Assembly (NCBI RefSeq): GCF_005144885.1
Contig: NZ_CP039690.1
Location: 2,183,001-2,247,000 of the forward strand
Length of the DNA: 64,000 bases
From: Phreatobacter stygius
Lineage (GTDB): Bacteria > Pseudomonadota > Alphaproteobacteria > Rhizobiales > Phreatobacteraceae
Direction: 5' to 3'
Position numbers and translations under genes: made by a program
Notes under the pieces: generated by a model
Databases searched by the model: none
The model's input: only the letters and a program-made list of their open reading frames with translations
Told to the model about the DNA's origin: nothing
Shown here: in pieces, positions 1 through 64,000 of the stretch
Position numbering within the stretch: position 1 is the first letter of the stretch
Layout of the letters: each line of letters opens with the position of its first letter

Positions 1-125
1 CGTGGCAGCGGTCCTCAATGCCCGACCGAGAAAGACGCTGGGCTGGAAAACGCCGGCAGAGGCGCTTGACGCGTTACTGCCATGAGTGAACACAATCGGT
101 GTTGCGACGACCGTTTGAATCCGCC
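1..125 (+). mobile_element. IS30-family element, right end only
   Basis: The window opens inside the last codons of an IS30-type transposase. About 40 bases after its stop comes GGTGTTGCGACGACCGTTTG (98-117), which resembles the terminal repeat of alphaproteobacterial IS30 elements. Immediately to the right, an IS3-type orfB reading frame running on the opposite strand begins abruptly after its conserved HSDRGSQ motif, so this element has inserted into the IS3 element. The exact end cannot be fixed to better than about 10 bases because the left end and the target duplication are outside the window. Confidence 0.7.
2..85 (+). CDS. IS30 transposase, C-terminal fragment
   Basis: Only the last 27 codons are visible. 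They read VAAVLNARPRKTLGWKTPAE and a short tail, ending at TGA (83-85). The RPRKTLGWKTPAEAL block is the characteristic C-terminus of IS30-family DDE transposases, following the catalytic core. The rest of the gene lies left of the window, so whether it is intact cannot be judged. It is the source of the insertion that disrupts the neighbouring IS3 orfB. Confidence 0.75.
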   Translation: MAAVLNARPRKTLGWKTPAEALDALLP

Positions 126-719
126 TTGGCTGCCCCGGTCGGAGTGATGCAGCAGGGCGTCGGGCTTGCCCCGGCGCCAGATCGCCATCATGAGCGCATC
201 GGTGACGAGTTGTGCCATCATCGACGCGTTCATGGACCAGCCAACCACCCGCCGCGAGAAGAGGTCGACAACCGCGGCCACGTAGAGCCAGCCTTCGGCC
301 GTCCAGACATAGGTGAAGTCTGCCACCCACTTCTGGTTCGGCGCCGATGCCTGGAACTGGCGATCGAGCAGGTTTGACGCGATGCCGACGCTGACCCGCT
401 CCCCCGTATCAGGGGGAAGGCCACGGCGCCGCGGCCGAGCGCGAAGAGCTTGACCGTGCATCAGACGTTCGATCCGGTGGAGCCCGCAGGAAACGCCATC
501 GGCGAGAACGTCATGCCAGACCCGGCGAGCACCATAGGTTCTGTCGCTGGCAACGAAGCTCGCTCGCACCTTCGCGCCGATCGCCTCATCGTCCTTGGCC
601 CGCTGGCTCGGGGACCTTGTGAGCCAGGCGTAGAAGCCAGAACGCGAGACCCCGAGCGCCTCACACAACCATGCCGTCGGCCAGATCCCCCGATGTTTCG
701 CGACGAACCCGAATTTCAT
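125..719 (-). pseudogene. IS3 OrfB transposase, 3' truncated
   Basis: This is the integrase-like catalytic subunit of the IS3 transposase. The ATG at 717-719 overlaps the TGA of orfA (ATGA). The N-terminal helical region (GVSRSGFYAWLTRSPSQRAK) and the rve-type core are visible, including VADFTYVWTAEGWLYVAAVV with the first catalytic Asp and LLHHSDRGSQ with the second. After HSDRGSQ (codon ending at 126) the family pattern stops. What follows is read from the IS30 end, so the region with the third catalytic residue (Glu) is missing and the protein cannot be active. Expected family length is about 270-280 residues; about 198 native residues remain. Confidence 0.85.
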
Positions 720-1006
720 ATCGAGTCCTTCGCGAAGTAGGCCGCGGCTTTTTTTAGGATATCTCGTTCGGCCTTGAGCTTGGCAACCTCGCGTCTCAGC
801 CGCTCGATCTCCAACTGCTCGGGCTTCATCTGGCCCTGGCCGGGGAACGCCTGCTGCGGATCGGCCACAAAATCCTTGGCCCATTTGCGCAGCACGTTCT
901 CATGCACATCCAGGTCGCGCGCCGCTTGCGCGACCGCAACCCCGCGCTCCTTGATCAGCTTCACAGCCTCGAGCTTGAACTCCCGGCTGAACTTTCGTCG
1001 TTGCAT
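716..1006 (-). CDS. IS3 OrfA, helix-turn-helix subunit
   Basis: This 96-residue protein is a complete IS3-family OrfA. An N-terminal HTH_Tnp_1 domain (MQRRKFSREFKLEAVKLIKE; second helix around AQAARDLDVHENVLRKW) is followed by a leucine-zipper-like coiled coil (EQLEIERLRREVAKLKAERD). It binds the element ends and, fused to OrfB by frameshifting, forms the transposase. Its stop overlaps the orfB start by four bases. Because orfB is cut by an IS30 insertion, OrfA can be made but has no functional partner from this copy. Confidence 0.9.
   Translation of the reverse strand: MQRRKFSREFKLEAVKLIKERGVAVAQAARDLDVHENVLRKWAKDFVADPQQAFPGQGQMKPEQLEIERLRREVAKLKAERDILKKAAAYFAKDSI
749..755 (-). other. Programmed -1 frameshift site of IS3
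   Basis: Seven A residues in a row on the minus strand, read by orfA as CTA AAA AAA GCC, form an A_AAA_AAA slippery heptamer about 12 codons before the orfA stop. The downstream OrfB frame is exactly -1 relative to OrfA and is open through this site. That is the usual arrangement for making the OrfAB fusion transposase in IS3 elements. The site is now useless because orfB is truncated. Confidence 0.7.
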
Positions 1007-1061
1007 AGGCCACCTCCGGCTTCACAGTTGACACCCAAACTCGGTGTCCGTGAAACCGGCA

Positions 1062-1517
1062 GCAGGCCAAAAAGCGACGCTTCTCACCGGCGACCAGGAT
1101 TTCAAGCCCCTAGTCGATGCCCTCGTTCAGGAAGGGATGTTCGTCACGCTGTGGTATCCTCCGGGTGAGACCAACTCGGAAATCATAAGGGCCGCCGACC
1201 GACGCAGACCGATCCTTCTGTCGCAGCTCGCGGACCTTCTCACTCCAGAATCCCGACAACGTTTCGCTTTGCCTCACATGCGGAATTTTCATCCGCCCGA
1301 ACAGGCGGAGCCATCGGACAAGAGAGCTTCGTGGTCGCTAGATGATAGCAGGTACGCCCTATTTCGGGACGGTCAGGATTGGCTAGTCATCCGCAGCACG
1401 TCAGACCCCTTGAACCGGCTCCATATTCGCCATTCCAACTGGGATCTGCTGCTTTTGCATATGAAAGAACACAATATGCAGATCCCCGAGGAACATCACC
1501 GCATCGGAGCAACTTGA
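1062..1517 (+). pseudogene. NYN-domain protein, 5' end lost to IS3
   Basis: The surviving frame reads KATLLTGDQDFKPLVDALVQ followed by EGMFVTLWYPPGETNSEII. This matches the second half of the NYN/LabA-like PIN-fold domain; the TGDQDF acidic motif supplies catalytic Asp residues in that family of RNases. The N-terminal half of the domain, with the first Asp, is replaced by the IS3 end. The C-terminal stretch (to residue ~150) has no motif I recognise. An ATG at 1044 lies in IS-derived sequence, so a truncated product could be translated but would lack half the active site. The original gene would have extended left of 1062. Confidence 0.7.
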
Positions 1518-1759
1518 TACTCACCGAACTGCCAGACGACCTCGCGCTGGCGCGAGCGGGCTTGGAAAGGCAACTAAGCGACTGATTTTATCGGCCTTGC
1601 TCGCCGCGTTAGCGACGACCGTATGGTCGTGACAAAATGCTTCAGCAGACATTCAGCTAGGCGACTTCGCAACGGCAGGTCAAAAATTAGGTGGTGCTTT
1701 TGGTGGTACAGCGCCCATTGACTGGCTTCAGGCGTCGCGCGGCTCGGCTACCTAGGAAC

Positions 1760-4627
1760 CTACCAACTCTGCCTGAGCGCAACGCTGCCCCTGAGCGCGC
1801 GGTGGCGGTCGCCGACCTCGCCGTCGAGGGCGAGCGAGGCGGCGAAGCCCTGGCGGAAGCGGGCTTCCACGCCAAGCGTGGCGAGCGCGGTATGGGTCGA
1901 GGCGCGCGCGCCGAACACGGCGAAGGTCGAGCCGGCAAGCGTCTGGAACTGCGCCTCCGCGCCGCGCTGGGTGTTGGACTGCACCGCATAGGCGAGGCGC
2001 GAGAAGGCCAGGAGGTCGCCGGTCTCGGCCGAAGCGACGAGGGCATCGGCCCTGGCGCCGAGCTCGGCCCGCAGGGTGCCGGTGGTGCGGCCGGCATAAG
2101 CGAGCGCGAAGGCGCCGGTGGCGGGCATGTCCCAGCTCTCGCGATAGCCCGGCGCGACATAGGCGATGGCCTCCGCGGCGGCATAGGGAGTGAGCCCGAA
2201 CTGTCCGAGCCCGAAGCGCCGGCCGGCCTCGAGACGGCCGCCGAAGGTATGGCCGACCGGTCCCGAGCGATAGGTCTCGGTCAGGCCGAACCCTGAGACA
2301 TCGCGCGTCACGTCGAAGCGGTTCCAGCCATAAGCGAGCGCCGCCGAGACATGACCGGGCCCGAGCCGCATGGAGCCATAGGCGCCGATCTGCGCGAAGT
2401 CGCCGCTGCCGGAGCCGCGCGTGCCGAGGCCGAAGGAGCTGCCGCCGCCGGCGACCGCGAAACCGACGACGAGGCCCGGCGCGACCAGCCGGTCGGCGCC
2501 GGCCGCAACCCCATAAAGCGACGAGGCGGAGCCGGCCGCGCCGAGGCCGGTATCCGAGGCCGTGCGGCCGGCCTGACCGTAAGCCTTGGTCCAGATCGAC
2601 CAGGCCGCTTCGACCCGCGCGGCAGGCGTGCGCACTGAAGCGATATCGGCCATCTCGATCAGCGAGGAGCCGGGCGCATTGGCGGTAGCACCGCGCGCGC
2701 CGGCCATCGGGTCGAGCATGATGCCGAGAAAGGTCGAGGCCCCGGTCAGGCCCGTCGATACGGCACCGGTGCCCGCCTCGCCGGTGAGCCGGCTGAGCTG
2801 GGTCGCCAGAGTGGCGCCGGTGACGCCGATCAGCGAGGTCGGGATGAAGCCCGGCTGCGTGCCGGTCGCATCGATCACCCGGTCGATGACGGCGGCGACA
2901 TGGGCGAGGTTCCGCCCGCCCTGCCCGGCGAGCGCCGTGCCGGCACGATAGCCTTTCACCGTCAGCTGCACATCGTTCGGATTATAGACGATTGAACCGA
3001 CCGCACCGTCGCCCAGCAGTGTGAAGGTGCCCGCAACGCCACCAGCCGCGGTCAGCACCGTATGGCTCTGGTCCGCAAAGCTCACCGCCTTGAACGACAG
3101 GTTGCCGCCGCCAAGCGTCGCCGTGCCGGTGGCCGTCGTGAGGCCGCCGGGAGCAAAGGCGTAGGTTCCGCCGGCATAAAGCGTCAGGTTGCCATTGACG
3201 ACAAGCGTGCCACCCGATGGCGCGAAGGTCGCGCCGGACTGGACCGTGGTGTTGCCCACCGCGCCATGGCCGGAAAGCGCCCCGCCCGACCGCAGCGTGA
3301 TCGTCGCGGCCCCCTTCGTGTCGGTGGTCGCCATCTCGATCCGGCTGGCCGATGTGATCGTCGCGGTGCCGGTGGAGGCATCGTCCTGGAAGCGCAGCCG
3401 GCCCGTATTGTTGATGGTCGCTGAACCTGCAGTGGCATTGTCGACAAAGGTGGTGGTGCCCGCGTTATTTATGATGGCCGAGCCTGCTGTCGTCCCGAAG
3501 CTGAATCGGAGCGTGCCCTGACCACGGTTGTCGATCGTGGCGCCTTGGCCGCTGGCAGCCGAGATGAGCGTCATGCTGCCGGTGTTTACGACCGTCGTCT
3601 GTCCCAGACCGCCCGTGCCGAAATAGCCCGAGACGAGCAAGGTTCCGCTATTGAGGATGAGCCCTGCTCCGGCATTGGTCGTCCTCATGGACAGGTAATT
3701 GCGATTGTCGATTGTCGCGGTCCCGGTCGATGACTGGTCGGAGAAGAGGATGGCGCCGAGATTGAGGATGCTCGCCTGGCCAGCGGTGCTGTCGTTGTTG
3801 AAGTCGACCCATCCGGCGCGTCGGTTCGTGATCGTCGCCGCCCCGGCGGATGATTGACCGCCGAAGGTGGTGTTCCCGGCGAGGTCGAGCGTCGCATTGC
3901 TCAGTGTCGCGGTGTTCCCAACCCTGAGCTGTCCTGCCGTCGTGATCTTCGCCGATCCGGCCGAAGAGCTGTCGAAGAACCAGATGGCAGTGCTGTTCTG
4001 TGTGGTGATGATGGCGTTGGCGGCTGTCGAGGAGTCCTCGAACTGCACCGCGCCGTTGTCGAGTGTCAGCGCCACGCTGCCCGCGGAGGAATTACCGTAA
4101 AAATAGGCTGTTCCGCCGCTGACGAGAATGCGAGACGCCGCAGCGGTGCTGTTGTCGTAGAAGTACAGCAGGCTATTGACGGCGTTGATCGTCACCGATC
4201 CGGTCGAGGCGGAATTGTAGAAATTAAGGCCGGCGCGGTCGAGGTTCAGCGTGTAATCGGCCCCCGCGGCCGCCTGCAGGCCGACACCCGTGAGACGGAT
4301 CCTCTGCATGAGGTCGGACGGGTCCTGGCGGCTGAACGAATAGGCCGGCGCGCCGGCAGCAAAGTATAGGCCGCCTAAGCTCTGGTCGGCGCTGACGATC
4401 AGCGAGGTCGTCGACGAGGCGCCAAAAGTCGCGGTCCCGGTCGGCACGGCCCCGCCGGACCAGTTGTTGGCGGTGGACAGGACGTTTGAGCCGGGATTGG
4501 CCAGCCACGTCGCGTCCTGCGCGACGGCTGGAGCCGCGGCTGCCGTCAATGCCGTCGCCGCCAGCAGCACATGCACCCGCGTCCATGCACCCCGCCGGCT
4601 CATCGCCGGCCTGTTCCTGCCTTCCAT
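1760..4627 (-). CDS. Autotransporter (type Va secretion)
   Basis: This ~955-residue protein shows a Sec signal (LLAATALTAAAAPAVAQ). A long passenger follows (about residues 30-650), made of imperfect ~20-residue beta-strand repeats such as TAGSATINNTGRLRF and SSTGTATIDNRNYL, and then a C-terminal autotransporter beta-barrel of about 270 residues ending in the aromatic W. The passenger should fold as a beta-helix on the cell surface; no catalytic motif is visible, so adhesion or surface coating is a guess. The ATG at 4627 has AGGGG seven bases upstream; an alternative start is the ATG at 4603 just before the signal peptide. It stands alone, with IS debris downstream and an unrelated ligase gene upstream. 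Confidence 0.85.
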   Translation of the reverse strand: MEGRNRPAMSRRGAWTRVHVLLAATALTAAAAPAVAQDATWLANPGSNVLSTANNWSGGAVPTGTATFGASSTTSLIVSADQSLGGLYFAAGAPAYSFSRQDPSDLMQRIRLTGVGLQAAAGADYTLNLDRAGLNFYNSASTGSVTINAVNSLLYFYDNSTAAASRILVSGGTAYFYGNSSAGSVALTLDNGAVQFEDSSTAANAIITTQNSTAIWFFDSSSAGSAKITTAGQLRVGNTATLSNATLDLAGNTTFGGQSSAGAATITNRRAGWVDFNNDSTAGQASILNLGAILFSDQSSTGTATIDNRNYLSMRTTNAGAGLILNSGTLLVSGYFGTGGLGQTTVVNTGSMTLISAASGQGATIDNRGQGTLRFSFGTTAGSAIINNAGTTTFVDNATAGSATINNTGRLRFQDDASTGTATITSASRIEMATTDTKGAATITLRSGGALSGHGAVGNTTVQSGATFAPSGGTLVVNGNLTLYAGGTYAFAPGGLTTATGTATLGGGNLSFKAVSFADQSHTVLTAAGGVAGTFTLLGDGAVGSIVYNPNDVQLTVKGYRAGTALAGQGGRNLAHVAAVIDRVIDATGTQPGFIPTSLIGVTGATLATQLSRLTGEAGTGAVSTGLTGASTFLGIMLDPMAGARGATANAPGSSLIEMADIASVRTPAARVEAAWSIWTKAYGQAGRTASDTGLGAAGSASSLYGVAAGADRLVAPGLVVGFAVAGGGSSFGLGTRGSGSGDFAQIGAYGSMRLGPGHVSAALAYGWNRFDVTRDVSGFGLTETYRSGPVGHTFGGRLEAGRRFGLGQFGLTPYAAAEAIAYVAPGYRESWDMPATGAFALAYAGRTTGTLRAELGARADALVASAETGDLLAFSRLAYAVQSNTQRGAEAQFQTLAGSTFAVFGARASTHTALATLGVEARFRQGFAASLALDGEVGDRHRALRGSVALRQSW

Positions 4628-4808
4628 GCCCAACCCCTGCTAGCCCCCGCGCCGACGGACTGGGACCGTCAGACGGCGCAAACTAGGGCGGCGCCGGCTG
4701 GCAAGTCTTCTCATCCAGCGCATGACGGAGGCGCTGTGATGGATCATAGACGGCCCGGCGTGCCACTGAGCCTGCCGGCGACATGCCGGGATTTGCGCCT
4801 CTGCGCAG

Positions 4809-6368
4809 TCAGCCTGAACCCGCGACTCGTTTCGCCAGCTCGGCCTTCTTGATCTTGCGGGTCGGGGTCATCGGCATCTCGTCGATGAGTTCGAGCCGTT
4901 CCGGCCATTTGGTCTTGGCGACGTCGTGGCGCGCCAGCCATGCCCTGAGTTTGTCGAGATCAATGCCGGCGCCCGCGTGCAAGACGACAAAACAACAGGC
5001 GCGCTCGCCCAGCACCGGGTCGGGCATCGGCACGATCGCGCAGATCTCGACCGCCGGATGCCGCGCGATCAGCGCCTCGACATCGGCCGGATTGAACTTC
5101 ACCCCGCCCCGGTTGATCACCTCTTTCGATCGCCCGGTAATGGTGAGATGGCCGTGTTCGTCCAGGCGCGCGAGGTCGCCGGTGCGGAACCAGCCGTCGG
5201 CGCTGAAGGCTTCCGCCGTCGCACTCGGATTGTCGAGATAGCCGTCGAACACGGAGATGCCGCGCACCTGCAATTCGCCTTCCGTGCCGACTGGCAACGG
5301 CTCCGTTCCGTCGGCGACCCTGAGCTCGGTGCCGGGGCTGGCGCGCCCGACGCTGGTCAAGCGGACCGGCTCGGCATCGCCGGGCCGGGTGAAACTGCCG
5401 GCCTGCATTTCGCTCATGCCCCAGAGCTGGCAAACCTTTCCCTCCGGCATCAGGTCCTGCAGGGCGCGGGCGAGCTCCGGCGGGCAGGCGCTGCCTGATA
5501 TCAGCACGAAGCGCAGCGAGGAAAGCCGGTCCGGGGTCAGTAGACCCTCGTTCAGGCAGCCAGCCAGATGCGCCGGCGCGACGAACAGCCCGGTCGGCCG
5601 GTGGCTGTCGAGCGCGGCTGCCAGGCTGACGGGCGTGAAGGCCGGCAGGACGGCGGTGGCGGCCCCCGCCGACAGCGCCAGATTGATCGAGAACAGGCCG
5701 TAGAGATGGCTGAACGGCGCCGCCGACAGCAGCACCGAGGACCCGTCAATGCCGAGTTCCGCTGCGCTGAGCCGGGCATTGGCCAGGAACCTGGCATAGG
5801 GAACCGGCACGCCTTTGGGCGCGGCCGTGGTCCCCGAGGTGTAGAGCAGGACGAACCGATCGCCGGGTTGCGGGCGATCATCGGGCGGCGTGCCCGGCCC
5901 GCTGGCCAAGGCTTCGAAGGCCATCGCGCCATCAGGCGCATTGGGCCCGACCGCAACGACAAGCCGGAGATCGGGCAGGCTTTGGCGCAGCGACAGGACG
6001 AGCGCGGCCGGGCTGACATCCCTGGCCTCGGCCAGGCAGATGACTGCCTTGGCCCTGGCATGCCGCAGCAGAGGTTCGATGTCGGCGGCTCTGTAGGGCA
6101 TGTGGATGGTTTGCAGCACGGCGCCAATAGAGCCCGCCGCCAGATAGCACTGCAGAAACGCCAGGCCGTTCGGCAATTGCACCGCGATGACGTCGCCTTT
6201 GCCGAGCCCATGGGCGCGAAACGCGCCGGCGAACGCCAGCGCCTGCTGATGCAGCGCGGCGTAGGAGATGACGCCATGCGGCCCGATACAGGCGGGCTGG
6301 CCGGCCCGCGCGGCGGCATGATGGTCCATCCAGTCGCGCAGCGTTTCCGGCATCACGACCTCGGCCAC
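4809..6368 (-). CDS. Acyl-/aryl-CoA ligase (AMP-binding)
   Basis: This adenylate-forming enzyme of about 519 residues activates a carboxylic acid with ATP and joins it to CoA. The phosphate-binding loop LLYTSGTTAAPKGVPVP, the LWGMSEMQAG motif, the WFRTGDLARLDEHGHL hinge region and the C-terminal catalytic Lys region (MTPTRKIKKAELAKR) are all present, so it should be active. The GTG at 6366-6368 has GGAGG five bases upstream, inside the end of the GST gene; an ATG at 6353 is the alternative. It follows the GST gene with no gap, so the two are co-transcribed. The acid substrate cannot be read from sequence; the GST partner suggests an aromatic or lignin-type acid. Confidence 0.88.
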   Translation of the reverse strand: MAEVVMPETLRDWMDHHAAARAGQPACIGPHGVISYAALHQQALAFAGAFRAHGLGKGDVIAVQLPNGLAFLQCYLAAGSIGAVLQTIHMPYRAADIEPLLRHARAKAVICLAEARDVSPAALVLSLRQSLPDLRLVVAVGPNAPDGAMAFEALASGPGTPPDDRPQPGDRFVLLYTSGTTAAPKGVPVPYARFLANARLSAAELGIDGSSVLLSAAPFSHLYGLFSINLALSAGAATAVLPAFTPVSLAAALDSHRPTGLFVAPAHLAGCLNEGLLTPDRLSSLRFVLISGSACPPELARALQDLMPEGKVCQLWGMSEMQAGSFTRPGDAEPVRLTSVGRASPGTELRVADGTEPLPVGTEGELQVRGISVFDGYLDNPSATAEAFSADGWFRTGDLARLDEHGHLTITGRSKEVINRGGVKFNPADVEALIARHPAVEICAIVPMPDPVLGERACCFVVLHAGAGIDLDKLRAWLARHDVAKTKWPERLELIDEMPMTPTRKIKKAELAKRVAGSG

Positions 6369-6369
6369 A

Positions 6370-7086
6370 TCAGCCTCCTCGATGCCCGGGCGTTGCGTCG
6401 GAGCGCGCGGGCTCCTTGCGCGCCAGCCCATCATGGCGATCGAGCATCGCCTCGCGCCAGGCGGCGAGCCGGTCGGACGGCTCGAGCACCTCGAAACGGC
6501 TGACGATGCGCGCCCACTGGAACAGGCTGAACAGGATATGGTCGGCATAGGCCGGTTGTTCGCCGCAAAGGAACGGCTGGCTGCGCAAGGTCGCCCGCGC
6601 CGGATCGAGCAGCTTGCGAAAGGCCAGAATGTCCTTGTCGCGCTCGGCGGCGAGCTGTTCCAGCGGCCGGCGGAAAACCTGCTCCATCTGCTGGCGCAGA
6701 TGATGCGCGTCCTCGTCGCCGACGCATGCGACGACATCGATCATCAACAGCGGCACCAGTTTGGGAATCAGCGTGCGATCGACATAAGCGTTGACGAAAC
6801 GGCAAAGCGCCTGGCCGATGGCGCCGCCGAACAGGCTCGGCCGGTCGGCGTAGCGCCGTTCCAAATGTTCGGCGATCGCCCAGGAATCGGCAATGACCTG
6901 GTCGCCGTCGACCAGGATCGGCACCTTGTCCTGGCCGCTGAAGGCGATCGCCTGCTTGTCGCTGACCGGCACCGCGCGGCTCTCCGCGCTCAGGCCCTTG
7001 TGGGCCATCGCCATATGTGTGCGCCAGGAGAACTGGCTATAGCGGCGCCCGTTCAATCCGCCGAGTTCGTAGAGGATCAAGGCCAT
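6370..7086 (-). CDS. Glutathione S-transferase, LigE/beta-etherase-like
   Basis: The N-terminal thioredoxin-fold domain begins LYELGGLNGRRYSQFSWRTH and contains KVPILVDGDQVIADSWAIAE, where the cis-Pro and the Ser-containing glutathione site of GSTs lie. An all-helical C-terminal domain follows. The opening pattern with RYSQFSWRT resembles the LigE/LigP beta-etherase group rather than ordinary GSTs. Total 238 residues from the ATG at 7086; a GTG two codons earlier is possible. It is the first gene of a two-gene operon with the CoA ligase and is divergent from a MarR-type regulator 70 bases away, which probably controls it. Etherase activity is an inference from the family. Confidence 0.75.
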   Translation of the reverse strand: MALILYELGGLNGRRYSQFSWRTHMAMAHKGLSAESRAVPVSDKQAIAFSGQDKVPILVDGDQVIADSWAIAEHLERRYADRPSLFGGAIGQALCRFVNAYVDRTLIPKLVPLLMIDVVACVGDEDAHHLRQQMEQVFRRPLEQLAAERDKDILAFRKLLDPARATLRSQPFLCGEQPAYADHILFSLFQWARIVSRFEVLEPSDRLAAWREAMLDRHDGLARKEPARSDATPGHRGG

Positions 7087-7155
7087 GGTCACTCAGCCGA
7101 TCTCGTGCTCTATTCATTACTTATTCTACGTCGCACTTTCAGTGAGTCAATCAGC

Positions 7156-7725
7156 ATGGCGCCGCGTCGATCACGCATTCTCGACACCGACCAGGCCGGC
7201 ATTGCCGTCCGTCCCGGACCGCCCGCGCCGCCGCACCTGGCGCGCACCGGCCACGAGGCCGTCGTCACCGAGTTCGAGCAGGCGCTGATCTGCGCCGGCG
7301 AGGCCTTTGTCCGTTTTGCCGGTGCCCTGCTCGGCCCGGAGGCGCGCGAGCACAATCTGTCCGGCCAGGACTGCATCATCCTGCAGCAATTGGTCACGGC
7401 GGGTCAGCCGAGCCGCATTGCCGACCTCCTGCGCTTCGCCAACCGGGAAGATGTCTCCAACGTCCAGTACAGCCTCAGGAAACTGATCAAGGCGGGGCTC
7501 GTCCGCCAGGTCAAAGGCGCGACCAATCGCGACATGGCTTACGCCGTCACCGAGGACGGCGCCCGCGCGACCTCACGCCTGGTCTCGCTCAGGCAGGAGC
7601 TGCTGATGCTGCCGACCAAGGAGATCGCCGGCCTCGACAGCCAGCTGCGATCGATGACCGCGGCTCTCGGCCTCCTGACCGGCCTCTATGATCACGGCAG
7701 CCGGGTGCTGGTCGGGCGGCGCTAG
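7156..7725 (+). CDS. MarR-type winged-helix regulator
   Basis: This 189-residue protein has a central winged helix. CIILQQLVTAGQPSRIADLL is followed by the recognition-helix region EDVSNVQYSLRKLIKAGLV and the wing (VKGATNRDMAYAVTEDG), flanked by helices that would dimerise as in MarR. The ATG at 7156 starts the conserved protein; the frame is open much further upstream, but that part overlaps the oppositely oriented GST gene and is not protein-like. The divergent layout with the GST-CoA ligase operon makes it the likely ligand-responsive repressor of that operon. No clear palindrome was found in the 69-base gap. Confidence 0.8.
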   Translation: MAPRRSRILDTDQAGIAVRPGPPAPPHLARTGHEAVVTEFEQALICAGEAFVRFAGALLGPEAREHNLSGQDCIILQQLVTAGQPSRIADLLRFANREDVSNVQYSLRKLIKAGLVRQVKGATNRDMAYAVTEDGARATSRLVSLRQELLMLPTKEIAGLDSQLRSMTAALGLLTGLYDHGSRVLVGRR

Positions 7726-7752
7726 GTGCAGGAGCGCCCGCCCCGGCTTGGG

Positions 7753-8364
7753 TCAGCCGGTTTCGCACCAGACCCATAGCAGCGTCGCATCCGCGCCATC
7801 GGTGGTGTAGCAGAGGTGATCGAGGCGGCTGTCGAAATAGAGGCTGTCGCCGGCGGTCAACCTGATCTCGGCATAGGAGCCGCTGACGAAGGCGACGGCA
7901 CCGGACAGGACATAGAGAAATTCTTCGCCTTTGTGCGAGGCTGGCTTTTCGAACTGGTGGGCGCTGCGTGCCTTCACCGTGGTGACGAAGGGCACCATGC
8001 GGCGGTCCTTCAGGCCGGTGCACAAGAATTCATGGATATAGTTCCGGTCCTCGGTCCGCCGTCCGCCACCCGCCGGCGTCGAGGTCAGCCGCCCGATATG
8101 GCCGGTGGATTGCTCGGAGAACAGGTTGACCAGCGCGACGCCGAGGCCGGCGGCGATCCGCTCGAGCACCTCGAAGGTCGGCGAGGCCCGGTCGTTCTCG
8201 ATCTTCGAAAGGGCGGATTTCGAGACGCCGCTGCGCCGGCTGGTTTCATCCAGGGTCAGGCCCTGGTCGGTACGGATGGCGCGAATCCGCTGGCCGATCC
8301 TGAGGTCGGAGCGTTCCGCCCCGCCCGCCGCGGCATTCGACCCGAGAGGAACGACATCTGGCAT
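7753..8364 (-). CDS. XRE-cupin transcriptional regulator
   Basis: Residues ~22-80 form a Cro/C1-type helix-turn-helix (RIGQRIRAIRTDQGLTLDET, then SGVSKSALSKIENDRASPT). Residues ~120-200 form a cupin sensor domain (KGEEFLYVLSGAVAFVSGSY). The 203-residue architecture is that of PuuR/SutR-type one-component regulators, which often control amine, amino-acid or polyamine catabolism. It lies 69 bases after the ABC ATPase gene on the same strand, so it is probably the last gene of the importer operon and regulates it. Confidence 0.88.
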   Translation of the reverse strand: MPDVVPLGSNAAAGGAERSDLRIGQRIRAIRTDQGLTLDETSRRSGVSKSALSKIENDRASPTFEVLERIAAGLGVALVNLFSEQSTGHIGRLTSTPAGGGRRTEDRNYIHEFLCTGLKDRRMVPFVTTVKARSAHQFEKPASHKGEEFLYVLSGAVAFVSGSYAEIRLTAGDSLYFDSRLDHLCYTTDGADATLLWVWCETG

Positions 8365-8433
8365 GGGGGTGTTGACCTCTCAAATCGGACCGCCTCGGCC
8401 GCGCCAGGCAGTCTATCGGGCTGCGGAACCGGA

Positions 8434-10077
8434 TTACGCCTTGTTTGGGACGTGAGGCGACGAATGGCGGCGTCCGGGCACCGCCGCCAGCAGTTCGCGG
8501 GTATAGGCGTGCTGCGGATCGGCGAAGACCGCCGCGGTGTCGCCGATCTCGACGATCCGGCCTCTTTGCATCACGGCGATCCGGTCGCAGATCTGAGCCG
8601 CGACGCGCAGGTCGTGGGTGATGAAGATCAACGACATCGCCAGCCTCTGCTTCAAATCGCGCAGCAGCAACAGGATCTGCGCCTGCACCGAGACGTCAAG
8701 CGCCGATACCGCTTCGTCGGCGACCACCACCTCCGGTTCCAGCGCCAGGGCTCGCGCGATGCCGATCCGTTGCCGCTGGCCGCCGGAGAATTCATGCGGA
8801 TAGCGCTCGAGCGCATCGACGCTCAAGCCGACGAGCTGGATCAGCTCGCGCGCCTTGTCATGAGCGGCACGCGCCGGAACGCCGTGCGCCATCGGCCCGT
8901 CGGCAATGATCCGGCCAATGGTCTTGCGCGGATTGAGCGAGGCGTAGGGATCCTGGAAGACCATCTGGATACGCCGGCGCAGCGGCCGCAGCCGGCTGCC
9001 GCGCAGAGCCATGAGATCGACGTCGCCGAGCCGGATCGCGCCGCCATTGGGTTCGAGCAGGCGGACCAGGCATTTGCCGACGGTCGACTTGCCGGAACCG
9101 GATTCGCCGACGATGCCGAGCGTTTCGCCGCGCCGCAGCGTGAAGCTGACATCGGCCGCCGCCGACACGACCCGTGGCGGCCGGAAAAACCCGACGCTGG
9201 TGACATAGGTCTTCTCAAGGTTCTCGACGGCGAGCGCGGTCGCCGCATGCGGCCTCGGGCCGGCCGGCGGCGGCGTCAAGGATGGGACGGCCGCCAGCAG
9301 CGATTTCGTATAGGCGTGGGATGGCGCGCGCAGCACCTCGGCGGCGCTGCCGGTCTCGACCAGACGGCCCTGGCGCATCACCGCGACGCGGTCGGCAATG
9401 TCGTCGACCACGCCGAAATCGTGGGTGATGAACAGCACGCCCATGTCGCGGTCGCGCCTGAGCCTCTCGATCAGCTTGAGGATCTGGCCCTGGGTGGTGA
9501 CGTCGAGCGCGGTGGTCGGTTCGTCGGCGATCAGCAGGCGCGGTTCGAGCGCCAGCGCCATGGCGATCATCACGCGTTGGCGCTGGCCGCCGGACAATTG
9601 ATGGGGAAAGGCGCGCATCAGCTGAGCCGGTTCCGGCAGGCCCACTTCGGCGAGCAGAGCCACCGCCCGTTCGGCCCGTTCCAGTGGCATCAGGAGGCCA
9701 TGGGCCTTGAATACCTCGGTGATCTGGTCGCCAATGCGCTGGACCGGATTGAGCGAGGTCATCGGCTCCTGGAAGATCATGCCGATCTGGCGGCCGCGGA
9801 CCGCCCGCATCTGATCCTCCGAACGGCCGGTGAGCGAGGCTCCGCCGAGCGTGATGTCGCCGGAGCGGCTGACCAGATTGCGCGGCAGCAGGCCCATCAC
9901 GGCATGGGCGGTGATCGATTTGCCGGAGCCGGATTCGCCAACGATGCACAACACCTCGCGCGCCGCGACATCGAAGCTGATGTTCTCGACGGCATGCGGC
10001 CGGTCGGCACCGGCCGGCAGGGCGATGGTCAGGTCGCGGACCGACAGGATCGGCGTTTGCACGGCGGCCACGGTCAT
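8434..10077 (-). CDS. Dipeptide-type ABC importer, fused double ATPase
   Basis: This 547-residue protein contains two complete ABC ATPase domains, equivalent to DppD plus DppF in one chain. Walker A motifs are GESGSGKSI and GESGSGKST, signatures are [15 protein letters not shown] and [15 protein letters not shown], and Walker B segments are [12 protein letters not shown] and [12 protein letters not shown]. Each is followed by an oligopeptide-transporter C-terminal extension ([24 protein letters not shown]). It powers uptake through the two adjacent permeases. The ATG at 10075-10077 overlaps the permease stop as ATGA, showing translational coupling. Confidence 0.93.
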
Positions 10078-10913
10078 AGTCGACCCTTCTTGAGCGTCGG
10101 GTTGAGCGCATCGTTGAGCCCTTCGCCGACCAGGTTGAGCGCCAGCACGGTGACGAAGATGGCCGCGCCGGGAATGAAGCTGATCCACCATTGTTCGAGC
10201 ACCCGGGTCCGGCCGGCCCCGACCATGTAGCCCCAGCTCATCACGTTCGGATCGCCGAGCCCGAGGAACGACAGGGAGCTTTCCAGCAGGATCGCGGTCG
10301 CCGTCATCAGCGAGCCGAGCACGATGATCGGCGAAACCACATTGGGCAGCACCTCGGTCAAGATCACCTTGGCGACCGGTTGGCCGGTGACGATGGCTGC
10401 CTGGACATATTCGCGCGAGCGCAGGCTGAGCACCTCGCCGCGCACCATGCGCGCCACCGGCGGCCAGCTGACGATGGCGATCGCCAGGACGATGGAGGCG
10501 ACCGACGGCTGCAGGATCGAGACGACGACGATCGCCAGCGCGAAGGACGGAATGGTCTGGAAGAATTCGGTGAGCCGCATCAGCGCGTTGTCGATCCAGC
10601 CGCCGAAATAGCCGGCGGCGGCGCCGACCGGCACGCCGACCAGCAGGGCGGCCAGCGTCGAGACCAGGCCGATCAGCAGCGACACCCGGCTGCCATGGAC
10701 GAGGCCTGCGAGGATGTCGCGCCCGAGCGCGTCGGTGCCGAGCGGCGCGCGCTCCAAAGCGAAGGGCGCCAGGAACGGCCGATTGACCATGCGCCAGGGC
10801 GAGGTCGGATAGATGTGGGGCGCCAGCGCCGCCACGGCGACGATGATGAGGAGAATGGCGATGCCGACCAGGGCGCCCCGGTTCTCCGCGAAGCGGCGCA
10901 GGAATGCTGTCAC
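10074..10913 (-). CDS. Dipeptide-type ABC permease, DppC-like
   Basis: This 279-residue inner-membrane permease shows the DppC/OppC pattern. An N-terminal membrane helix and a periplasmic segment with RAPLGTDALGRDILAGLVHG are followed by five hydrophobic segments. The EAA-type ATPase-docking loop reads YVQAAIVTGQPVAKVILTEV. The start is a GTG (10911-10913) that overlaps the TGA of the upstream permease (GTGA); the longer open frame upstream is out-of-phase overlap with that gene. It pairs with the DppB-like subunit. Confidence 0.92.
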   Translation of the reverse strand: MTAFLRRFAENRGALVGIAILLIIVAVAALAPHIYPTSPWRMVNRPFLAPFALERAPLGTDALGRDILAGLVHGSRVSLLIGLVSTLAALLVGVPVGAAAGYFGGWIDNALMRLTEFFQTIPSFALAIVVVSILQPSVASIVLAIAIVSWPPVARMVRGEVLSLRSREYVQAAIVTGQPVAKVILTEVLPNVVSPIIVLGSLMTATAILLESSLSFLGLGDPNVMSWGYMVGAGRTRVLEQWWISFIPGAAIFVTVLALNLVGEGLNDALNPTLKKGRL

Positions 10914-11887
10914 GAGGCCACCTCGATGCGCGGATCGACGAACCGGTAGACCAGGTCGGTCAGGATGTTGAACAGGATCACCATGGCCGAGCAGGTGAAG
11001 AACACCCCGAGCAGGACCTGGTAGTCGCGCTGGATCAGGGCATCGAACAGCAACCGGCCGATACCGGGCCAGGCGAACACGGTCTCGACCAGCAGCGAGC
11101 CGCCGACCAGCTGCCCGGCCTGCAGGCCCGCCAGCGTCACCACCGGCAGGATGGCGTTGGGAATCATGTGGTGACGGACGATGGCGCCCGGTCCCAGGCC
11201 CTTGGCATAGGCGGTCTTGATGTAGTCGAAACCGGCCACCTCGAGCATCGAGGCGCGCATCATCCGGGCATAGACGGCCGTGAAGAACAGCCCGAGCGTG
11301 GTTGCCGGCATGATCAGGTGCCAGCCGATGTCGAGCGCCCGCCGCACGCCGGTATAACCGGCGCCAACGCTTTCGTAGCCGACATTGGGCAGCCAACCCA
11401 GGTGCTTCGAGAAGACGATCTGGGCGATCAGCGCGAGCCAGAACAGCGGCATCGCGTAGAACACCAGCGAGGCCGAGGTGATGGCGCTGTCCGACAGGCG
11501 CCCGACCCGCCGGGCAGCCAGCGTGCCGAGCGTCACGCCGGCGCAGAGCGAGATGACCAGAGCGGTGCCGGTCAGCAGCAGGGTCGCCGGCAGGCGTTCG
11601 ATGATCAGATCCAGGACCGGCCGCTGCTGGCGATAGCTGAAGCCGAGATCGAGCGTCGCGATCCCCTTCATATAGTGCCAGAATTGCTCGACCAGCGGCC
11701 GGTCGAGCCCGAACTTCTCGCGCAGCTGCTGGAGGAACACGGCGTCGCCGGCCCCGGCCTCGCCGGCCATCACCTGCGCCGGATCGCCCGGCGCCAGGCG
11801 GATGAGAAAGAAGTTCATCGCGGCGATCGCGATCAGGATGACGACCGCATTGATCGTCTTCCGGCGCAGGAACCCGGCAAGTGTCAC
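10910..11887 (-). CDS. Dipeptide-type ABC permease, DppB-like
   Basis: This 325-residue protein has the DppB/OppB features. The N-terminal helix is followed by FFLIRLAPGDPAQVMAGE. The core contains GLFFTAVYARMMRASMLEV and the docking loop DYIKTAYAKGLGPGAIVRHH. It forms the transmembrane channel with the DppC-like protein. Gene order is binding protein, DppB, DppC, double ATPase, with four-base overlaps after this gene and a 72-base gap before it. Confidence 0.93.
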   Translation of the reverse strand: MTLAGFLRRKTINAVVILIAIAAMNFFLIRLAPGDPAQVMAGEAGAGDAVFLQQLREKFGLDRPLVEQFWHYMKGIATLDLGFSYRQQRPVLDLIIERLPATLLLTGTALVISLCAGVTLGTLAARRVGRLSDSAITSASLVFYAMPLFWLALIAQIVFSKHLGWLPNVGYESVGAGYTGVRRALDIGWHLIMPATTLGLFFTAVYARMMRASMLEVAGFDYIKTAYAKGLGPGAIVRHHMIPNAILPVVTLAGLQAGQLVGGSLLVETVFAWPGIGRLLFDALIQRDYQVLLGVFFTCSAMVILFNILTDLVYRFVDPRIEVAS

Positions 11888-11959
11888 GAGCCCATCCTCC
11901 TGATGATGGCGGAACCGGCGGGAGGGACACAGCCCGCCGGCCGCCGCGGAATGGCCGAA

Positions 11960-13564
11960 CTAAGCTTTCCAGGCATCCTGGAACGCGTCGTTCATGCCGG
12001 TTGCGGTCTTGATCAGGTTCTGGACGTTGCTGCGATGGATCGTCGGGAATTCCAGCTCCAGCATCCAGGCCACCGGCAGGTCGTCGGCCAGGATCTGTTG
12101 CGCCCGGGTATAGAGGGCCTGGCGCTGCGCCGCGTCGTTGGCGGCGGCCGCCTCGGCGAACAGCTTGTCGATGTCGGGATTCACATAGCCGGCGACATTG
12201 TTCCAGGGCGACCCCTTGGCAATGTTGCTCGAGACATAGCTGCGCGCCACCCCGAGCGCCGGATCGCCAAATTGCGACAGCCAGGTGAAGGCGAGGTCGA
12301 AATCCCAGTCGGACAGGCGCTGGCCATAACCCGCGACGTCGGTGGTCACCAGTTGCAGGTTCAGGCCGATATCGGTCAGGTTCTGCTTCACCGCCTCGGC
12401 CCAGCGTGTCCAGGCCTCACCATAAGGCAAGGCCAGCAGGCGGATCGGCTCGCCCTTGTAGCCGGCTTCCTTGAGCAGCGTCTTGGCCTTGGCCGGATCG
12501 AACGGATAGCGGGTCACCTGGTCGCTGTAGAACCGCGTCTTCGAGCTGATCGGGCCGGTCGCCACCCGCGCCAGGCCGTTCCAGATCACGTCCTTGGCGA
12601 ATTCGCGGTCCATGCCGTACATGACCGCCTGGCGGAAGGCCTTCTTGGCCATCAGGCCCTGGCGATGGTTGAACCACAGCCAGGACAAAGGCGCGATCAT
12701 CTCCCAGCCCTTGCCGGTCACCGACGAGTTGGGCAGCTTGGCGAGCTTGGCGACGTCGAAATTTTCCACCGTGCCGCCGGTCAGGATGTCGACCCGGCCG
12801 GTCTCGTAGGCAACGACCCGGGCGGCGGCATCCGGGATGACCTGCCAATAGACCTCGTCCAGATAGGGCAGGCCCGGCACGTGATAGTCGGCATTGCGAA
12901 CGAGCTTGATATAAGAGCCGCGCTGCCATTCCGAGAACTTGAACGGGCCGGTGCCGACCGGCGTGTTGTTGGCCGGGTTGGTCTTGTAATCGGTGCCTTC
13001 GTAGAGGTGCCGCGGCACGATCGGGGTCGTGCTCAGTTCGAACATCAGGATGAACGGGCCGAACGGGTTCTTCAGGGCATAGCGCACCGTATGGTCGTCG
13101 ACCTTCTCGATCCGCTCGACATGGGTGGTTGCGATCGGCCGCCAGCGCGGGTGGGTTTCACGCAGGAACTTGTCGGTCGAGAACACCACGTCGTCGGCGC
13201 CGAACGGGCGACCGTCGTGCCATTTGACGTTCTTCTTCAGATGGAAGGTATAGGCCTTGCCGTCGGCCGAAACCTCCCAGCGCTCGGCCAGGGACGGCAG
13301 CGGCGTCAGGTCGTGGCCATATTTCAGCAAGCTCTCGTAGATGCTTCCCGACACCATCTGGGTCGGCGTGTTCTGGACCAGGCCGAGCATCAGGCTCGAT
13401 GGCTCGGGATGCACGACGGCGCGCACCACGCCGCCGCGCTTGGGCGTCTGGGCGACCGCGGTGATCGCACCCACCGACAGCGGGCTCAGGCCGAACAGCA
13501 GGTCGCTGCCGGCCATGCCGGCAACCCCCGCCTTGAGCAGATCTCTCTTGGTGAAATGAGGCAT
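11960..13564 (-). CDS. ABC solute-binding protein, SBP_bac_5 family
   Basis: This 534-residue periplasmic binding protein delivers substrate to the adjacent importer. The N-terminus MPHFTKRDLLKAGVAGMAGS looks like a Tat-type signal without a perfect twin arginine (KR). The family hallmark WEVSADGKAYTFHLKKNVKW HDG is present near residue 95. Members bind di- and oligopeptides, opines, nickel and other compounds, so the ligand is open. It lies between the aminotransferase gene (upstream, 65-base gap) and the permeases. Confidence 0.9.
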   Translation of the reverse strand: MPHFTKRDLLKAGVAGMAGSDLLFGLSPLSVGAITAVAQTPKRGGVVRAVVHPEPSSLMLGLVQNTPTQMVSGSIYESLLKYGHDLTPLPSLAERWEVSADGKAYTFHLKKNVKWHDGRPFGADDVVFSTDKFLRETHPRWRPIATTHVERIEKVDDHTVRYALKNPFGPFILMFELSTTPIVPRHLYEGTDYKTNPANNTPVGTGPFKFSEWQRGSYIKLVRNADYHVPGLPYLDEVYWQVIPDAAARVVAYETGRVDILTGGTVENFDVAKLAKLPNSSVTGKGWEMIAPLSWLWFNHRQGLMAKKAFRQAVMYGMDREFAKDVIWNGLARVATGPISSKTRFYSDQVTRYPFDPAKAKTLLKEAGYKGEPIRLLALPYGEAWTRWAEAVKQNLTDIGLNLQLVTTDVAGYGQRLSDWDFDLAFTWLSQFGDPALGVARSYVSSNIAKGSPWNNVAGYVNPDIDKLFAEAAAANDAAQRQALYTRAQQILADDLPVAWMLELEFPTIHRSNVQNLIKTATGMNDAFQDAWKA

Positions 13565-13629
13565 GTTCCTCTCCCGTCTTGTCTTTGTTGATTATTGAGC
13601 GTGCGGCGGCCGGCCGCGCCGCCGCCGCC

Positions 13630-14952
13630 TCACAGTGTCTCCAGCGTCCGGGCGACCGCCTCCGCGGTGGCCTGGATGTCGGCATCGCTATGGGCGAGCG
13701 AGCTGAGGCTGTGCAGCGTATTGGCCGGCGACATGTAGATGCCGCTCTGCAGCAGGGCATTGGCGAACAGCCGGAACTTGTTGCGGTCGACATGGCTGCA
13801 GAAGTCGCGGTAGTCGGTGATCGCGTCGCGGTCGGTGAAGTAGATCTGGAACACCGACCCGACGTTCTGGACGATGGCCGGATGCCGCTTCTGCGCGTTG
13901 ATCACCTCGCGCAGCGCATTCGCCATCTTGCGGCCGCAAGCCTGCAATTGCTGAAAGCCGACAGCGCCCCCCTCCATCATGATCTCCAGCATGGTCTTGG
14001 TCGCGTAGAGCCCGAGGCGCGGCGCGTTGTGGCTGCCGTAATGCAACACCTTGCCCCATTCGAGCCCGTCCATGACCCAATCCGGCCCGCAGATCGCGGC
14101 GATCGGAAAGCCCTGGCCGAGCGCCTTGCCATAGGTGACGATGTCGGGCTTCAGCCCATAGAGTTCGGCGCAGCCGCCGGCGCCGACGCGAAAGCCCGTG
14201 ACCGTTTCGTCGAGATAGAACAGCGCGCCGTGGCTCTTGCAGATTGCCTGGATGAACTTGAGATAGCCCTCCTTCGCCGGGATGACGCCCATATTGGTCA
14301 TGATGCCCTCGGTGACGACGCAGGCGACGTCGCGGCCGTGAGCTGCCATCACCCGGGTCAGCGCGGCCTCGTCGTTCCATGGCACGACGATGGTGTCGGC
14401 CCAGGAGCCGAGGGTCAGGCCGGAGCTGTCCGGAATCCGGATCGGGTCGTTCGGATGGCCGAGCGTGGTCGGCAGCTGCGGATTGGTATTGAGCAGCACC
14501 GCGTCGTACCAGCCATGATAATGGCCTTCGAACTTGACGATCTTCGAGCGTCCGGTGAGCCCGCGGGCCAGCCGGAAGGCCGCCATGCAAGCCTCGGTTC
14601 CGGTATTGGCGAAGCGAATCTTGTCGGCATGCGGCAACAGGCCGACCAGCATTTCCGCCACCTCCACCTCGACCTCCAGCGCGGTGGCGAAATGGGTGCC
14701 GTGCACGACCTCGCGCTGCACGGCCTCGACGATGCGGGGATGGGCATGTCCGAGCGGCAAGGCGCCGAACGACATCATCCAGTCGATATATTCGTTGCCG
14801 TCGACATCGAACAGGCGGGACCCGGCGCCGCGCCGCATATAGGGCGGATAGGGGGCGTAATTGGCCGGACCGCGGGACGCCGAACTGACGCCCTCGACCA
14901 GGACGTTGACCGCACGCTGGTAGAGCTGGCCCGAGGCCGTATTAGGCAACAT
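13630..14952 (-). CDS. Class III PLP aminotransferase, GSA-aminomutase-like
   Basis: This 440-residue enzyme resembles glutamate-1-semialdehyde 2,1-aminomutase. It has the GALPLGHAHPRIVEAVQ segment, the phosphate site NTGTEACMAAFRLAR (~117-131), FEGHYHGWYD, the PLP-ring Asp in LDETVTGFR (~248) and the Schiff-base Lys276 in TYGKALGQGFP. It heads the transporter operon rather than a heme cluster, so I infer an amino-transfer or amino-shift step on the imported compound, not tetrapyrrole synthesis. The 144-base divergent region upstream separates it from the deacetylase-like gene. Confidence 0.85.
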   Translation of the reverse strand: MLPNTASGQLYQRAVNVLVEGVSSASRGPANYAPYPPYMRRGAGSRLFDVDGNEYIDWMMSFGALPLGHAHPRIVEAVQREVVHGTHFATALEVEVEVAEMLVGLLPHADKIRFANTGTEACMAAFRLARGLTGRSKIVKFEGHYHGWYDAVLLNTNPQLPTTLGHPNDPIRIPDSSGLTLGSWADTIVVPWNDEAALTRVMAAHGRDVACVVTEGIMTNMGVIPAKEGYLKFIQAICKSHGALFYLDETVTGFRVGAGGCAELYGLKPDIVTYGKALGQGFPIAAICGPDWVMDGLEWGKVLHYGSHNAPRLGLYATKTMLEIMMEGGAVGFQQLQACGRKMANALREVINAQKRHPAIVQNVGSVFQIYFTDRDAITDYRDFCSHVDRNKFRLFANALLQSGIYMSPANTLHSLSSLAHSDADIQATAEAVARTLETL

Positions 14953-15096
14953 TCTTGATATCCTTGACCGGAACGGCGGCCCGGCCGTCCTGATCGGACG
15001 CTTGACCTCAGTTCTCTATTTTGCTCACTTGTGCACTATAAGAAACACGCCACCTGCCGCTGTCAAGCGGCGGTGCGGTCCGGGAAAGAGCGCAGC

Positions 15097-16113
15097 ATGC
15101 AAGTCGTTTGGTCGGCTCATCAGATGAAGCACGCGGGCACGCGGTTCGTTCGCGCCGGGCAATTCGCCCCCAGTCCGGAAGTGCCGGAGCGGGCGGAATT
15201 CATCCTGAAGGCGGTCGGCGCGCGCGGCCACACGGTCGTCTCCCCCAAGGATCTGGGCCTGGCGCCGATCCTGGCCGCGCATGACGCGGACTTCGTCGCC
15301 TTCCTGCAGACGGCGCACGCCACCTGGACCAGCTTTGCCGGCATCGACGCCATCGCCATGCCCAATGTGCATCCGCGCGGTCCGCATGCACGCCGCCCGG
15401 CGGGGCCGGTCGGGTTGCTCGGCTGGTACACCGGCGACATGGCCTGCGAGATCACCGCCGACACCTGGACGGCGGTGTATGATTCCGCCCAAGCCGCCGC
15501 CAATGCCGCACGATGGACCGCCGAACGGCGCGAAACGACCTACGCACTGTGCCGCCCGCCGGGGCACCACGCCGGTCACGACCGGGCCATGGGCTTTTGC
15601 TATCTCAACAACGCGGCGATCGCCGCCGAGGAGCTGCGCCGGTCATTCGCGCGTGTCGCCATCCTCGATGTCGATGTCCATCACGGCAACGGCACGCAGG
15701 ACATGTTCTACGACCGCGGCGACGTGTTCTTCGCCTCGATCCACGGCGATCCGAGCCATTATTACCCGTTCTTCTGGGGCTATCCCGATCAAACCGGCAC
15801 CGGCGCCGGGGCCGGCGCCACGCTGAACGTGCCGTTTCCGGCCGGTTCCGGCGACGGCCCGTTTCTCGACGCGCTGGCCGTGGCTCTCGATGGCATCGGC
15901 CGCTTCGCCCCGCAGGCCCTGGTCCTGTCGCTCGGTGTCGACGCCTCGATCCACGACCCGCATGGCCGCCATGCCGTCAGCGACGGCGGTTTCCGCCGGA
16001 TGGCGGAGCGGGTCGCGGCGCTGAAACTGCCGACGGTCATCGTGCAGGAGGGCGGTTACGCCTCAGCCGAACTCGGCACGATCGTCGCCGACATCATCGA
16101 TATCCTGGCGTGA
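15097..16113 (+). CDS. Histone-deacetylase-fold amidohydrolase (APAH-like)
   Basis: This 338-residue zinc amidohydrolase belongs to the HDAC/acetylpolyamine amidohydrolase/acetoin-utilisation family. The catalytic His pair is in RPPGHHAGHD (157-158), zinc ligands are Asp193 and His195 in DVDVHHGNG and Asp282 in LGVDASIHDPHG, and the transition-state Tyr is in QEGGYAS (321). All key residues are present. It removes acyl groups from amines in the known members. The ATG at 15097 has GGGAAAGAG upstream. It is followed 17 bases later by a dehydrogenase-like gene and is divergent from the aminotransferase-importer operon. Confidence 0.88.
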   Translation: MQVVWSAHQMKHAGTRFVRAGQFAPSPEVPERAEFILKAVGARGHTVVSPKDLGLAPILAAHDADFVAFLQTAHATWTSFAGIDAIAMPNVHPRGPHARRPAGPVGLLGWYTGDMACEITADTWTAVYDSAQAAANAARWTAERRETTYALCRPPGHHAGHDRAMGFCYLNNAAIAAEELRRSFARVAILDVDVHHGNGTQDMFYDRGDVFFASIHGDPSHYYPFFWGYPDQTGTGAGAGATLNVPFPAGSGDGPFLDALAVALDGIGRFAPQALVLSLGVDASIHDPHGRHAVSDGGFRRMAERVAALKLPTVIVQEGGYASAELGTIVADIIDILA

Positions 16114-16130
16114 TCAGGGCCAAGACACTC

Positions 16131-17237
16131 ATGTCCAAACCGCTTCCCATGTCCGACACGCTTCTCATCGTATCGCTCGGCGAACTCGGCACCAACGTCC
16201 TCGAAGCCGTCGGCCGCAGCGGCCTGTTCGAGCGCATCGTGGTGGCCAGCCGTTCCGCCGACAAGGCGCTCGGCCGGATCAACAACGCCCTGATCGGCTG
16301 CGGCATCGACGGCCATTTCCCGCATTTCGAGGCCTTGGGCTTCGACTTCAACGATGCCGCCTGCGTTGGCGCCCTCCGCGCGCTGCGGCCCGACGTGATC
16401 TTCTCAGCCCCCACCCTGAAACCCTGGTGGCAGGTCGGCGGGCTCGACGGCGTGAAGGAGAGCCTGGCCGCCAGCGTGCCGTTCGGCGGCTATGTCAGCC
16501 TGCAGCTCGCCCCGATGGCGATGTTCCGCGAGCGCTATGCTGAGGCCGGCATTGCCGCCCGGTGGATCGCCGCATCCTTCCCCGACGTGATCAATCCGAG
16601 CCTCGCCCGGTCGGGCCCGGGCCCGGCCTGCGGCATCGGCAATGTGCGGGAGCCGATCGCCAAGATCCAGGCCTCGGTCGGCCGCAAGCGGGGCATCGCG
16701 CCGGCGCGCGTGTCGGTCCGGCTGGTCGCGCAGCACGCTTTCGAATATGGCGTGTTCCATCCGAGCCCGCCGGCCGACCTGCCGCCCTATCTTCTCAGCG
16801 TGACCGTCGACGGCGAGGATCTGACACCGCTCGGCCATAGCGCGCTGCGCGAGCCCTTCCCGTTCCCCTACGACCTGCATTTCAACCGTGTCACCGCCTC
16901 CGCTGCGCTCGACGGCATGCGCGCGCTGATCTCGCCCGAACCGATGCGCACCCACCTGCCCGGCGTGCTCGGCCTGGTCGGTGGCTATCCGGTGCTCGTC
17001 GAAGGCGGCGATATCAGGCTCGACCTCGCACCCGGCTGGACCGAAGCCGAAGCCATCGCGGCGAACGAAGCATCGCTGCCCTGGGACGGGATCGAACGGA
17101 TCGAGGCTGACGGCACGATCGTGTTCACGGCCGAAACGGTGAAGGCCCTGCATGCGCTGACCGGCACTGCCATCGAATCCGCTCACCCCCGCAATGCCGC
17201 CGAACAGGCCCGGCTGATCCTGGCCGCGCTCGATTAG
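16131..17237 (+). CDS. Saccharopine-dehydrogenase-like NAD(P)-binding protein
   Basis: The first ~35 residues form a Rossmann start (TLLIVSLGELGTNVLEAVGR), with a GxLGTxV variant of the dinucleotide loop. The rest of the 368 residues resembles uncharacterised saccharopine-dehydrogenase-related proteins; I see no diagnostic catalytic motif. It is in an operon with the deacetylase-like gene, so it may oxidise or reduce the deacylated product. A second ATG at 16149 is equally possible as start. Confidence 0.6.
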   Translation: MSKPLPMSDTLLIVSLGELGTNVLEAVGRSGLFERIVVASRSADKALGRINNALIGCGIDGHFPHFEALGFDFNDAACVGALRALRPDVIFSAPTLKPWWQVGGLDGVKESLAASVPFGGYVSLQLAPMAMFRERYAEAGIAARWIAASFPDVINPSLARSGPGPACGIGNVREPIAKIQASVGRKRGIAPARVSVRLVAQHAFEYGVFHPSPPADLPPYLLSVTVDGEDLTPLGHSALREPFPFPYDLHFNRVTASAALDGMRALISPEPMRTHLPGVLGLVGGYPVLVEGGDIRLDLAPGWTEAEAIAANEASLPWDGIERIEADGTIVFTAETVKALHALTGTAIESAHPRNAAEQARLILAALD

Positions 17238-17265
17238 CCGCCCGCGACTTGCCGCCCGCGACTTG
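17238..17265. repeat. Two tandem copies of a 14-bp unit
   Basis: The unit CCGCCCGCGACTTG occurs twice in direct succession immediately after the stop codon of the saccharopine-dehydrogenase-like gene. No function is evident; it may be a slippage duplication. Confidence 0.8.
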
Positions 17266-17446
17266 CTTCCGCCGGCACCCGTATTGTACTTGCCGCCTGA
17301 CGCCGGCCTGCGTGACAAATCCCGGCTGAGTGGGCAATGGGTTCGACAGGAGCCTTCGACCCGGATCGGAATTGCGGCAGAGCGTCGACCGCGCCGATGC
17401 GGCCGCGGCCCTTTTGGTTTCCGGCGGCGGCTCCTGGGAGGCGGGC

Positions 17447-18400
17447 ATGAAACTCAACCGACGGCTGATCCCCGACATCCGGACGTTGCAGGCGTTCGAA
17501 TGCGCGGCCCGTCATTTGAGCTTCACGCAAGCGGCGGCCGAACTGAACCTCACGCAGAGCGCCGTCAGCCGGCAGATCCGCGACCTCGAGGCCCAGCTCG
17601 GCGTGACCTTGTTCGAACGGGTCCGCCGGAGGGTCGTGCTATCAGGCAGCGGCCAGGCCTTGCTCGTGGACGTACGCCGCCTGCTCCGGCAGACCGAGGA
17701 GACGATGGCGCGCGCCATGGCGGCCGGGCGATCGACATCGACGCTCAACATCGCGACGCTGCCGACCTTCGCCAGCCGCTGGCTGATGCCGCGCCTGCCG
17801 GCCTATCTGCGGGACAATCCCGGCACGGTGCTGAACCTCACCTCACGCTCCGCGCCGTTCAACTTCCACGATGAGCCCTTCGACCTCGCCATTCACCACG
17901 GCCAGCCGATCTGGGCCGGCGCGACCTGCCGCTACCTGTGCGACGAGTGGATCGTTCCCGTCGCCAGTCCGCAGGTGCTGGCGCACCATCCGGTCGACAC
18001 CCCGGCCGCGCTCGCCAGTGCCTCGCTGCTGCATCTCGCGACGCGCCCGGGGCTCTGGGCCGCGTGGTTTCAGGCCAATGGTGGCGAAATCGAAGCGGCC
18101 TATCGCGGTCATCGTTTCGATCAGTTCGCGATGATCATCGAGGCCGCCGTCGCCGGGCTCGGCGTCGCGCTGTTGCCACGCTATCTCATCGAGCACGAGT
18201 TGCGATCGGGTGATCTTCAGGTGGTCTTCGACCGACCGTTCGAGACCGATAGCAGCTATTATCTGGTGGTGCCGGAAGACGGCTTGCACAACCCGCTGAC
18301 CCAGGCCTTCTGCACCTGGATCTCGGCGCAGGTCAGCCCTCGCCGCCAACCAGCCGAAAGCCCGGCGCCGCCGGCCTCCGGCGACGCCGCACCGGCCTAA
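17447..18400 (+). CDS. LysR-family regulator, GcvA-like
   Basis: This 317-residue protein has an N-terminal winged helix (IRTLQAFECAARHLSFTQAA, then LTQSAVSRQIRDLEAQLG) and a periplasmic-binding-protein-like effector domain. The pattern of conserved residues is closest to GcvA/AmpR-type LysR proteins. The ATG at 17447 has GGGAGG upstream. It follows the deacetylase-dehydrogenase pair on the same strand, 209 bases away, and converges on the siderophore permease gene. It most likely controls the deacetylase or aminotransferase operon, but the target site was not identified. Confidence 0.88.
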   Translation: MKLNRRLIPDIRTLQAFECAARHLSFTQAAAELNLTQSAVSRQIRDLEAQLGVTLFERVRRRVVLSGSGQALLVDVRRLLRQTEETMARAMAAGRSTSTLNIATLPTFASRWLMPRLPAYLRDNPGTVLNLTSRSAPFNFHDEPFDLAIHHGQPIWAGATCRYLCDEWIVPVASPQVLAHHPVDTPAALASASLLHLATRPGLWAAWFQANGGEIEAAYRGHRFDQFAMIIEAAVAGLGVALLPRYLIEHELRSGDLQVVFDRPFETDSSYYLVVPEDGLHNPLTQAFCTWISAQVSPRRQPAESPAPPASGDAAPA

Positions 18401-18411
18401 GGCCGCGCCCG

Positions 18412-20403
18412 TCAAACCGCCTTGCGCCGGCTCAGGAACCAGAACAGCAGGGGCACGCCGATCAAGGTGGCGACGAGGCCGGCTGGAAGCTGGCGCGGGA
18501 ACAGGGCGACGCGGCCAAGCCAGTCGGCGCTCAGCATGATCAGCCCGCCGAGCGCCGCGGATCCGATCAGATGCGGCAACGCCCGTTCGAGCCCGAGGCG
18601 GCGCGCCAGATGGGGCGCCATCAGGCCAACGAAGCTCAGCGTGCCCACGATCATCGACCCGGCCGATGTCAGCAAGGCCGCGAAAACCAGCAGGGCAAAG
18701 CGGCTGTCCTTGATCCCGACCCCGATCGACTGGGCGAAGACCGGCCCGATCGGCAGGATGGCGAGCCAGCGCGCGGTCAGCGCGGCCGCAGCGATCAGCA
18801 CGATCGCGGAACCGAGCGCCAGGCCCGCGGTCGCGCCGTCGATGCCATAGGTCGAGCCGCTCAGCCAGACCGCCAACAGCGCCGCGCGCGGATCCCCCGC
18901 CGCCGCGGCGGCGGCGACCACCGCATCGAACAACCCGCCGAGCGCAACACCGGTGAGCAAGGTCCGCTCCGGCGAGAACTGCGCCCGCCGTGCGAGCGCC
19001 AGGATCACGGCGAGCGCAACACCGGCGCCGAGCGCTGCGGCGGCGAACTGGCCGCCGCGCCCGGTCAGCCCCAGGCCGAACAGCCCGACCACAAAACCCA
19101 GCGCCGCGCCGGCGCTGATCCCGAGCATTTCAGGGCTGGCCATGACATTGCCGGTCAGCCGCTGGATCAGCACGCCGGCCGCTGCCAGCATCATGCCGGC
19201 GGCGAGTGCCGCTCCGGCGCGCGGCAGCCGCCAGGCCAGCATCAGATCGGCATTGCGGCCGAGCCCCAGGCTCCAGCCGTCCATGCCCCGGCCGAAGCCT
19301 GTCGAGACGGCGAGGCCAATGACCGCGAGCGCAACGAGGCCAAGCACCAGGGGCCCGCTCCGGGCCAGGCGGAGCCCGGCGCCGATCTCGGCCCGCGGCG
19401 GCTCCGGCGCGAGGCGCACGCGCGGCACCAGCCAGATCAGCAAGGGCGCCCCGAACAGCGCGGTGACCGCGCCGGTCGGGATCGTCGTGCCGAGTTCGTC
19501 ACCCAGAATGATCACCATCTGATCGGTGGCGCAGAGCAGCAGGGCGCCGAAGACCGACGCCCAGATCAGCCGCTGGCCGAACCGCCTGGCACCGGCGAGC
19601 CCGACGATCGCCGGGGCCGCCAGCCCGACAAACCCGATGACGCCGACGGTGCTGACGACGCTTGCGGTGATCGCAACCGCAATGACCAGACCGGCAAGCC
19701 GGGCCATGGTCAAGGTCAATCCGAGCCCCCGGGCGCTGGCGTCATCAAGGCCGAGCAGGGTCAGCGGCCGGATCATCAGGATGGCGGCGGCCATCGCCAG
19801 GACGAGGCGTGGCGCGAGCAGGCTCACGGCACTCCAGTCCTGCTGTTCGAGCGCGCCATTGCCCCAGATGAACAGGCTGACCAGATAGCGGTCTTTCAAG
19901 AGGAACAGCATGGCGCCGATGGCGCCGGCATAGAGACTGACGAGCAGGCCGTTGAGAATGGTGGTGACCGGCGACAGGCCGCTTCGCCGGGACAGGGCGA
20001 AGACCAGGGCGACCGCCGCAAGGCCGCCGGCGAGCGCGATCGCCTCGCGGCCCTGGTCGAGCAGGTGAGGCGCCGCCAGGGTCGTTGCCGCGAGCGCCAG
20101 ATTGGCCCCGGCGGCGACGCCGAGCGTCGTCGGCGACGCCAGGGGATTACGCAGGATCTGCTGGAACAGCGTGCCGGCCAGCGCCAGCGCCGCGCCGGCC
20201 AGCAGGCTGGTCACCAGGCGCGGCAGCCAGCTGAATTGGACGAGCAATTGGCTGATATCCTGGCCGTCCGGCGACAGAAAGGCTTGCAGCCAGAGCGCCG
20301 CCGGCGATTGCCGGCTCAGCGTCACCAGGCCAAGCCCGAGCGCGACGGCGCCGGTGGCCAATGACAGGACGATCAAGCGGGATGACGGAACAGCCTCAGC
20401 CAC
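18412..20403 (-). CDS. Siderophore ABC permease, FhuB-type double unit
   Basis: At 663 residues this is two FecCD permease units in one chain, as in FhuB. Repeated features include VTSLLAGAALALAGTLFQQI in the first half and AGAALAAGMMLAAAGVLIQR in the second. Each is followed by LASPTTLGVAAGANLALA or MASPEMLGISAGAALGF. It moves ferric siderophore across the inner membrane. The GTG start overlaps the end of the binding-protein gene by eight bases. It is the last gene of the siderophore operon; no ATPase gene follows. Confidence 0.92.
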   Translation of the reverse strand: MAEAVPSSRLIVLSLATGAVALGLGLVTLSRQSPAALWLQAFLSPDGQDISQLLVQFSWLPRLVTSLLAGAALALAGTLFQQILRNPLASPTTLGVAAGANLALAATTLAAPHLLDQGREAIALAGGLAAVALVFALSRRSGLSPVTTILNGLLVSLYAGAIGAMLFLLKDRYLVSLFIWGNGALEQQDWSAVSLLAPRLVLAMAAAILMIRPLTLLGLDDASARGLGLTLTMARLAGLVIAVAITASVVSTVGVIGFVGLAAPAIVGLAGARRFGQRLIWASVFGALLLCATDQMVIILGDELGTTIPTGAVTALFGAPLLIWLVPRVRLAPEPPRAEIGAGLRLARSGPLVLGLVALAVIGLAVSTGFGRGMDGWSLGLGRNADLMLAWRLPRAGAALAAGMMLAAAGVLIQRLTGNVMASPEMLGISAGAALGFVVGLFGLGLTGRGGQFAAAALGAGVALAVILALARRAQFSPERTLLTGVALGGLFDAVVAAAAAAGDPRAALLAVWLSGSTYGIDGATAGLALGSAIVLIAAAALTARWLAILPIGPVFAQSIGVGIKDSRFALLVFAALLTSAGSMIVGTLSFVGLMAPHLARRLGLERALPHLIGSAALGGLIMLSADWLGRVALFPRQLPAGLVATLIGVPLLFWFLSRRKAV

Positions 20404-21283
20404 GGTCCGGACCCGCCGGCGCCAGCCTGTCGCCGACGATCCGGGCGAAGCGCTCGGCCGATGGCAAGGCGCCGAACATCAGGATCGGCGGCAGCCTGTC
20501 GACTTGGGCCCGCTTGACGAAGGGCAGGCTTCGCCAGAGCGGCCCACGCGACAGTCGCGCGAAATCATGAGCCGGCTCGAGATAGAATAGCCGGGCATCC
20601 GACCGGGTCGCCAGTGCTTCGATGCCGACGGTGGCGAAACCCCAGTCATTGGTTGGACCGGTCCAGGCATTGGCAAGGCCGAGGCGATCGAGCACATCCT
20701 GGAACAGGCTCTTGGCGCCATAGACCCGGACATGGCGCGCATCCAGGAAATTGACGAAAAAGATCGGCGTCTGGCGAGCCCCGGCGAGTTTCGCGCGCAG
20801 GCCGGCAAAGGTCGCGTCGACGCGGGCGACGAGCGCCTCGCCCCGGCCCTCGTCCCCGGTGATCGCCGCCAGCCGAAGCGCGGCTTCGCTGGCGCGCCTC
20901 AACGGTTCACCGGCCGCATCATAGAGCGGCAGCGTCACGACCGGCGCGATCCGCGTGAAGGTCTGAGCCAGGCGCGCCTGGTAGGGCGTCGTCACGATCA
21001 GATCCGGCGCCAGGTCCGACAAGAGTTCGAGATTGACCTCGAGCGCCGTGCCGAGATCGGCGATGCCGGCCGGCAGCCGCGGTTCGACCACCCAATCCGC
21101 CCAGTCGCCGATCGCCGGCAAACCGACCGGCACGACGCCGATCTCGAGCAGCGTTTCGGCCAGGCCGAAATCGAGCGACACGACCCGCCGGGCCGGGGCG
21201 GCAAGCGCCGTGACCGGCCCGGCCAGCGCCATCGAGGCCAGGCCGCCGGCGAGCAAGGCGCGCCTGGAACCGCCGTCAGCCAA
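20396..21283 (-). CDS. Ferric-siderophore binding protein, FhuD-like
   Basis: This protein of about 295 residues has a Tat-like signal (SRRALLAGGLASMALAGPVT) and a class III periplasmic-binding core. LDFGLAETLLEIGVVPVGLP and LELLSDLAPDLIVTTPYQAR are typical of FhuD/FecB. No ATG precedes the signal peptide in frame; a TTG at 21283 overlaps the esterase stop region and keeps the twin-arginine signal, so I chose it. An ATG at 21232 would remove half the signal. It hands ferric siderophore to the FhuB-type permease. Confidence 0.85.
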   Translation of the reverse strand: MADGGSRRALLAGGLASMALAGPVTALAAPARRVVSLDFGLAETLLEIGVVPVGLPAIGDWADWVVEPRLPAGIADLGTALEVNLELLSDLAPDLIVTTPYQARLAQTFTRIAPVVTLPLYDAAGEPLRRASEAALRLAAITGDEGRGEALVARVDATFAGLRAKLAGARQTPIFFVNFLDARHVRVYGAKSLFQDVLDRLGLANAWTGPTNDWGFATVGIEALATRSDARLFYLEPAHDFARLSRGPLWRSLPFVKRAQVDRLPPILMFGALPSAERFARIVGDRLAPAGPDRG

Positions 21284-22166
21284 GACGGGGTGCAGCGGCA
21301 GCCGCCGCCTCCGGCCCGAGCGCGAAACGAATGGCCCGGTTGATGGCCGCCGGCAGGACCGACATGTGCGTTTCGTCGGCGAACAGTTCAAAAGCCGAAT
21401 GAAGGCCGGGAATGGCCGCAAGCCAGGTGGCCATGTCGCGGGCATTGTCGACGATGCGGCTCTCGGCGTGGTTCCGGCGGCGCTCGTCGGCGTCGGCGGC
21501 GCCGACCTGGAACGGCGCCAGGCACTGCTCGAATTCACCGGCGAGCACCAGCACGCGCGGGCTGAACTGGCCGCGCCACGCCGCGGCGAACTGCCGGCCG
21601 GTCGCCAGCAGGCCGGCATCTTCCCACCAGATGGCCGGGCTCGCGGCGATCCATGTGGTGAAAGCTTCGGGCCGCGTGAACAGCGCATGCAGCACGAAGA
21701 GCCCGCCGAAGGAATGGCCGAAGATCGCCTGGCGCGCCGGATCGACCTGGAGGCGGCGAGCGATTTCCGGCTTCAGCTCGGCTTCGATGAAGGCGAGGAA
21801 GAGATCGGCGCCACCGGTTCGGACATCCGGCCCGTCGGGCCTGTGCGGCGGATAGGTCTTGCCCGGCGGCGGCCCCATGTCCCAGGAGCGGCGCACGCTG
21901 TCATAGGCCTCGTCGGTGGGATAGCCGATGCCGACGATCGCGGCCTTGGCAATGCCGGTTCCGAGCGGGTAGCTCGACTGGACGCGCAGCGCGTCGACGG
22001 CCGTGCCGATCACCGCATTGGCATCCAGGAGATAGAGCACCGGCCAGCCGGCCGGCGGCGGCTCGCCCGACGGGATCCGCAGGAAAATCCGATAGGCCGC
22101 ACCGCCGGCGCGAGGCGCGAGATCGAACTGGACGGTGCCGGCAATCAGGGCTGGGCTCTCGACCAT
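21276..22166 (-). CDS. Siderophore esterase, IroE/Fes-like hydrolase
   Basis: This alpha/beta hydrolase of 296 residues has nucleophile Ser152 in FGHSFGGLF and a likely catalytic His267 in ADETHMS. The arrangement matches the esterase_D/IroE/Fes family, which opens lactone siderophores to release iron. No signal peptide is seen, so it would act in the cytosol. The ATG at 22166 lies two bases after the receptor stop; a GTG at 22172 would overlap that stop. Its place between receptor and binding-protein genes supports a siderophore-hydrolysing role. Confidence 0.85.
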   Translation of the reverse strand: MVESPALIAGTVQFDLAPRAGGAAYRIFLRIPSGEPPPAGWPVLYLLDANAVIGTAVDALRVQSSYPLGTGIAKAAIVGIGYPTDEAYDSVRRSWDMGPPPGKTYPPHRPDGPDVRTGGADLFLAFIEAELKPEIARRLQVDPARQAIFGHSFGGLFVLHALFTRPEAFTTWIAASPAIWWEDAGLLATGRQFAAAWRGQFSPRVLVLAGEFEQCLAPFQVGAADADERRRNHAESRIVDNARDMATWLAAIPGLHSAFELFADETHMSVLPAAINRAIRFALGPEAAAAAAPRLG

Positions 22167-22168
22167 CG

Positions 22169-24613
22169 TCACCACCGGTAGTTCAGGCTGGCGATGACGG
22201 TGCGCCGCGCCCCCATGTAGCAATAGCCGGCCTGGCAGGTGGTGAAGTTCCGATCGAACAGGTTCTGGGCATTGATCTTGAGGGTCAGTCCCGAGAGCCG
22301 CTTGTCGAGCGCGCCGAAATTGTAGCGGACCGCGGCATCGACCAGCGCCACGGCATCCGACTGGAAGGTGTTCTGGTCATTGCCATAGCTGAAGCCGGTA
22401 TAACGCACGCCCGCGCCGACACTGAAGCCGGACCAGGCATCGCCTGGCGGCACCGCGTAATTGGCCCAGAGCGAGACCGTGTCGCCGGGAATGCCCGATG
22501 GCGTCCTGCCGACCGTGTCCGGCGTGCCCTTCATCGTCACCAGACTGAGGTGGGTATAGGAGGCAGTCAGGCTGACGCCATTGCCGAGGCTCGCGACGGC
22601 CTGCAGCTCGAGCCCGCGCGCCCGGATCGAGCCGCGCTGGATCTGGAACGAGGGATTGGTCGGGTCGGTGACGAGGCCGCCATTCTGGGTCAGTTCGAAC
22701 AGCGCCGCCGTCAGGAAGCCGTTGAAGCCCGCCGGCTGGTATTTGATGCCGATCTCGGCCTGGGAACCGGTTGTCGGGTTGAACGCCGTGCCTGACAGGC
22801 CGCGGCCGAGATTGGGCACAAACGAGGTCGAATAGCTGACATAGGGCGCGATGCCGGAATCGAAGACATAGGTCAGGCCGGCCCGCCCGGTGAAGGCGTG
22901 GTTGGAATTGCCGTCGCTGGCTGCCGCGATGACGTCGCGTGTCGAGGTGTCGACCCAGTCCTGCCGGCCGCCAAGGGTGAGGATCCAACGCCCCCATTTC
23001 AGCTGGTCCTGGGCATAGATGCCGAGCTGGCGCTGGCTCTGCATGGTGGAACTGGTCAGCGCCGGCGTCGCGATCGGCTGCGCGCCGTAATTGAGCGTGA
23101 CCAGATTGAGATCGGGAGCGCTGCCGAAACCCATGCGGCTGTTGAGATGGCTCTGAATGTAGTCGACCCCGAACAGCATGGTGTGCTGGATCGCGCCGGT
23201 GGAAAAATTGGCCTGGAGCTGATTGTCGGCGCTGATCGCATCCATGACGTCGCGGACGCGGCCGGTATAGCGCGACGCGGTCATGGCGACGGGATCGATG
23301 GCGCTGATGCCGACATATTTCACGTCGGCATCGACCCGTGCGTAACGGAAGTTCTGGCGGAAGGTGAAGACCTCGTCGAACCGGTGCTCGAGCAGATAGC
23401 CAATGCGGAACTGGGTCTGATCCATGGCGTTGAACGCCGGATCGCTCGAATAGGCCGGCGACCGCGCACCGTTCGTTGTCGCGTAATAGGGGAACGCGGC
23501 AGGCGTCGTGGAGCTTTGATATTCGCCGAGCACGGTCAGCGACGTCTGGTCATTCGGTCGCCAGGTGAAGGACGGCGCGAGATTGACGCGGTCGTCCCGC
23601 CCACCCAGCGTCCAGTTCTTCGACTCCCTGACGACACCGGTCAGCCGATAGAGGAACTGGCCCTGCGGATCGGCCGGACCGCCAATGTCGAAACTGCCCT
23701 GGTAGCGGTCCCAATTGCCGATCTGCAGCTCGACCTCGCGCAGCGGCTGGCTGGTCGGCCGCTTCGAGATCAGATTGACCAGGCCGCCCGGCGAGCCCGA
23801 GCCGAACAGCGAGGAACTCGGGCCGCGCACCACGAAGATGTCCTGGATGCCGTAGGGCTCTTCCTTGTAGATCGCCATATTGCCGGCCGGCTGGCGCAGC
23901 CCGTCCCGGTAGATGCCGTTATAGGTGACGTCGAAGCCGCGAATGGTGAAGGCGTCGAAACGCGAGTCGAAGCCGCTGATGCCGGTCGTGACCCCCGGCG
24001 TGTAGCTGATCGCCTCGGACAGCGTCTGGACATTGCGGTCTTCGAGCTGCTGGCGCGACACCACCGAGATCGACTGGGGCGTTTCGATGAGCGGGGTATT
24101 GGTCTTGGTCGCCGCATTGCTGCGGGTCGCGACATAACCGATCGTGCCGTCACCGGTGCCGGCGCCCTGGACATCGATGGTGTCGAGCGCGATGGCGCCT
24201 TCGGCAGTGCCGCCGGCGGCTGCCGCTCCCGGCCGGCTGATCGCCACCGTCGAGGCATTGGTGAAGCGATAGCTGAGGCCCGTGCCAGCCAGCAATTGCC
24301 TGAGCGCCTGTTCGGGCGTGTGGACACCCGACACCCCCGACGTGCGCAATCCGCGCAACGCGTCGGTCGAAGCCAGGAGCCGAAGGCGAGCGGTCTCGGC
24401 CCATTGCGTCAGGGCAATGCCGACCGGCCCGGCCGGGACATTGAAGGTGGCGGTCCCACGGCTGGCGGTCGCCGGCGCGCCCGCGGCAGGCGGCCGCTGC
24501 TGGGCTTGCGCCGGATCCGCCAGATGGATTGCCAGCCATGCCGTGGAACACAGCAAAGCTGCCGCCGTCCTGCTACGGCTCACGCCGCCAATGCCCTGCA
24601 TCTCCGTCCCCAT
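22169..24613 (-). CDS. TonB-dependent siderophore receptor, transducer type
   Basis: An 814-residue outer-membrane receptor. After a signal peptide (LLCSTAWLAIHLADPAQAQ) comes an N-terminal signalling (STN) domain around TFNVPAGPVGIALTQWAETA and LRQLLAGTGLSYRF. The plug (TPQSISVVSRQQLEDRNVQT) and a 22-strand barrel ending in NYRW follow. The STN domain shows that it signals through FecR. The ATG at 24613 has AAAGG seven bases upstream. It lies 157 bases downstream of the FecR gene. Confidence 0.93.
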   Translation of the reverse strand: MGTEMQGIGGVSRSRTAAALLCSTAWLAIHLADPAQAQQRPPAAGAPATASRGTATFNVPAGPVGIALTQWAETARLRLLASTDALRGLRTSGVSGVHTPEQALRQLLAGTGLSYRFTNASTVAISRPGAAAAGGTAEGAIALDTIDVQGAGTGDGTIGYVATRSNAATKTNTPLIETPQSISVVSRQQLEDRNVQTLSEAISYTPGVTTGISGFDSRFDAFTIRGFDVTYNGIYRDGLRQPAGNMAIYKEEPYGIQDIFVVRGPSSSLFGSGSPGGLVNLISKRPTSQPLREVELQIGNWDRYQGSFDIGGPADPQGQFLYRLTGVVRESKNWTLGGRDDRVNLAPSFTWRPNDQTSLTVLGEYQSSTTPAAFPYYATTNGARSPAYSSDPAFNAMDQTQFRIGYLLEHRFDEVFTFRQNFRYARVDADVKYVGISAIDPVAMTASRYTGRVRDVMDAISADNQLQANFSTGAIQHTMLFGVDYIQSHLNSRMGFGSAPDLNLVTLNYGAQPIATPALTSSTMQSQRQLGIYAQDQLKWGRWILTLGGRQDWVDTSTRDVIAAASDGNSNHAFTGRAGLTYVFDSGIAPYVSYSTSFVPNLGRGLSGTAFNPTTGSQAEIGIKYQPAGFNGFLTAALFELTQNGGLVTDPTNPSFQIQRGSIRARGLELQAVASLGNGVSLTASYTHLSLVTMKGTPDTVGRTPSGIPGDTVSLWANYAVPPGDAWSGFSVGAGVRYTGFSYGNDQNTFQSDAVALVDAAVRYNFGALDKRLSGLTLKINAQNLFDRNFTTCQAGYCYMGARRTVIASLNYRW

Positions 24614-24770
24614 GACAAACCTTTCGACACCGCGATGATGCGGGCGGCCACGATGGCCTCTGATGGGGAAGACGACGGAGTGCGCCGGGACGACAGCGCG
24701 CATTCAAACATTGGAGCGATTCCAGGGACGGGCTCATGGCGGGTGGCGTCACCCACCATGAGCCCCCGCC

Positions 24771-25775
24771 CTAGTTGACCCGTTGGAACGGCATGGCCGG
24801 CCGATCGGCATCACGCTGGATGACGGCGAGGCCCGGCAGCCGCCAGACCCGCACCGGCAGAATGGCCGGCAGCGCGTCGAGCAGCGCATCGGTGTCGGCC
24901 GTCGAGAAAATGCCGGTCACCGGCAGGTCGCGCAGCGCGCTGTCGGTGATCAGGATCCGGCCGCGGCGATACCGCGCCATTGCGCCGACCACATCGCCGA
25001 GCGGGCGGCCGTCGAAAATCACCTGGCCGCGCCGCCATGCGGTCAGCATGGCGGTATCGACCGGCTCCGGGCGCCCAAGCCCGGGCCCAGGCGCATAGAC
25101 GACCTGCTGGCCAGCCCGAACGTCGACGGTCACGGAGGCATCGGCGCCCGGATAAGCCACCCGCACGGCATGTTCGGTGACCACGATCCGGGCGCCCTCG
25201 CCTTCGCTGCGCACGTCGAAGGCGGTGCCCAGCGCCCGGGTCGACCCCCGGCCGGCGTGGACCACGAAGGGCCGCGCCGGATCCGGCGCCACGGTCACGA
25301 AGATCTGCCCGGTGTGCAGCACCAGGCGCCGGCGATCCGGGCCGAAATCGATATCGACGCTGGTGCCGGCATCGAGCTCCATGGTCGAGCCGTCGGCGAG
25401 CGTCATCGTCCGGCGTTCGCCGATCGACGTTCGCTGGTCGGCGAAATAGGCCGCGGGCGGGCCGAAGACCCCGCCGGAGAAACCGATGCCAGTAAGACCC
25501 GCGGTCAGCGCAAGGGCAATGGCCATGCCCCGCACTTTCGATCGCCGCCGCGGCTTGAGCGCCGGCCCCAGCCGTTCCCAGAGGCGCTCGGCGAGAACGG
25601 CGGCGCGCCGCTGCTCGGCGTTTGCCGTCTTCCAGGCCTGATAGTCCGACCAGTCCTCGGCCGTCTGGCTGCCGGAATGCAGGCGGACGAGCCAGGCAAG
25701 CGCTTGCTCGGTCATCGGATCGAGGGGCGCATCGGCTGGGTCGGGTGTCATGCGGGGCTCGCGCCGGACTGTCAT
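24771..25775 (-). CDS. FecR-type anti-sigma regulator
   Basis: This 334-residue membrane sensor has an N-terminal cytoplasmic DUF4880/FecR_N region (EQALAWLVRLHSGSQTAEDW), one membrane helix (GMAIALALTAGLTGIGFSGG), and the periplasmic FecR domain with TLADGSTMELDAGTSVDIDF and ALGTAFDVR. It relays receptor occupancy to the ECF sigma factor. The start is taken at the ATG of 25775; a second ATG eight codons later is possible. It follows the sigma gene by 107 bases. Confidence 0.9.
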   Translation of the reverse strand: MTVRREPRMTPDPADAPLDPMTEQALAWLVRLHSGSQTAEDWSDYQAWKTANAEQRRAAVLAERLWERLGPALKPRRRSKVRGMAIALALTAGLTGIGFSGGVFGPPAAYFADQRTSIGERRTMTLADGSTMELDAGTSVDIDFGPDRRRLVLHTGQIFVTVAPDPARPFVVHAGRGSTRALGTAFDVRSEGEGARIVVTEHAVRVAYPGADASVTVDVRAGQQVVYAPGPGLGRPEPVDTAMLTAWRRGQVIFDGRPLGDVVGAMARYRRGRILITDSALRDLPVTGIFSTADTDALLDALPAILPVRVWRLPGLAVIQRDADRPAMPFQRVN

Positions 25776-25882
25776 CGCCTCGCCGTAGCAGGCAGCATCG
25801 GGCTCTTGTCAATGAAGACGAACATGACGGGCGAAACCACACCGGCCGCCGGCGCTGCGACGAAAAAAAATCCGCCGGCGGG

Positions 25883-26428
25883 TCAGAGGTCGAGAACCGC
25901 CATCCGCTTCAAGCAGTGGCGCAGCGCCGTCATGATATATTTCGTCACCATGCTGGCGGAGACGCCGAGGCGATCGGCGATCTCGGCATGGCTGAGACCC
26001 TCGACCCGGCTGAGCAGCAGGGCCGCGCGGGCCTTTGGCGGCAATTCGTCCAGCGCCTGTTTGATCGCACGGAATTCTTCGCGGGCCATCAGGCGCCGGT
26101 CGGCCGCCGGCGCGGGATCGACCAGCTCATGAGCCAGGCCATCGATCGAGGCGAAGGCGCCGCGCCGACGATCCCGTCTGACCATGTCGATGATCAGGTT
26201 GCTTGCGATGCGCCAGAGAAAGAAACGCGAACTGACCGGCGACAGACTGTGGTCGCCGGTGGTCTGGTGGGCGAGATAACGCAGGAACGTATCCTGGACG
26301 ACATCGGCCGCGGCCTCCCGGTCGCGCAGCCTGGCGCGGGCGAAGCGCGTGAGGTCCTGGTGATAGGTCCGGAACAAGGCATCGAGATCGGCAGTGCCGC
26401 GGACGACATCGGTCGAGACTGTGGTCAT
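25883..26428 (-). CDS. FecI-type ECF sigma factor
   Basis: About 181 residues contain sigma region 2 (LFRTYHQDLTRFARARLRDR, then VVQDTFLRYL) and region 4 (LDELPPKARAALLLSRVEGL, then HAEIADRLGVSASMVTKYI). It directs RNA polymerase to the siderophore-receptor operon when FecR is activated. The ATG at 26428 is preferred; the frame stays open to a TTG at 26488. It heads the operon sigma-FecR-receptor-esterase-binding protein-permease. Confidence 0.92.
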   Translation of the reverse strand: MTTVSTDVVRGTADLDALFRTYHQDLTRFARARLRDREAAADVVQDTFLRYLAHQTTGDHSLSPVSSRFFLWRIASNLIIDMVRRDRRRGAFASIDGLAHELVDPAPAADRRLMAREEFRAIKQALDELPPKARAALLLSRVEGLSHAEIADRLGVSASMVTKYIMTALRHCLKRMAVLDL

Positions 26429-26766
26429 GGCCAGCGCATCAACTGGAGGGTGGGAGCGCGCCGGATGGCGCGACAGCTTTCGCTCCAAGGCTGCCCGATC
26501 TTATCCGGCAGCCTCGTTCGGCCCTATCAGTCGCAAATTCAAAACCAATGCAAACTCAATGATTTATAGCGATTCAAAAGAAGCGCACGCGGCCTCGGTT
26601 GCGGATCGAATTCACCTTGCTTTTGAAGGCGGAACCACATGCGGCAGGCCGGCCGCACAGTCCATGATTTTATGCTCATGTGGCGTCACGGTCACAGACA
26701 CCGCGCCGTTGCAGCCGCATTCGGGCGGCCACCGGATCGGCCGACGGCGGATCCGGGGCGTCGCGC
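26429..26766. other. 338-bp gap upstream of the ECF sigma gene
   Basis: No convincing gene on either strand. The region separates the sigma gene from the end of the M24 gene, both on the minus strand. It holds a markedly AT-rich patch at about 26533-26582 that is the natural place for the sigma-gene promoter and an iron-responsive (Fur or Irr) site, but no sequence there is close enough to a known box to name. Confidence 0.4.
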
Positions 26767-27981
26767 TCACACCGGCAAGACGTGCAATCCCGCCGGGAAA
26801 TGCTGCATCGGCTCGGCACCGGTCTCGGTGACCAGCAGAAGGTGGCCGTTCTGGACACCGGCGCGGTTGTCGCGGGTGATGACGTTCGGTTGCACGACGA
26901 TCATCATGCCTGCGTCGAGTTTGAAATCCGGATCCCAGCCGGCCGCCGGCCGGCTTGCCGTGCCGAGCACCGGCGCCAGATAGCCGCCGCCATAACCGTG
27001 GATGAGGTCGTCGATGATGGTGTGGCCGGCCGCCTCGATGACCGCCGAGGCGGCGACCAGGTCGCCAGCCCGGACGCCGGGCTTGACCAGCCTGACGATG
27101 GCATCAAAGGCCGCCTCGGACACCGCGTGCAGCTCGCGATAAAGCGCATTCGGTTCTTCGCCCAATGTGAAGGTGCGCAGCACCTGGCCGGCATGATCCC
27201 AGAACTGCGCGCTGATTTCGGTGACCAGAACGTCGCCCTTTTGCAGCCTGCGGGTGGAGGGGAATTGCATCGGCACCGGCACCGCGGGCGCCGCCATCGG
27301 CGTCGTCAGGAAATAGTGGATCGAATTGATCGCACCGAAAGGCTGGTAGGGCGCTTCGACCAGGAGCCCGAGATCGCGCTCGCTCAGGCCAGGCCTGGCA
27401 CCCTCGGCAAGCCCGGCAATGCCGAGATCGGTCAGCGCCGCGCCGAGCCGGAACCAGTGGAGCTCCTCCGCGGTCTTGATCAGGCGCAGCTTGCCATAGG
27501 CGGCATTGAGGTCGACGAGCCGCGAGGCGGCCGCCCGCAACCGGTCGTGCTGGCCAAGGCCGAGCGAACCGATCAGGCCGATCCGCGGCCGGCCGGGGAG
27601 CATGGTGTCCAGGGCAGCCAGCGCACGGCCGAGCCCGGATGCCTCGCCCCACTCGACCTCGGTCTCCACCGCGAGACGACGGGCCAGCGGGACATGATTG
27701 TAGTGCTGGATGAACAGGCGCTGCGGGCGGCCCGGCACGACCAGGGTCACCGCCTCCTGCGTCACCGGCCATCCGGTCAGCCAATAGGTGGTGGTCCCGC
27801 CGCGCATCGCCTGGGCGACGATCACCGCGTCGAGTTCGTGCGCGGCACAGAGATCGGCGATGCGCTGGCGCCGGGACGTCATCTCGGCCGTCGAAAACCG
27901 CGGGAACTCCGCCTCCAGCAGATTGGCGAATTCCGTCCTGATGCGACGGGTCAAGGCATCGACGGATGGCAGTGGCTGCAT
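26767..27981 (-). CDS. Creatinase-fold M24 protein without metal ligands
   Basis: This 404-residue protein has the two-domain M24 (aminopeptidase P/creatinase) layout. The pita-bread domain starts near residue 170. All five metal-ligand positions are altered: LVTEISAQFWDHAGQVLRTF (first Asp is Glu, second Asp is Gln), HGYGGGYLAP (ligand His is Gly), MMIVVQPNV (Glu is Gln) and VQNGHLLLVTETG (Glu is Gln). It cannot be an ordinary dinuclear metallopeptidase and could be a metal-free C-N hydrolase in the manner of creatinase. The ATG at 27981 has GGGAGA upstream. It follows the amidohydrolase gene by 38 bases. Confidence 0.82.
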   Translation of the reverse strand: MQPLPSVDALTRRIRTEFANLLEAEFPRFSTAEMTSRRQRIADLCAAHELDAVIVAQAMRGGTTTYWLTGWPVTQEAVTLVVPGRPQRLFIQHYNHVPLARRLAVETEVEWGEASGLGRALAALDTMLPGRPRIGLIGSLGLGQHDRLRAAASRLVDLNAAYGKLRLIKTAEELHWFRLGAALTDLGIAGLAEGARPGLSERDLGLLVEAPYQPFGAINSIHYFLTTPMAAPAVPVPMQFPSTRRLQKGDVLVTEISAQFWDHAGQVLRTFTLGEEPNALYRELHAVSEAAFDAIVRLVKPGVRAGDLVAASAVIEAAGHTIIDDLIHGYGGGYLAPVLGTASRPAAGWDPDFKLDAGMMIVVQPNVITRDNRAGVQNGHLLLVTETGAEPMQHFPAGLHVLPV

Positions 27982-28019
27982 GATGGTCTCCCAATTCCGG
28001 ATGAGCTGTGCGTGGCCGG

Positions 28020-29438
28020 TCAGGCCGGGCTGCGCCAGGCCGGCGCGAGGCGGCCGGCAAGGCCAGCCTTTTCGATGATCTCACGTGAGACGGCGCCGGC
28101 TTCGCGGATGACCTCGCCATGGCCCGGCCCGTTGGCGAAGCGGCCGTCCCGATAGACGATCCGACCATCGATCATGACGAGCTTCGCGTCGGTTCCCTTG
28201 GCCGCCGCGGCAAAGGTCGAGAGCGGCCGGTGCAGCACGCCGATATGCGGCCGGTGAAGATCGAAGATCACCAGGTCGGCACGCTTGCCGGCTTCGAGCG
28301 AACCGATCTCGTCGGCCATGCCAAGCGCGCGCGCCGCATTGATCGTTGCCATTTCGATGGTCCGCTCCACCGGCATGCGGGTCGGATCGAGGTGGCGGAC
28401 ATGCTGCATCAGCGTGCAGGCTTTCATCTGCTCGACCATGTCATTGGTGTAGTCGACCATCGGTCCGTCGGTGCCGAGCGCCGTGTTGACGCCCTTGGCC
28501 TGGGCGGTGACGAAGGGCCCGATGCCGCCGCCGCGCATGGCTTCGCTGGTTGGCGTATAGACGAGGTGCGCGCCGACATGGGCCATCTGGTCGAGGTCGA
28601 GATCGGTGCAGTGAATGCCGTGGATGAGCAACCAGCTTTCGTCGAGGACCCCGAGGCTCATCAGGTAGCGCACATCGGTGCGGCCGGTTTCGCGCAGGTG
28701 TTTCAGGAAGCCTTTTTCCAACGAGAACGTGCCCCCGGCGATATGCGAGCTGATCTTCAGCCCATGCCGGCGCGCCAGTTGATGGCCATTGGTGATCAGC
28801 TCTTCCGTGCTCATGCCGGAGGCGGTCCAATGCGCATTGGCCTCGATCACCATGGCCATGCCGACGAGGCCGCCGGCCGCGCCCTGCCAGCGCCGGCATT
28901 CCTCGTCGAAGGCGGCAATGGATTCGTCCAAGCTCAAGGGGTGGGCGGCAAAGCGCGGCGTCCGGCAGCGCAGTTCCTTGGCGAAGACCTGGCGCAGGCC
29001 GAGCTCGGCCTGCGGCGCGATGGTCGCGCGCACCAGCTCCGGCGTGGTCACCGTCACCGAATGGTTCAACGACGTGGTCGTGCCGGTCGCCAGCATTTCC
29101 ATGCCGCAGAGATAGCTGGCAAGGCGCATCGCCTCGGGCGTCAGGTGCGGCACCAGCTTGAACACCAGATCGGTGATCCAGTCTTCCAGCAGCATGCCGT
29201 CGGCCAGACCCTTGAACAGCGTGTACCAATGGTGCTGGTGCGTATTGATCAGGCCGGGCAGGACGAGATTGCCGCCGGCATCGATGATCTCGTCGAAGCC
29301 GCCCGAGCGGTCATCGGCCGTCTCCGCGCCGACCGCCGCGATCCGCCCGTTCTCGATGACCAGGCTGCCCCCGCCATGGACATCCCGGCGCTCGTTGACC
29401 GTCACCACATAGCCGTTCTTGATCAGAATGCGCGACAT
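28020..29438 (-). CDS. Amidohydrolase, ATZ/TRZ (TrzN/8-oxoguanine deaminase-like)
   Basis: This 472-residue metal-dependent hydrolase has the TIM-barrel signature. Metal ligands are the HxH in PGLINTHQHHWY (67, 69), the His of KISSHIAGG, the His of LLIHGIHC and the Asp of LGTDGPM. The C-terminal strand IGSLEAGKRADLVIFDLHRP completes the composite domain. Family members remove amino, chloro or alkylthio groups from N-heterocycles such as s-triazines and purines. The ATG at 29438 has GAGG upstream. It is the first gene of a pair with the creatinase-fold protein and is divergent from a MarR gene. Confidence 0.88.
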   Translation of the reverse strand: MSRILIKNGYVVTVNERRDVHGGGSLVIENGRIAAVGAETADDRSGGFDEIIDAGGNLVLPGLINTHQHHWYTLFKGLADGMLLEDWITDLVFKLVPHLTPEAMRLASYLCGMEMLATGTTTSLNHSVTVTTPELVRATIAPQAELGLRQVFAKELRCRTPRFAAHPLSLDESIAAFDEECRRWQGAAGGLVGMAMVIEANAHWTASGMSTEELITNGHQLARRHGLKISSHIAGGTFSLEKGFLKHLRETGRTDVRYLMSLGVLDESWLLIHGIHCTDLDLDQMAHVGAHLVYTPTSEAMRGGGIGPFVTAQAKGVNTALGTDGPMVDYTNDMVEQMKACTLMQHVRHLDPTRMPVERTIEMATINAARALGMADEIGSLEAGKRADLVIFDLHRPHIGVLHRPLSTFAAAAKGTDAKLVMIDGRIVYRDGRFANGPGHGEVIREAGAVSREIIEKAGLAGRLAPAWRSPA

Positions 29439-29687
29439 CGCAAAGCCTCGCGTTGCGCCATGACGGGCCCCGCGTGAGGCCCCATGGACGTTCCAGGTGT
29501 TGAGGATCAATCCCGCATGAACGGAGACGGCGTGCGTCCCCGTGCCATGGCCTAAGTCGTTGCCCGGCCCGCTGTTGCGGCGGACCGGACCTGCTGGATG
29601 CGAGCGGTGGCTTTCCGTTGCCGTCCCGGCGGAACCGAGCCTTGCGCCTCGCTCCACTTGCCTTCATGTTGGGTATGCTAATATCGA

Positions 29688-29707
29688 TTATCTTGACGTC
29701 AAGATAA
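29688..29707. promoter_or_regulatory. Perfect 20-bp palindrome, likely MarR operator
   Basis: The sequence TTATCTTGACGTCAAGATAA is a perfect inverted repeat 22 bases before the MarR-family start codon, in the gap shared with the divergent amidohydrolase gene. MarR dimers bind palindromes of this size, often next to their own gene. Binding here could control both directions. The assignment to this regulator is inferred from position. Confidence 0.65.
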
Positions 29708-29729
29708 ATTCAAAGGACGGGCGAGAATA

Positions 29730-30260
29730 GTGGCGAAGGTCCCAAAGCCGACGGATTCGGTGCAGGCGCTGGTCGACGGCTGGGAGCGGCAGCGACCGGA
29801 TCTGGCCCCCTGGCCGCTGGAAATTTTCGGTCGCCTCCAGCGCATTTCGGCGCAGTTGCTGCGCAGCTCCGAGGCCTTGATCGCGCCGCTCGACCTGACC
29901 TGGGAGGCGTTCAGCCTGATCGTGACGCTCCGGCGGTCCGGTCCGCCGTTCGAGCTACGGCCAACCGACATTCTGCGCGATTCGCTTTTGAGTTCCGGCG
30001 CGGTCACCAACCGCATCGACAAGGTGGAAAGGCTCGGGCTGGTCGAACGCGTTCCGGACGCCGGCGACCGGCGCAGCCTGGTCGTCCGGCTGACCCCGAA
30101 GGGCCGGCTGGTGGCGGACGAAGCCATTGCCCGCCAATTCGGCGGCCTGGCGGAAATCCTCTCGGCGCTTGCCGATGACGAGCGCGAACAACTGATCCGC
30201 CTGCTCGCCAAACTGCTTGGCGCCCTGGAGCAACGGGACCAGGTCAAGACGAAAGCCTGA
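29730..30260 (+). CDS. MarR-family transcriptional regulator
   Basis: This 176-residue protein has the MarR winged helix: LTWEAFSLIVTLRRSGPPFE, LRPTDILRDSLLSSGAVTNR, IDKVERLGLVERVPDAGDRR and the wing with SLVVRLTPKG. The DxRS-type wing motif (AGDRRSL) is classic. The start is GTG at 29730, with an A/G-rich stretch upstream. It is divergent from the amidohydrolase/creatinase-fold pair and has a perfect palindrome in its leader, so it probably represses itself and that pair. Confidence 0.9.
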   Translation: MAKVPKPTDSVQALVDGWERQRPDLAPWPLEIFGRLQRISAQLLRSSEALIAPLDLTWEAFSLIVTLRRSGPPFELRPTDILRDSLLSSGAVTNRIDKVERLGLVERVPDAGDRRSLVVRLTPKGRLVADEAIARQFGGLAEILSALADDEREQLIRLLAKLLGALEQRDQVKTKA

Positions 30261-30291
30261 GCTTGCCGCCGCAGTGGCAGTCTCGATTCAT

Positions 30292-30303
30292 GCAATCGAT
30301 TGC
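30292..30303. promoter_or_regulatory. LacI-type operator, copy A
   Basis: GCAATCGATTGC is a perfect 12-bp palindrome with the CG centre typical of LacI-family sites. It matches the core of the four other sites in this region and lies 307 bp before the MFS start, so it may serve as an auxiliary site. Confidence 0.65.
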
Positions 30304-30462
30304 CGGAAAATGAACCTCCAACCACGATGTCAACCGCGGGCGGCAGGACACGACGCCCGGCCGTCCCTATCCGCTAAAGCCACGGCCGATCTGCTATTCT
30401 CGCCACCGCCCGGCCGTGCCCCGCCGGAACGCAGCGATCACGCCGCTTGACAAGTTTTGAAA

Positions 30463-30482
30463 TTGTGCAATCGATTGCACAA
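30463..30482. promoter_or_regulatory. LacI-type operator, copy B (best site)
   Basis: TTGTGCAATCGATTGCACAA is a perfect 20-bp palindrome, the strongest of the five copies. It lies 11 bases after a consensus TTGACA -35 element (30447-30452), covering the place where the -10 region would be, so a bound repressor would block the MFS promoter. Confidence 0.75.
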
Positions 30483-30609
30483 ATAACTTTGCCGAACCAG
30501 CGGCCAAGACCACCGAGATGCCCGGCAAGCCCGATCCGACGGCCGGCCGGCGTGCCAATGATCGCGCCAAGCGACGCAGCCAATGATGCATCCAACCATG
30601 GGGAACAGC

Positions 30610-31947
30610 ATGTCCACGATCAGTGTCGGAGCGCGGCTCGACCGCCTGCCGGTATCCAATGTCCATCGCAAGATATTCACCCTCGTCGCCATCGGCATGT
30701 TCTTCGAGGGATTCGACATCTATCTGGCCGCCAGCGTTCTCGGCTCGACATTGCGGAGCAATTTCTCGACGATCGCCCAGAATGGTCTGTTCATCTCGGC
30801 GACCTTCGTCGGCATGATGCTCGGCGCTTTCCTCGCCGGTTTCCTCGGCGACCGTTATGGCCGCAAGCGCACCTATCAATGGAATCTGGTTGTGTTCGGG
30901 GTGGCGGCGATCCTGTCGGCCTTCGCCCCCAACATGGAGACGCTGATCGGCCTGCGTTTCCTGATGGGCCTTGGCCTCGGCGCCGAGGTCGTCGTCGGCT
31001 ATTCGGTGATCACCGAATTCGTGCCGCCGAGCGTGCGCGGCCGCTGGTCCGGCATGATCGCGACCATCGTCACCGCCGGCTTGCCGGCCTCCGCGCTGAT
31101 GGCCTGGCTGCTGATCCCGTCTTATGGCTGGCGCGTCATGTTCATCATCGGCGGCTGCGGCGCGCTGATCGCCTGGGCGCTGCGCAACGGCCTGCCGGAA
31201 TCGCCGCGCTGGCTCGAATCGGTCGGACGCCAGGCGGAGGCCGAAGCGATCATCGCCGACATCGAACGGCAGGCATCGAACGGCCAGCCCTTGCCGCCGC
31301 CCCAGCCGACGCCTGCGCCGCTCGCCGGCGCGCGCGACCTGAGCGCCCTGGCCCGGTCACCCTTCCTCGCCCGCATGGTCGTCGGCTGCGTCTCGCTGAT
31401 CGTCGTCAACACGCTGATCTACGGTTTCATTTCCTGGCTGCCGACCTTTTTCATCAGCCAGGGCCAGGACGTCACGCGCAGCTTCGGCTTCTCGCTGCTG
31501 ATGGCCCTCGGCGGCCCCATCGGCTCGACCATCGGGGCCTTTGCCGCCGACCCGATCGGCCGCAAGAAGACGATCATCGGAGCGGCGGCCCTCGCCATCA
31601 TTCTCGCCGCGCTGTTTCCGCTGGCCTCCGATCCGCTGCTGGTGGCAGCGCTTGGCTTCCTGCTCACCGTGCCGATCTACATTCTCGTCGCGCTGCTGTT
31701 CGGCATCTATATTCCCGAACTGTTCCCGACCGAGTTGAGGCTGCGCGCCGTCGGCATCTGCAACACCGCCGGCCGCAGCGCCAGCATCATCGTGCCGCTG
31801 GTCGTCGGCCCGTTGTTCCTGGCCTATGGCGTCACCGGCGTGCTGACCCTGATGGGCGCGGCGCTGGCGATCATGATCGTGGTGGTCGCAACGCTTGGCA
31901 TCGAGCCGGAGCGCAAGGGCCTGGAGGCGGTCACCAACCTCGCCTGA
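30610..31947 (+). CDS. MFS transporter, AAHS/sugar-porter-like
   Basis: This 445-residue protein has 12 predicted membrane segments. It carries the MFS signature loops GFLGDRYGRKRTYQ between helices 2 and 3 and DPIGRKKTI between helices 8 and 9, and LRFLMGLGLGAEVVVGY in helix 4. FFEGFDIYLAASVLG in helix 1 resembles the aromatic acid:H+ symporter group. The ATG at 30610 has GGGGA six bases upstream. It is preceded by two LacI-type operators, so it is the second importer of the LacI regulon beside the ABC system. Confidence 0.88.
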   Translation: MSTISVGARLDRLPVSNVHRKIFTLVAIGMFFEGFDIYLAASVLGSTLRSNFSTIAQNGLFISATFVGMMLGAFLAGFLGDRYGRKRTYQWNLVVFGVAAILSAFAPNMETLIGLRFLMGLGLGAEVVVGYSVITEFVPPSVRGRWSGMIATIVTAGLPASALMAWLLIPSYGWRVMFIIGGCGALIAWALRNGLPESPRWLESVGRQAEAEAIIADIERQASNGQPLPPPQPTPAPLAGARDLSALARSPFLARMVVGCVSLIVVNTLIYGFISWLPTFFISQGQDVTRSFGFSLLMALGGPIGSTIGAFAADPIGRKKTIIGAAALAIILAALFPLASDPLLVAALGFLLTVPIYILVALLFGIYIPELFPTELRLRAVGICNTAGRSASIIVPLVVGPLFLAYGVTGVLTLMGAALAIMIVVVATLGIEPERKGLEAVTNLA

Positions 31948-32001
31948 GCGGCATCGCGCCTATGCCGGCACGACGGATCGGCGGGGGGCGTCTCCCGCCG
32001 C

Positions 32002-32586
32002 TCAGTCCGGACAGGGCGCGTTCGCCGCCGCCCAGACGGCGAGCGCCTGGCCGAGCGCCTCGACCGAAACCGGCGGCGGGCGACGCTCCTCGCCGCGGCC
32101 GTTGCGCCCGGGCTGCCAGGCCCAGAGCACCAGTGCGTCGGAGGTCATGTGACGCACCAGGTCGGCGACCGATCGTCCGCCATTGGCCCGGGGATCCTTC
32201 ACGCTGCGGCAGAGCGCGCCCGAGGTCAGTCCGACCCAGCCCATCGAACGCGGCGCGAGCTTCCAGTGCGGCGCCCCCGGCACGCCGCTCGCGTTATTGT
32301 TGCGTTGCTGATGGCAGGCCGAACAATGCAGGCCGGGCGCGCCGTGATCGGCCGGGCCGCGCACGATGTTCATGCGGTGGACATGGCGGTCGTCGGTCTG
32401 TGCCGGCCGGTCCGACACCGGATGGCAATTGATGCAGCGGGGCGAGGTCAGGACCTGCTCGATCTGGCCCCAGGCCCTGAGCGCCTCAGCCGTCGGCTGC
32501 TGAGCTGCGCCCGGAACCGTCGTGACCACCGCTGTCGCGGCCATCAGCGGCCCGGCAATCCGCATCATGCATGAGCGCACTGGCAT
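32002..32586 (-). CDS. Exported protein with two CxxCH haem motifs
   Basis: This 194-residue protein has a signal peptide (MRIAGPLMAATAVVTTVPGA) and two c-type haem sites, CINCH (51-55) and CSACH (88-92). A conserved-looking central region follows (APHWKLAPRSMGWVGLTSGA). I recall similar small proteins annotated beside periplasmic isoquinoline 1-oxidoreductase-type molybdoenzymes, for which they would carry electrons; no such enzyme is in this window. The ATG at 32586 has GGAGG seven bases upstream. It lies convergent to the MFS gene and divergent from lacI, with the copy C operator in the shared gap. Confidence 0.75.
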   Translation of the reverse strand: MPVRSCMMRIAGPLMAATAVVTTVPGAAQQPTAEALRAWGQIEQVLTSPRCINCHPVSDRPAQTDDRHVHRMNIVRGPADHGAPGLHCSACHQQRNNNASGVPGAPHWKLAPRSMGWVGLTSGALCRSVKDPRANGGRSVADLVRHMTSDALVLWAWQPGRNGRGEERRPPPVSVEALGQALAVWAAANAPCPD

Positions 32587-32775
32587 GGCCGAGCCTCCGC
32601 AATCGGATCGCAGCACCGGGACGGGCCCGGATGAGCCACGACCGAATAGCCCCATGATAGCCGGATCGGCATGCGATGACAGGCAATGTTCACCGGCGGT
32701 CGGTGACCGGTCGCGACCGATGTGACCGAATTCCCACGCCGCGCCGATTGATGCGGTAAATTGGGGAAGTTGTTT

Positions 32776-32787
32776 GCAATCGGTTGC
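32776..32787. promoter_or_regulatory. LacI-type operator, copy C
   Basis: GCAATCGGTTGC matches the core of the other sites with one change (A to G). It lies 81 bases before the lacI start chosen here, consistent with weak autoregulation, and also faces the haem-motif gene on the other strand. Confidence 0.55.
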
Positions 32788-32867
32788 TGACCCGTGCAAC
32801 CCTCGGTCGGGCGGTCATCGCCACACCGGCAACGCGCGATCTTGCAAAGTGAATGCAGAGGCAGCGC

Positions 32868-33911
32868 ATGACGAGCTCCCCCATCGAACCACGGTCCCGG
32901 GTGAACCTGCGTCGCCTCGCCGATGAGGTTGGTGTCCACCCGTCCACCGTCTCACGCGCGCTCGACCCGACCAAGCGGCACCTGGTCGCCGACGACGTCG
33001 CCGACAGGATCACCACGGCGGCCCGGCAGTTGGGCTATCGCCCCAATCCGGTCGCGGCGAGCCTGCGCACCCGCCGCTCGACCCTGGTCGGCGTACTGGT
33101 CCCCGACATCACCAACCCGGTGTTCTCGCCGATCATTTCCGGCATTGCCGAAATCCTCGGCGCCGAGGGCTATTCGACCATCGTCGCCGATGCCGGCACC
33201 GAATTTGGTCCGCGCATGGCGCTGATCGACGAATTGATCGCGCGCCGGGTCGACGGCCTGGTGCTGGCGACCGTCAGCCGCGACGACCCGATGCTGGAAC
33301 ATTGCCTGGCCGAAGGTGTCCATGTCGTGCTGGTCAACCGGGCCGACGATTCCGATCGCGCCTCTTCCGTTGTGTCGGACGATGTCGCCGGCATGCGGGT
33401 GGCGGTCGAGCACCTCTACCAGCTTGGCCATCGCGTCATCGGCCATCTCGCCGGCCCGTCGACCTTGTCGACAGGCCACCTTCGCCGCGTCGGCTTCGAG
33501 CAGGCCATGCAGGATCATGGCCTCGCCGTTCCCCCGGCAGCCATCGTCGAGGCGGCAAGCTACGACCGCGACGAGGGCGAGCGTGCCACGGCCAGGTTGT
33601 TGCAGGCCTATCCCGGTCTGACCGCCATTGCCGCGGCCAACGACCTGCTGGCGCTCGGCGCCTACAAGGCGCTTGCCGCACGTGGCCTGCGCTGCCCCGC
33701 CGATGTCTCGGTGGTTGGCCATAACGACATGCCGCTGGTCGACATGGTCGAGCCTCCGCTGACCACCATCCGCATTGGCCCGCGCGACATGGGACGCGAT
33801 GCCGCACGTCTTCTGCTCGAGCGGATGACCGGTTCGGCTTTGCCGATCCGGCGCATCGTGCTGGCGCCGGATCTGGTTTTTCGGGCCTCGACGGCGGCCC
33901 CGCGCGGCTGA
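32868..33911 (+). CDS. LacI-family transcriptional regulator
   Basis: This 347-residue regulator has the LacI headpiece (VNLRRLADEVGVHPSTVSRA, then LDPTKRHLVADDVADRI) and hinge (YRPNPVAASLRTRRS). The effector domain has LVGVLVPDITNPVFSPIISG and CPADVSVVGHNDMP. The start at 32868 has GAGG six bases upstream; an ATG at 32853 is the alternative. It lies in the middle of five matching operator-like sequences (30292, 30463, 32776, 33992, 41090), one before each transcription unit of the surrounding catabolic genes, which identifies it as their repressor. Confidence 0.93.
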   Translation: MTSSPIEPRSRVNLRRLADEVGVHPSTVSRALDPTKRHLVADDVADRITTAARQLGYRPNPVAASLRTRRSTLVGVLVPDITNPVFSPIISGIAEILGAEGYSTIVADAGTEFGPRMALIDELIARRVDGLVLATVSRDDPMLEHCLAEGVHVVLVNRADDSDRASSVVSDDVAGMRVAVEHLYQLGHRVIGHLAGPSTLSTGHLRRVGFEQAMQDHGLAVPPAAIVEAASYDRDEGERATARLLQAYPGLTAIAAANDLLALGAYKALAARGLRCPADVSVVGHNDMPLVDMVEPPLTTIRIGPRDMGRDAARLLLERMTGSALPIRRIVLAPDLVFRASTAAPRG

Positions 33912-33962
33912 GCCCCAGACAGCCGCATTCCTGCAATCCGCGCGATGCAAGCAAACTTCGAT

Positions 33963-33991
33963 TGACTCGGCGAGCCACCCCGACCTAGCTT
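33963..33991 (+). promoter_or_regulatory. Sigma-70 promoter of the ABC-amidohydrolase operon
   Basis: TTGACT (33963-33968) and TAGCTT (33986-33991) are separated by exactly 17 bases, a good housekeeping promoter. The operator copy D starts on the next base, so transcription would begin inside the operator. The first gene starts 86 bases after the -10. Confidence 0.65.
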
Positions 33992-34003
33992 GCAATCGAT
34001 TGC
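33992..34003. promoter_or_regulatory. LacI-type operator, copy D
   Basis: GCAATCGATTGC, a perfect palindrome identical to copy A and to the core of copy B, abuts the -10 element of the promoter at 33963-33991 and covers the expected transcription start. This is the classic position for simple repression. Confidence 0.75.
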
Positions 34004-34076
34004 GGTTGCGCATTCGGGCACCTGAGAGGCGTTGCCTGGTGAACAGCGACGACAGAACCGCGAACGGAGGGGCGCT

Positions 34077-35135
34077 ATGACTGACCTGACTCGACGTCGA
34101 TTTGTGGCCGGATCGGCCGCGGCAGCCAGCCTGCTGCAGAGCCCCCAGGTCTTTGCCCAGTCGAACTTCCTGGAGCCGGCGCGCATCCGCATGGGCTTCG
34201 CGCCCTATATTTCGGCCGGGCCTTATCTGATCGCCGAGGCCAAGGGCTATTTCAAGAAGCTCAATATCGAGATCGTGCCGTCGAGCCATGTCGACGGCAG
34301 CCTGTCCATGCCGGCACTGGCTGCCGGCGAGCTGGATATCACCGGTGCCACCTTGAGCGCCGGCCTGTTCAACCTGATGGCCAAGGGCGCCGGCTTGCGC
34401 ATGTTCTTCGAGCGTGGGCGCGAAGCGCCCGGCTGGGGCTCGAACTCGATCATGGTCTCGAACGAATTGTGGGAGAAGGGCTTCCGCGGGCCCGACGGCT
34501 ACAAGCAGGCCAAGGGCGCCACCATCGGTATTTCCTCGCGTGGCAGTGTCGCGCACTATCTGCACACCATGGGCCTCGAACGGGCCGGCATGAAGGCCGA
34601 CGACCTCGAATGGTCCTGGGGCATGAGCCCCAATGTCAGCCTGCCGCTGATGAAGCAGAACCGCATCGGCATCATCAACATGCCGCTGCCCGGCGCCTAT
34701 GCCGCGCAGAAACAGGGCATCGGCAAGGTCGCCACCTGGAGCGACGAGCTGGCGCCGGACTTTGTCCTGGCCTGCTCGGTCGCCAGCGAAAAATTCCTGC
34801 GCGAAAAGCATTCCGCGGCCGTGCGCTTCTCGATGGCGATCATGCAGGGCAATGCCGATTACATGGAGGCTGCCAAGAGCGGCAATCCGGAGGTCCTGAA
34901 AATCCTCGCCGACGGCACCGGCCTGACACCCCAGGTGATCGACGAGACCCGGCCGCGCTGGACCTTCATGACCATCGACGGCACGCCGAACATGGCCTCG
35001 ATCATCGCGCAGCAGAAATTCTGGCGCGAACGCACCGACCTGCTCGCCCGCAGCGTGCCGGACAATCAGCTGTTCGACGATCGCGCCATCAAGGAAGCCA
35101 AGCAGCGGATGACCGAGAAGAACCCGTTCATCTGA
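34077..35135 (+). CDS. NMT1/SsuA-type ABC solute-binding protein
   Basis: This 352-residue periplasmic protein has a Tat signal with a triple arginine (TRRRFVAGSAAAASLLQS) and an NMT1/SsuA/ThiY-like fold. RIRMGFAPYISAGPYLIAEA, FKKLNIEIVP and ALAAGELDITGATLS are the family landmarks. Members carry aminopyrimidines, sulfonates, nitrate or phthalate-type ligands. The ATG at 34077 has GGAGG upstream. It is the first gene of the LacI-controlled ABC-amidohydrolase operon, whose downstream enzymes suggest an amino- or otherwise substituted ring compound as ligand. Confidence 0.88.
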   Translation: MTDLTRRRFVAGSAAAASLLQSPQVFAQSNFLEPARIRMGFAPYISAGPYLIAEAKGYFKKLNIEIVPSSHVDGSLSMPALAAGELDITGATLSAGLFNLMAKGAGLRMFFERGREAPGWGSNSIMVSNELWEKGFRGPDGYKQAKGATIGISSRGSVAHYLHTMGLERAGMKADDLEWSWGMSPNVSLPLMKQNRIGIINMPLPGAYAAQKQGIGKVATWSDELAPDFVLACSVASEKFLREKHSAAVRFSMAIMQGNADYMEAAKSGNPEVLKILADGTGLTPQVIDETRPRWTFMTIDGTPNMASIIAQQKFWRERTDLLARSVPDNQLFDDRAIKEAKQRMTEKNPFI

Positions 35136-35187
35136 TCGCGGTTCGGGCGGATCGATACGCAAAGCGCAGGGAGGCGCTTGTCAGACC

Positions 35188-35988
35188 ATGCAATTCGAGG
35201 CGATTTCGATTGAAGGACTGTCGCACCGGTTTCTGAGCCGGACGCGACCGCCGACCACCGCGCTGACCGACGTGTCCTGCGTCTTTCCGGCCGGCAAGGT
35301 GACCGCCATCGTCGGCCCCAGCGGCTGCGGCAAGTCGACCTTGCTGCTGATCCTGCGCGGCCTGGTGGAAGCCAGCGCCGGCAAGGTGCGGTTCCTCTAC
35401 GGCGACGGTTCGGGCCAGCTGACGGCCGGTGATGCCCCGCGCATGGCCACCGTCTGGCAGTCGTTCAATCTCCTGCCCTGGCGTTCGGTCATCGACAACG
35501 TCGCCTTCGGCCTCGAACTGGCCGGCGTATCGCTCGCCGAACGCCAAGCCAAGGCGGCGGAAGCGATCAAGGCGGTCGAGCTCGCCGGCTTCGAGAAACA
35601 TTATCCGGGCCAGCTCTCCGGTGGCATGAAGCAGCGCGTCGGGCTCGCCCGCGGCCTCGTCCAGTCGCCCGATATCCTGTTCCTCGACGAACCCTTTGGC
35701 GCGCTCGATGCCCAGACCAGGCTCTATCTGCAGGAACAGCTGTCGACCCTGGTCGAGGCGAGCGCCAAGACGGTGATCCTGATCACCCACTCGATCGAGG
35801 AAGCGATCTTCCTCGCCGACCACGTGATCGTCATGACCGCGCGCCCGGGCCGTGTCGCCCGCAGCCTCGACATCGACCTGCCGCGGCCGCGCGGCATCGA
35901 TGTCCAGAACGACAAACGCTTCGGCGAATATTTCTCCGAGATCTATGGGCTGCTGCGCGACGAAGTCCGCAAGGCAATGTTGAACTGA
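35188..35988 (+). CDS. ABC importer ATPase, SsuB/TauB-type
   Basis: This 266-residue ATPase has Walker [11 protein letters not shown]-loop [10 protein letters not shown], signature [15 protein letters not shown], Walker [15 protein letters not shown] and switch His in LITHSIEEA. The pattern is that of nitrate/sulfonate/aminopyrimidine importers, matching the binding protein upstream and the permease 11 bases downstream. Confidence 0.93.
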
Positions 35989-35999
35989 GGGCTGCCACG

Positions 36000-36836
36000 A
36001 TGTCGGATATCAACCGCTCGGCGCTGGCCGATCCCAAAGCCATCGTCGAGACCAAACCCGCGCCCGATTTCAAGGATGAAAGGCTGCGCGACGACACCTG
36101 GTTCTACGGCCCGGTGGCGATGGCGCTGTTCCTGGTGTTCTGGGAAGTCTCGATCCCCCTGTTCGACGTGCCGGAGATTTTCCTGCCGAGGCCGTCGCTG
36201 GTCATCGTCACGCTCTACGAGCTGTTTGCCACCAAGGGGCTCGCTTACGACCTCGTGCTGACGCTCTACCGCATCTTCGCCGGCTTCTTCCTGGCCGCCG
36301 TGGTCGGTGTCGGCCTTGGCCTCTTGATGGGCATGTCGCGGCGCATCTATGCCATCTGCGACATCTTCGTCGCAGCCCTCTATCCCGTGCCGAAGATCGC
36401 CCTGGTGCCGCTGCTGGTCATCTGGCTCGGCAGCGGCAATGCCTTCCAGATCGCGCTCTCGGCGCTCGGTTGCATCTTCCCGATCCTGGTCAACACCATC
36501 ATCGGCGTGCGCCAATGCGACGAAGGCCTGATCCTGGCGGCCCGCGACCTCGGCGCCAGCGCCGTGCAGATCCAGCGCAAGGTGGTGTTGCCGGCGGCCG
36601 TGCCGGCGATCTTCGGCGGCCTGCGCCTGGCGCTCGGCATCTCCATCATCCTGGTGGTCGCCGCGGAAATGCAGACCGCCCGCTACGGCCTCGGCGCCAA
36701 GCTGCAGCTTGCCGGCCAGATCCTCGAGACCGGCCAGGTCTTCGCCATCCTGCTGCTGCTCGCCGTGCTCGGCATCCTGCTGACCAAGGGCCAGCAGCAT
36801 CTCGACGGCAAGATCAACCGCTGGCGCACCCGCTGA
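36000..36836 (+). CDS. ABC importer permease, SsuC/TauC-type
   Basis: This 278-residue inner-membrane protein has about six membrane segments after a cytoplasmic N-terminus. The ATPase-docking region is around LILAARDLGASAVQIQRKVV followed by LPAAVPAIFGGLRLALGIS. The segment RIFAGFFLAAVVGVGLGLLM begins the core. GAGG precedes the ATG. It completes a three-part importer with the two preceding genes and is followed 40 bases later by the first amidohydrolase. Confidence 0.92.
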   Translation: MSDINRSALADPKAIVETKPAPDFKDERLRDDTWFYGPVAMALFLVFWEVSIPLFDVPEIFLPRPSLVIVTLYELFATKGLAYDLVLTLYRIFAGFFLAAVVGVGLGLLMGMSRRIYAICDIFVAALYPVPKIALVPLLVIWLGSGNAFQIALSALGCIFPILVNTIIGVRQCDEGLILAARDLGASAVQIQRKVVLPAAVPAIFGGLRLALGISIILVVAAEMQTARYGLGAKLQLAGQILETGQVFAILLLLAVLGILLTKGQQHLDGKINRWRTR

Positions 36837-36876
36837 TATCAAGATTGGGCCGGACAACGGCCTCTGGAGAAACGTC

Positions 36877-38250
36877 ATGAAACGGACGCTGATCGAGTGT
36901 GGCTGGCTGGTCACCATGGACGAGGCCATCGGCGATCATCGCAATGCCCGCGTGCTGGTCGAGGGCAGCCGCATCCTTGCCGCCGGCAAGGGCATCGAGG
37001 CCGAGGCCGACGAGGTCATCGATGCCCGCGACAAGATCGTCATGCCCGGGCTGATCGATGCCCATGTCCACACCTGGCAGACCGGGCTTCGCGCCATCGG
37101 CTCGGAATGGCTCGGCCCCGACTACCACGCCAATATCCACGCCAATCTGGCGACCCGCTACGGTCCCGACGACAACTACATTGGCAACCTGATCGGCGCG
37201 CTCAGCAAGATCGATAGTGGCACCACCACCATTCTCGACTGGTGCCACAACCTGACCTCGCTGCACCATGCCGAGCGTTCGGTCGACGGTCTCGAGGAAT
37301 CGGGCATTCGCGCGGTCTTCGCCCATGGCACGGCCAAGCCGCCGACCAAACCGGGCGAGCTGCCCTATACCCACGTGCCGCATCCGCGCGACCGGATCGA
37401 AGCCCTGCGCAACGGCCGCTTCGCCTCCGACGACCGGCTGGTGACGCTCGCCATGGCGGTCCTCGGGCCGCATTGGGGCACTTACGAGGTGGCCGAGCAG
37501 GACCTCAGGCTTGCCCGCGAACTGAACCTGCTGTCGAGCTCGCACGCCACCCGCAAGATCCCCGACCAGGTCGCGCCGGGCGGCTACAAGAGGCTGGTCG
37601 AGGCCGGCCTGATCGGCCCGGATCACAATCTGGTCCACGGCAATTATATCGAGGATGACGAGCTGAAGGCCCTGGTCGAGGCCGGCGCCTCGGTGACCGG
37701 CACCGTGCTGGTCGAACTGCACGGCCATGCCGCCGAGCCGGTCACGCTTCGCGTGCGCAATTTCGGCGGCATGCCCTCGATCGGCATCGATGTCGAACCG
37801 ATCGTGACAGGCGAGATGTTCCGCGAGATGCAGGCGGCGCTGCTGCACGCCCGCTGGGCGTCGCTGCGCGACAATGCCGCGGCCGGCAAGCCGCCGTTCA
37901 AGACCATCCCGATCAAGTCGCGCGAGGCCCTGGCCTGGGCGACCATAGGCAATGCCCGGGCGATCGGCCTGGAAGACCAGATCGGCTCGCTGACCCCCGG
38001 CAAGAAGGCCGACATCGTCATGCTGCGCGCCAATGACCTGAACCTGTTCCCGGTCCACGATCCCTTGCTGTCGATCGTCGAACAGGCCAGCGCCGGCAAT
38101 GTCGACACCGTCATGATCGACGGCGTCATCCGCAAACAGGCCGGGCGCCGGGTCTTCCCGGACGACGTGCTCGCCAAGCGCAAGGTCGAGCTGGTGGCCT
38201 CCGTCGAGCGTGTCATGCGCGACGGGTCGTTCACCATGAAAGCGGCCTGA
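36877..38250 (+). CDS. Amidohydrolase I (tandem paralog, ATZ/TRZ-like)
   Basis: This 457-residue cytosolic TIM-barrel hydrolase keeps all expected metal ligands: HxH at 63/65 (LIDAHVHTWQ), His223 (SSSHATRK), His254 (NLVHGNY) and Asp305 (SIGIDVEP). The strand-8 motif IGIDVEP differs from the usual LGTDG/LGSDG of atrazine and guanine hydrolases, and a DWCHN segment (121-125) is shared by all three paralogs. These features mark a separate subfamily. It should hydrolyse an amino or other leaving group from a ring, or open a cyclic amide. It is the fourth gene of the LacI-controlled operon. Confidence 0.87.
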   Translation: MKRTLIECGWLVTMDEAIGDHRNARVLVEGSRILAAGKGIEAEADEVIDARDKIVMPGLIDAHVHTWQTGLRAIGSEWLGPDYHANIHANLATRYGPDDNYIGNLIGALSKIDSGTTTILDWCHNLTSLHHAERSVDGLEESGIRAVFAHGTAKPPTKPGELPYTHVPHPRDRIEALRNGRFASDDRLVTLAMAVLGPHWGTYEVAEQDLRLARELNLLSSSHATRKIPDQVAPGGYKRLVEAGLIGPDHNLVHGNYIEDDELKALVEAGASVTGTVLVELHGHAAEPVTLRVRNFGGMPSIGIDVEPIVTGEMFREMQAALLHARWASLRDNAAAGKPPFKTIPIKSREALAWATIGNARAIGLEDQIGSLTPGKKADIVMLRANDLNLFPVHDPLLSIVEQASAGNVDTVMIDGVIRKQAGRRVFPDDVLAKRKVELVASVERVMRDGSFTMKAA

Positions 38251-38261
38251 GAGCATTCACC

Positions 38262-39638
38262 ATGACCAAGACACTGATCAAATGCGGCTGGATCGTCTCG
38301 ATGGATCCGGCCATCGGCGACCTGCGCCAGGGCGAGATCCTGATCGACAATGACCGCATTGCCGCCGTCGGCCGCGACCTCCAGGCGGTCGCCGACGAGG
38401 TGGTCGACGCTTCCGACATGATCGCCATGCCGGGCATGGTGAACGCCCATCTGCACACCTGGCAGACCGGCTTGCGCGCCATTGGCTGCGAATGGGCGCA
38501 TGGCGAATATTTCAAATATCTGCATGGCGGCATGGCCACGCGTTACGGTCCGGAGGACAATTACCTCGGCAACCTGATCGGCGCGCTGAACCAGATCGAC
38601 GGCGGCGTCACCACGCTCAACGACTATTGCCACAACATCACCTCGACCGCCCAGGCCGAACGTTCGGTCGATGCGCTGGAGGATTCCGGCATCCGCGCCG
38701 TGTTCACCCTCGGCGCCGGCAAGCTGCCGCCCGAACGCGAGGCGATCGAACCGTTCGAGAAGCGGATCAATCCGCGCGAACGGGTCGAGAAATTCCGCAA
38801 GGGCCGGCTTGCCAGCGACGACCGCCGGGTCACCATGGCGCTGGGTGTCGCAGGCCCGCACTGGGCCGAGATGGAGCCGACCCGGATCAATCTCCGGCTC
38901 GCCCGCGAGCTCGGCCTGCGCTCGTCGACCCATGCCACCAAGCGCCCCGAACTGGCGGTCGATCCGCGCGGCTATTTCCCGCTCCTCGACGAAGGCCTGA
39001 TCGGCCACGACCACACCGTCGTTCACGGCAATTATCTCGGCGACGAGGAATTGAAGCGCCTGGTCGATGCCGGCGTCACCGCCTGCGCCACGGTGCAGAC
39101 CGAGCTGCGCGGTTATGCCGGCGATCCGCTGGTCGGCCGGGTCAGGGCGCTCGGCGCCATGCCCTCGCTCGGTGTCGATGTCGAGCCGCGTGTCTCCGGC
39201 GAAATGTTCCGCGAGATGCAGATCGCCCTGCTCTATGCCCTCTCCGTCTGCCAGCGCGAGAATGCCCGTGACAAGAAGCCGCCGTTCCAGGTGGTGCCGA
39301 TCCGGTCACGCGAGGCGCTCGCCTGGGCCACCATCGGCGGCGCCGAGGCTTTAGGTCTCGGCAGCCAGATCGGCACGCTGACCCCGAAAAAGAAGGCCGA
39401 CATCGTGCTGCTGCGCGGCACCGACCTGAACCTCTTCCCGGTCCATGATCCGATCCTGTCGATCGTCGAACAGGCCAATGCCGGCAATGTCGATACCGTC
39501 TTCATCGACGGTATCGTCCAGAAGCGCGGCGGCAAGCTGACCTTCTCCGAAGCCGTGCGCCGCCAGCGCATGACCGAGCTTGCAAGCTCGGTCGAGCGGA
39601 TCATGGGCGAAGCCGGCTACGTTCCGTTCGGACGCTGA
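38262..39638 (+). CDS. Amidohydrolase II (tandem paralog)
   Basis: This 458-residue paralog of the preceding gene lies 11 bases downstream. The ligands are conserved (His63, His65, His224, His255, Asp306), with SSTHATKR and SLGVDVEP as counterpart motifs, and DYCHN at 121-125. Extended blocks such as TRYGPEDNYLGNLIGALNQI are nearly identical to gene I, while the loop around residues 150-180 differs strongly (KLPPEREAIEPFEKRINPRE), which suggests a different substrate. Three active members side by side argue for successive hydrolyses, not redundancy. Confidence 0.87.
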   Translation: MTKTLIKCGWIVSMDPAIGDLRQGEILIDNDRIAAVGRDLQAVADEVVDASDMIAMPGMVNAHLHTWQTGLRAIGCEWAHGEYFKYLHGGMATRYGPEDNYLGNLIGALNQIDGGVTTLNDYCHNITSTAQAERSVDALEDSGIRAVFTLGAGKLPPEREAIEPFEKRINPRERVEKFRKGRLASDDRRVTMALGVAGPHWAEMEPTRINLRLARELGLRSSTHATKRPELAVDPRGYFPLLDEGLIGHDHTVVHGNYLGDEELKRLVDAGVTACATVQTELRGYAGDPLVGRVRALGAMPSLGVDVEPRVSGEMFREMQIALLYALSVCQRENARDKKPPFQVVPIRSREALAWATIGGAEALGLGSQIGTLTPKKKADIVLLRGTDLNLFPVHDPILSIVEQANAGNVDTVFIDGIVQKRGGKLTFSEAVRRQRMTELASSVERIMGEAGYVPFGR

Positions 39639-39643
39639 CCGTC

Positions 39644-41005
39644 ATGGCCCGAACGCTCGTCCGTTGCGGCTGGCTGGTCACCATGGATCACGCGCTCGGC
39701 GATCTCCGCCGGGCCGAGATGCTGCTCGACGGCGACCGCATCGAAGCGATCGGCCACGATCTCGGCGCGACCGTCGACGCCACCATCGACGCCTCGGACA
39801 TGATCGTCTTGCCCGGGCTGATCAACATGCACCTGCATACCTTCCAGGCAGGCTTGCGCGCGATCGGCTCGGAATGGCTGGCGCCCGACTATTTCCGTCA
39901 CTTCTACGGTGACATCGCCACACGGTTCGGCCCGGAGGACAATTACCTCGGCACGCTGTTCGGCGCGCTGAACCAGCTCGATTGCGGCGTCACCACGCTG
40001 TTCGACTATTGCCATAACATCCGCTCGCTGGAGCAGGCCGAGCGTTCGGTCGACGGCCTGACCGATTCCGGCATCCGCGCCGTCTTCGTGCATGGCGATG
40101 GCCTGCGCGAGCCGGCGGCACCCGGCAAGCTGCCCCAGCGCCGGCTGCATCCGCGCGACCGGGTCCAGGCGCTGCAGAGGAGCCGTTTCGCCCACGATGG
40201 CCGGATAACCCTGGCGCTCGGCATTGCCGGACCGCACTGGGCCGATTGGGAGGCTTCGCTCGCCAATGTCAGGCTTGCCCGCGACCTCGGGCTGATCGCC
40301 TCGTCCCATGTCACCAAGGCCCATCGCGACGCTGCCGTGCCTGATGGCTACGACCGGCTGGCGGCCATGGGCCTGCTCGGTCCCGATCACAATCTGGTCC
40401 ATTGCAACCTGTTGACGCATGACGAGGTCGGCCGGCTCCTGGATGCCGGCTGCTCGATCACCTCGACCAACATGAACGAGCTGCACGACTACCCGCACGG
40501 CTCGGCCCTGACGACGGTGCTCGACCATGGCGGCCTGCCCTCGATCGGCATTGATGTCGAACCCATGGTGTCGGGCGACATGTGGCGCGAAATGCAGATG
40601 GCGCTGCTGTTCGCGCGCAACCGGCTCATTCGCGCGCGGGCCGCGGCCGGGCAAGGCCCGGCGATGATCGGCTCGCGCGAGGCGCTCCGCTGGGCGACCG
40701 TCGGCGGCGCCCAGGCGCTCGGCATGGCCGACAGAATCGGTTCGCTCAAGCCCGGCCACAAGGCCGATCTGGTCATGTTGCGCGCCGGCGACCTCAATCT
40801 CTTTCCCGTCCATGACCCGGTCTTCTCGATCGTCGAGCAGGCTCATTCCGGCAATGTCGACACGGTCATCGTCGATGGCATCGTCCGCAAGCAGCGCGGC
40901 CGCCTCATCTTCGACCAGGCCAGGCGCCAGGCGCTCGGCGAGCAGCTGGTCGCATCCGCCGGTCGTCTGATGGCGGAAGCAGGCTACCGCCACGCCTTTG
41001 TCTAG
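39644..41005 (+). CDS. Amidohydrolase III (tandem paralog)
   Basis: This 453-residue third paralog starts five bases after gene II. Ligands are His63, His65 (LINMHLHTFQ), His222 (SSHVTKAH), His253 (LVHCNLL) and Asp304 (SIGIDVEP); DYCHN is at 121-125. It has diverged more from I and II than they have from each other in places, with the strand-6 His followed by CNLL in place of GNY. It is the last gene of this operon; the next gene has its own operator. Function as for gene I, with substrate unknown. Confidence 0.87.
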   Translation: MARTLVRCGWLVTMDHALGDLRRAEMLLDGDRIEAIGHDLGATVDATIDASDMIVLPGLINMHLHTFQAGLRAIGSEWLAPDYFRHFYGDIATRFGPEDNYLGTLFGALNQLDCGVTTLFDYCHNIRSLEQAERSVDGLTDSGIRAVFVHGDGLREPAAPGKLPQRRLHPRDRVQALQRSRFAHDGRITLALGIAGPHWADWEASLANVRLARDLGLIASSHVTKAHRDAAVPDGYDRLAAMGLLGPDHNLVHCNLLTHDEVGRLLDAGCSITSTNMNELHDYPHGSALTTVLDHGGLPSIGIDVEPMVSGDMWREMQMALLFARNRLIRARAAAGQGPAMIGSREALRWATVGGAQALGMADRIGSLKPGHKADLVMLRAGDLNLFPVHDPVFSIVEQAHSGNVDTVIVDGIVRKQRGRLIFDQARRQALGEQLVASAGRLMAEAGYRHAFV

Positions 41006-41089
41006 GCTCGGATCCGGGCCGTCGTCCCGCCTCCGGTCGAATCGCGGTCAGCGCCGGCGCGACCTTCCGGGGAATGGCGGATCTTGACG

Positions 41090-41107
41090 ATTGCAAACGA
41101 TTGCAAT
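41090..41107. promoter_or_regulatory. LacI-type operator, copy E
   Basis: ATTGCAAACGATTGCAAT is an 18-bp palindrome with one mismatched pair near the centre and the core GCAAACGATTGC, one base from the consensus. It follows directly after TTGACG (41084-41089), a likely -35 element, and would fill the spacer to a weak -10 (TAGGGA, 41107-41112). It controls the dioxygenase operon, whose first gene starts 25 bases later. Confidence 0.65.
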
Positions 41108-41131
41108 AGGGAGAGTTCAGGGAGTGAAACG

Positions 41132-41992
41132 ATGATCATTGAACGCCAGGAACAGGTGACCGACGCCGTTCTCGCGGCAATGGCCAAGACGAGCGACCCT
41201 CGGCTTGCCGAGATCATGGCCGCGCTGGTCAAGCACCTGCATGCCTTCGCCCGCGAGGTCAGGCTGACCGAGCCGGAATGGGAAAAGGCCATCGAATTCG
41301 TCGTCGGCCTTGGCCAGTTGACCAACGATACCCACAACGAAGCCGTGCTGGCATCCGACGCGATCGGCTTTTCGACGCTCGTCTGTCTGCTCAACAATGG
41401 CAATGCCGGCAATACCGAGGCCGCCGCCGCCCTGCTCGGGCCGTTCTGGCGGATGAACTCGCCGCACATGGAGAACGGCGGCTCGATCATCCGCTCGGAG
41501 ACGCCGGGCGAGGAGCTTGTCGCCGCCTGCCTGGTTCGCGACGCCGCCGGCAATCCGATCGCCGGCGCCGAGGTCGACGTCTGGCAGGCCTCGCCGGTCG
41601 GCATGTACGAGAACCAGGACGAGACCCAGGCCGACATGAACCTGCGCGGCAAGTTCACCACTGACGCGGATGGCGCCTTCTCGTTCCGCTCGGTCAAGCC
41701 CGCCGGTTATCCGGTGCCGACCCATGGTGTGGTCGGCAAGCTGCTGGCCGCCCAGAACCGCCATCCGTTCCGGCCGGCGCACATTCATTTCCTGATCTAC
41801 AAACCGGGCTTCAAGACGCTGATCACCCAGATCTTCGTCGAGGGTGACCAATATCTGGAGACCGATGTGGTGTTCGGCGTGACCAAGGCGCTGGTCGGCG
41901 GCATTGAAAAGGGCGGCAATGGCTACACCCTCCGCTATAGTTTCGTGATGGAGCCCGGCGAAGCGGTTCTGCCGGTTCCTCCGATCAAGTGA
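41132..41992 (+). CDS. Intradiol ring-cleavage dioxygenase, hydroxyquinol type
   Basis: This 286-residue non-haem Fe(III) enzyme has the helical N-terminal dimerisation domain (~1-100) and the catalytic beta-sandwich. The four iron ligands are present: Tyr159 (PVGMYENQ), Tyr193 (PAGYPVPT), His217 and His219 (RPAHIHF). LLGPFWRMNSP before the catalytic domain and the VDVWQASPVGMYENQD stretch fit the catechol/hydroxyquinol 1,2-dioxygenase group. It cleaves an aromatic diol or triol between the hydroxyls to a cis,cis-muconate or maleylacetate. First gene of the second LacI-controlled operon; GGGAG lies upstream of the ATG. Confidence 0.9.
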   Translation: MIIERQEQVTDAVLAAMAKTSDPRLAEIMAALVKHLHAFAREVRLTEPEWEKAIEFVVGLGQLTNDTHNEAVLASDAIGFSTLVCLLNNGNAGNTEAAAALLGPFWRMNSPHMENGGSIIRSETPGEELVAACLVRDAAGNPIAGAEVDVWQASPVGMYENQDETQADMNLRGKFTTDADGAFSFRSVKPAGYPVPTHGVVGKLLAAQNRHPFRPAHIHFLIYKPGFKTLITQIFVEGDQYLETDVVFGVTKALVGGIEKGGNGYTLRYSFVMEPGEAVLPVPPIK

Positions 41993-41999
41993 GGATGTC

Positions 42000-42752
42000 A
42001 TGACCCTGGGAACTGCCCTGAAGGACAAGGTCGCCGTCGTGCTCGGCGGGTCCGGCGGCATCGGCGCCGCCACCGCTTACCAATTTGCCGCCGAAGGCGC
42101 GACGGTGGTGGTCGTCTACCGCTCCGACAAGGCCGCCGCCGACGTGATCGTCGCAAGCCTGCCGGGCGCCGGCCATCTCGCCGCTGCCGCAACGGTTGAG
42201 GATACCGCCTCGCTGACCGCGCTCGCCGCCCATGTCGAGGAACGGCTCGGCCGCGCCGATATCCTGGTCAACTCGGCCGGCTTCACCAAGCCGGTGCCGG
42301 CGGGCGATCTGGATGCCCTGGACGACGCCTTCATCGACCGGATGTTCCAGGTCAACTGGCGCGGCCAGTTCGCCGCGATCCGTGCCTTTCGTCGCCTGCT
42401 CGAGGCGGGCGGCGGCGGCCTGATCGTCAATGTCTCGTCGATCGCCGCCTTGAACGGCGTCGGTTCCAACCTCGCTTACGCGGCGGTCAAGGCCGGCATG
42501 GACACGCTGACCAAGTCGCTGGCCCGGGCGCTGGCGCCGGAAATCCGCGTGATGAGCGTCTCACCCGGCGTGGTCGACACCGATTTCGTTCCTGGCCGCG
42601 GTGCCGAACAGCTTGCCAAGATCGCCCCGACCATCCCGCTGAAACGGGTCGCGACCCCCGACGATGTCGGCCGCGCCATTGTCGCCTGCGCCACCCATCT
42701 CACCTATTCGACCGGTTCGCTGATCATCGTCGACGGCGGCCGGGCACTCTGA
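42000..42752 (+). CDS. Short-chain dehydrogenase/reductase
   Basis: A 250-residue classical SDR with cofactor loop GGSGGIGAA, NSAG motif (ILVNSAGFTKP), catalytic Ser in NVSSIAALNG and Tyr-x-x-x-Lys in LAYAAVKAG. The C-terminal VDGG motif is present. GAGG sits five bases before the ATG, seven bases after the dioxygenase stop. In this operon it could oxidise a ring diol precursor or reduce a keto intermediate; the sequence does not decide. Confidence 0.9.
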   Translation: MTLGTALKDKVAVVLGGSGGIGAATAYQFAAEGATVVVVYRSDKAAADVIVASLPGAGHLAAAATVEDTASLTALAAHVEERLGRADILVNSAGFTKPVPAGDLDALDDAFIDRMFQVNWRGQFAAIRAFRRLLEAGGGGLIVNVSSIAALNGVGSNLAYAAVKAGMDTLTKSLARALAPEIRVMSVSPGVVDTDFVPGRGAEQLAKIAPTIPLKRVATPDDVGRAIVACATHLTYSTGSLIIVDGGRAL

Positions 42753-42777
42753 GCTTCTCACGTTCAAGGACAAACTC

Positions 42778-43674
42778 ATGCGCCCGATGCGGAACAAGGT
42801 CGTCATCACCTGCGCTGTGACGGGCAATCTGACCACGCCCGATCAGACGCCGCATCTTCCGATCACGCCGGAGGAGATCGCCGATGCCTGCCTCGGCGCA
42901 GCCGAAGCCGGTGCCGCCGTCACCCATATCCATGTCCGCGAGCCGGGCACCGGCAAGCCGTCCATGGCGCTCGAATATTACCAGGACGTGGTGGCCCGGA
43001 TCCGCGCGCGGAACCAGAAACTGATCCTCAACATCACCACCGGTCCCGGGGGCCGCTTCGTGCCCTCCGAGGACGATCCGAAGGTCGCCGCGCCCGGCAC
43101 CACGCTGCTCGCCCCGGAAAAGCGCGTCGAACATATCGCCGCGTTGAAGCCCGACATTTGCACGCTCGACCTCAACACGATGAATTCCGGCGGCCAGGTG
43201 GTCATCAACACGCCCGGCAATGTCCGGCGCATGGCCAAGGTCATCCGAGCGGCCGGCGTCAAACCGGAGATCGAACTGTTCGATTCCGGCGATATCGCCC
43301 TGATGCACGATCTCCTGAAGGACGGCTCGATTTCGGGGCCGTGCATCGCCTCCTTCGTGCTCGGCGTGAAATATGGCTTCCAACCCGGGCCCGAGACGGT
43401 GATCTATGCCCGCGATCTCTTGCCTGCCGACACCGAGTTCACGGTGATCGGCACCGGCCGATCGAGCTTTCCGATGGTGGCGCAGTCGGTGCTTGCCGGC
43501 GGCCACGCCCGCACCGGGCTCGAGGACGCGGTCTATCTCGACCGCGGCACGCTCGCGCCCTCCAACGCCGCCATGGTCGACAAGGCCCGACGCATCATCG
43601 AGGAGCTCGGCGTGCAGATCGCCAATCCCGACGAAGCCCGCGACATCCTGCACCTGCCGTCGCGCGCGGCCTGA
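42778..43674 (+). CDS. Beta-keto acid cleavage enzyme (BKACE, DUF849)
   Basis: This 298-residue TIM-barrel zinc enzyme of the Kce/BKACE family combines a beta-keto acid with acetyl-CoA to give acetoacetate and a new acyl-CoA. Landmarks are VVITCAVTGNLTTPDQTPHL, PITPEEIA, the zinc His pair in VTHIHVREPGTG (50, 52) and LNITTGPGG. Some family members accept 3-oxoadipate, which would fit directly after ring cleavage and reduction. That would replace the usual 3-oxoadipate CoA-transferase and thiolase, neither of which is in the window. Confidence 0.88.
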   Translation: MRPMRNKVVITCAVTGNLTTPDQTPHLPITPEEIADACLGAAEAGAAVTHIHVREPGTGKPSMALEYYQDVVARIRARNQKLILNITTGPGGRFVPSEDDPKVAAPGTTLLAPEKRVEHIAALKPDICTLDLNTMNSGGQVVINTPGNVRRMAKVIRAAGVKPEIELFDSGDIALMHDLLKDGSISGPCIASFVLGVKYGFQPGPETVIYARDLLPADTEFTVIGTGRSSFPMVAQSVLAGGHARTGLEDAVYLDRGTLAPSNAAMVDKARRIIEELGVQIANPDEARDILHLPSRAA

Positions 43675-43687
43675 TCCGGAGCACGCC

Positions 43688-44716
43688 ATGCACGCGAGAA
43701 CCGAGATCGGCGGCAAGGCGGGCGCGATCGCCATGCGAAGCCTCCGGCTGAACGCCAAGGCCGACAGCGTCGAAGCCGTCGCGCCGACGATCGAGACACT
43801 GCCGTCTGCGCGCCCGCGCGACGGTGATGTGCTGGTCGAAATCCGCGCCGCGGCGGTCAACCCGTCCGACGCCAAGGCGGCGATCGGCATGATGCCTTAT
43901 GCGATCTTCCCGCGCACGCCCGGCCGCGACTTCGCCGGCGTGGTGATCGACGGACCGGCTGACCTGGTCGGCAAGGAGGTCTTCGGTTCGTCCGGCGATC
44001 TCGGCATCCGCCGCGACGGCACCCATGCCTCGCATCTCATGGTGGAGGCGGCGGCGCTGGTCGACAAGCCGGCCGGCATCACGCTCGCCGAGGCCGCAGG
44101 CATCGGCGTGCCCTTTGTCACCGCCCAGGAAGGTTTTCGCCGCGCCGGCATGCCGAAACCGGGTGAGACCGTGCTGATCCTCGGCTTGAACGGCAAGGTC
44201 GGCCAGGCCGCGGCCCAGATCGCCACCTGGCAGGGCGCCAAGGTCATTGGCGTGGTGCGCCGGCCCGAGGACTATGCCGGTCATGCCAGCGCGCCGGTCA
44301 CGGTGATCAATTCGGCAAGCGAAGACGTGGTCGCCCGGGTCAAGGACCTGACCGGCGGCAAGGGCTGCGACATCGTCTATAACACGGTCGGCGAACCCTA
44401 TTACGAGGCCGGTACCCGGTCGCTCAGCGTGCTCGGCCGGCAGATCTTCATCGCCGCCCTGAAGCAGACCGTGCCGTTCGACATCTTCGCCTTCTATCGG
44501 GGCCGGCACACCTATGTCGGCATCGACACGCTGGCGCTCTCCTCGATCGCGACTGCCGACGTGCTGCGCGACCTGGTGCCGGGTTTCGCGGCCGGTGCAC
44601 TGAAGCCTTTTCCGATCGAGGATCGGGCGATCTATCCGCTCGACCGGGCGCGCGAAGCCTATGTCGCGGTGCTCAGCGCGTCGCGCGATCGTGTCATCTT
44701 CCTGCCCAACGGGTGA
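43688..44716 (+). CDS. Zinc-less MDR reductase (quinone oxidoreductase-like)
   Basis: This 342-residue medium-chain dehydrogenase/reductase has the GroES-like N-domain (VLVEIRAAAVNPSDAKAAIG, then PRTPGRDFAGVV) and an NADP-binding domain with LGLNGKVGQAAAQIA. The zinc-ligand motif GHE is missing, so it should act as an enoyl or quinone reductase rather than an alcohol dehydrogenase. In this pathway it could reduce the C=C bond of maleylacetate, normally done by an unrelated iron-type reductase. That role is inferred. ATG at 43688; an ATG at 43733 would also give a complete domain. Confidence 0.82.
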   Translation: MHARTEIGGKAGAIAMRSLRLNAKADSVEAVAPTIETLPSARPRDGDVLVEIRAAAVNPSDAKAAIGMMPYAIFPRTPGRDFAGVVIDGPADLVGKEVFGSSGDLGIRRDGTHASHLMVEAAALVDKPAGITLAEAAGIGVPFVTAQEGFRRAGMPKPGETVLILGLNGKVGQAAAQIATWQGAKVIGVVRRPEDYAGHASAPVTVINSASEDVVARVKDLTGGKGCDIVYNTVGEPYYEAGTRSLSVLGRQIFIAALKQTVPFDIFAFYRGRHTYVGIDTLALSSIATADVLRDLVPGFAAGALKPFPIEDRAIYPLDRAREAYVAVLSASRDRVIFLPNG

Positions 44717-44720
44717 AGCC

Positions 44721-45068
44721 ATGCATGTCAACCGCTTCGCCGATCTGAAGCCTTACGACGCCCCCGGCCACCACGGCATGCACATGCTGCGCATGCAGGG
44801 CCGCGAGGCCGGTCCCGCCGACATGATGTGGCTCGGCGTGTCGCAGATCCTGCCCGGCGGCAGCATCGACCTGTCGAGTTCGCCGGACGAGAAGTTCTAT
44901 GTCGTCCTGGAAGGCGACCTGACGGTCGAGACCGAAAGCGGTTCGGTCAGGCTCGGTGTCTGGGACAGCTGCCGCATCGCGCCGCACGAAAAACGTGCGC
45001 TCAAGAACCCGACCAATCGAACGGTCGTCGTGCTGCTGGCCATGCCGCTGCCCAAGCCCCAACCCTGA
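44721..45068 (+). CDS. Small cupin protein with degenerate metal site
   Basis: This 115-residue single-domain beta-barrel starts four bases after the reductase stop. The first cupin motif is SIDLSSSPDEKFYVVLEGDL: the usual HxH is missing and only the Glu is kept. The second motif has a His in IAPHEKRALKN. With most metal ligands gone it may be a binding or isomerising accessory rather than a dioxygenase. Its place in the operon suggests it acts on an unstable pathway intermediate. Confidence 0.75.
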   Translation: MHVNRFADLKPYDAPGHHGMHMLRMQGREAGPADMMWLGVSQILPGGSIDLSSSPDEKFYVVLEGDLTVETESGSVRLGVWDSCRIAPHEKRALKNPTNRTVVVLLAMPLPKPQP

Positions 45069-45162
45069 GCAAAGGCAGCGCCATGAGCCAAAGCCGCACC
45101 AAGAAAAGAAAACCGCCGAAAGAGCGTTCCATGGCAGACCATAGGATCCGGAGGAATTCCCC

Positions 45163-46149
45163 ATGTCTCGTCTCGACCGCAGGCAAGCCCTTGGCCTAGC
45201 TCTGTTCGGCACAGCTGGCCCCACATTCGGCAGCCGGCCGTCCCTGGCCCAGGCTGCGTCAAACCAAGCCTTCCCGAACCAGATGGTTCGGATGATCGTG
45301 CCGTTCAGCGCCGGCAGCATGACCGATATCCTGGCCCGCTCGCTGGCCGAGAAGCTGCGCGAAAAATGGGGCCAGCAGGTCATCGTCGAGAACCGCCCGG
45401 GCATTGCCGGCACCGGCGGCGTCGCCCGTTCGACGCCCGACGGCCTGACGCTGATGCTGACCTCCAACGGCCACACTGTCATCCGCAGCGTCAACAAGGA
45501 CGTCACCTTCGATCCGGTGAAGGATTTTGTCGGCATCACCAAGGTCGCCTCGATGCCGTCGATCATGGTGGCGCCGGCCGAGGGCGACATCCGCACGCTG
45601 AAAGACCTGATCGACGCCGCCAGGGCCAGGCCGGGCCAACTCAATTACGGCTCCGCCGGGCTCGGCAGTTCGACCGGCATCGCGGCCGAGGTGTTCCGCC
45701 AGGTGACCGGCACGCGCATGCAGCTCGTGCCCTATCGCGGCATGCCGGAGAGCCAGACCAGCGTGTTGCGCGGCGACAGCGCCTTCTGCTTCACCTTCTT
45801 CAATGTCGGCGGCGACCTGATCCAGGCCGGCCGGCTGCGGGCGCTGGCCGTCACCGGCGAGACGCGCATGGCGCAATTGCCTGACGTGCCCACGTTCAGG
45901 CAGGCCGGCCTTGCCGATTTCACCTATGATGCCTGGTTCGGCGTCATGGGGCCGGCGGGCATGCCGAAACCGCTGGTCGCGCAGATTGCCCGCGACATTG
46001 CCGCAGGCCTTGCCGAGGCCGACATCAAGACCCGCTTCGAGCAGCAGGGGGTCAACCTGGTGACCACCACGCCGGAAGCCTTCGACGCCGAAATCGCCAG
46101 GGACGCCGAACGTTATGGTCCGCTGGTTCGTCAGGCTGCCGGAGGCTGA
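45163..46149 (+). CDS. Bug-family (TctC-like) solute-binding protein
   Basis: A 328-residue periplasmic binding protein with a Tat-like signal (MSRLDRRQALGLALFGTAGP). The TTT/Bug fold landmarks are VRMIVPFSAGSMTDILARSL, VIVENRPGIAGTGGVA, LNYGSAGLGSSTG and VPYRGMPESQTSVLRGD. No TctA/TctB membrane subunits are in the window, as is common for Bug proteins, so it either uses distant partners or works as a sensor. GGAGG precedes the ATG. It sits between the cupin and the exported amidohydrolase. Confidence 0.9.
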   Translation: MSRLDRRQALGLALFGTAGPTFGSRPSLAQAASNQAFPNQMVRMIVPFSAGSMTDILARSLAEKLREKWGQQVIVENRPGIAGTGGVARSTPDGLTLMLTSNGHTVIRSVNKDVTFDPVKDFVGITKVASMPSIMVAPAEGDIRTLKDLIDAARARPGQLNYGSAGLGSSTGIAAEVFRQVTGTRMQLVPYRGMPESQTSVLRGDSAFCFTFFNVGGDLIQAGRLRALAVTGETRMAQLPDVPTFRQAGLADFTYDAWFGVMGPAGMPKPLVAQIARDIAAGLAEADIKTRFEQQGVNLVTTTPEAFDAEIARDAERYGPLVRQAAGG

Positions 46150-46154
46150 AGCCG

Positions 46155-47654
46155 ATGAACCGGGATGATGACATGATATCGGCGGCCATTGGCCGCCGTG
46201 CGCTGCTGGCCGCCGCAGCAGCAGCCGCCGCCGCCGCCAGCATGCTCGCGGCACCGGCCGGAGCCCAGGCTCCGGCACCCGCCCCGCCGCCGCCCGACAT
46301 CCGGGATCGCACCACGATCCTGATTCGCGGCGCGACCGTCATATCGATGGATCCGGCCATCGGCGACCTCGTTCGCGGCGACATCCTGATCGAGAACGGC
46401 GCGATCCGGGCGATCGGCGCCAACGTCGCGGCACCGGCCGACGCCTTGATCATTGATGCGACCGGCAAGATCGCCTGCCCTGGCTTCGTCAACGGCCATG
46501 TCCACCTGCCGCAGGCTTTGCAGCGCGGGCTTTCGGCCGACCATTCCTTCGGCGACTATTTCCGCAGCATCGTGCTGCGCTATTCGAACCGCATGACACC
46601 GGCCGAAGTGGCGCTCGGCGTGCGCATCGGGGGCTTGCATGAAATGGCCGTCGGCACAACCACCCTTGTCGACTGGAACCGCGAGGTGATTTCGCCTGAA
46701 CATGCCGACGCGGCGGTAGAGGGCCATTTCGCCTCGGGCGCCCGGACGGTGCTCTGCTACACCGTGCCGCTCAGGCCCCGGGACGGCTCGACACCCAACC
46801 ATGCCCGCATGCTGGAGCATGCCAAGGCCTTGCGCGCCGGCAAGCTCGCCTCCGACACCGGCCGGGTCCGGCTCGGGGTGTGTCTGCCCGGTCCCGACTT
46901 CATGCCGCTCGACCCGGCACTGGCCGACCTCGCCATGCTGCGCGAACTCGACGTGCTCACCGCCTTCCATTGCGGCGCGCCGATCTATGCCGCCCGCAAG
47001 AAACGCGTCGTGGCGACGCTCGCCGAGCGGGGATTGCTCGACCGCAACACCCAGCTCGTCCATGCCAATGACCTGGACCTCGACGAATATCGGATCGCCG
47101 CCGACAACGGGGCGTCGCTGACCTCGACCCCCGAGGCCGAAATGCATATGGGCCACGGCTTCCCCGCCATCGGCCGGGCCCGTGACGCCGGCTTGCGCTT
47201 CAGTCTCGGCACCGACATCCCCTCGGCCTTCGGCGGCGGCATGCTGTCACAGATGCGCGTGGCCTATGCCGCCGACCTCGCGCTGCGCAACGCCACTTCC
47301 TTCCGCGACACCGGCAAGCCGCCGCAGGTCAAGCCGTGGTCGGCCCGGGCCATGCTCGAAATCCTGACCATCGGTGCAGCACGATCGGTCAACATGGACC
47401 AGGTGATTGGTTCGCTCGCACCAGGCAAACGCGCCGACATCTTGCTGTTCAACGGCGGCTCCACCGGCCTCGCGCCGGTGCTCGACCCGGTCGGCAGCAT
47501 CGTCCTGCAGGCCACTCCCGCCGACATCGACACGGTCATCGTCGATGGCCGCGTGATGAAGTCGGGCGGCCGCATGACGGACCCGGAGCTGCCGAGGATC
47601 GTCGATGAGGTAAAGGTCCGCGCCGCGGCAATGGTCGAGGCGGCCACCCGCTGA
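46155..47654 (+). CDS. Amidohydrolase IV, exported by Tat
   Basis: This 499-residue amidohydrolase has an N-terminal twin-arginine signal (AIGRRALLAAAAAAAAAASM) and a Pro/Ala-rich linker, so it acts in the periplasm, unlike its three cytosolic relatives. Metal ligands are His115 and His117 (VNGHVHLPQ), His272 (AFHCGAP), His303 (LVHAND) and Asp354 (SLGTDIPSA). The strand-8 motif is the usual LGTD form, so it belongs to a different branch from genes I-III. It ends the dioxygenase operon and probably starts substrate breakdown outside the cytosol, before uptake. Confidence 0.87.
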   Translation: MNRDDDMISAAIGRRALLAAAAAAAAAASMLAAPAGAQAPAPAPPPPDIRDRTTILIRGATVISMDPAIGDLVRGDILIENGAIRAIGANVAAPADALIIDATGKIACPGFVNGHVHLPQALQRGLSADHSFGDYFRSIVLRYSNRMTPAEVALGVRIGGLHEMAVGTTTLVDWNREVISPEHADAAVEGHFASGARTVLCYTVPLRPRDGSTPNHARMLEHAKALRAGKLASDTGRVRLGVCLPGPDFMPLDPALADLAMLRELDVLTAFHCGAPIYAARKKRVVATLAERGLLDRNTQLVHANDLDLDEYRIAADNGASLTSTPEAEMHMGHGFPAIGRARDAGLRFSLGTDIPSAFGGGMLSQMRVAYAADLALRNATSFRDTGKPPQVKPWSARAMLEILTIGAARSVNMDQVIGSLAPGKRADILLFNGGSTGLAPVLDPVGSIVLQATPADIDTVIVDGRVMKSGGRMTDPELPRIVDEVKVRAAAMVEAATR

Positions 47655-47688
47655 GCAGCACCTTGGTGTCAGCCGGGCGGCAGCCCGC

Positions 47689-48963
47689 TCAGGCGGCGAT
47701 CGCCTCGCGCCCGTCATGGGCCGCGACGGTGAGGTCGACGATCCGACCGGGTTCGACCGCCGACTTGAACCGCACCGGCGTGAAATGTTCGGTGCGGCCG
47801 AGATCGCGGGTTTCGGTCAGCACCTGGAAGACGCGTCCGACCATGCCGTCGAGATGAGCGCCGAGCGCTGCTTCGCCACGGCCACGCAGGCGGCGCGCCC
47901 GCTCCTTGACGATGTCGCGCGGCACCTGCGGCATCCGCGCCGCCGGCGTTCCGGGCCGCGCCGAAAATGGAAAGACATGGAGATGGGTCAGGTGGCATTC
48001 CGCGACGATGTCGAGCGAGCGGGCGAACATATCCTCGGTTTCGGTCGGAAATCCCGCGATGATATCGGCGCCGAACACCATGTCCGGCCGCAGCCGGCGA
48101 ACCTGATCGCAAAAACCGATGGCGTCGGCTCGCAGGTGGCGCCGCTTCATGCGCTTCAGCACCATGTCGTCGCCGGCCTGCAGGGACAGGTGCAGATGCG
48201 GCATGAACCGGGCCTCGCCGGCGATCACGTCGAACAGGTCGGCATCGGCCTCGACCGAGTCGATCGAGGAAATCCGCAGCCGCTCCAGCTCCGGCACATG
48301 CCGCAGGATCGCCTTGACCAGGGCGCCGAGCTTCGGCTCGCCGGGCAGACCTTGACCGTAGCTGGTGATGTCGACGCCGGTCAGCACCACCTCGCGGTAG
48401 CCGTTTTCGGCGAGGCGGCGCACCTGTGCCACCACTTCGCCCATCGGCACCGAGCGTGAATTGCCGCGGCCATAAGGGATGATGCAGAAGGTGCAGCGGT
48501 GGTCGCAACCGTTCTGCACCTGGACGAAGGCGCGCGACCGGCCGGTCAGGCCGTCGACCAGATGCAGCGCCTGTTCGCGCACCGCCATGATGTCGTTGAC
48601 CGCCACCTTCTCGGTCGCGGCGACGCCGAAATCCGGGCCGCGTGCCAGGGCCAGCCGGGTTTCGCCCCAGGCCGCAGCCTTCATCTTCTCGTCATTGCCG
48701 ATGACCCGGTCGACCTCGGCCATTGCGGCGAACATCTCGGGTTCGGTCTGCGCGGCGCAGCCGGTCACCACGATCCGCGCCGCCGGGTTCTCCCGCTTCA
48801 TCCGCCGGATGGTCTGGCGCGCCTGACGGGTGGCTTCCGCCGTCACCGCACAGGTGTTGATGACGATGGCATGGTCGAGCCCGGCCTCCGCGGCGAGCTT
48901 CTGCATCACCTCGGATTCCGAAGTGTTCAGGCGACAGCCGAAGGTGACGACCTCGACAGCCAT
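47689..48963 (-). CDS. mtaB: tRNA t6A37 methylthiotransferase MtaB
   Basis: This 424-residue radical-SAM enzyme converts t6A to ms2t6A at position 37 of tRNAs decoding ANN codons. The N-terminal cluster Cys are C10 (TFGCRLN), C38 (INTCAVT) and C69 (TGCAAQ). The radical-SAM motif is CDHRCTFC (153, 157, 160), in NGCDHRCTFCIIPYGRG, and a C-terminal TRAM-like region follows. TFGCRLN is diagnostic for MtaB rather than MiaB. It starts three bases after the dapF stop, so the two form one operon. Confidence 0.93.
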   Translation of the reverse strand: MAVEVVTFGCRLNTSESEVMQKLAAEAGLDHAIVINTCAVTAEATRQARQTIRRMKRENPAARIVVTGCAAQTEPEMFAAMAEVDRVIGNDEKMKAAAWGETRLALARGPDFGVAATEKVAVNDIMAVREQALHLVDGLTGRSRAFVQVQNGCDHRCTFCIIPYGRGNSRSVPMGEVVAQVRRLAENGYREVVLTGVDITSYGQGLPGEPKLGALVKAILRHVPELERLRISSIDSVEADADLFDVIAGEARFMPHLHLSLQAGDDMVLKRMKRRHLRADAIGFCDQVRRLRPDMVFGADIIAGFPTETEDMFARSLDIVAECHLTHLHVFPFSARPGTPAARMPQVPRDIVKERARRLRGRGEAALGAHLDGMVGRVFQVLTETRDLGRTEHFTPVRFKSAVEPGRIVDLTVAAHDGREAIAA

Positions 48964-48966
48964 GGG

Positions 48967-49833
48967 TCAGGCGGCCGCCTGGAACAATGCCGGATCGAAC
49001 TCACCGGCATGTTCGAGTTCGGTCGGGCCGCTCATGATCACGTGATTGTCGTCGCGCCATTCGACCACGAGGTCGCCGCCAGGCAAGGACACGGTTGCCG
49101 ACCGGCCGGTGCGCTTGGTGCGCGCCGCCGAGACCAGCGCCGCGCAGGCAGCCGAGCCGCAAGCCCGGGTGATGCCGGCGCCGCGCTCCCACACCCACAA
49201 GATGATGTGATCGGGCGCCTTGACGGCGGCGAGCGAAATATTCGCCCGATCCGGAAAGATCGGATGGTTTTCCAGCATCGGCCCGATCTTCGCGAGGTCA
49301 TGGGCATAGGGATCGTCGACCCAGAACACCGCATGCGGATTGCCCATGGAGACGACCGAGGGCGAATGCAGCACCGGGGCATCGATCGGGCCGATCTGCA
49401 ATTCGATGGCCCGCGTGTCGCGAAATTCCTCGGCGAGCGGAATGTCCTGCCAGCCGAACTTGGGCTCGCCCATGTCGACCGAGAACGACGCCGGACCGAG
49501 CCGCCGGCAAGCCAAAAGACCGGCCTTGGTCTCGACCAGGAGCCTGTCGCGGTCGGTCCCTTCCGTCAGCACCCAGGCGACGCAGCGCGTGCCATTGCCG
49601 CAGGCACCGGCTTCCGATCCGTCGGTATTGTAGATCCGGATGAACGTCTCGGTGCCCGGCGTGCGCGGCGCGTGCATCGCCATCAGCTGGTCGAAATGTG
49701 ACCCTTCCGCACCGGCAATGGCGCGCGCCTCGGCAGCCGAAATGACATGGCTCGACCGGCGCAGGTCAACGACCACGATTTCGTTTCCGGCGCCGTTCAT
49801 CTTCCAGAACGGATGGTTCGCGAGCGGGCTCAT
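48967..49833 (-). CDS. dapF: Diaminopimelate epimerase
   Basis: This 288-residue enzyme epimerises LL- to meso-diaminopimelate for lysine and peptidoglycan synthesis. [17 protein letters not shown] is the usual N-terminus. The two catalytic Cys are C78 in [11 protein letters not shown] and C225 in [11 protein letters not shown]. The ATG at 49833 gives the standard length; an ATG five codons upstream is possible, and the much longer open frame beyond it is not family sequence. It is followed by mtaB. Confidence 0.95.
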
Positions 49834-50000
49834 GGGGCAGCACGTCATCCAGCAGCGAAGGTCATGCGCTAAGAAGCATGCCTTTTTAAGAGTGACGCCG
49901 AGGCGTTTCCGTTCTCTATATAGGTTATCATCGTTCTGTCCAAAACGGCCGCGTTGCGACATACGTGGCCAGCGTCGAAAGCATCCGAGAGGCAGCCGCC

Positions 50001-50705
50001 ATGAAGCCAGCACTCCTGTTTGCGATGCTCGCTGCCGGCTTGTTCGCGTGGGCCGCGCCGATTGTCGCCCAGGCGCAGCCGCCGGCGCCCCAGGCGGCGC
50101 CGGCCCAACCGGAAACGCCCGCCCTGCCAGCGCCTCCGCCGGTCGCGGCGCCCGCGCCGCAGCCGGGCTCACCTGCGCCGGAAACGCCGCCCGCCACGGC
50201 TCAGGCGCCGGGCCGGCCGGGCGATGTCGTTGAATCCGCCGGTTTCGGCGATGAAGTGACCTTGACTGCCCGCCCCGCCCTGGTGCTGGCCGGACGCGCC
50301 ACCTGGGACGACCTCTACGGCACCTTCCGGCGGACGCTCGAACAGTTGAACGGCCTGGCGAGGGCCCAGGGCGTCGTCGCCGCCGGCCCGCCCATGATCC
50401 GCTTTCTGTCATCAACCGACGATCAGGCCGACTATGAGGCGATCCTGCCGGTCGTCGCCCTGACCCAGCCGCCCGAACGTTACCTGCCGGCCCGGCCCGG
50501 CACGACACCGGCGGGGCAGACCTACCGGTTCGTCCATTTCGGCGGCTACGACACGATGGAACAGACCTACGACGAGATCACCAATTTCCTCGACGAACGG
50601 TCGATCCAGGCCGAGGATTCCTTTGTCGAGGAATATGTCCGCGATCCCGAAACCACGTCGGAAGTCGATCTCGCGACGTTCATCTACGTGTTTCCGAAAA
50701 AGTAG
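50001..50705 (+). CDS. Exported GyrI-like ligand-binding domain protein
   Basis: This 234-residue protein has a signal peptide ([20 protein letters not shown]), then a ~55-residue Pro/Ala-rich linker, then a GyrI/AraC effector-binding-like domain (~100-234; [42 protein letters not shown]). That domain usually sits in cytoplasmic regulators; here it is periplasmic and alone. GAGAGG precedes the ATG at 50001. Function unknown. Confidence 0.7.
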
Positions 50706-50765
50706 CCCCGGCACCGCCTGGGCGCTGCCGGGATTGCGCTGCGGGACTGCGCCGAAAGAGCCGCA

Positions 50766-50784
50766 GCCCGCGCCAAGCGCGGGC
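50766..50784. terminator. Hairpin between two convergent genes
   Basis: GCCCGCGC-CAA-GCGCGGGC forms a perfect 8-bp stem with a 3-base loop in the 92-bp gap between the converging GyrI-like and L,D-transpeptidase genes. It has no clear T-run, so it may act only as a weak bidirectional stop or an mRNA 3' end. Confidence 0.4.
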
Positions 50785-50797
50785 ACGCCTTTGGCGG

Positions 50798-51313
50798 TCA
50801 GCGTGTCACCACCACCCGCGTACCGACGCTGACCCGGCTCATCAGGTCGACGACATCGGCGTTGAGCATGCGGAAGCAGCCATAAGACGCCGCCCGCCCG
50901 ACCGAGTTCGGAGCATTGGTGCCGTGAATGGCATATTCGCCACCCGCCAGCGTCATCGCCGCCTCACCCATCGGATTGTTCGGTGCGCCGCCCGGAATGA
51001 GATCGGGAATGCTCGGCCGGTCGCGCTTGACCACGGCCGGCGGCGCCCAGGCCGGCCGGACATGGCGGCCGTTGATGACTGTCACGCCTTCCCATTGCTT
51101 GCTGGCCATGCCGACCGCCACGGTATAGCGGATGGCGGTGCCGTCGCCTTGCACCAGATAGAGCCGCCTCTCGGAATTCCGGATAATGATCGTTCCGGGC
51201 TCGGCTTGCATGCTGAGGCGCACAATTTCGCGTGCCTCTACTTGACCGAATGCGCCGAAAATCGGCGCAACAAAACAGGCGGCGGCAAACCACCGCGTCA
51301 TTCTCGTCCCCAT
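50798..51313 (-). CDS. L,D-transpeptidase, YkuD family
   Basis: This 171-residue exported protein has a signal peptide (WFAAACFVAPIFGAFGQVEA) and a YkuD catalytic domain. His130 is in YAIHGTNAP and Cys146 in GRAASYGCFRM, matching the family HGT...SxGCxR motif. It forms 3-3 crosslinks in peptidoglycan or attaches outer-membrane proteins to it. It is monocistronic and converges on the GyrI-like gene. Confidence 0.9.
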   Translation of the reverse strand: MGTRMTRWFAAACFVAPIFGAFGQVEAREIVRLSMQAEPGTIIIRNSERRLYLVQGDGTAIRYTVAVGMASKQWEGVTVINGRHVRPAWAPPAVVKRDRPSIPDLIPGGAPNNPMGEAAMTLAGGEYAIHGTNAPNSVGRAASYGCFRMLNADVVDLMSRVSVGTRVVVTR

Positions 51314-51587
51314 AACACTCTCCCACGCCGCTCCTTTGGTCCCAGCGGTCGAGCGCCAGGAACCAGGGCCGCGCTTTCTATTGTGTTGTTGAGTGAAGAT
51401 TATTGGAGCCGAGAGTCAACGAGTGGTTGCTTGCCCGGAAAAGGTTCCCGCCGCCTGTTGCGGCGCTGCAACGCTACGTCAGTTTGATGACGGTCCGTTC
51501 ACCATGATTGCCGTTCATCCGGCGCTAACCATATCGTTATACCGCCACCTCACCGGCCTGCCGGCATGATCCCGTCCGAGGCGGGGG

Positions 51588-52454
51588 ATGGCCGTGGCCC
51601 AGGATCAAGAGAAAGCGACCGCACCGGGAAATGGCCAGGCGGGCAACGCTGCTGCCGGCAATGAGGCCGACGTGGTCATGCCGGCGCGACGGCTCCGGGC
51701 GCTGAGACACCAGCCGCTCGGCCTGCTCGGTTACCTCGGCCTCGGCCTGATTGCCTCAGTCCCGATCGGCGCCCTTTCGGTCGCCGCCGTCGCCGGCAGC
51801 CAGCCGGCCACCGAAACCGTCGAGCCGCGCAGCAATGCTCCGGTCTGGCGCGCTTCCGCGGCCCGCCATGGCGGCTTCGACCTGGACGCGCCGCGCTGGC
51901 GGCCGCTCGGCCTCAAGATCAGTGTCCTCAGGCGCTCCGACGGCGTCACCCGCGAGCTCTTCCTGTTCGGCGAGGCAACCGGCGACCAGCGTCACGCCGC
52001 CATGGCGATCGACCGCGGCGATACCGGTAGCGCTCCAGCCGAGCAGGATATCGGCGCGCTTGTCGCGGATCTCGGCCTGCCGGCGCGGCTCAGGCCGAAC
52101 CATCAGGCGCTCGACACCAAATTTGGTCCTTTGCCGACCATCGATATCGCCATTGACGGCCCGGCCGGTCCGAAGGCATGCCTCGGTTTTGCCCTGCGCT
52201 CGGCGGAGGCGCGGTTGCGCGTCGTCGGCTGGGTCTGCAATGCCGGTCCGGAGATCGTCAGCCGCGCTGATGCCAGCTGCTTCATCGACCGTCTGGTCAC
52301 CATCGGCGCCGGCGATCAGGCGCTGGCCGGCATCTTCGTCCGGGCCGAGCTGAACCGCCAGCCCTGCGGCGCGATCCAGCCTGGCGTCACCGCTGGCGCG
52401 TCGCGCCCGTTCCAGACCGACGGCCAGGCCCGCCTGCGCCTGCGCCGGCTTTAG
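51588..52454 (+). CDS. Hypothetical membrane-anchored protein
   Basis: Not recognised. The 288 residues comprise a short charged N-terminus, one membrane helix (GLLGYLGLGLIASVPIGALS, about 43-62) and a soluble domain of ~220 residues, probably periplasmic. That domain contains three Cys (KACLGFA, GWVCNAG, ADASCFIDRL) and a fourth near the C-terminus (QPCGAIQ). GGCGGGGG sits directly before the ATG. The even number of Cys would allow disulfides in the periplasm. Confidence 0.6.
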   Translation: MAVAQDQEKATAPGNGQAGNAAAGNEADVVMPARRLRALRHQPLGLLGYLGLGLIASVPIGALSVAAVAGSQPATETVEPRSNAPVWRASAARHGGFDLDAPRWRPLGLKISVLRRSDGVTRELFLFGEATGDQRHAAMAIDRGDTGSAPAEQDIGALVADLGLPARLRPNHQALDTKFGPLPTIDIAIDGPAGPKACLGFALRSAEARLRVVGWVCNAGPEIVSRADASCFIDRLVTIGAGDQALAGIFVRAELNRQPCGAIQPGVTAGASRPFQTDGQARLRLRRL

Positions 52455-52537
52455 AAACAACGGCCAACGCGCGGCGCATTTACCAACAGTTAACCATAAG
52501 CTCCCATCCTGGCGCCGAAACAGGATCGGAGACGACC

Positions 52538-52798
52538 ATGGCTGTTGGTCAGGTGGGTGCGCCGGCGACCGGCACCGTCGCCCCGGCGGGCCCTTCGTCA
52601 GGGCAAAATCAATCGACCGGCATCGCGCGCAATGAACCGCCGGGCCGGGTCGTCAAGACTGCCGACGTCACGGTCACCTTGTCGCCGGCGGCGCGCCAGC
52701 ATCTCTCACGGACCGAAGGCTTCGCCGCCACCATCGGCACGACGAAACAGCCGAAGGCAATGACCAAGCCGGGCATCAGCGTCGACCTGAGCGTCTGA
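52538..52798 (+). CDS. Hypothetical 86-residue protein
   Basis: Not recognised. The small hydrophilic protein has a low-complexity Ala/Gly/Pro-rich N-terminus and a C-terminal part with VVKTADVTVTLSPAARQHLS, which resembles short conserved segments found in flagellar-type anti-sigma-like or uncharacterised alphaproteobacterial proteins, without enough similarity to name it. A good GGAG seven bases before the ATG and normal codon use support it as a real gene. It lies 83 bases after the preceding hypothetical gene. Confidence 0.55.
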   Translation: MAVGQVGAPATGTVAPAGPSSGQNQSTGIARNEPPGRVVKTADVTVTLSPAARQHLSRTEGFAATIGTTKQPKAMTKPGISVDLSV

Positions 52799-52855
52799 GC
52801 CGGCCTTCCCCATGCGGGCCTTCGGCGCGGCCCTGCCGCGCCGGGCCGATGCCCG

Positions 52856-53968
52856 TCAGGCGGCCAGCCGCTGCAATTCTTTCAGGATCGCATCGCCCAT
52901 GGCCGTGGTGCCGACCACGTGGGTATTGTCGGACTTGATGTCGGCGGTGCGCAGGCCCGCGGCGAGCACATTGGTGATCGCCTTGTCGAGCAGGTCGGCC
53001 GCCTCGCTCGCCTTGAACGAATAACGCAGCGCCATCGAGAACGACGAGATCGTCGCGATCGGATTGGCCAGCCCCTTGCCGGCAATGTCGGGCGCCGAAC
53101 CATGGACTGGTTCGTAGAGCGCCTTGCGCTTGCCGGTCGCCGGATCCTCGGCGCCGAGAGAAGCCGAGGGCAACATGCCGAGCGAGCCGGTCAGCATGGC
53201 CGCGATATCGGACAGGATGTCGCCAAACAGGTTGTCGGTGACCAGCACGTCATATTGTTTGGGCCAGCGCACCAGCTGCATGGCGCAATTGTCGGCCAGC
53301 ACATGCTCCAGTTCGACATCGGCGAACTCGGCCTTGTGCACCCGCGTGACGATCTGTTTCCACAGCACGCCGGTCTTCATGACATTGTGCTTTTCGGCCG
53401 AAGACACCTTGTTGCGCCGGGTCTTGGCCAGTTCGAACGCGACCCGCGTGATGCGCTCGATTTCGCCTGTCGTGTAGACCTGGGTATCGATGCCGCGCTG
53501 CGAACCGTCCTCGAGCGTGACGATCTCTTTCGGCTCGCCGAAATAGACGCCGCCGGTGAGCTCGCGCACGATCAGGATGTCGAGACCCTCGACCACTTCC
53601 TGTTTCAGCGATGACGCCGCGGCGAGCGCCGGGAAGCAGATCGCCGGACGCAGGTTGGCGAACAGGCCGAGATCCTTGCGCAGCCGCAGCAAGCCGGCTT
53701 CCGGCCGCTTCGAATAGGGCACGTCGGCCCATTTCGGTCCGCCGACCGCGCCGAACAGCACCGCGTCGGCGGCCTGCGCCAGGGCCATGTCGGAATTCGA
53801 AATGGCCTCGCCATGGGCATCATAGGCCGCACCGCCGACCAGGCCGCGCTCAACCTCGAATTTCGCCACGCCTTGCTTGGTGAACCAGCCGACGATCTTC
53901 TCGACCTCGCCCATCACCTCCGGGCCGATACCGTCGCCGGGCAGGACGAGAAGCTTTTGCGTGGCCAT
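52856..53968 (-). CDS. leuB: 3-isopropylmalate dehydrogenase
   Basis: This 370-residue NAD-dependent enzyme catalyses the third step of leucine synthesis, oxidation and decarboxylation of 3-isopropylmalate. Motifs are [11 protein letters not shown], the LeuB signature [28 protein letters not shown], and the metal Asp residues in [20 protein letters not shown]. The cofactor region is [16 protein letters not shown]. The ATG at 53968 has AGGGGA seven bases upstream. A group II intron lies 90 bases upstream on the same strand and may cut off any transcription coming from the DUF4167 side. Confidence 0.95.
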
Positions 53969-54057
53969 GGCCGTTTCCCCTTGTTGGCAGCGCAGGGGCT
54001 TTAGCGTGCCGGACCGAGGCGAGGCAAGATGCCAAAATGCCGAGCTGCCAAATCGGC

Positions 54058-55888
54058 ATAGGGGGCGGTCGTTTGACCGCACCCCTGCCACACCACCCGG
54101 CATGCGGGTCCGCACCGGGCGGTTCGAGAGATTGAGGTCAGGCGAGCCTGGGCATTCCCAGTTGGTCGGCCCATTTGATCGTGAGGACTGAGTTGAGGAG
54201 CATCCCGCTGTTGCGCCACCAGCAGCGGGAGTTTCCCGCTACCTTCTGAGCGACGTTGGGTTTGGCTCCCATCGCTATCAGCTCCCGAAGGATTGTCCTG
54301 CCCCGCTTCCAGTGCTTGAGCTGGATGGCCCGCAAGCGATGACGCATCCACTCGTCCAGCTCGCGCCAGACCTTGGGTGTTTGCGCCAGTCGGAAGTAGG
54401 CTTTCCACCCCAGCACGAAGGAGCACAACCGCGCCGTCACCGCTGTTAACGATCGCCCGGTCACCCGGGGTGTCAGTTCACGGATCCGGGTCTTGAACGC
54501 CTTGATCGCCTTGTCGGCGACCCGCCGTTTGACCACCCGACCCGGCGCCACCCAGAAGGCGTAGCCGAGAAAGCGGCGGCCGAAGACGGAAGCCACGGCA
54601 CTCTTGGTCTCGTTCACCGTCAGATGAAGCCGGCCGTAGAGTCGTCGCAGCAGAGCCATGACCCGCTCGCCCGCCCGCCTGGACCGCACATAGACGTTGC
54701 TGTCGTCGGCATAGCGGCAGAAGGCATGGCCGCGTCGTTCAAGCTCCTTGTCCACCTCGTCGAGCAGCACGTTGGCCAGCAGCGGTGACAGCGGGCCACC
54801 TTGCGGCGTGCCCCTGGTCCGCTTGATGACCGCATCCCCATCAACAATGTCAGCGTTCAGGAAGGCACGGACCAGACGGATAACGCCGGGATCCGGGACC
54901 TTCCGGCGCAGACGATCGATCAGGATGTCGTGGTCCACCCGGTCGAAGAATTTCTCCAGGTCGACATCCACCACAACCCGCCGCCCGGACTGCACGAACG
55001 ATTGCGCCGCCAAAACGGCATCGTGTGCGCGTCTGCCCGGGCGGAAGCCGTAGCTGTGCTCGCTGAAGGTCGGATCAAGGATCGGCTGCAGGACTTGCAG
55101 GAGCGCCTGTTGGATCAGGCGATCCAGCACCGTCGGGATGCCGAGCTCGCGCTCGCCTCCCCCCGGCTTCGGGATCATCACGCGACGCACCGGCTGCGGC
55201 TGGTACGTCCCCTTCAGCAGACTGTCGCGGATCACGGACCAGTCGGTTCGCAGCATGCTGGCCGTCTGGTCGATATCCAGACCATCCACGCCTGCCGCAC
55301 CCTTGTTGGCGCGCACCTGCTTCAAGGCCCGCAGAAGGTTCTCTCGCGCCAGAACCGCTTCGAGCAGTCCCGGCCCCGTGTCGTTCCTGGTCCGGGGCGG
55401 GGGCGCGGCTTCGTCGAGACAGGAGCCCGAGCGGGCTTCACCCGTTCGCCTCTCCCGCTTCCCGGGCGTACCCGGCATCTGACGCATGGCCTTGCTCATC
55501 CTTGGGGGAACTTCACTCTCTCTCGTTCGGTCCTTCGCCGACGGTGGCCCGCCGGCTACTACGACCTCGGCTGACTTCTCGCTCCGGTTCGACACCGTCG
55601 CCCTTTCAGGCACGAGGCGAGATCTCCCCAGGTAAGAACGCAATCCTTCCCCGCACAAACGCCGGATTTACGTCATCGAGCCTTGACCACAAGGGCTTTG
55701 CGGTTCGTTGCCCGCTCGCCCTGCTCGACACCGCCTTCTATCCGGTTCTTGTCCATCGTCTCGCGGGTTACGCTCCACGCTTCCTCCCCACGGTCGGTCG
55801 CCCTTCCGCAGTTGCGCTTCGCTTCGTTCGCTGTGGCCAGCTTACGGGAGGACTTCCACCTCCAAGATTGCGCCCATGCTGGGCGCAC
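54058..55888 (-). mobile_element. Group II intron, apparently complete
   Basis: The 1.83-kb element on the minus strand starts GTGCGCCCAGCATGGGCGCA, a GUGYG-type 5' end, at 55888. A reverse-transcriptase gene follows in domain IV. A domain V hairpin (GAACCGCCCGGTGCGGACCC paired with the GGGTGGTGT side, ~54075-54125) and a domain VI hairpin (GGGGTGCGGTCAAACGACCG, ~54061-54088) precede an AT end at about 54058. It sits eight bases after the stem of the DUF4167 terminator. The encoded protein has no HNH endonuclease domain. Both fit introns that target terminator hairpins, as class C introns do. The class assignment is an inference. Confidence 0.8.
54138..55499 (-). CDS. ltrA: Group II intron reverse transcriptase/maturase
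   Basis: This 453-residue protein has the reverse-transcriptase blocks [99 protein letters not shown] and the catalytic [11 protein letters not shown] maturase (X) domain follows ([20 protein letters not shown]). There is no C-terminal endonuclease domain. The reading frame is uninterrupted, so the intron could be active. The start is taken at the ATG of 55499; a longer frame upstream exists within the intron RNA domains. Confidence 0.92.
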
Positions 55889-55922
55889 AACGAAAAGGGC
55901 GCTCCCATGAGGGCGCGCCCTT
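55889..55922 (-). terminator. Rho-independent terminator of the DUF4167 gene
   Basis: On the minus strand AAGGGCGC pairs with GCGCCCTT around an inner CCC/GGG stem with a TCAT loop, followed by TTTTCGTT. It lies just after the DUF4167 stop codon. The group II intron begins on the base after the T-rich tail. Confidence 0.8.
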
Positions 55923-55944
55923 CAGCCTCAAACCTGCCGCCGGA

Positions 55945-56964
55945 TTACTCGGCAGTGGATTTTTCGGTCGTTCCGGTCTCGGGCGCGCTCTCTTCGCTGC
56001 TGATGCGCGGCGTGCGGCGCCGGCGCGGCTTCGGCGCCAACGGCGCCTCTTCCACTGCCGCTGCCACGACCGGTGCGCCACCGCCGGTAATGAAGGCCGG
56101 CAGGCCGATATTCACATCGTCCTCACGCGGCGCCGGCTGGGCGGGCTGTTCCTGCGGCTCGGGGCCGCCGGGCACGTCGCCCTCGGGCGCGCCGTCGCGG
56201 CGGCCGCGATCGGCGAACCGTTCGGCGCGACGCCGTTCGAAGCGCTCGCGCCGGCTCTCATAGGGCCGCCCGTCCGGGCGCACGCCCTCGCGCGGCGCTG
56301 CCTGTCCGTCGCCCTCGGCCTGGCCGGCGGCAAGATCGGGCTGCTCGGCAGCGGAGGGGTCAGCCTGGAAACGCTGGCGGTCCGGGAAACGCTGGCGGTC
56401 CGGGAACCGCTCGCCCCGGTTCTGGCCCTGGCCGTCGCGGCGCTCGCCCTGATAATCGCGGTTCTGGCCTTGGAACTCTCGGTTCTGGCCTTGGAATTCA
56501 CGATTCTGACCCTGGAACTCGCGGCTCTGGCCGCCATATTCGCCGCGCGGCGGGGCAACCTGCTGCGGTGGCGGTTCGGGCCGGACCGGCACCGGCGATT
56601 CGAACCGCTTGTCGAACGGGCTGGCGAACTCGTCGTCGTCGCCGTCATCGTCGCCCTCATCCTCGGACCCGGGCTGGCCGTCCTGGCGGCCGTAGGGGTT
56701 CTGCTGGCGCAGCGCGTCGTGCGCCGAGGCAATGATGCGGAAATAATGCTCGGCGTGCTGCAGATAGTTTTCCGCCGCGACCGGATCGCCCGACGAATGG
56801 GCATCTCGCGCCAATTGCAGGTATTTTTCTGCGATATGCTGGGCGGTACCGCGGATCTTCACGTCCGGCCCGTTGGATTCATAGCCTCGCGACAGCGGGT
56901 TTGGACCCTTGCCACCGCGGTTGTTGTTGCGGCCGCGCATGCGCTTGTTGTTGCCGTTTCTCAT
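55945..56964 (-). CDS. DUF4167 protein
   Basis: A 339-residue protein of unknown function. The N-terminal DUF4167 domain (NGPDVKIRGTAQHIAEKYLQ, LARDAHSSGDPVAAENYLQH, AEHYFRIIASAHDAL) is widespread in Alphaproteobacteria. The rest is a long Arg/Gln/Asp-rich disordered tail with tandem repeats (REFQGQN and FPDRQR) and a basic RRRRTP segment near the end. The basic N-terminal MRNGNNKRMRGRNNNRGGKG and Arg-rich tail suggest RNA or DNA binding. The ATG at 56964 has GAAGGA five bases upstream. Confidence 0.88.
   Translation of the reverse strand: MRNGNNKRMRGRNNNRGGKGPNPLSRGYESNGPDVKIRGTAQHIAEKYLQLARDAHSSGDPVAAENYLQHAEHYFRIIASAHDALRQQNPYGRQDGQPGSEDEGDDDGDDDEFASPFDKRFESPVPVRPEPPPQQVAPPRGEYGGQSREFQGQNREFQGQNREFQGQNRDYQGERRDGQGQNRGERFPDRQRFPDRQRFQADPSAAEQPDLAAGQAEGDGQAAPREGVRPDGRPYESRRERFERRRAERFADRGRRDGAPEGDVPGGPEPQEQPAQPAPREDDVNIGLPAFITGGGAPVVAAAVEEAPLAPKPRRRRTPRISSEESAPETGTTEKSTAE
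56461..56530. repeat. 21-bp tandem repeat within the DUF4167 gene
   Basis: A unit close to GTTCTGGCCTTGGAACTCTCG is repeated three times with a few changes, encoding REFQGQN repeats (minus strand). It lies in the disordered tail and is a likely place for length variation between strains. Confidence 0.8.
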
Positions 56965-57331
56965 GTCGGTCCTTCTTCGACCTGAAGTGGCCGCCCCGTC
57001 CCATGCGGCGCGCCCGGATTTTGGAGCCGCTGCCGGCAGAAACCAGATGGCCGTCTTGGCCCGGTTCTGCCGCACTTGCGGCGTTCAGCGATCGTGCGGG
57101 TTTCGGACACGGGCACCCTGCCCGGCCTGCTTCGCTCTGTCTTGCGAAGTCCTCTTTCGGGATCGGATCGTGACGCCCCTCGCGCCGCGTGTCCGAAGTT
57201 TCTACCCCACCAGACCTGTTTGGTATCTCTGGTCGATGCGCGGATTTTACCCGGGCCGCACCGATTCCCATGACCTCAAACTAGCCGGTCCTTCAGCCGA
57301 TTCCAAGTAGATTCTGCGGATGCCCTTGGGG
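56965..57331. other. 367-bp gap without a gene
   Basis: No reading frame here looks like a protein. On the minus strand it holds the leader and promoter of the DUF4167 gene; the aldo/keto reductase gene ends at its far side, also on the minus strand. I found no convincing hairpin, small RNA or promoter that could be placed exactly. Confidence 0.4.
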
Positions 57332-58387
57332 TTATGGTGACGGGTTACCCCGTAGCTGGTGAACCGCATCGATCTTGGCAAGCACATCCGGCGGTAAAAC
57401 CGTGCCGCCGGCATCGATGGCGATCTTCAGCTGGGCCATCGACGTTGCGCCGATAATGGTCGACGTGACGAAGCCTCGGCTCATCACGAAAGCGATGGCG
57501 AGCGTGGCGCCGTCGATGCCGGCCTGGCCGGCGATCGCCAGATAGTCCTTGATGGCCGGTTCCGAGCCCGGCTTTTCATAACGCTGCTGGCGGTTGAACA
57601 GGGTGACCCGGGCGCCGGCCGGGCGGGCGCCGTCGAGATATTTGCCGGTCAGGAAGCCCTGCGCCAGCGGGGAATAGGCCAGCAGTCCCACCTGTTCGCG
57701 CAAGGCGACTTCGGCGAGCGCCGTCTCGAAGGTGCGATTGAGCAGGTGATAGGCATTCTGCACCGACTGCACCCGCGGCAGGCCCTGCCGATCGCTCGCG
57801 CTCAGGAACTGCATCGTGCCCCAGGCGCTCTCGTTGGACAGGCCGATGAAGCGCACCTTGCCGGCCCTGACGAAATCGCCGAGCACCTGGAGCTGCTCGC
57901 CGATGCTGGTCTCATCGGGCCGCGGCGCCCAGAGGCTGTCGTCGAAACGGCTCGGGTTGGCGCCGAACGGTGCCGGGCGCTCCGGCCAATGCAGCTGATA
58001 GAGGTCGATATAGTCGGTACCGAGGCGCTGCAGGCTGTTGTCGAGCGCTTCCGTCATCTGCGCCCGATTGAGCCTGGTCGGCTGACGGTCGGCGCGCAGC
58101 CAGTCCATCGCCCCGGATCCGGCGATCTTGGTGGCGATGACGATGTCGTCGCGCTTGCCGCGCTGTCTCAGCCAGGACCCGACGATCCGCTCGGTCGAGC
58201 CATAGGTCGCGGGCTTCGGCGGCACCGAATACATTTCCGCCGTATCGAAGAAGTTGATGCCGCGCGACACGGCATAGTCCATCTGCGCGTGTCCCTCGGC
58301 TTCGGTGTTCTGTTCGCCGAACGTCATGGTGCCGAGGCACACCGCGGAAACGTTCACGCCGGTGCGGCCGAGGGGACGGGTCTGCAT
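57332..58387 (-). CDS. tas: Aldo/keto reductase, Tas-like
   Basis: This 351-residue NADPH-dependent TIM-barrel reductase has the catalytic set Asp-Tyr-Lys-His: NFFDTAEMYSVPP (Asp, Tyr), IVIATKIAGSG (Lys) and YIDLYQLHWPERP (His). The opening LGTMTFGEQNTEAEGHAQMD and the AEMYSVPPKPATYGSTE stretch match the E. coli Tas branch closely. Its physiological substrate is not known. It is followed upstream by the GDSL esterase gene on the same strand with a 60-base gap. Confidence 0.9.
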   Translation of the reverse strand: MQTRPLGRTGVNVSAVCLGTMTFGEQNTEAEGHAQMDYAVSRGINFFDTAEMYSVPPKPATYGSTERIVGSWLRQRGKRDDIVIATKIAGSGAMDWLRADRQPTRLNRAQMTEALDNSLQRLGTDYIDLYQLHWPERPAPFGANPSRFDDSLWAPRPDETSIGEQLQVLGDFVRAGKVRFIGLSNESAWGTMQFLSASDRQGLPRVQSVQNAYHLLNRTFETALAEVALREQVGLLAYSPLAQGFLTGKYLDGARPAGARVTLFNRQQRYEKPGSEPAIKDYLAIAGQAGIDGATLAIAFVMSRGFVTSTIIGATSMAQLKIAIDAGGTVLPPDVLAKIDAVHQLRGNPSP

Positions 58388-58447
58388 GGAGCGCTGCTCT
58401 GTGTCTTTGAAGGGGAACGCCGTGATTAGGTAGCGCGACCGGCGGCG

Positions 58448-59098
58448 TCAACCGCCGCGGCGGGCGCGCACCGCCGCGATCAGCTCTTCGACCTTGGGCA
58501 GGATGCGCTGGACCATGACGTCGACCCCCCTGGCATTGGGGTGCATGCCGTCGGGCAGGCTCAAGCCCGCCACCGTCATGACGCCATCGAGAAAGAACGG
58601 ATCGAGGATCAGTCCATATTTGGTGGCGAGGTCGGTGAAGATCGGGTTGAACGCGCCGGCATAGGCCGATCCCATATTGGGCGGCGCCAGCATGCCGGCC
58701 AGCAGGACGTCGATCTGCCGCTGTTTCAGCTTTTCCACGATCGTATCGAGATTGCGCCGGGTGATCGCCGGATCAAGCCCGCGCAGCGCGTCATTGGCGC
58801 CGAGCTGCAGGATCACCGCGTCGGTTCCGTCGCCGACCGACCAGTCGAGCCGCTCCAGCCCGCCGGTCGAGGTGTCGCCCGAAACGCCGGCGTTCTCGAT
58901 GCTGACCGCCTGGCCGCGCGCCCTGAGCGCCGCCTGGAGCTTGGCAGGGAAGGCGTCGGCGGCCGGCAACTGGTAACCGGCGCTCAGGCTGTCGCCGAGT
59001 ACGACGATCTTCACCTCGCGCGGCGCCTGGGCCGCAACCGGCCACACCCCGGACAAAATGCCGCCGGCAATCAACAACGAAGTGAAGAGGGTTCGCAT
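58448..59098 (-). CDS. GDSL/SGNH esterase, TesA-like
   Basis: This 216-residue exported hydrolase has a signal peptide (LFTSLLIAGGILSGVWPVAA). The SGNH blocks are VVLGDSLSAGYQLP (nucleophile Ser), AGVSGDTSTGG (Gly), LQLGANDALRG (Asn) and LPDGMHPNARG (Asp and His). It is a periplasmic arylesterase/lysophospholipase/thioesterase of the TesA type. It is divergent from an ABC ATPase-permease pair, the common tesA-ybbA-ybbP arrangement. Confidence 0.92.
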   Translation of the reverse strand: MRTLFTSLLIAGGILSGVWPVAAQAPREVKIVVLGDSLSAGYQLPAADAFPAKLQAALRARGQAVSIENAGVSGDTSTGGLERLDWSVGDGTDAVILQLGANDALRGLDPAITRRNLDTIVEKLKQRQIDVLLAGMLAPPNMGSAYAGAFNPIFTDLATKYGLILDPFFLDGVMTVAGLSLPDGMHPNARGVDVMVQRILPKVEELIAAVRARRGG

Positions 59099-59183
59099 GA
59101 TAACACCCTTTCAAACCTGACTTTGACTGCCATCTAAGAATCTTTGTGCATCGCCGCAATCGTCTCCAACCACGAATGTTCTC

Positions 59184-59921
59184 ATGGATGCCGTGACCCC
59201 TGCCTCGCTTTCCGAGAGCCGCTCGAGCCTTCGCCGATCGATCGCGCTCGACCGCGTCGACCTGTCGCTCGGGCGCGGCGCCTCACGTGTTCACATCCTG
59301 AAGGATTTGTCGCTGTCGATCGCGCCGGGCGAGAGCGTCGGGCTGGTCGGGCCTTCGGGGTCGGGCAAGTCCACCCTGCTGATGGTCATGGCCGGCCTGG
59401 AACGGCCGGATTCCGGCGCGGTCGTGGTGGCCGGCGAGGACATCACCAGGTTCGACGAGGACGGCCTGGCGCGCTTTCGCGGCCGCCATGTCGGCATCGT
59501 GTTTCAGTCCTTTCACCTGATCCCGACCATGACGGCCCTGGAAAACGTCGCCGTTCCGCTGGAGCTGTCGGGCGACAGCAATGCCTTCGACAAGGCGGCC
59601 AACGAGCTCGAGGCTGTCGGCCTCGGCTCCAGGCTCAATCACTACCCGGCCCAGATGTCGGGCGGCGAGCAGCAGCGCACCGCGCTGGCGCGCGCACTGT
59701 CGGTGCAGCCGGCCATCCTGTTCGCTGACGAGCCGACCGGCAATCTCGATGAAGCCATCGGCCGCCACGTCATCGACCTGATGTTCGCCAAGCAGGCCGA
59801 ACGCGGTACCACCCTGGTGCTGGTGACCCATGATCGCGGCCTCGCCGAACGCTGCGACCGGGTGGTCCGGCTGCGCTCCGGCACCATCGTCGAGGATATC
59901 AGGATGGCGGAGCGGGTGTGA
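59184..59921 (+). CDS. ABC ATPase, YbbA/LolD-type
   Basis: This 245-residue ATPase of the MacB/LolD group has Walker A GPSGSGKST, Q-loop VFQSFHLIPT, signature MSGGEQQRTALARAL, Walker B AILFADEPTGNLD and switch His in LVTHDRGLA. It pairs with the FtsX-type permease whose start overlaps its stop. In other bacteria the pair YbbA-YbbP lies next to tesA; its cargo is uncertain, with lipid or lipoprotein handling likely. Confidence 0.92.
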   Translation: MDAVTPASLSESRSSLRRSIALDRVDLSLGRGASRVHILKDLSLSIAPGESVGLVGPSGSGKSTLLMVMAGLERPDSGAVVVAGEDITRFDEDGLARFRGRHVGIVFQSFHLIPTMTALENVAVPLELSGDSNAFDKAANELEAVGLGSRLNHYPAQMSGGEQQRTALARALSVQPAILFADEPTGNLDEAIGRHVIDLMFAKQAERGTTLVLVTHDRGLAERCDRVVRLRSGTIVEDIRMAERV

Positions 59922-62488
59922 TGACGAGCTTCGTCGCCCGTCCCTCACGCTTTCCCACCGCAATCCGCCTCGGCCTCAGGGAGCTGCGTGGCGGGCTCAG
60001 GGGCTTCGGCATTTTTCTCGCCTGCATTGCGCTCGGCGTTACCGCCATTGCCGGTGTCGGTTCGTTCTCGCGCGGCCTGGTCGAAGGCCTGCATCGCGAG
60101 GGCCGGGTGATTCTCGGCGCCGACGCCTCGTTCCAGGTGATCCATCAGGAGCTCGCCCCGGAGGCGGTTGCAGCGCTTGCCACCCGCGGCACGCTTGCCG
60201 TCATGGCGACCACCCGCGCCATGGCGCGGATCGAGGCCGGCAGCTCGACCCTGGTCGAGATCAAGGCCGTCGATCCCGTCAATTACCCGCTGATCGGCAC
60301 GCTCGAGACCGAACCGGCCGGCACCACCACCGATCTCCTGGCAACCACGGACGGGCGGCCCGGCGTCCTGGTCGAGCCGGCCTTGCTGGCCCGCCTCAAC
60401 CTGAAGGTCGGCGACCCCTTGATCCTCGGCGACCTCACCGTCGCCGTCAGCGGCATCATTCGCCAGGAGCCGGACCGGCTCGCCGGCGGCCTCGGCTTCG
60501 GGCCGCGCCTGATGATTTCGCTCGATGCCTTCCGCCAGACCGGCCTGATCCAGCCGGGATCGCTGATCCGCTGGCTCTACCAGCTGCGGCTGCAGCAGCG
60601 GCTCGCCGGCGATTCCGACGTGCTGCGCGTCGTCGCCGACATGCGCGAGCGCTTTCCCGAGGCCGGCTTCGACGTCCGCACGCGGATGAATGCCTCGCCG
60701 CAGCTCGCCTCGCAGGTGCAGCGCTTCTCGCAATTCCTGACGCTCGTCGGGCTGACCGCGCTGCTGATCGGCGGCGTCGGCGTCGCCAACGCGGTGGCCA
60801 GCCTCGTCGACCGCAAGCGTGACGACATCGCCACCTTGAAGGCTCTCGGCGCCACCGGCGGCCTGGTCTTTGCCGTAACCCTGACCCAGATCGGCGGGCT
60901 GGCGCTGATCGGCACGCTGATCGGGCTGGCCCTTGGCTCTGCCCTGCCCTACGCCGTGCTGTATCTGTTCGGCGGCTTCATCCCGATCCCGGTCGCCGCC
61001 GACGTCTATCCGGGTGAGCTGGCGATCGCTGCCGGTTACGGCCTGCTGGTGGCACTCGCCTTCACGCTCTGGCCGCTCGGCCGGGCCCATGACGTGCCGG
61101 TGGCCGCCCTGTTCCGCGACACTGTCGACAGCGACGGCCGGCTGCCGCGCAAGCGATATGTGCTGATGACCATGGCCGCCCTTGGCGGCCTGGTGGCCCT
61201 GTCGGTCGGCGCCGCCTTCAACCAGCGGCTCGCGCTGATGTTCATGCTCGGCGCCGCCGGCGCCTTCGTCATTCTGCGCCTTGTCGCCTTCGGCGTGATG
61301 GCGCTCGCCGCCCGGCTGCCGCGGCCGCGCCATACCGGCCTGCGCCTGGCCTTGTCCAACCTGCACCGGCCGGGCGCCCTGACGCCCGCCGTGGTGCTGT
61401 CGCTCGGTCTCGGCTTGACGCTCCTGTCGGTGATCGCTCTGGTCGATGCCAGCTTCCGCCGCCAGATTGAAACCGCACTGCCCGAGCGGGCGCCGTCCTT
61501 CTTCTTCGTCGACATCGCCAATTCGGAAGCCTCGCGTTTCGACGCCTTCATCGCGGCGCAGGCACCTGGCGCGCTGCTCGACCGGGTGCCCATGCTGCGC
61601 GGCCGCTTCGTCCGGCTGGGCGACCGGCCGGTCGAGGACATCCGCGCGCGCGAGGAGATCCGCTGGGCCCTGTCGGGCGATCGCGGCATTACCTATGCAT
61701 CCGGCGTACCGAAGAATTCGCGGGTCGTCGAAGGCGACTGGTGGCCGGCCGACTATGCCGGGCCGCCGCTGGTCTCGTTCGACGAACGGATGGGCGCGGG
61801 TTTCGGCCTGAAGCTCGGCGACGAGGTGGTGGTCAATGTGCTCGGCCGCAACGTTACCGCGCGCATCGCGAATTTCCGGCATATCCAATGGGACAATCTC
61901 GGCATCAACTTCATCGTCGTGTTCTCGCCCAACACGTTCCGCGGCGCGCCGCACAGCCATCTCGCCACGCTGACCTTCGCGGACCAGAAGCCGGCGGCCG
62001 AGGAGATCGCCTTGCTGCAGGCCGTGGCCACCAGCTTCCCGGCGGTCACCACGGTGCGCGTCAAGGACGCGCTCGAAGCGGTCGGCCAGTTGGCCACCCA
62101 GATCGCCACGGCGATTCGCGGCGCGAGCGTCGTGACGCTGATCGCCTCCATCCTGGTGCTCGCCGGCGCGCTCGCCGCCGGCCATCGCGCCCGGGTCTAT
62201 GACGCGGTGATCCTGAAGACGCTGGGCGCCAGCCGCGCCATGCTGATCGGCACCTATGCGATCGAATATGCCGTCCTCGGCACCATCACGGCGCTGTTCG
62301 GCGTGGCCGCCGGCAGTCTTGCGGCCTATCTCGTCACCACCGAGGTGATGACCATCCCCTTCGCCTTCTCGCCGCTGGCGGCCTTCGGCATCGTTGGTCT
62401 CGCCATCATCTTGACAGTCGGCTTCGGTCTCTTCGGAACCTGGCGGGCGCTCGGAGAAAAACCTGCCCCGGTACTCCGCAATATGTGA
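59921..62488 (+). CDS. FtsX-family ABC permease, YbbP-type
   Basis: An 855-residue inner-membrane protein with a first helix (FGIFLACIALGVTAIAGVGS), a large periplasmic MacB-PCD-like domain, and two FtsX units (FLTLVGLTALLIGGVGVANA; VVTLIASILVLAGALAAGHR), about ten membrane segments in all. Internal duplication and length are typical of YbbP. The ATG at 59921 shares its A with the ATPase stop (TGATG); a GTG one codon earlier is possible. It acts with the preceding ATPase as a mechanotransmission-type ABC system. Confidence 0.9.
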   Translation: MTSFVARPSRFPTAIRLGLRELRGGLRGFGIFLACIALGVTAIAGVGSFSRGLVEGLHREGRVILGADASFQVIHQELAPEAVAALATRGTLAVMATTRAMARIEAGSSTLVEIKAVDPVNYPLIGTLETEPAGTTTDLLATTDGRPGVLVEPALLARLNLKVGDPLILGDLTVAVSGIIRQEPDRLAGGLGFGPRLMISLDAFRQTGLIQPGSLIRWLYQLRLQQRLAGDSDVLRVVADMRERFPEAGFDVRTRMNASPQLASQVQRFSQFLTLVGLTALLIGGVGVANAVASLVDRKRDDIATLKALGATGGLVFAVTLTQIGGLALIGTLIGLALGSALPYAVLYLFGGFIPIPVAADVYPGELAIAAGYGLLVALAFTLWPLGRAHDVPVAALFRDTVDSDGRLPRKRYVLMTMAALGGLVALSVGAAFNQRLALMFMLGAAGAFVILRLVAFGVMALAARLPRPRHTGLRLALSNLHRPGALTPAVVLSLGLGLTLLSVIALVDASFRRQIETALPERAPSFFFVDIANSEASRFDAFIAAQAPGALLDRVPMLRGRFVRLGDRPVEDIRAREEIRWALSGDRGITYASGVPKNSRVVEGDWWPADYAGPPLVSFDERMGAGFGLKLGDEVVVNVLGRNVTARIANFRHIQWDNLGINFIVVFSPNTFRGAPHSHLATLTFADQKPAAEEIALLQAVATSFPAVTTVRVKDALEAVGQLATQIATAIRGASVVTLIASILVLAGALAAGHRARVYDAVILKTLGASRAMLIGTYAIEYAVLGTITALFGVAAGSLAAYLVTTEVMTIPFAFSPLAAFGIVGLAIILTVGFGLFGTWRALGEKPAPVLRNM

Positions 62489-62691
62489 CGGTTACACGTC
62501 CAGGCCATGAATAACCCTGCAAGGCAGGCCTGCGAGACGTTAAGAATTGCGACAAAGGGCCGCGCTTGGGCTGGTTTTTCTCGGGTTTGGCCGTTGAGCA
62601 CTTGTGCGCGGGGGCGGGTCGGCCATATTTTAGCGTCCGAGGCAGGCGCTCCTGCGCCGTCCCACTCCGAGGGAAACCCAGAGGTAATTCG

Positions 62692-63537
62692 ATGTCTAAT
62701 TACGATCCCAATGCCCAGGCCTATGGTGGCTACGGTTATGGCCAGGCCACGGCCGTCCAGCAGGCACAGGTCGATCAGGGCCTGCGGTCGTACATGGTCG
62801 GCGTCTACAACTACATGATGCTCGGCCTTGCCATCACCGGCTTTGCCGCGCTCGGCATCTACATGCTGTCGGTGACCGGTGACGCCTCGCTCGCCGCTCG
62901 CGGCGCTCGCGGCGGCGCAATGGCCGTGTCGGCCGGTCAGTTCCTGACCCCGTTCGGCGCTTTCCTGTTCGCCAGCTGGTTCAAGTTCGTGGTCATCCTG
63001 GCGCCGCTCGGCGTCGTGATGCTCCTGTCGTTCCGTGCCGACCGCCTGAGCGCCACCTCGGCCCAGATGATGTTCTGGCTCTATGCAGCGCTGATCGGCG
63101 TCTCGATGACGACCATCCTGCTGGTCTATGCCCATACCTCGGTCGCTCGCGTGTTCTTCATCACGGCGGCGTCCTTCGGCGCGCTGTCGCTGTGGGGCTA
63201 CACCACCAAGCGTGACCTGTCCGGCATGGGCACCTTCCTGATGATGGGCCTGTTCGGCCTGATCATCGCATCGCTGGTCAATATCGGCATTGCCGCCTTC
63301 ACCGGCACGCCGTCGACCATGCTGCAGTGGATCATCTCGGTGGTCGGCGTTCTGGTCTTCGCGGGCCTCACCGCCTACGACACCCAGAACATCAAGAACG
63401 AGTACATCTACAGCCTGGCCTATGCCCAGGACGGCTCGCTGGTCCAGAAGGCCGCCATCTTCGGCGCCCTTCAGCTCTACATGGACTTCGTCGGCATGTT
63501 CCAGTTCCTGATGTCGATCCTCGGTTCGCGCGAGTAA
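62692..63537 (+). CDS. Bax inhibitor-1/YccA family membrane protein
   Basis: A 281-residue protein with a Gly/Tyr/Gln-rich cytoplasmic N-terminus (NAQAYGGYGYGQATAVQQAQ) followed by seven predicted membrane helices. The BI-1 landmarks are GLRSYMVGVYNYMMLGLAIT, LSLWGYTTKRDLSGMGTFLM and VFAGLTAYDTQNIKNEYIY. The GLTAYDTQ motif holds the Asp linked to Ca2+ leak in the family. AGAGG lies seven bases before the ATG. It is monocistronic and ends in a strong terminator. Confidence 0.93.
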   Translation: MSNYDPNAQAYGGYGYGQATAVQQAQVDQGLRSYMVGVYNYMMLGLAITGFAALGIYMLSVTGDASLAARGARGGAMAVSAGQFLTPFGAFLFASWFKFVVILAPLGVVMLLSFRADRLSATSAQMMFWLYAALIGVSMTTILLVYAHTSVARVFFITAASFGALSLWGYTTKRDLSGMGTFLMMGLFGLIIASLVNIGIAAFTGTPSTMLQWIISVVGVLVFAGLTAYDTQNIKNEYIYSLAYAQDGSLVQKAAIFGALQLYMDFVGMFQFLMSILGSRE

Positions 63538-63567
63538 GCCTGATCGCCCATCGGCGAAGACGACCCG

Positions 63568-63594
63568 CCCCCGGCCGCAAGGCCGGGGGTTTTG
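63568..63594 (+). terminator. Rho-independent terminator
   Basis: CCCCCGGCC-GCAA-GGCCGGGGG, a perfect 9-bp stem with a stable GCAA tetraloop, is followed by TTTTGTTTG. It lies 30 bases after the BI-1 family gene. Confidence 0.93.
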
Positions 63595-63767
63595 TTTGTG
63601 CCCTGTCCGGCAGGGGCCTGAGGCCTTGAGCGACGGCGCGTCGCGCCGACGCCAGGCGGTTCCGGTCCGGCAATTTCGGCGGCCGACGGAATCCTCGGTA
63701 ATCTTGCCCAGACGACCCGTCGCCGATGTTGCAAATCGAGGGCACCGCCTGTACAAGGCGCGCCATT

Positions 63768-63843
63768 GCCGCGGTAGCTCAGCTGGTAGAGCATCGCATT
63801 CGTAATGCGGGGGTCGGGGGTTCGAATCCCTTCCGCGGCACCA
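63768..63843 (+). tRNA. tRNA-Thr (anticodon CGT)
   Basis: The 76-base gene has a full cloverleaf. The acceptor stem GCCGCGG pairs with CCGCGGC, the D arm is GCTCAGCTGGTAGAGC, and the anticodon stem is TCGCA/TGCGG around loop TTCGTAA with anticodon CGT (reads ACG, threonine). The T arm is around GGGGGTTCGAATCCC. CCA is encoded. Its position at the edge of the conserved block makes it a possible integration site. Confidence 0.97.
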
Positions 63844-63966
63844 TTCCCCTCTCCAAGGCAATCCGGATTTACCCGGTAAGCTATTCAACAAACTGGCGTT
63901 TCTTGGTTAGGCGGCTCGGAATTGGCCCAGCCGAGCCCGATGGCATCCGTTTGCATCCATGACTCT

Positions 63967-63998
63967 TGTTGGCATATTTGTCGGCATCGATGCCAACA
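63967..63998. repeat. Inverted repeat after tRNA-Thr
   Basis: TGTTGGCAT (63967-63975) and ATGCCAACA (63990-63998) are exact inverted copies 14 bases apart, with a further palindrome GGCATCGATGCC overlapping the second arm. Between the tRNA and this repeat (63844-63966) I see no gene. It may belong to an element integrated at the tRNA, but the window ends here. Confidence 0.55.
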
Positions 63999-64000
63999 TG

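Follow-up and report, generated by a model that had tools for sequence, protein, structure and literature searches.

An M24-fold protein of Phreatobacter stygius with all five metal ligands replaced: a candidate metal-free partner of an AtzA-like amidohydrolase

Results

A 64,000-nucleotide stretch of DNA from Phreatobacter stygius (hereafter, the window) encodes a protein of the M24 family in which all five canonical metal ligands are replaced by residues that are almost fixed in a family spanning bacteria and haloarchaea. We see about an even chance that it is an active, metal-independent enzyme on the M24 fold, working with an AtzA-like amidohydrolase on an imported nitrogen-containing small molecule by C-N hydrolysis. 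Five lines of evidence support this reading: the predicted fold, the loss of the ligands, the fixed replacements, a separate clade, and a conserved gene linkage.

A pita-bread protein with a replaced metal site

The gene lies exactly where the initial annotation had placed it, on the minus strand.

26767..27981, minus strand: M24-like gene, 404 aa, all five metal ligands replaced (ORF, Pfam, AlphaFold, and fold matches)

The open reading frame starts with an ATG preceded by GGGAGA, and its product matches Peptidase_M24 (6e-18) and Creatinase_N (3e-7) in Pfam, while NCBIfam returned general matches only, which were weak and far under cut-off. The AlphaFold model, produced from a 63-row alignment, has a mean pLDDT of 95.4 and a pTM of 0.93. 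When compared with known structures using Foldseek and VIA-align, it displays a pita-bread fold over its full length, which agrees with the earlier view that this fold is well kept. The model is close to Xaa-Pro dipeptidase 5cde (Z 36.0), ectoine hydrolase EutD 6yo9 (Z 36.0), and creatinase 1chm (Z 35.4), with prolidases at Z 33-36. Since these values are tied, the modeled fold alone cannot choose among Xaa-Pro dipeptidase, EutD, and creatinase.

The metal ligands of prolidase are D209, D220, H284, E313, and E327. Using Pyrococcus furiosus prolidase 1pv9 as the reference in a sequence alignment, with numbering counted from the printed chain, we mapped these residues to E255, Q266, G332, Q364, and G379, respectively. 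The strands of the AlphaFold model (E250-260, E267-273, E359-363, and E379-384) are consistent with this mapping. The corresponding codons, with their conservation in homologues, are as follows.

27217..27219, minus strand: E255, replacing the first Asp ligand, in the column of DoeA/EutD Glu255 (invariant, 96/96)
27184..27186, minus strand: Q266, replacing the second Asp ligand (invariant, 96/96)
26998..27000, minus strand: H328, four residues before the lost His ligand and corresponding to His280 of P. furiosus prolidase (invariant, 96/96)
26986..26988, minus strand: G332, replacing the His ligand (88/96)
26890..26892, minus strand: Q364, replacing the first Glu ligand (93/96, a count inflated because most loci were gathered by two peptide patterns, one of which contains Q364)
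26845..26847, minus strand: G379, replacing the second Glu ligand (invariant, 96/96)

The claim that every canonical ligand has been replaced therefore holds with 1pv9 as the reference. Four of the five replacements originally named are correct, while the fifth, Q377, lies two columns ahead of the correct one, in which G379 is aligned with the metal-binding Glu; Q377 itself is aligned with a conserved Arg of prolidases (GGVRIED vs AGVQNGH). In addition, the catalytic His192 of 1pv9 corresponds to M238, whose neighbor Q239 is found in 92/96 homologues. The protein thus resembles prolidase, Xaa-Pro dipeptidase, and aminopeptidase P (M24B; 1pv9 and 5cde) in its fold, its N-terminal domain, and an Arg three residues past the second ligand (R269), but differs from them in all five metal ligands and the catalytic His. 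Of the M24 metallopeptidase features that we sought in it, neither the five D, D, H, E, E ligands nor the catalytic His is present. A normal metallopeptidase with ligands that are merely shifted, which the initial annotation had named as the outcome that would overturn its reading, is ruled out since the sequence alignments and the model strands give the same columns. With all five ligands replaced, a metallopeptidase is very unlikely, in favor of the metal-free reading.

Replacement residues are fixed across the family

We gathered 96 distinct homologues from whole genomes, named genome records, and plasmids, which span Alpha- and Betaproteobacteria, Actinomycetota, and haloarchaea; no viral relatives were found. 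E255, Q266, H328, and G379 are invariant, and E-Q-G-Q-G is read at the five ligand columns in 88 of the homologues. E255, Q266, G332, and G379 are absent from both of the peptide patterns used for collecting loci. The canonical ligand is kept, in order, in 0, 0, 0, 3, and 0 of the 96 sequences. The five columns have a mean entropy of 0.16 bits, against 1.77 for the protein (P about 5e-6 with random five-column sets). Other residues are nearly as constant, including Q377 (93/96), R269 (94/96), D324 (93/96), and D325 (90/96). Such fixed replacements are, at the level of sequence, the pattern expected from a working site with new residues rather than from decay. Three members retain a Glu in the Q364 column, and their near-basal branching within the clade suggests that the metal site may have been remodeled stepwise.

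This conservation also bears on whether a metal might still be bound. A single metal could be held by E255, Glu being able to ligate metals, together with noncanonical residues such as the invariant H328 and the highly conserved D324/D325. However, a strong ligand occupies only one of the five positions and two of them are Gly, and we regard such a metalloenzyme as improbable.

A clade apart from creatinase and ectoine hydrolase

A maximum-likelihood tree, obtained by a quick method, included EutD, creatinase, and other M24 proteins, with distant outgroups on long branches; in this tree, the family forms its own clade with an SH-aLRT support of 99. Within that clade, the window protein belongs to a six-member subclade (support 99) with the proteins of loci L048, L049, L050, L052, and L053. 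The L051 protein (Rhodoplanes, 54% identity) was left out of the tree, and its gene neighborhood matches that of the subclade. Creatinases make up a separate clade.

Creatinase is a metal-free C-N hydrolase on the M24 fold, and it had been put forward as the model for this protein. A creatinase-like or guanidino hydrolase with the catalytic residues of creatinase would be in keeping with creatinase 1chm being the top PDB match by sequence (1e-15) and among the best by fold. However, in the alignment with creatinase that had been proposed as a check, L268 and Q364 take the places of Glu262 and Glu358, and His232 falls on either M238 or Q239, according to the alignment used; two further positions, His324 and His376, correspond to G332 and G379. 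The two proteins share a fold but differ at all five catalytic positions and in clade, so that creatinase is not a suitable model, and we give a hydrolase using these residues hardly any credence. Creatinase identity as such is excluded on residues, with 0/5 catalytic positions kept.

Ectoine hydrolase DoeA/EutD (PDB 6twj, 6twk, and 6yo9; TIGR02993 and NF038259), which is absent from the initial annotation, appears from residue comparison to be a closer mechanistic parallel. DoeA belongs to M24 and resembles creatinase (PMC3187862). In hhalign, E255 pairs with a Glu of EutD that is residue 262 in the 406-aa chain and 255 in the 399-aa chain (6twk). This Glu255 of EutD reportedly forms a covalent intermediate with ectoine. 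The likeness extends to the pita-bread fold (Z about 36), to the replacement of the first Asp ligand by Glu at the same column with the remaining ligands lost too, and to a gene set for substrate import and catabolism that includes a second hydrolase. The differences are nevertheless substantial. EutD is only about 18% identical to the window protein and falls in a separate clade; it has a Pro at the column of Q266, a non-His residue at H328, and a non-Gln residue at Q364, while the conserved His of its APH motif corresponds to M238 (in hhalign and prolidase alignments). Its partner is EutE, whereas that of the window protein is AtzA-like. The NF038259 score of the M24-like protein is 26.1 bits, where the cut-off is 575; a search of the P. 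stygius genome for TIGR02993 gave no match at 1e-120; and no eutE was found beside the M24-like gene, the adjoining genes being the amidohydrolase and ECF-sigma/FecR-like genes. Orthology with EutD is thus excluded by family-model score, tree, and residues.

Linkage with an AtzA-like amidohydrolase

The M24-like gene is preceded by an amidohydrolase gene and, beyond it, by a divergent regulator.

28020..29438, minus strand: AtzA/TRZ-like amidohydrolase, 38 bp upstream of the M24-like gene (ORF, domain, and PDB matches)
29688..29707, no strand: perfect palindrome of 20 bp, TTATCTTGACGTCAAGATAA, in the intergenic region of the divergent amidohydrolase and MarR genes (predicted operator)
29730..30260, plus strand: divergent MarR-family regulator (orthologues with 58-64% identity in L048, L051, and L052)

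For the amidohydrolase, whose nearest PDB match is atrazine chlorohydrolase 4v1x (3e-44), we preferred the ATG of MSRILIKNG as the start over an upstream GTG. Orthologues with 70-72% identity are found near the M24-like gene in L048, L050, L051, L052, and L053, but not at L049. In L048, an ABC ATPase and a permease are followed by the amidohydrolase (71%) and the M24-like gene, with a 4-bp overlap, and MarR is on the opposite strand; in L050-L053, an NMT1 binding protein mostly sits between the amidohydrolase (70-72%) and the M24-like gene. The pairing noted in the initial annotation is therefore real, being kept in most of the subclade loci. In the genomes scanned (398 from the phylum and 397 from the order), the amidohydrolase was found at E<=1e-150 only in the genome of P. 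stygius, and the pair is therefore rare. In the wider family, no such amidohydrolase was found within 9 kb in 94/100 members, many of which are on short contigs.

Tight linkage to an amidohydrolase in the subclade, together with the loss of every metal ligand, would also fit a pseudo-enzyme, i.e., an M24 protein without catalytic activity whose role is to bind a ligand or to partner the amidohydrolase or the importer. Binding proteins of this kind are known among eukaryotic M24 pseudo-enzymes, e.g., Ebp1/PA2G4. Like these regulators and the N-terminal domain of SPT16, which bind proteins, the window protein has the M24 fold without a working metal site, but it differs from them in having a conserved pocket and a bacterial catabolic gene set. 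Nonpeptidase M24 proteins have been published, e.g., LmaPA2G4 (PMC3888471). Against a dead protein, few positions in the sequence are as conserved as those of the former metal site, which carry specific polar residues, the family occurs in several phyla and both prokaryotic domains, mostly without a nearby amidohydrolase, and metal-free M24 enzymes exist (creatinase and, judged by its lost ligands, EutD). Since the replaced positions are fixed and most members lack such a neighbor, we consider a pseudo-enzyme unlikely. Of the two options originally offered, a new C-N hydrolase or a pseudo-enzyme, a new metal-free hydrolase is thus the better reading.

The palindrome is probably a MarR operator; its 18-bp core has a single exact copy in the 7.35-Mb genome. 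An operator conserved in relatives is ruled out, as the palindrome is absent from the other loci and the sequence ahead of MarR in L048 resembles it only in degenerate form.

On its other side, the M24-like gene adjoins an iron-siderophore set (18412-26488) with a ferrioxamine/ferrichrome-type TonB receptor, recognized through NCBIfam, as well as ECF-sigma/FecR-like regulators and esterase-like and permease-like genes, which were read from ORFs.

The wider neighborhood is catabolic

Beyond the MarR gene, the window contains further regulatory, transport, and catabolic genes.

30583..31947, plus strand: MFS transporter of the aromatic-acid type, 56% identical to the MFS of a Rhizobium cluster (in the common catabolic set)
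32853..33911, plus strand: LacI-family regulator, 54% identical to the LacI of the Rhizobium cluster
34032..36836, plus strand: NMT1/SsuA-type ABC importer (binding protein 34032-35135, ATPase 35188-35988, permease 36000-36836)
36877..41005, plus strand: three tandem amidohydrolases of the PRK08204 type (domain matches)
41084..45068, plus strand: intradiol dioxygenase, SDR, BKACE, Zn-alcohol dehydrogenase, and cupin (order kept in Bosea and Rhizobium plasmids)

The ABC importer lies ~6 kb from the M24-like gene in the window, and related ABC genes adjoin the M24-like gene in L048 and L050-L053. A 51% relative of the LacI-family regulator directly precedes the M24-like gene in L056. In the dioxygenase block, BKACE is of the 3-keto-5-aminohexanoate cleavage type, and the nearest PDB relative of the intradiol dioxygenase is hydroxyquinol 1,2-dioxygenase. 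Counting those in the tandem, four further TRZ/ATZ-type amidohydrolases are present at 36877-41005 and 46155-47654, beside the importer and the dioxygenase block.

On a Rhizobium bangladeshense plasmid, an orthologue of the amidohydrolase paired with the M24-like gene (66%) lies within an operon that also encodes an intradiol dioxygenase, an SDR, an aldehyde dehydrogenase, BKACE, a Zn-ADH, and a cupin, with LacI and MFS close by. Eight genes of this cluster match genes at 28020-45068 in the window with 48-66% identity, and the order of the dioxygenase block is the same, with insertions. A Bosea vaviloviae plasmid has the order dioxygenase-SDR-BKACE-ADH-cupin-TctC-amidohydrolase, as in the right half of the window. 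The presence of the amidohydrolase orthologue inside the Rhizobium operon, whose counterpart is found in the window, ties the pair to an aromatic ring-cleavage pathway. No M24-like gene is present near the amidohydrolase in the R. bangladeshense stretch; the step is therefore not obligatory there or is carried out by another enzyme. The reaction of the M24-like enzyme is probably peculiar to the substrate of the window subclade.

Across 90 loci of the wider family, the genes within 5 kb of the M24-like gene include those for ABC ATPases (23 loci), TctC binding proteins (15), SDRs (13), enoyl-CoA hydratases (9), and FAD monooxygenases (8). Judged by gene content, this setting is catabolic, with apparently varied substrates. 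Genes for FrsA-like alpha/beta hydrolases are repeatedly found close to the M24-like gene (L055, L067, L104, and L119), and one is also present at L146 (13593-14645), in the Rhizobium operon that has no M24-like gene. On two haloarchaeal plasmids (L128 and L129), a related M24 gene is near an ABC importer, amidohydrolases, and an aldehyde dehydrogenase, to which L129 adds a cysteine hydrolase and an asparaginase; this is the same kind of gene set in another domain of life.

The range of neighbors, including ring-cleavage dioxygenases, FAD monooxygenases, and alpha/beta hydrolases, would be compatible with a metal-free enzyme of different chemistry, i.e., C-C, C-O, or C-S cleavage, or an isomerase or lyase, and the M24 fold does host the DMSP lyase DddP, a metalloenzyme (PMC4108388). 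However, the known metal-free M24 enzymes cleave C-N bonds and the partner here is an amidohydrolase, and we find these other chemistries distinctly unlikely.

Discussion

How might C-N hydrolysis be achieved without a metal? The substrate would be a small molecule that is taken up by the cell, contains nitrogen, and is probably cyclic or aromatic. In place of the metal site there would be a metal-free polar pocket composed of E255, Q266, Q364, Q377, and Q239, together with the invariant H328, and R269. By analogy with Glu255 of DoeA/EutD, E255 would most likely attack or activate the substrate, while the glutamines would bind its amide or carboxylate and H328 would act as acid/base. The outcome would be hydrolysis of a C-N bond, beside the amidohydrolase step, and the MarR repressor and its palindromic operator would control the local pair. 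Metal absence, activity, and residue roles are thus all put forward here as predictions, with the substrate and the bond the least certain elements. Three findings count against this proposal: the remaining active-site residues of EutD differ, the Rhizobium operon has no M24-like gene close to its amidohydrolase, and the neighborhoods of the wider family are varied.

Metal-free hydrolases on the M24 fold are already known, creatinase and EutD, the latter with its ligands likewise lost. By alignment, E-Q-G-Q-G with an invariant His is the residue set of neither, and no description of a family with this set was found in the literature that we searched. More tentatively, the homologues may form an uncharacterized family of metal-free pita-bread enzymes, in bacteria and haloarchaea, with a previously undescribed active site, which would hydrolyze, via a covalent Glu, nitrogen-containing natural compounds or pollutants whose route of degradation is unknown. 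The new active site would combine a Glu, a Gln, and a His that are invariant with Gln and Gly residues at former ligand positions.

Members of the family are labeled "M24 family metallopeptidase" or "Xaa-Pro peptidase" in databases, which their residues contradict. If active, they would join creatinase and ectoine hydrolase as a third type of metal-free enzyme with the prolidase fold, and would supply an early reaction of a catabolic pathway that rhizobial plasmids share. How a di-metal site becomes metal-free could also be tested in this family, whose basal members retain a Glu at the Q364 position.

Other M24 proteins with altered ligands were encountered. A further group (L010, L011, L013, and L016), with the signature LTLEWAG ... 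HAAMMRTI, has a Glu at the first-ligand column and has lost the other ligands; it is apart from EutD in the tree and is apparently another metal-free subfamily. Finally, two other M24 homologues with 27-32% identity are encoded in the same genome, beside another ABC ATPase/permease pair (L046, G000:C1:4921573-4926821). The arrangement is repeated in a congener (L047), and another EutD-like group with altered ligands may exist there.

Follow-up and report, generated by a model that had tools for sequence, protein, structure and literature searches.

The question raised by this locus is what a single LacI-type regulator governs when similar operator-like palindromes precede an importer with three amidohydrolases and an operon with an intradiol dioxygenase. 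The locus lies at positions 30261-47654 of the window, as the whole stretch analysed is called here (64,000 nt of Phreatobacter stygius NZ_CP039690.1, 2,183,001-2,247,000, forward strand). Gene families were assigned by Pfam/NCBIfam profile matches on the window proteins, and these confirmed the families listed in the initial annotation. A dioxygenase relative accompanied by genes for BKACE (beta-keto acid cleavage enzyme) and MDR is referred to as a module locus; 47 such loci occur among the best 80 of at least 577 dioxygenase relatives, a proportion that is not a prevalence, since module members had been used to build the query and only the best relatives were taken. The features are as follows, with the palindromic sites given without strand:

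30291-30304, operator-like site TGCAATCGATTGCC, one mismatch, 279 bp before the MFS gene
30466-30479, operator TGCAATCGATTGCA, in a perfect 20-bp palindrome (30463-30482), 104 bp before the MFS gene
30583-31947, plus strand, MFS importer, closest to the aromatic acid/H+ symport model TIGR00895, whose cut-off it does not reach
32002-32568, minus strand, putative dihaem cytochrome ORF between the MFS gene and lacI
32775-32788, operator-like site TGCAATCGGTTGCT, one mismatch, 65 bp before lacI
32853-33911, plus strand, LacI-family regulator (Pfam LacI and Peripla_BP_3)
33991-34004, operator-like site TGCAATCGATTGCG, one mismatch, 73 bp before the NMT1 gene
34077-35135, plus strand, NMT1-type substrate-binding protein (Pfam NMT1_2)
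35188-35988, plus strand, ABC ATPase of the NMT1-type importer (Pfam ABC_tran)
36000-36836, plus strand, ABC permease of the NMT1-type importer (Pfam BPD_transp_1)
36877-38250, plus strand, PRK08204-family amidohydrolase AH1; metal ligands intact, HATR in place of HxxE and thus no glutamate there
38262-39638, plus strand, amidohydrolase AH2, 58% identical to AH1; HATK
39644-41005, plus strand, amidohydrolase AH3, 55% identical to AH1; HVTK
41092-41105, operator TGCAAACGATTGCA, 27 bp before the dioxygenase gene
41132-41992, plus strand, intradiol dioxygenase, predicted to be of the hydroxyquinol type; iron ligands Y159, Y193, H217 and H219; D76
42000-42752, plus strand, SDR dehydrogenase, present in 43 of the 47 module loci
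42778-43674, plus strand, BKACE (PF05853, 317 bits)
43682-44716, plus strand, MDR enoyl/quinone-reductase-like protein, proposed stand-in for maleylacetate reductase
44718-45068, plus strand, small cupin, present in 30 of the 47 module loci
45163-46149, plus strand, Bug/TctC periplasmic binding protein (profile match)
46155-47654, plus strand, fourth amidohydrolase AH4; signal-like N terminus, 34-35% identical to AH1-AH3

The MFS gene is preceded by two sites (30291 and 30466), and MFS homologues of 66-67% identity adjoin sites in loci L174, L188 and L198. The putative cytochrome ORF gave no Pfam/NCBIfam match at E 0.001 and a weak one to Cytochrome_C7 at E 0.028. Bosea vaviloviae has an amidohydrolase at the position equivalent to AH4.

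Sequences with at most one mismatch to TGCAANCGNTTGCA occur at five places in the whole 64-kb window, each of them in an intergenic gap that precedes the MFS gene, lacI, the NMT1-ABC genes or the dioxygenase gene, against a chance expectation with a mean of 0.12 and a maximum of 1 (60 first-order Markov simulations); the initial observation of five operator-like palindromes is confirmed. A loose scan allowing three mismatches gave 24 matches in the window versus 29 expected, i.e., no excess, and a guessed palindrome, TTGGATATCCAA, gave no result. When no more than one mismatch was allowed, 14 matches were found in the whole genome (7.35 Mb), versus 2 for a control pattern: five in the cluster described here, four in a second cluster at 5.222-5.240 Mb, which encodes a LacI paralogue (45%), NMT1 proteins, and two amidohydrolases, and five elsewhere. 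In Bradyrhizobium agreste, two exact sites precede a LacI only 31% identical. Thus, the predicted operator motif is not private to this LacI, being found also at the B. agreste protein and at the paralogue in this genome.

Two features typical of a LacI regulon were found here, namely a regulator with an HTH and a periplasmic-binding-like domain (PF00356, 29.2 bits with a cut-off of 27; PF13377, 135.3 bits) and CG-centred palindromes before the genes, conserved with the regulator. The recognition-helix motif GVHxST is present in 38 of the 42 LacI matches of related loci, the pattern search not finding it in the other four. A consensus promoter scan over 18 kb gave three promoter-like sites, none over an operator, so that an overlap of operator and promoter is not supported. 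Autoregulation of lacI was considered and rejected: lacI has a site in front of it here, but in the Phreatobacter genomes G001, G005, G006, and G008 no sequence within one mismatch of the motif precedes the gene.

As to the chemistry, the aromatic ring opening proposed by the initial annotation is supported and can be made more specific, in that the enzyme appears to be a hydroxyquinol-type intradiol dioxygenase. It comprises Dioxygenase_N and Dioxygenase_C domains with the two Tyr and two His iron ligands, and the PDB entries that it matches best (1tmx, 8r2x, and others) are dioxygenases of the hydroxyquinol type. All 48 module dioxygenases have Asp as residue 76, as do 6/6 dioxygenases linked to maleylacetate reductase and the five nearest structures, the structural comparison covering hydroxyquinol-type enzymes; the residue is Gly in 12/12 relatives linked to pcaF and 4/4 linked to HpaH, while 17 other relatives have Asp (14) or Gly (3). 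An Asp at this position presumably sets specificity in hydroxyquinol-type dioxygenases.

Entry of the product into central metabolism, also claimed initially, is supported by the BKACE gene and by some related clusters in which an annotated maleylacetate reductase is paired with the dioxygenase. BKACE scores 317 bits against a PF05853 gathering score of 24.8; with the curated 3-oxoadipate model NF053568 it reaches 170.5 bits, below the cut-off of 350, and with the 3-keto-5-aminohexanoate model 243.7 bits versus 382, which is above its 3-oxoadipate-model score. The PDB relatives of MDR are quinone and enoyl reductases. An iron-ADH-type maleylacetate reductase (at least 50% identical to the Bosea copy) lies within six genes in 1/47 module loci, and pcaF (at least 80% identical to the L119 copy) is near the module in none of the 47; a homologue of the former lies elsewhere in this genome, and canonical pcaF exists elsewhere. 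The idea that BKACE is needed because PcaF is lacking was discarded, since canonical pcaF scores over its cut-off in 11 of the 12 Phreatobacter genomes; as a relative of maleylacetate reductase is also found in 3 of the 12, BKACE and MDR are not the sole 3-oxoadipate route. No hydroxyquinol-forming monooxygenase was found among the genes annotated next to the sites.

The three tandem PF01979 amidohydrolases (36877-41005) are 54-58% identical to one another and belong, together with AH4, to the PRK08204 family: AH1, AH2, AH3, and AH4 score 503.8, 469.9, 455.7, and 395.1 bits, respectively, with the model NF006056 (cut-off 391), whose name is "hypothetical protein". AH1 was modelled with AlphaFold2 (pLDDT 91.8), and the amidohydrolase fold matches deaminases and triazine hydrolases with Z 42-46. 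All metal ligands (HxH, His, His, Asp) are kept in AH1-AH3, and among 23 aligned family members only L016 is without the second His of HxH. The catalytic Glu three residues after the strand-5 His (HxxE), which was seen by eye in the four PDB relatives whose alignments span that place, is present in 0/23 family members aligned, while residue 280 is acidic throughout (22 Glu, 1 Asp). The trio was therefore rejected as canonical deaminases or chlorohydrolases, and the hydrolytic stripping of ring substituents assigned to it by the initial annotation is not supported, although the metal ligands are kept; that the role of the glutamate has moved from HxxE to residue 280 is only a hypothesis.

The company kept by related amidohydrolases was read from annotated plasmid neighbourhoods (9 of 30 amidohydrolase, 5 of 104 dioxygenase, one of them unannotated, and 2 of 60 BKACE records). 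Four of the nine neighbourhoods of AH1-like genes, in Bosea vestrisii, B. vaviloviae, Paraburkholderia D15, and Skermanella rosea (the last also with BKACE), combine an amidohydrolase 43-46% identical to AH1 with an intradiol dioxygenase and a maleylacetate reductase, the latter name being that of the public records, as the L177 copy matched only iron-ADH NCBIfam models, all below cut-off. The other five are without an intradiol dioxygenase; those of Cupriavidus pinatubonensis and Rhodococcus ZPP have genes for an FAD-dependent oxygenase/oxidoreductase, an FAH-hydrolase, and VOC proteins instead. P. stygius itself has an amidohydrolase/maleylacetate-reductase/intradiol-dioxygenase cluster at 3.116-3.120 Mb. 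Genes in related loci were called by a codon-usage caller trained on 17 window genes, which misses or shifts some, e.g., the 3.116-Mb reductase.

With the genes, the sites, their joint conservation, and the conserved iron ligands as direct observations, the account that we consider somewhat more likely than not is a LacI regulon combining import, hydroxyquinol-type cleavage, reduction by MDR, and a BKACE end, its substrates, reactions, and mode of regulation being inferred. A LacI-type repressor, presumably responding to a ligand, would hold down one regulon with two core operons. In operon A, the NMT1-type ABC system, plus the MFS carrier here, would import the substrate, and either the substrate itself or a compound formed early from it would be processed by the three PRK08204-family amidohydrolases. 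In operon B, the dioxygenase would yield maleylacetate by opening the ring of hydroxyquinol (1,2,4-trihydroxybenzene) or of a close analogue, MDR would reduce the C=C bond of maleylacetate to give 3-oxoadipate in place of an iron-dependent maleylacetate reductase, and BKACE would take over from PcaIJ/PcaF, producing succinyl-CoA and acetoacetate from 3-oxoadipate and acetyl-CoA; a possible task of the SDR is to form the ring substrate or re-reduce hydroxybenzoquinone. A bolder version, a widespread and so far undescribed alphaproteobacterial regulon in which hydroxyquinol or an analogue is made without a monooxygenase by a new class of amidohydrolases, their general-acid glutamate shifted from HxxE to the acidic residue 280, followed by MDR and BKACE so that no classical post-cleavage step is kept, seems unlikely.

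The fold of the amidohydrolases, shared with deaminases and triazine hydrolases, speaks for a different substrate, an N-bearing aromatic or N-heterocycle whose nitrogen function these enzymes would remove or open, the ring cleaved by the dioxygenase being an amino- or aza-analogue of hydroxyquinol. The amidohydrolases would work together with RidA and a molybdenum hydroxylase, both encoded elsewhere under the same motif: sites of the second cluster precede a RidA-NMT1-amidohydrolase group and a gene for an NMT1 protein that is accompanied by a molybdenum-hydroxylase pair, a gene of the isochorismatase family lies nearby, and in Bradyrhizobium L198 a RidA-family gene stands between a lacI gene that has a site and the MFS gene. 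However, the HxxE glutamate of such deaminases is absent from all 23 family members aligned, and the RidA and molybdenum enzymes lie outside the window's cluster and may belong to the regulon of the LacI paralogue. This reading is regarded as rather unlikely.

Whether the two operons of the favoured LacI regulon belong to one pathway can be judged from their conservation. In Phreatobacter, 5 of 12 genomes have orthologues of LacI, the dioxygenase, and the amidohydrolase trio, and seven have none of them. Identities in the four other positive genomes are 75-92% for LacI, 78-92% for the dioxygenase, and 85-96% for AH1; in the seven negative genomes no LacI match exceeds 37% and no other dioxygenase exceeds 46%. 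Perfect sites are confined to the five positive genomes of the 12, and in G001, G005, and G008 the parts lie apart, yet a perfect site is kept at each of both operons.

Among the 80 dioxygenase relatives, a site lies within 400 bp upstream in 41/47 module loci versus 1/33 others and 69/4000 random windows. The sole site-bearing non-module locus, L186, is a contig-end fragment with LacI, SDR, and BKACE, and in the six module loci that lack a site, the nearest six genes include no LacI gene. The set of 80 contains at least five contigs that were also read as G005, G006, G008, G213, and G239. A search of 13 further genomes gave exact sites in nine of them, at 18 places in all, 15 of which coincide by coordinates with module loci. 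The core (dioxygenase, BKACE, and MDR, mostly with SDR, LacI, and the operator) is found in Bradyrhizobium, Bosea, Tardiphaga, Rhizobium, Microvirga, Xanthobacter, Roseomonas, Skermanella, and other genera, with widely varying transporters; Mesorhizobium has the core unit without LacI or a site nearby, and Roseinatronobacter, one of the two BKACE plasmid neighbourhoods read, is without the dioxygenase. For order-level dioxygenase matches outside the genus, 21 of 27 neighbourhoods were read: five have dioxygenase, BKACE, and MDR, four of these with LacI and sites, and 16 do not. In the dioxygenase tree, the module label requires 8 changes versus a shuffled mean of 29.4, so the module dioxygenases are clustered but do not form one clade.

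The expectation that the gene set would be conserved together elsewhere holds for the core; the amidohydrolase trio, however, was found only once outside Phreatobacter, in Bradyrhizobium lablabi L200, where NMT1-ABC-AH1-AH2-AH3, LacI, and dioxygenase-BKACE-MDR adjoin one another and sites are present. When 397 genomes of the order were scanned, relatives of AH1 at E <= 1e-125 occurred in Phreatobacter only (four candidates scored per genome). The absence of the trio from most module loci read, its separation from the module in 3/5 Phreatobacter genomes, and the sharing of the motif with other LacI proteins would suit two separate pathways, with one LacI motif serving several unrelated catabolic operons. 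This is quite improbable, as both parts are co-present or co-absent in 12/12 Phreatobacter genomes, adjoin again in B. lablabi, and have counterparts in the four of nine separate clusters read where related amidohydrolases pair with intradiol dioxygenases. A LacI-type regulon, as initially proposed, is supported by the joint conservation of the predicted operators, LacI, and the gene set, even in genomes where the genes are unlinked.

A sugar- or cyclitol-like substrate, dehydrogenated, hydrolysed, and aromatised to trihydroxybenzene without a monooxygenase, is very improbable: it would fit a regulator of LacI type, the RbsABC-type importer genes near the module in L171, L172, L175, L176, L178, L179, L183, and L188 (with sites in L176 and L188, of which only L176 proteins were family-scanned), and those in the Bosea and Skermanella rosea amidohydrolase/maleylacetate-reductase clusters, but other module loci use DctA, TRAP, NMT1, LIV-type, or aromatic-acid-like MFS carriers, and no known cyclitol-aromatising enzyme was found.

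Many genera with the core unit are soil, root, or nodule bacteria, so the unit of the preferred hydroxyquinol-type regulon is likely to act on a compound that is common in soil or plants. The analysis offers testable functions for an amidohydrolase family named only as hypothetical and a likely role for a BKACE subgroup, and it puts MDR forward as a candidate for replacing maleylacetate reductase by a non-homologous enzyme. As the operator is short and conserved, the regulon is easy to map, and LacI is a ready tool for an inducer search.

The initial annotation knew of no described pathway with this enzyme set. A search of the open PMC literature found no description of the gene set, but the lower half is recognizable as a variant of the hydroxyquinol/3-oxoadipate route. 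The amidohydrolases resemble AtzA, TrzN, and isocytosine/SAH deaminases in fold and metal ligands and differ in having the acidic residue 280 instead of the catalytic HxxE glutamate. Clusters with maleylacetate reductase, amidohydrolase, HIBDH-like protein, and intradiol dioxygenase in Bosea vaviloviae, Tardiphaga robiniae, Skermanella rosea, and P. stygius (3.116 Mb) likewise place a same-family amidohydrolase near an intradiol dioxygenase, in S. rosea with BKACE; unlike here, the dioxygenase is of a separate deep clade (about 40%), the reductase is classical by annotation, and there is one amidohydrolase, not three. In Methylobacterium protocatechuate clusters, BKACE lies between pcaG and pcaB, according to the excerpted text of PMC8963497, which offers a suggestion, not a test, and concerns another ring-cleavage enzyme and operon. 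With the hydroxyquinol lower pathway, the locus shares a dioxygenase nearest to the solved hydroxyquinol-type enzymes, the same iron ligands, and Asp 76; here, no monooxygenase is among the genes annotated at the sites, and MDR would take the place of the iron-dependent maleylacetate reductase and BKACE that of PcaIJ/PcaF, under a regulator of the LacI type.

The window is part of a 7.35-Mb single-contig genome (positions 2,183,001-2,247,000), and family profile searches bear out the gene list given for the cluster in the initial annotation. Its five matching palindromes also stand: five operator-like sites with no more than one mismatch to TGCAANCGNTTGCA, and no others in the 64-kb window, all lie in intergenic gaps; two precede the MFS gene, and one each precedes lacI, the NMT1 operon, and the operon of the dioxygenase. 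At up to three mismatches to the operator pattern, there is no excess in the window. The surroundings of lacI and MFS hold further features:

Window 32002-32568, minus strand: ORF of a putative dihaem c-type cytochrome, between the MFS gene and lacI
Window 29688-29707: perfect 20-bp palindrome TTATCTTGACGTCAAGATAA, directly upstream of a MarR gene
Window 29730-30260: the MarR gene
Window 28020-29438: a further amidohydrolase gene, divergent from the MarR gene and beside an M24 peptidase gene

The putative cytochrome bears CINCH and CSACH motifs (recognised by eye) and matches no Pfam family at E 0.001; its ORF is separated from lacI by an operator-like site in the window, and it adjoins lacI in another Phreatobacter genome, G006, too (79%). 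The palindrome, the MarR gene, and the divergent amidohydrolase gene probably constitute a separate MarR unit.

The core gene set is conserved together. In the family sample used for genome comparison (one genus, 12 genomes), orthologues of LacI and the dioxygenase and the trio of tandem amidohydrolases (AH1-AH3) are all present in five genomes vs all absent in seven, and perfect sites (TGCAAWCGWTTGCA) are confined to the former five, with single-mismatch sites in three further Phreatobacter genomes. In G001, G005, and G008, lacI and the two catabolic operons (NMT1-trio and dioxygenase) occupy three separate places; despite this separation, each of the two operons retains a perfect site. Four relatives do not conserve the site upstream of lacI.

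In a wider comparison, the best 80 of 577 dioxygenase relatives in named genomes were inspected for the module (BKACE and MDR within six genes) and for a site in the 400 bp that precede the dioxygenase gene. BKACE and MDR are present in 47 of the 80, and 41 of these 47 module loci carry the site; the remaining six also have no LacI within six genes. Among the 33 non-module loci, the site occurs once, on a fragment at the end of a contig that also carries LacI, SDR, and BKACE, and random 400-bp windows from the same loci contain it in 69 of 4000 cases. Exact sites were found in 9 of 13 genomes of Bradyrhizobium and relatives, where 15 of the 18 exact-site places fall, by coordinates, in module or regulon loci, and two of the other three precede a different LacI (31% identical). 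From its sites and co-conservation, the gene set is predicted to be a real, conserved LacI regulon, a reading based on the co-occurrence in the genus, the site in 41/47 module loci, and the exact-site places in the 13 genomes.

Sites associated with other LacI proteins (31% and 45% identity) count against the regulon reading, as does the non-conserved site upstream of lacI. In Bradyrhizobium agreste (G402, L255, 5444-5544), two exact motif copies precede the 31%-identical LacI gene, so LacI subfamilies share the motif; the operon there has no relatives of the window gene set. The 45% paralogue has sites of its own (5.22-5.24 Mb) and belongs to a second cluster of the P. stygius genome; much of this cluster is also present in G006 (C40, C71):

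G000:C1:5,222,449-5,240,089 (L015, L016): four sites of the same motif and the LacI paralogue
Same cluster: four NMT1 proteins; amidohydrolases 54% and 34% identical to AH1
Same cluster: a molybdenum-hydroxylase pair, RidA, an isochorismatase-family protein, pirin, and transposases

The joint occurrence of trio, dioxygenase, and BKACE elsewhere held only in part: the core is conserved, but the trio with its NMT1 transporter was found outside the genus once, in Bradyrhizobium lablabi SZCCT0009 (L200), where it adjoins LacI and the module. AH1-AH3 are tandem paralogues (mutual identity 54-58%) of a family named by NCBI only 'hypothetical protein'. Along its length, the predicted AH1 model (pLDDT 91.8) aligns with structures of deaminases and triazine hydrolases (Z 42-46). 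The glutamate of the HxxE motif is found in none of the 23 aligned family members, and therefore the suggested hydrolytic stripping of substituents by the trio is not supported. This position is Arg or Lys in nine of nine trio proteins (AH1-AH3 plus the G001 and L200 orthologues), and residue 280 is acidic in 23/23 (22 Glu, 1 Asp). Candidate targets of the trio are an ester, a lactone, a cyclic amide, or some other bond. Of nine plasmid neighbourhoods examined around AH1-like genes, five contain no intradiol dioxygenase, so the family is wider than the ring-cleavage pathway. AH1-like amidohydrolases (37-39%) occur on Cupriavidus pinatubonensis plasmid p2 (L155) and on a plasmid of Rhodococcus sp. 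ZPP (L156), and their neighbours, genes for an FAD-dependent oxygenase or oxidoreductase and for fumarylacetoacetate-hydrolase-family and VOC-family proteins, suggest that the family also takes part in other aromatic routes.

The closest solved relatives of the window dioxygenase are hydroxyquinol-type dioxygenases. All 48 module dioxygenases keep the iron ligands and have Asp at residue 76, as do the five nearest structures (1tmx, 8r2x, 8r2w, PnpC 3n9t, and the unnamed 8r2v); this residue is Gly in 12/12 pcaF-linked relatives and in the four HpaH-linked loci tested (L207, L213, L220, L222). Dioxygenase relatives adjoin HpaH-type hydratase genes in those four loci and in L118 and L146; L118, L146, L213, and L220 also hold HpaI-type aldolase genes, and the HpaH/dioxygenase combination recurs on plasmid pAt of Agrobacterium tumefaciens (walnut). 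A Bradyrhizobium dioxygenase clade (L215, L218, L224, L225, L229-L235, L238) has upstream a pcaF-like gene, 93-95% identical to the L119 copy, and its origin in the tree is single (support 100/98).

The transporters differ among module loci (NMT1-ABC, LIV-type ABC, TRAP, DctA as tested in L184, aromatic-acid-like MFS, and RbsABC-type), and several of these types are typical carboxylic-acid carriers. RbsABC-type importers together with a LacI regulator suggest a polyhydroxylated substrate, while RidA and molybdenum hydroxylase at related sites suggest, alternatively, one that contains nitrogen.

Cleavage of hydroxyquinol yields maleylacetate, which requires C=C reduction to 3-oxoadipate, a beta-keto acid and thus of the BKACE substrate class. 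In the module, the dioxygenase would cleave hydroxyquinol to maleylacetate, the MDR (the enoyl/quinone-reductase-like gene product) would reduce its C=C bond to give 3-oxoadipate, and BKACE would act on the latter. This inference gains weight because separate clusters pair an amidohydrolase and a dioxygenase with an annotated maleylacetate reductase: in Bosea vestrisii, Paraburkholderia sp. D15, Bosea vaviloviae, and Skermanella rosea, the amidohydrolase is of the AH1 family and the dioxygenase intradiol, and the S. rosea cluster also has BKACE. Tardiphaga robiniae (L177) and Bradyrhizobium agreste (L185) carry homologous reductase/amidohydrolase clusters next to the module. One such cluster also lies elsewhere in the P. 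stygius genome:

G000:C1:3,115,957-3,120,104 (L060): a homologue of maleylacetate reductase, an amidohydrolase (47% to AH1), an HIBDH-like protein, and a second intradiol dioxygenase (40%); downstream, an RbsABC-type importer, then a Gfo/Idh/MocA protein

The window BKACE falls below the cut-off of the curated 3-oxoadipate BKACE model and scores higher, also below cut-off, on the 3-keto-5-aminohexanoate model; retention of pcaF in the genus is a weak point of the BKACE route. No description of the gene set was found in the open PMC library literature. For Methylobacterium, PMC8963497 suggests BKACE as a replacement of PcaIJ. Judged from its sequences, the lower half of the pathway encoded in the window is probably a variant hydroxyquinol/3-oxoadipate route in which enzymes have been replaced.
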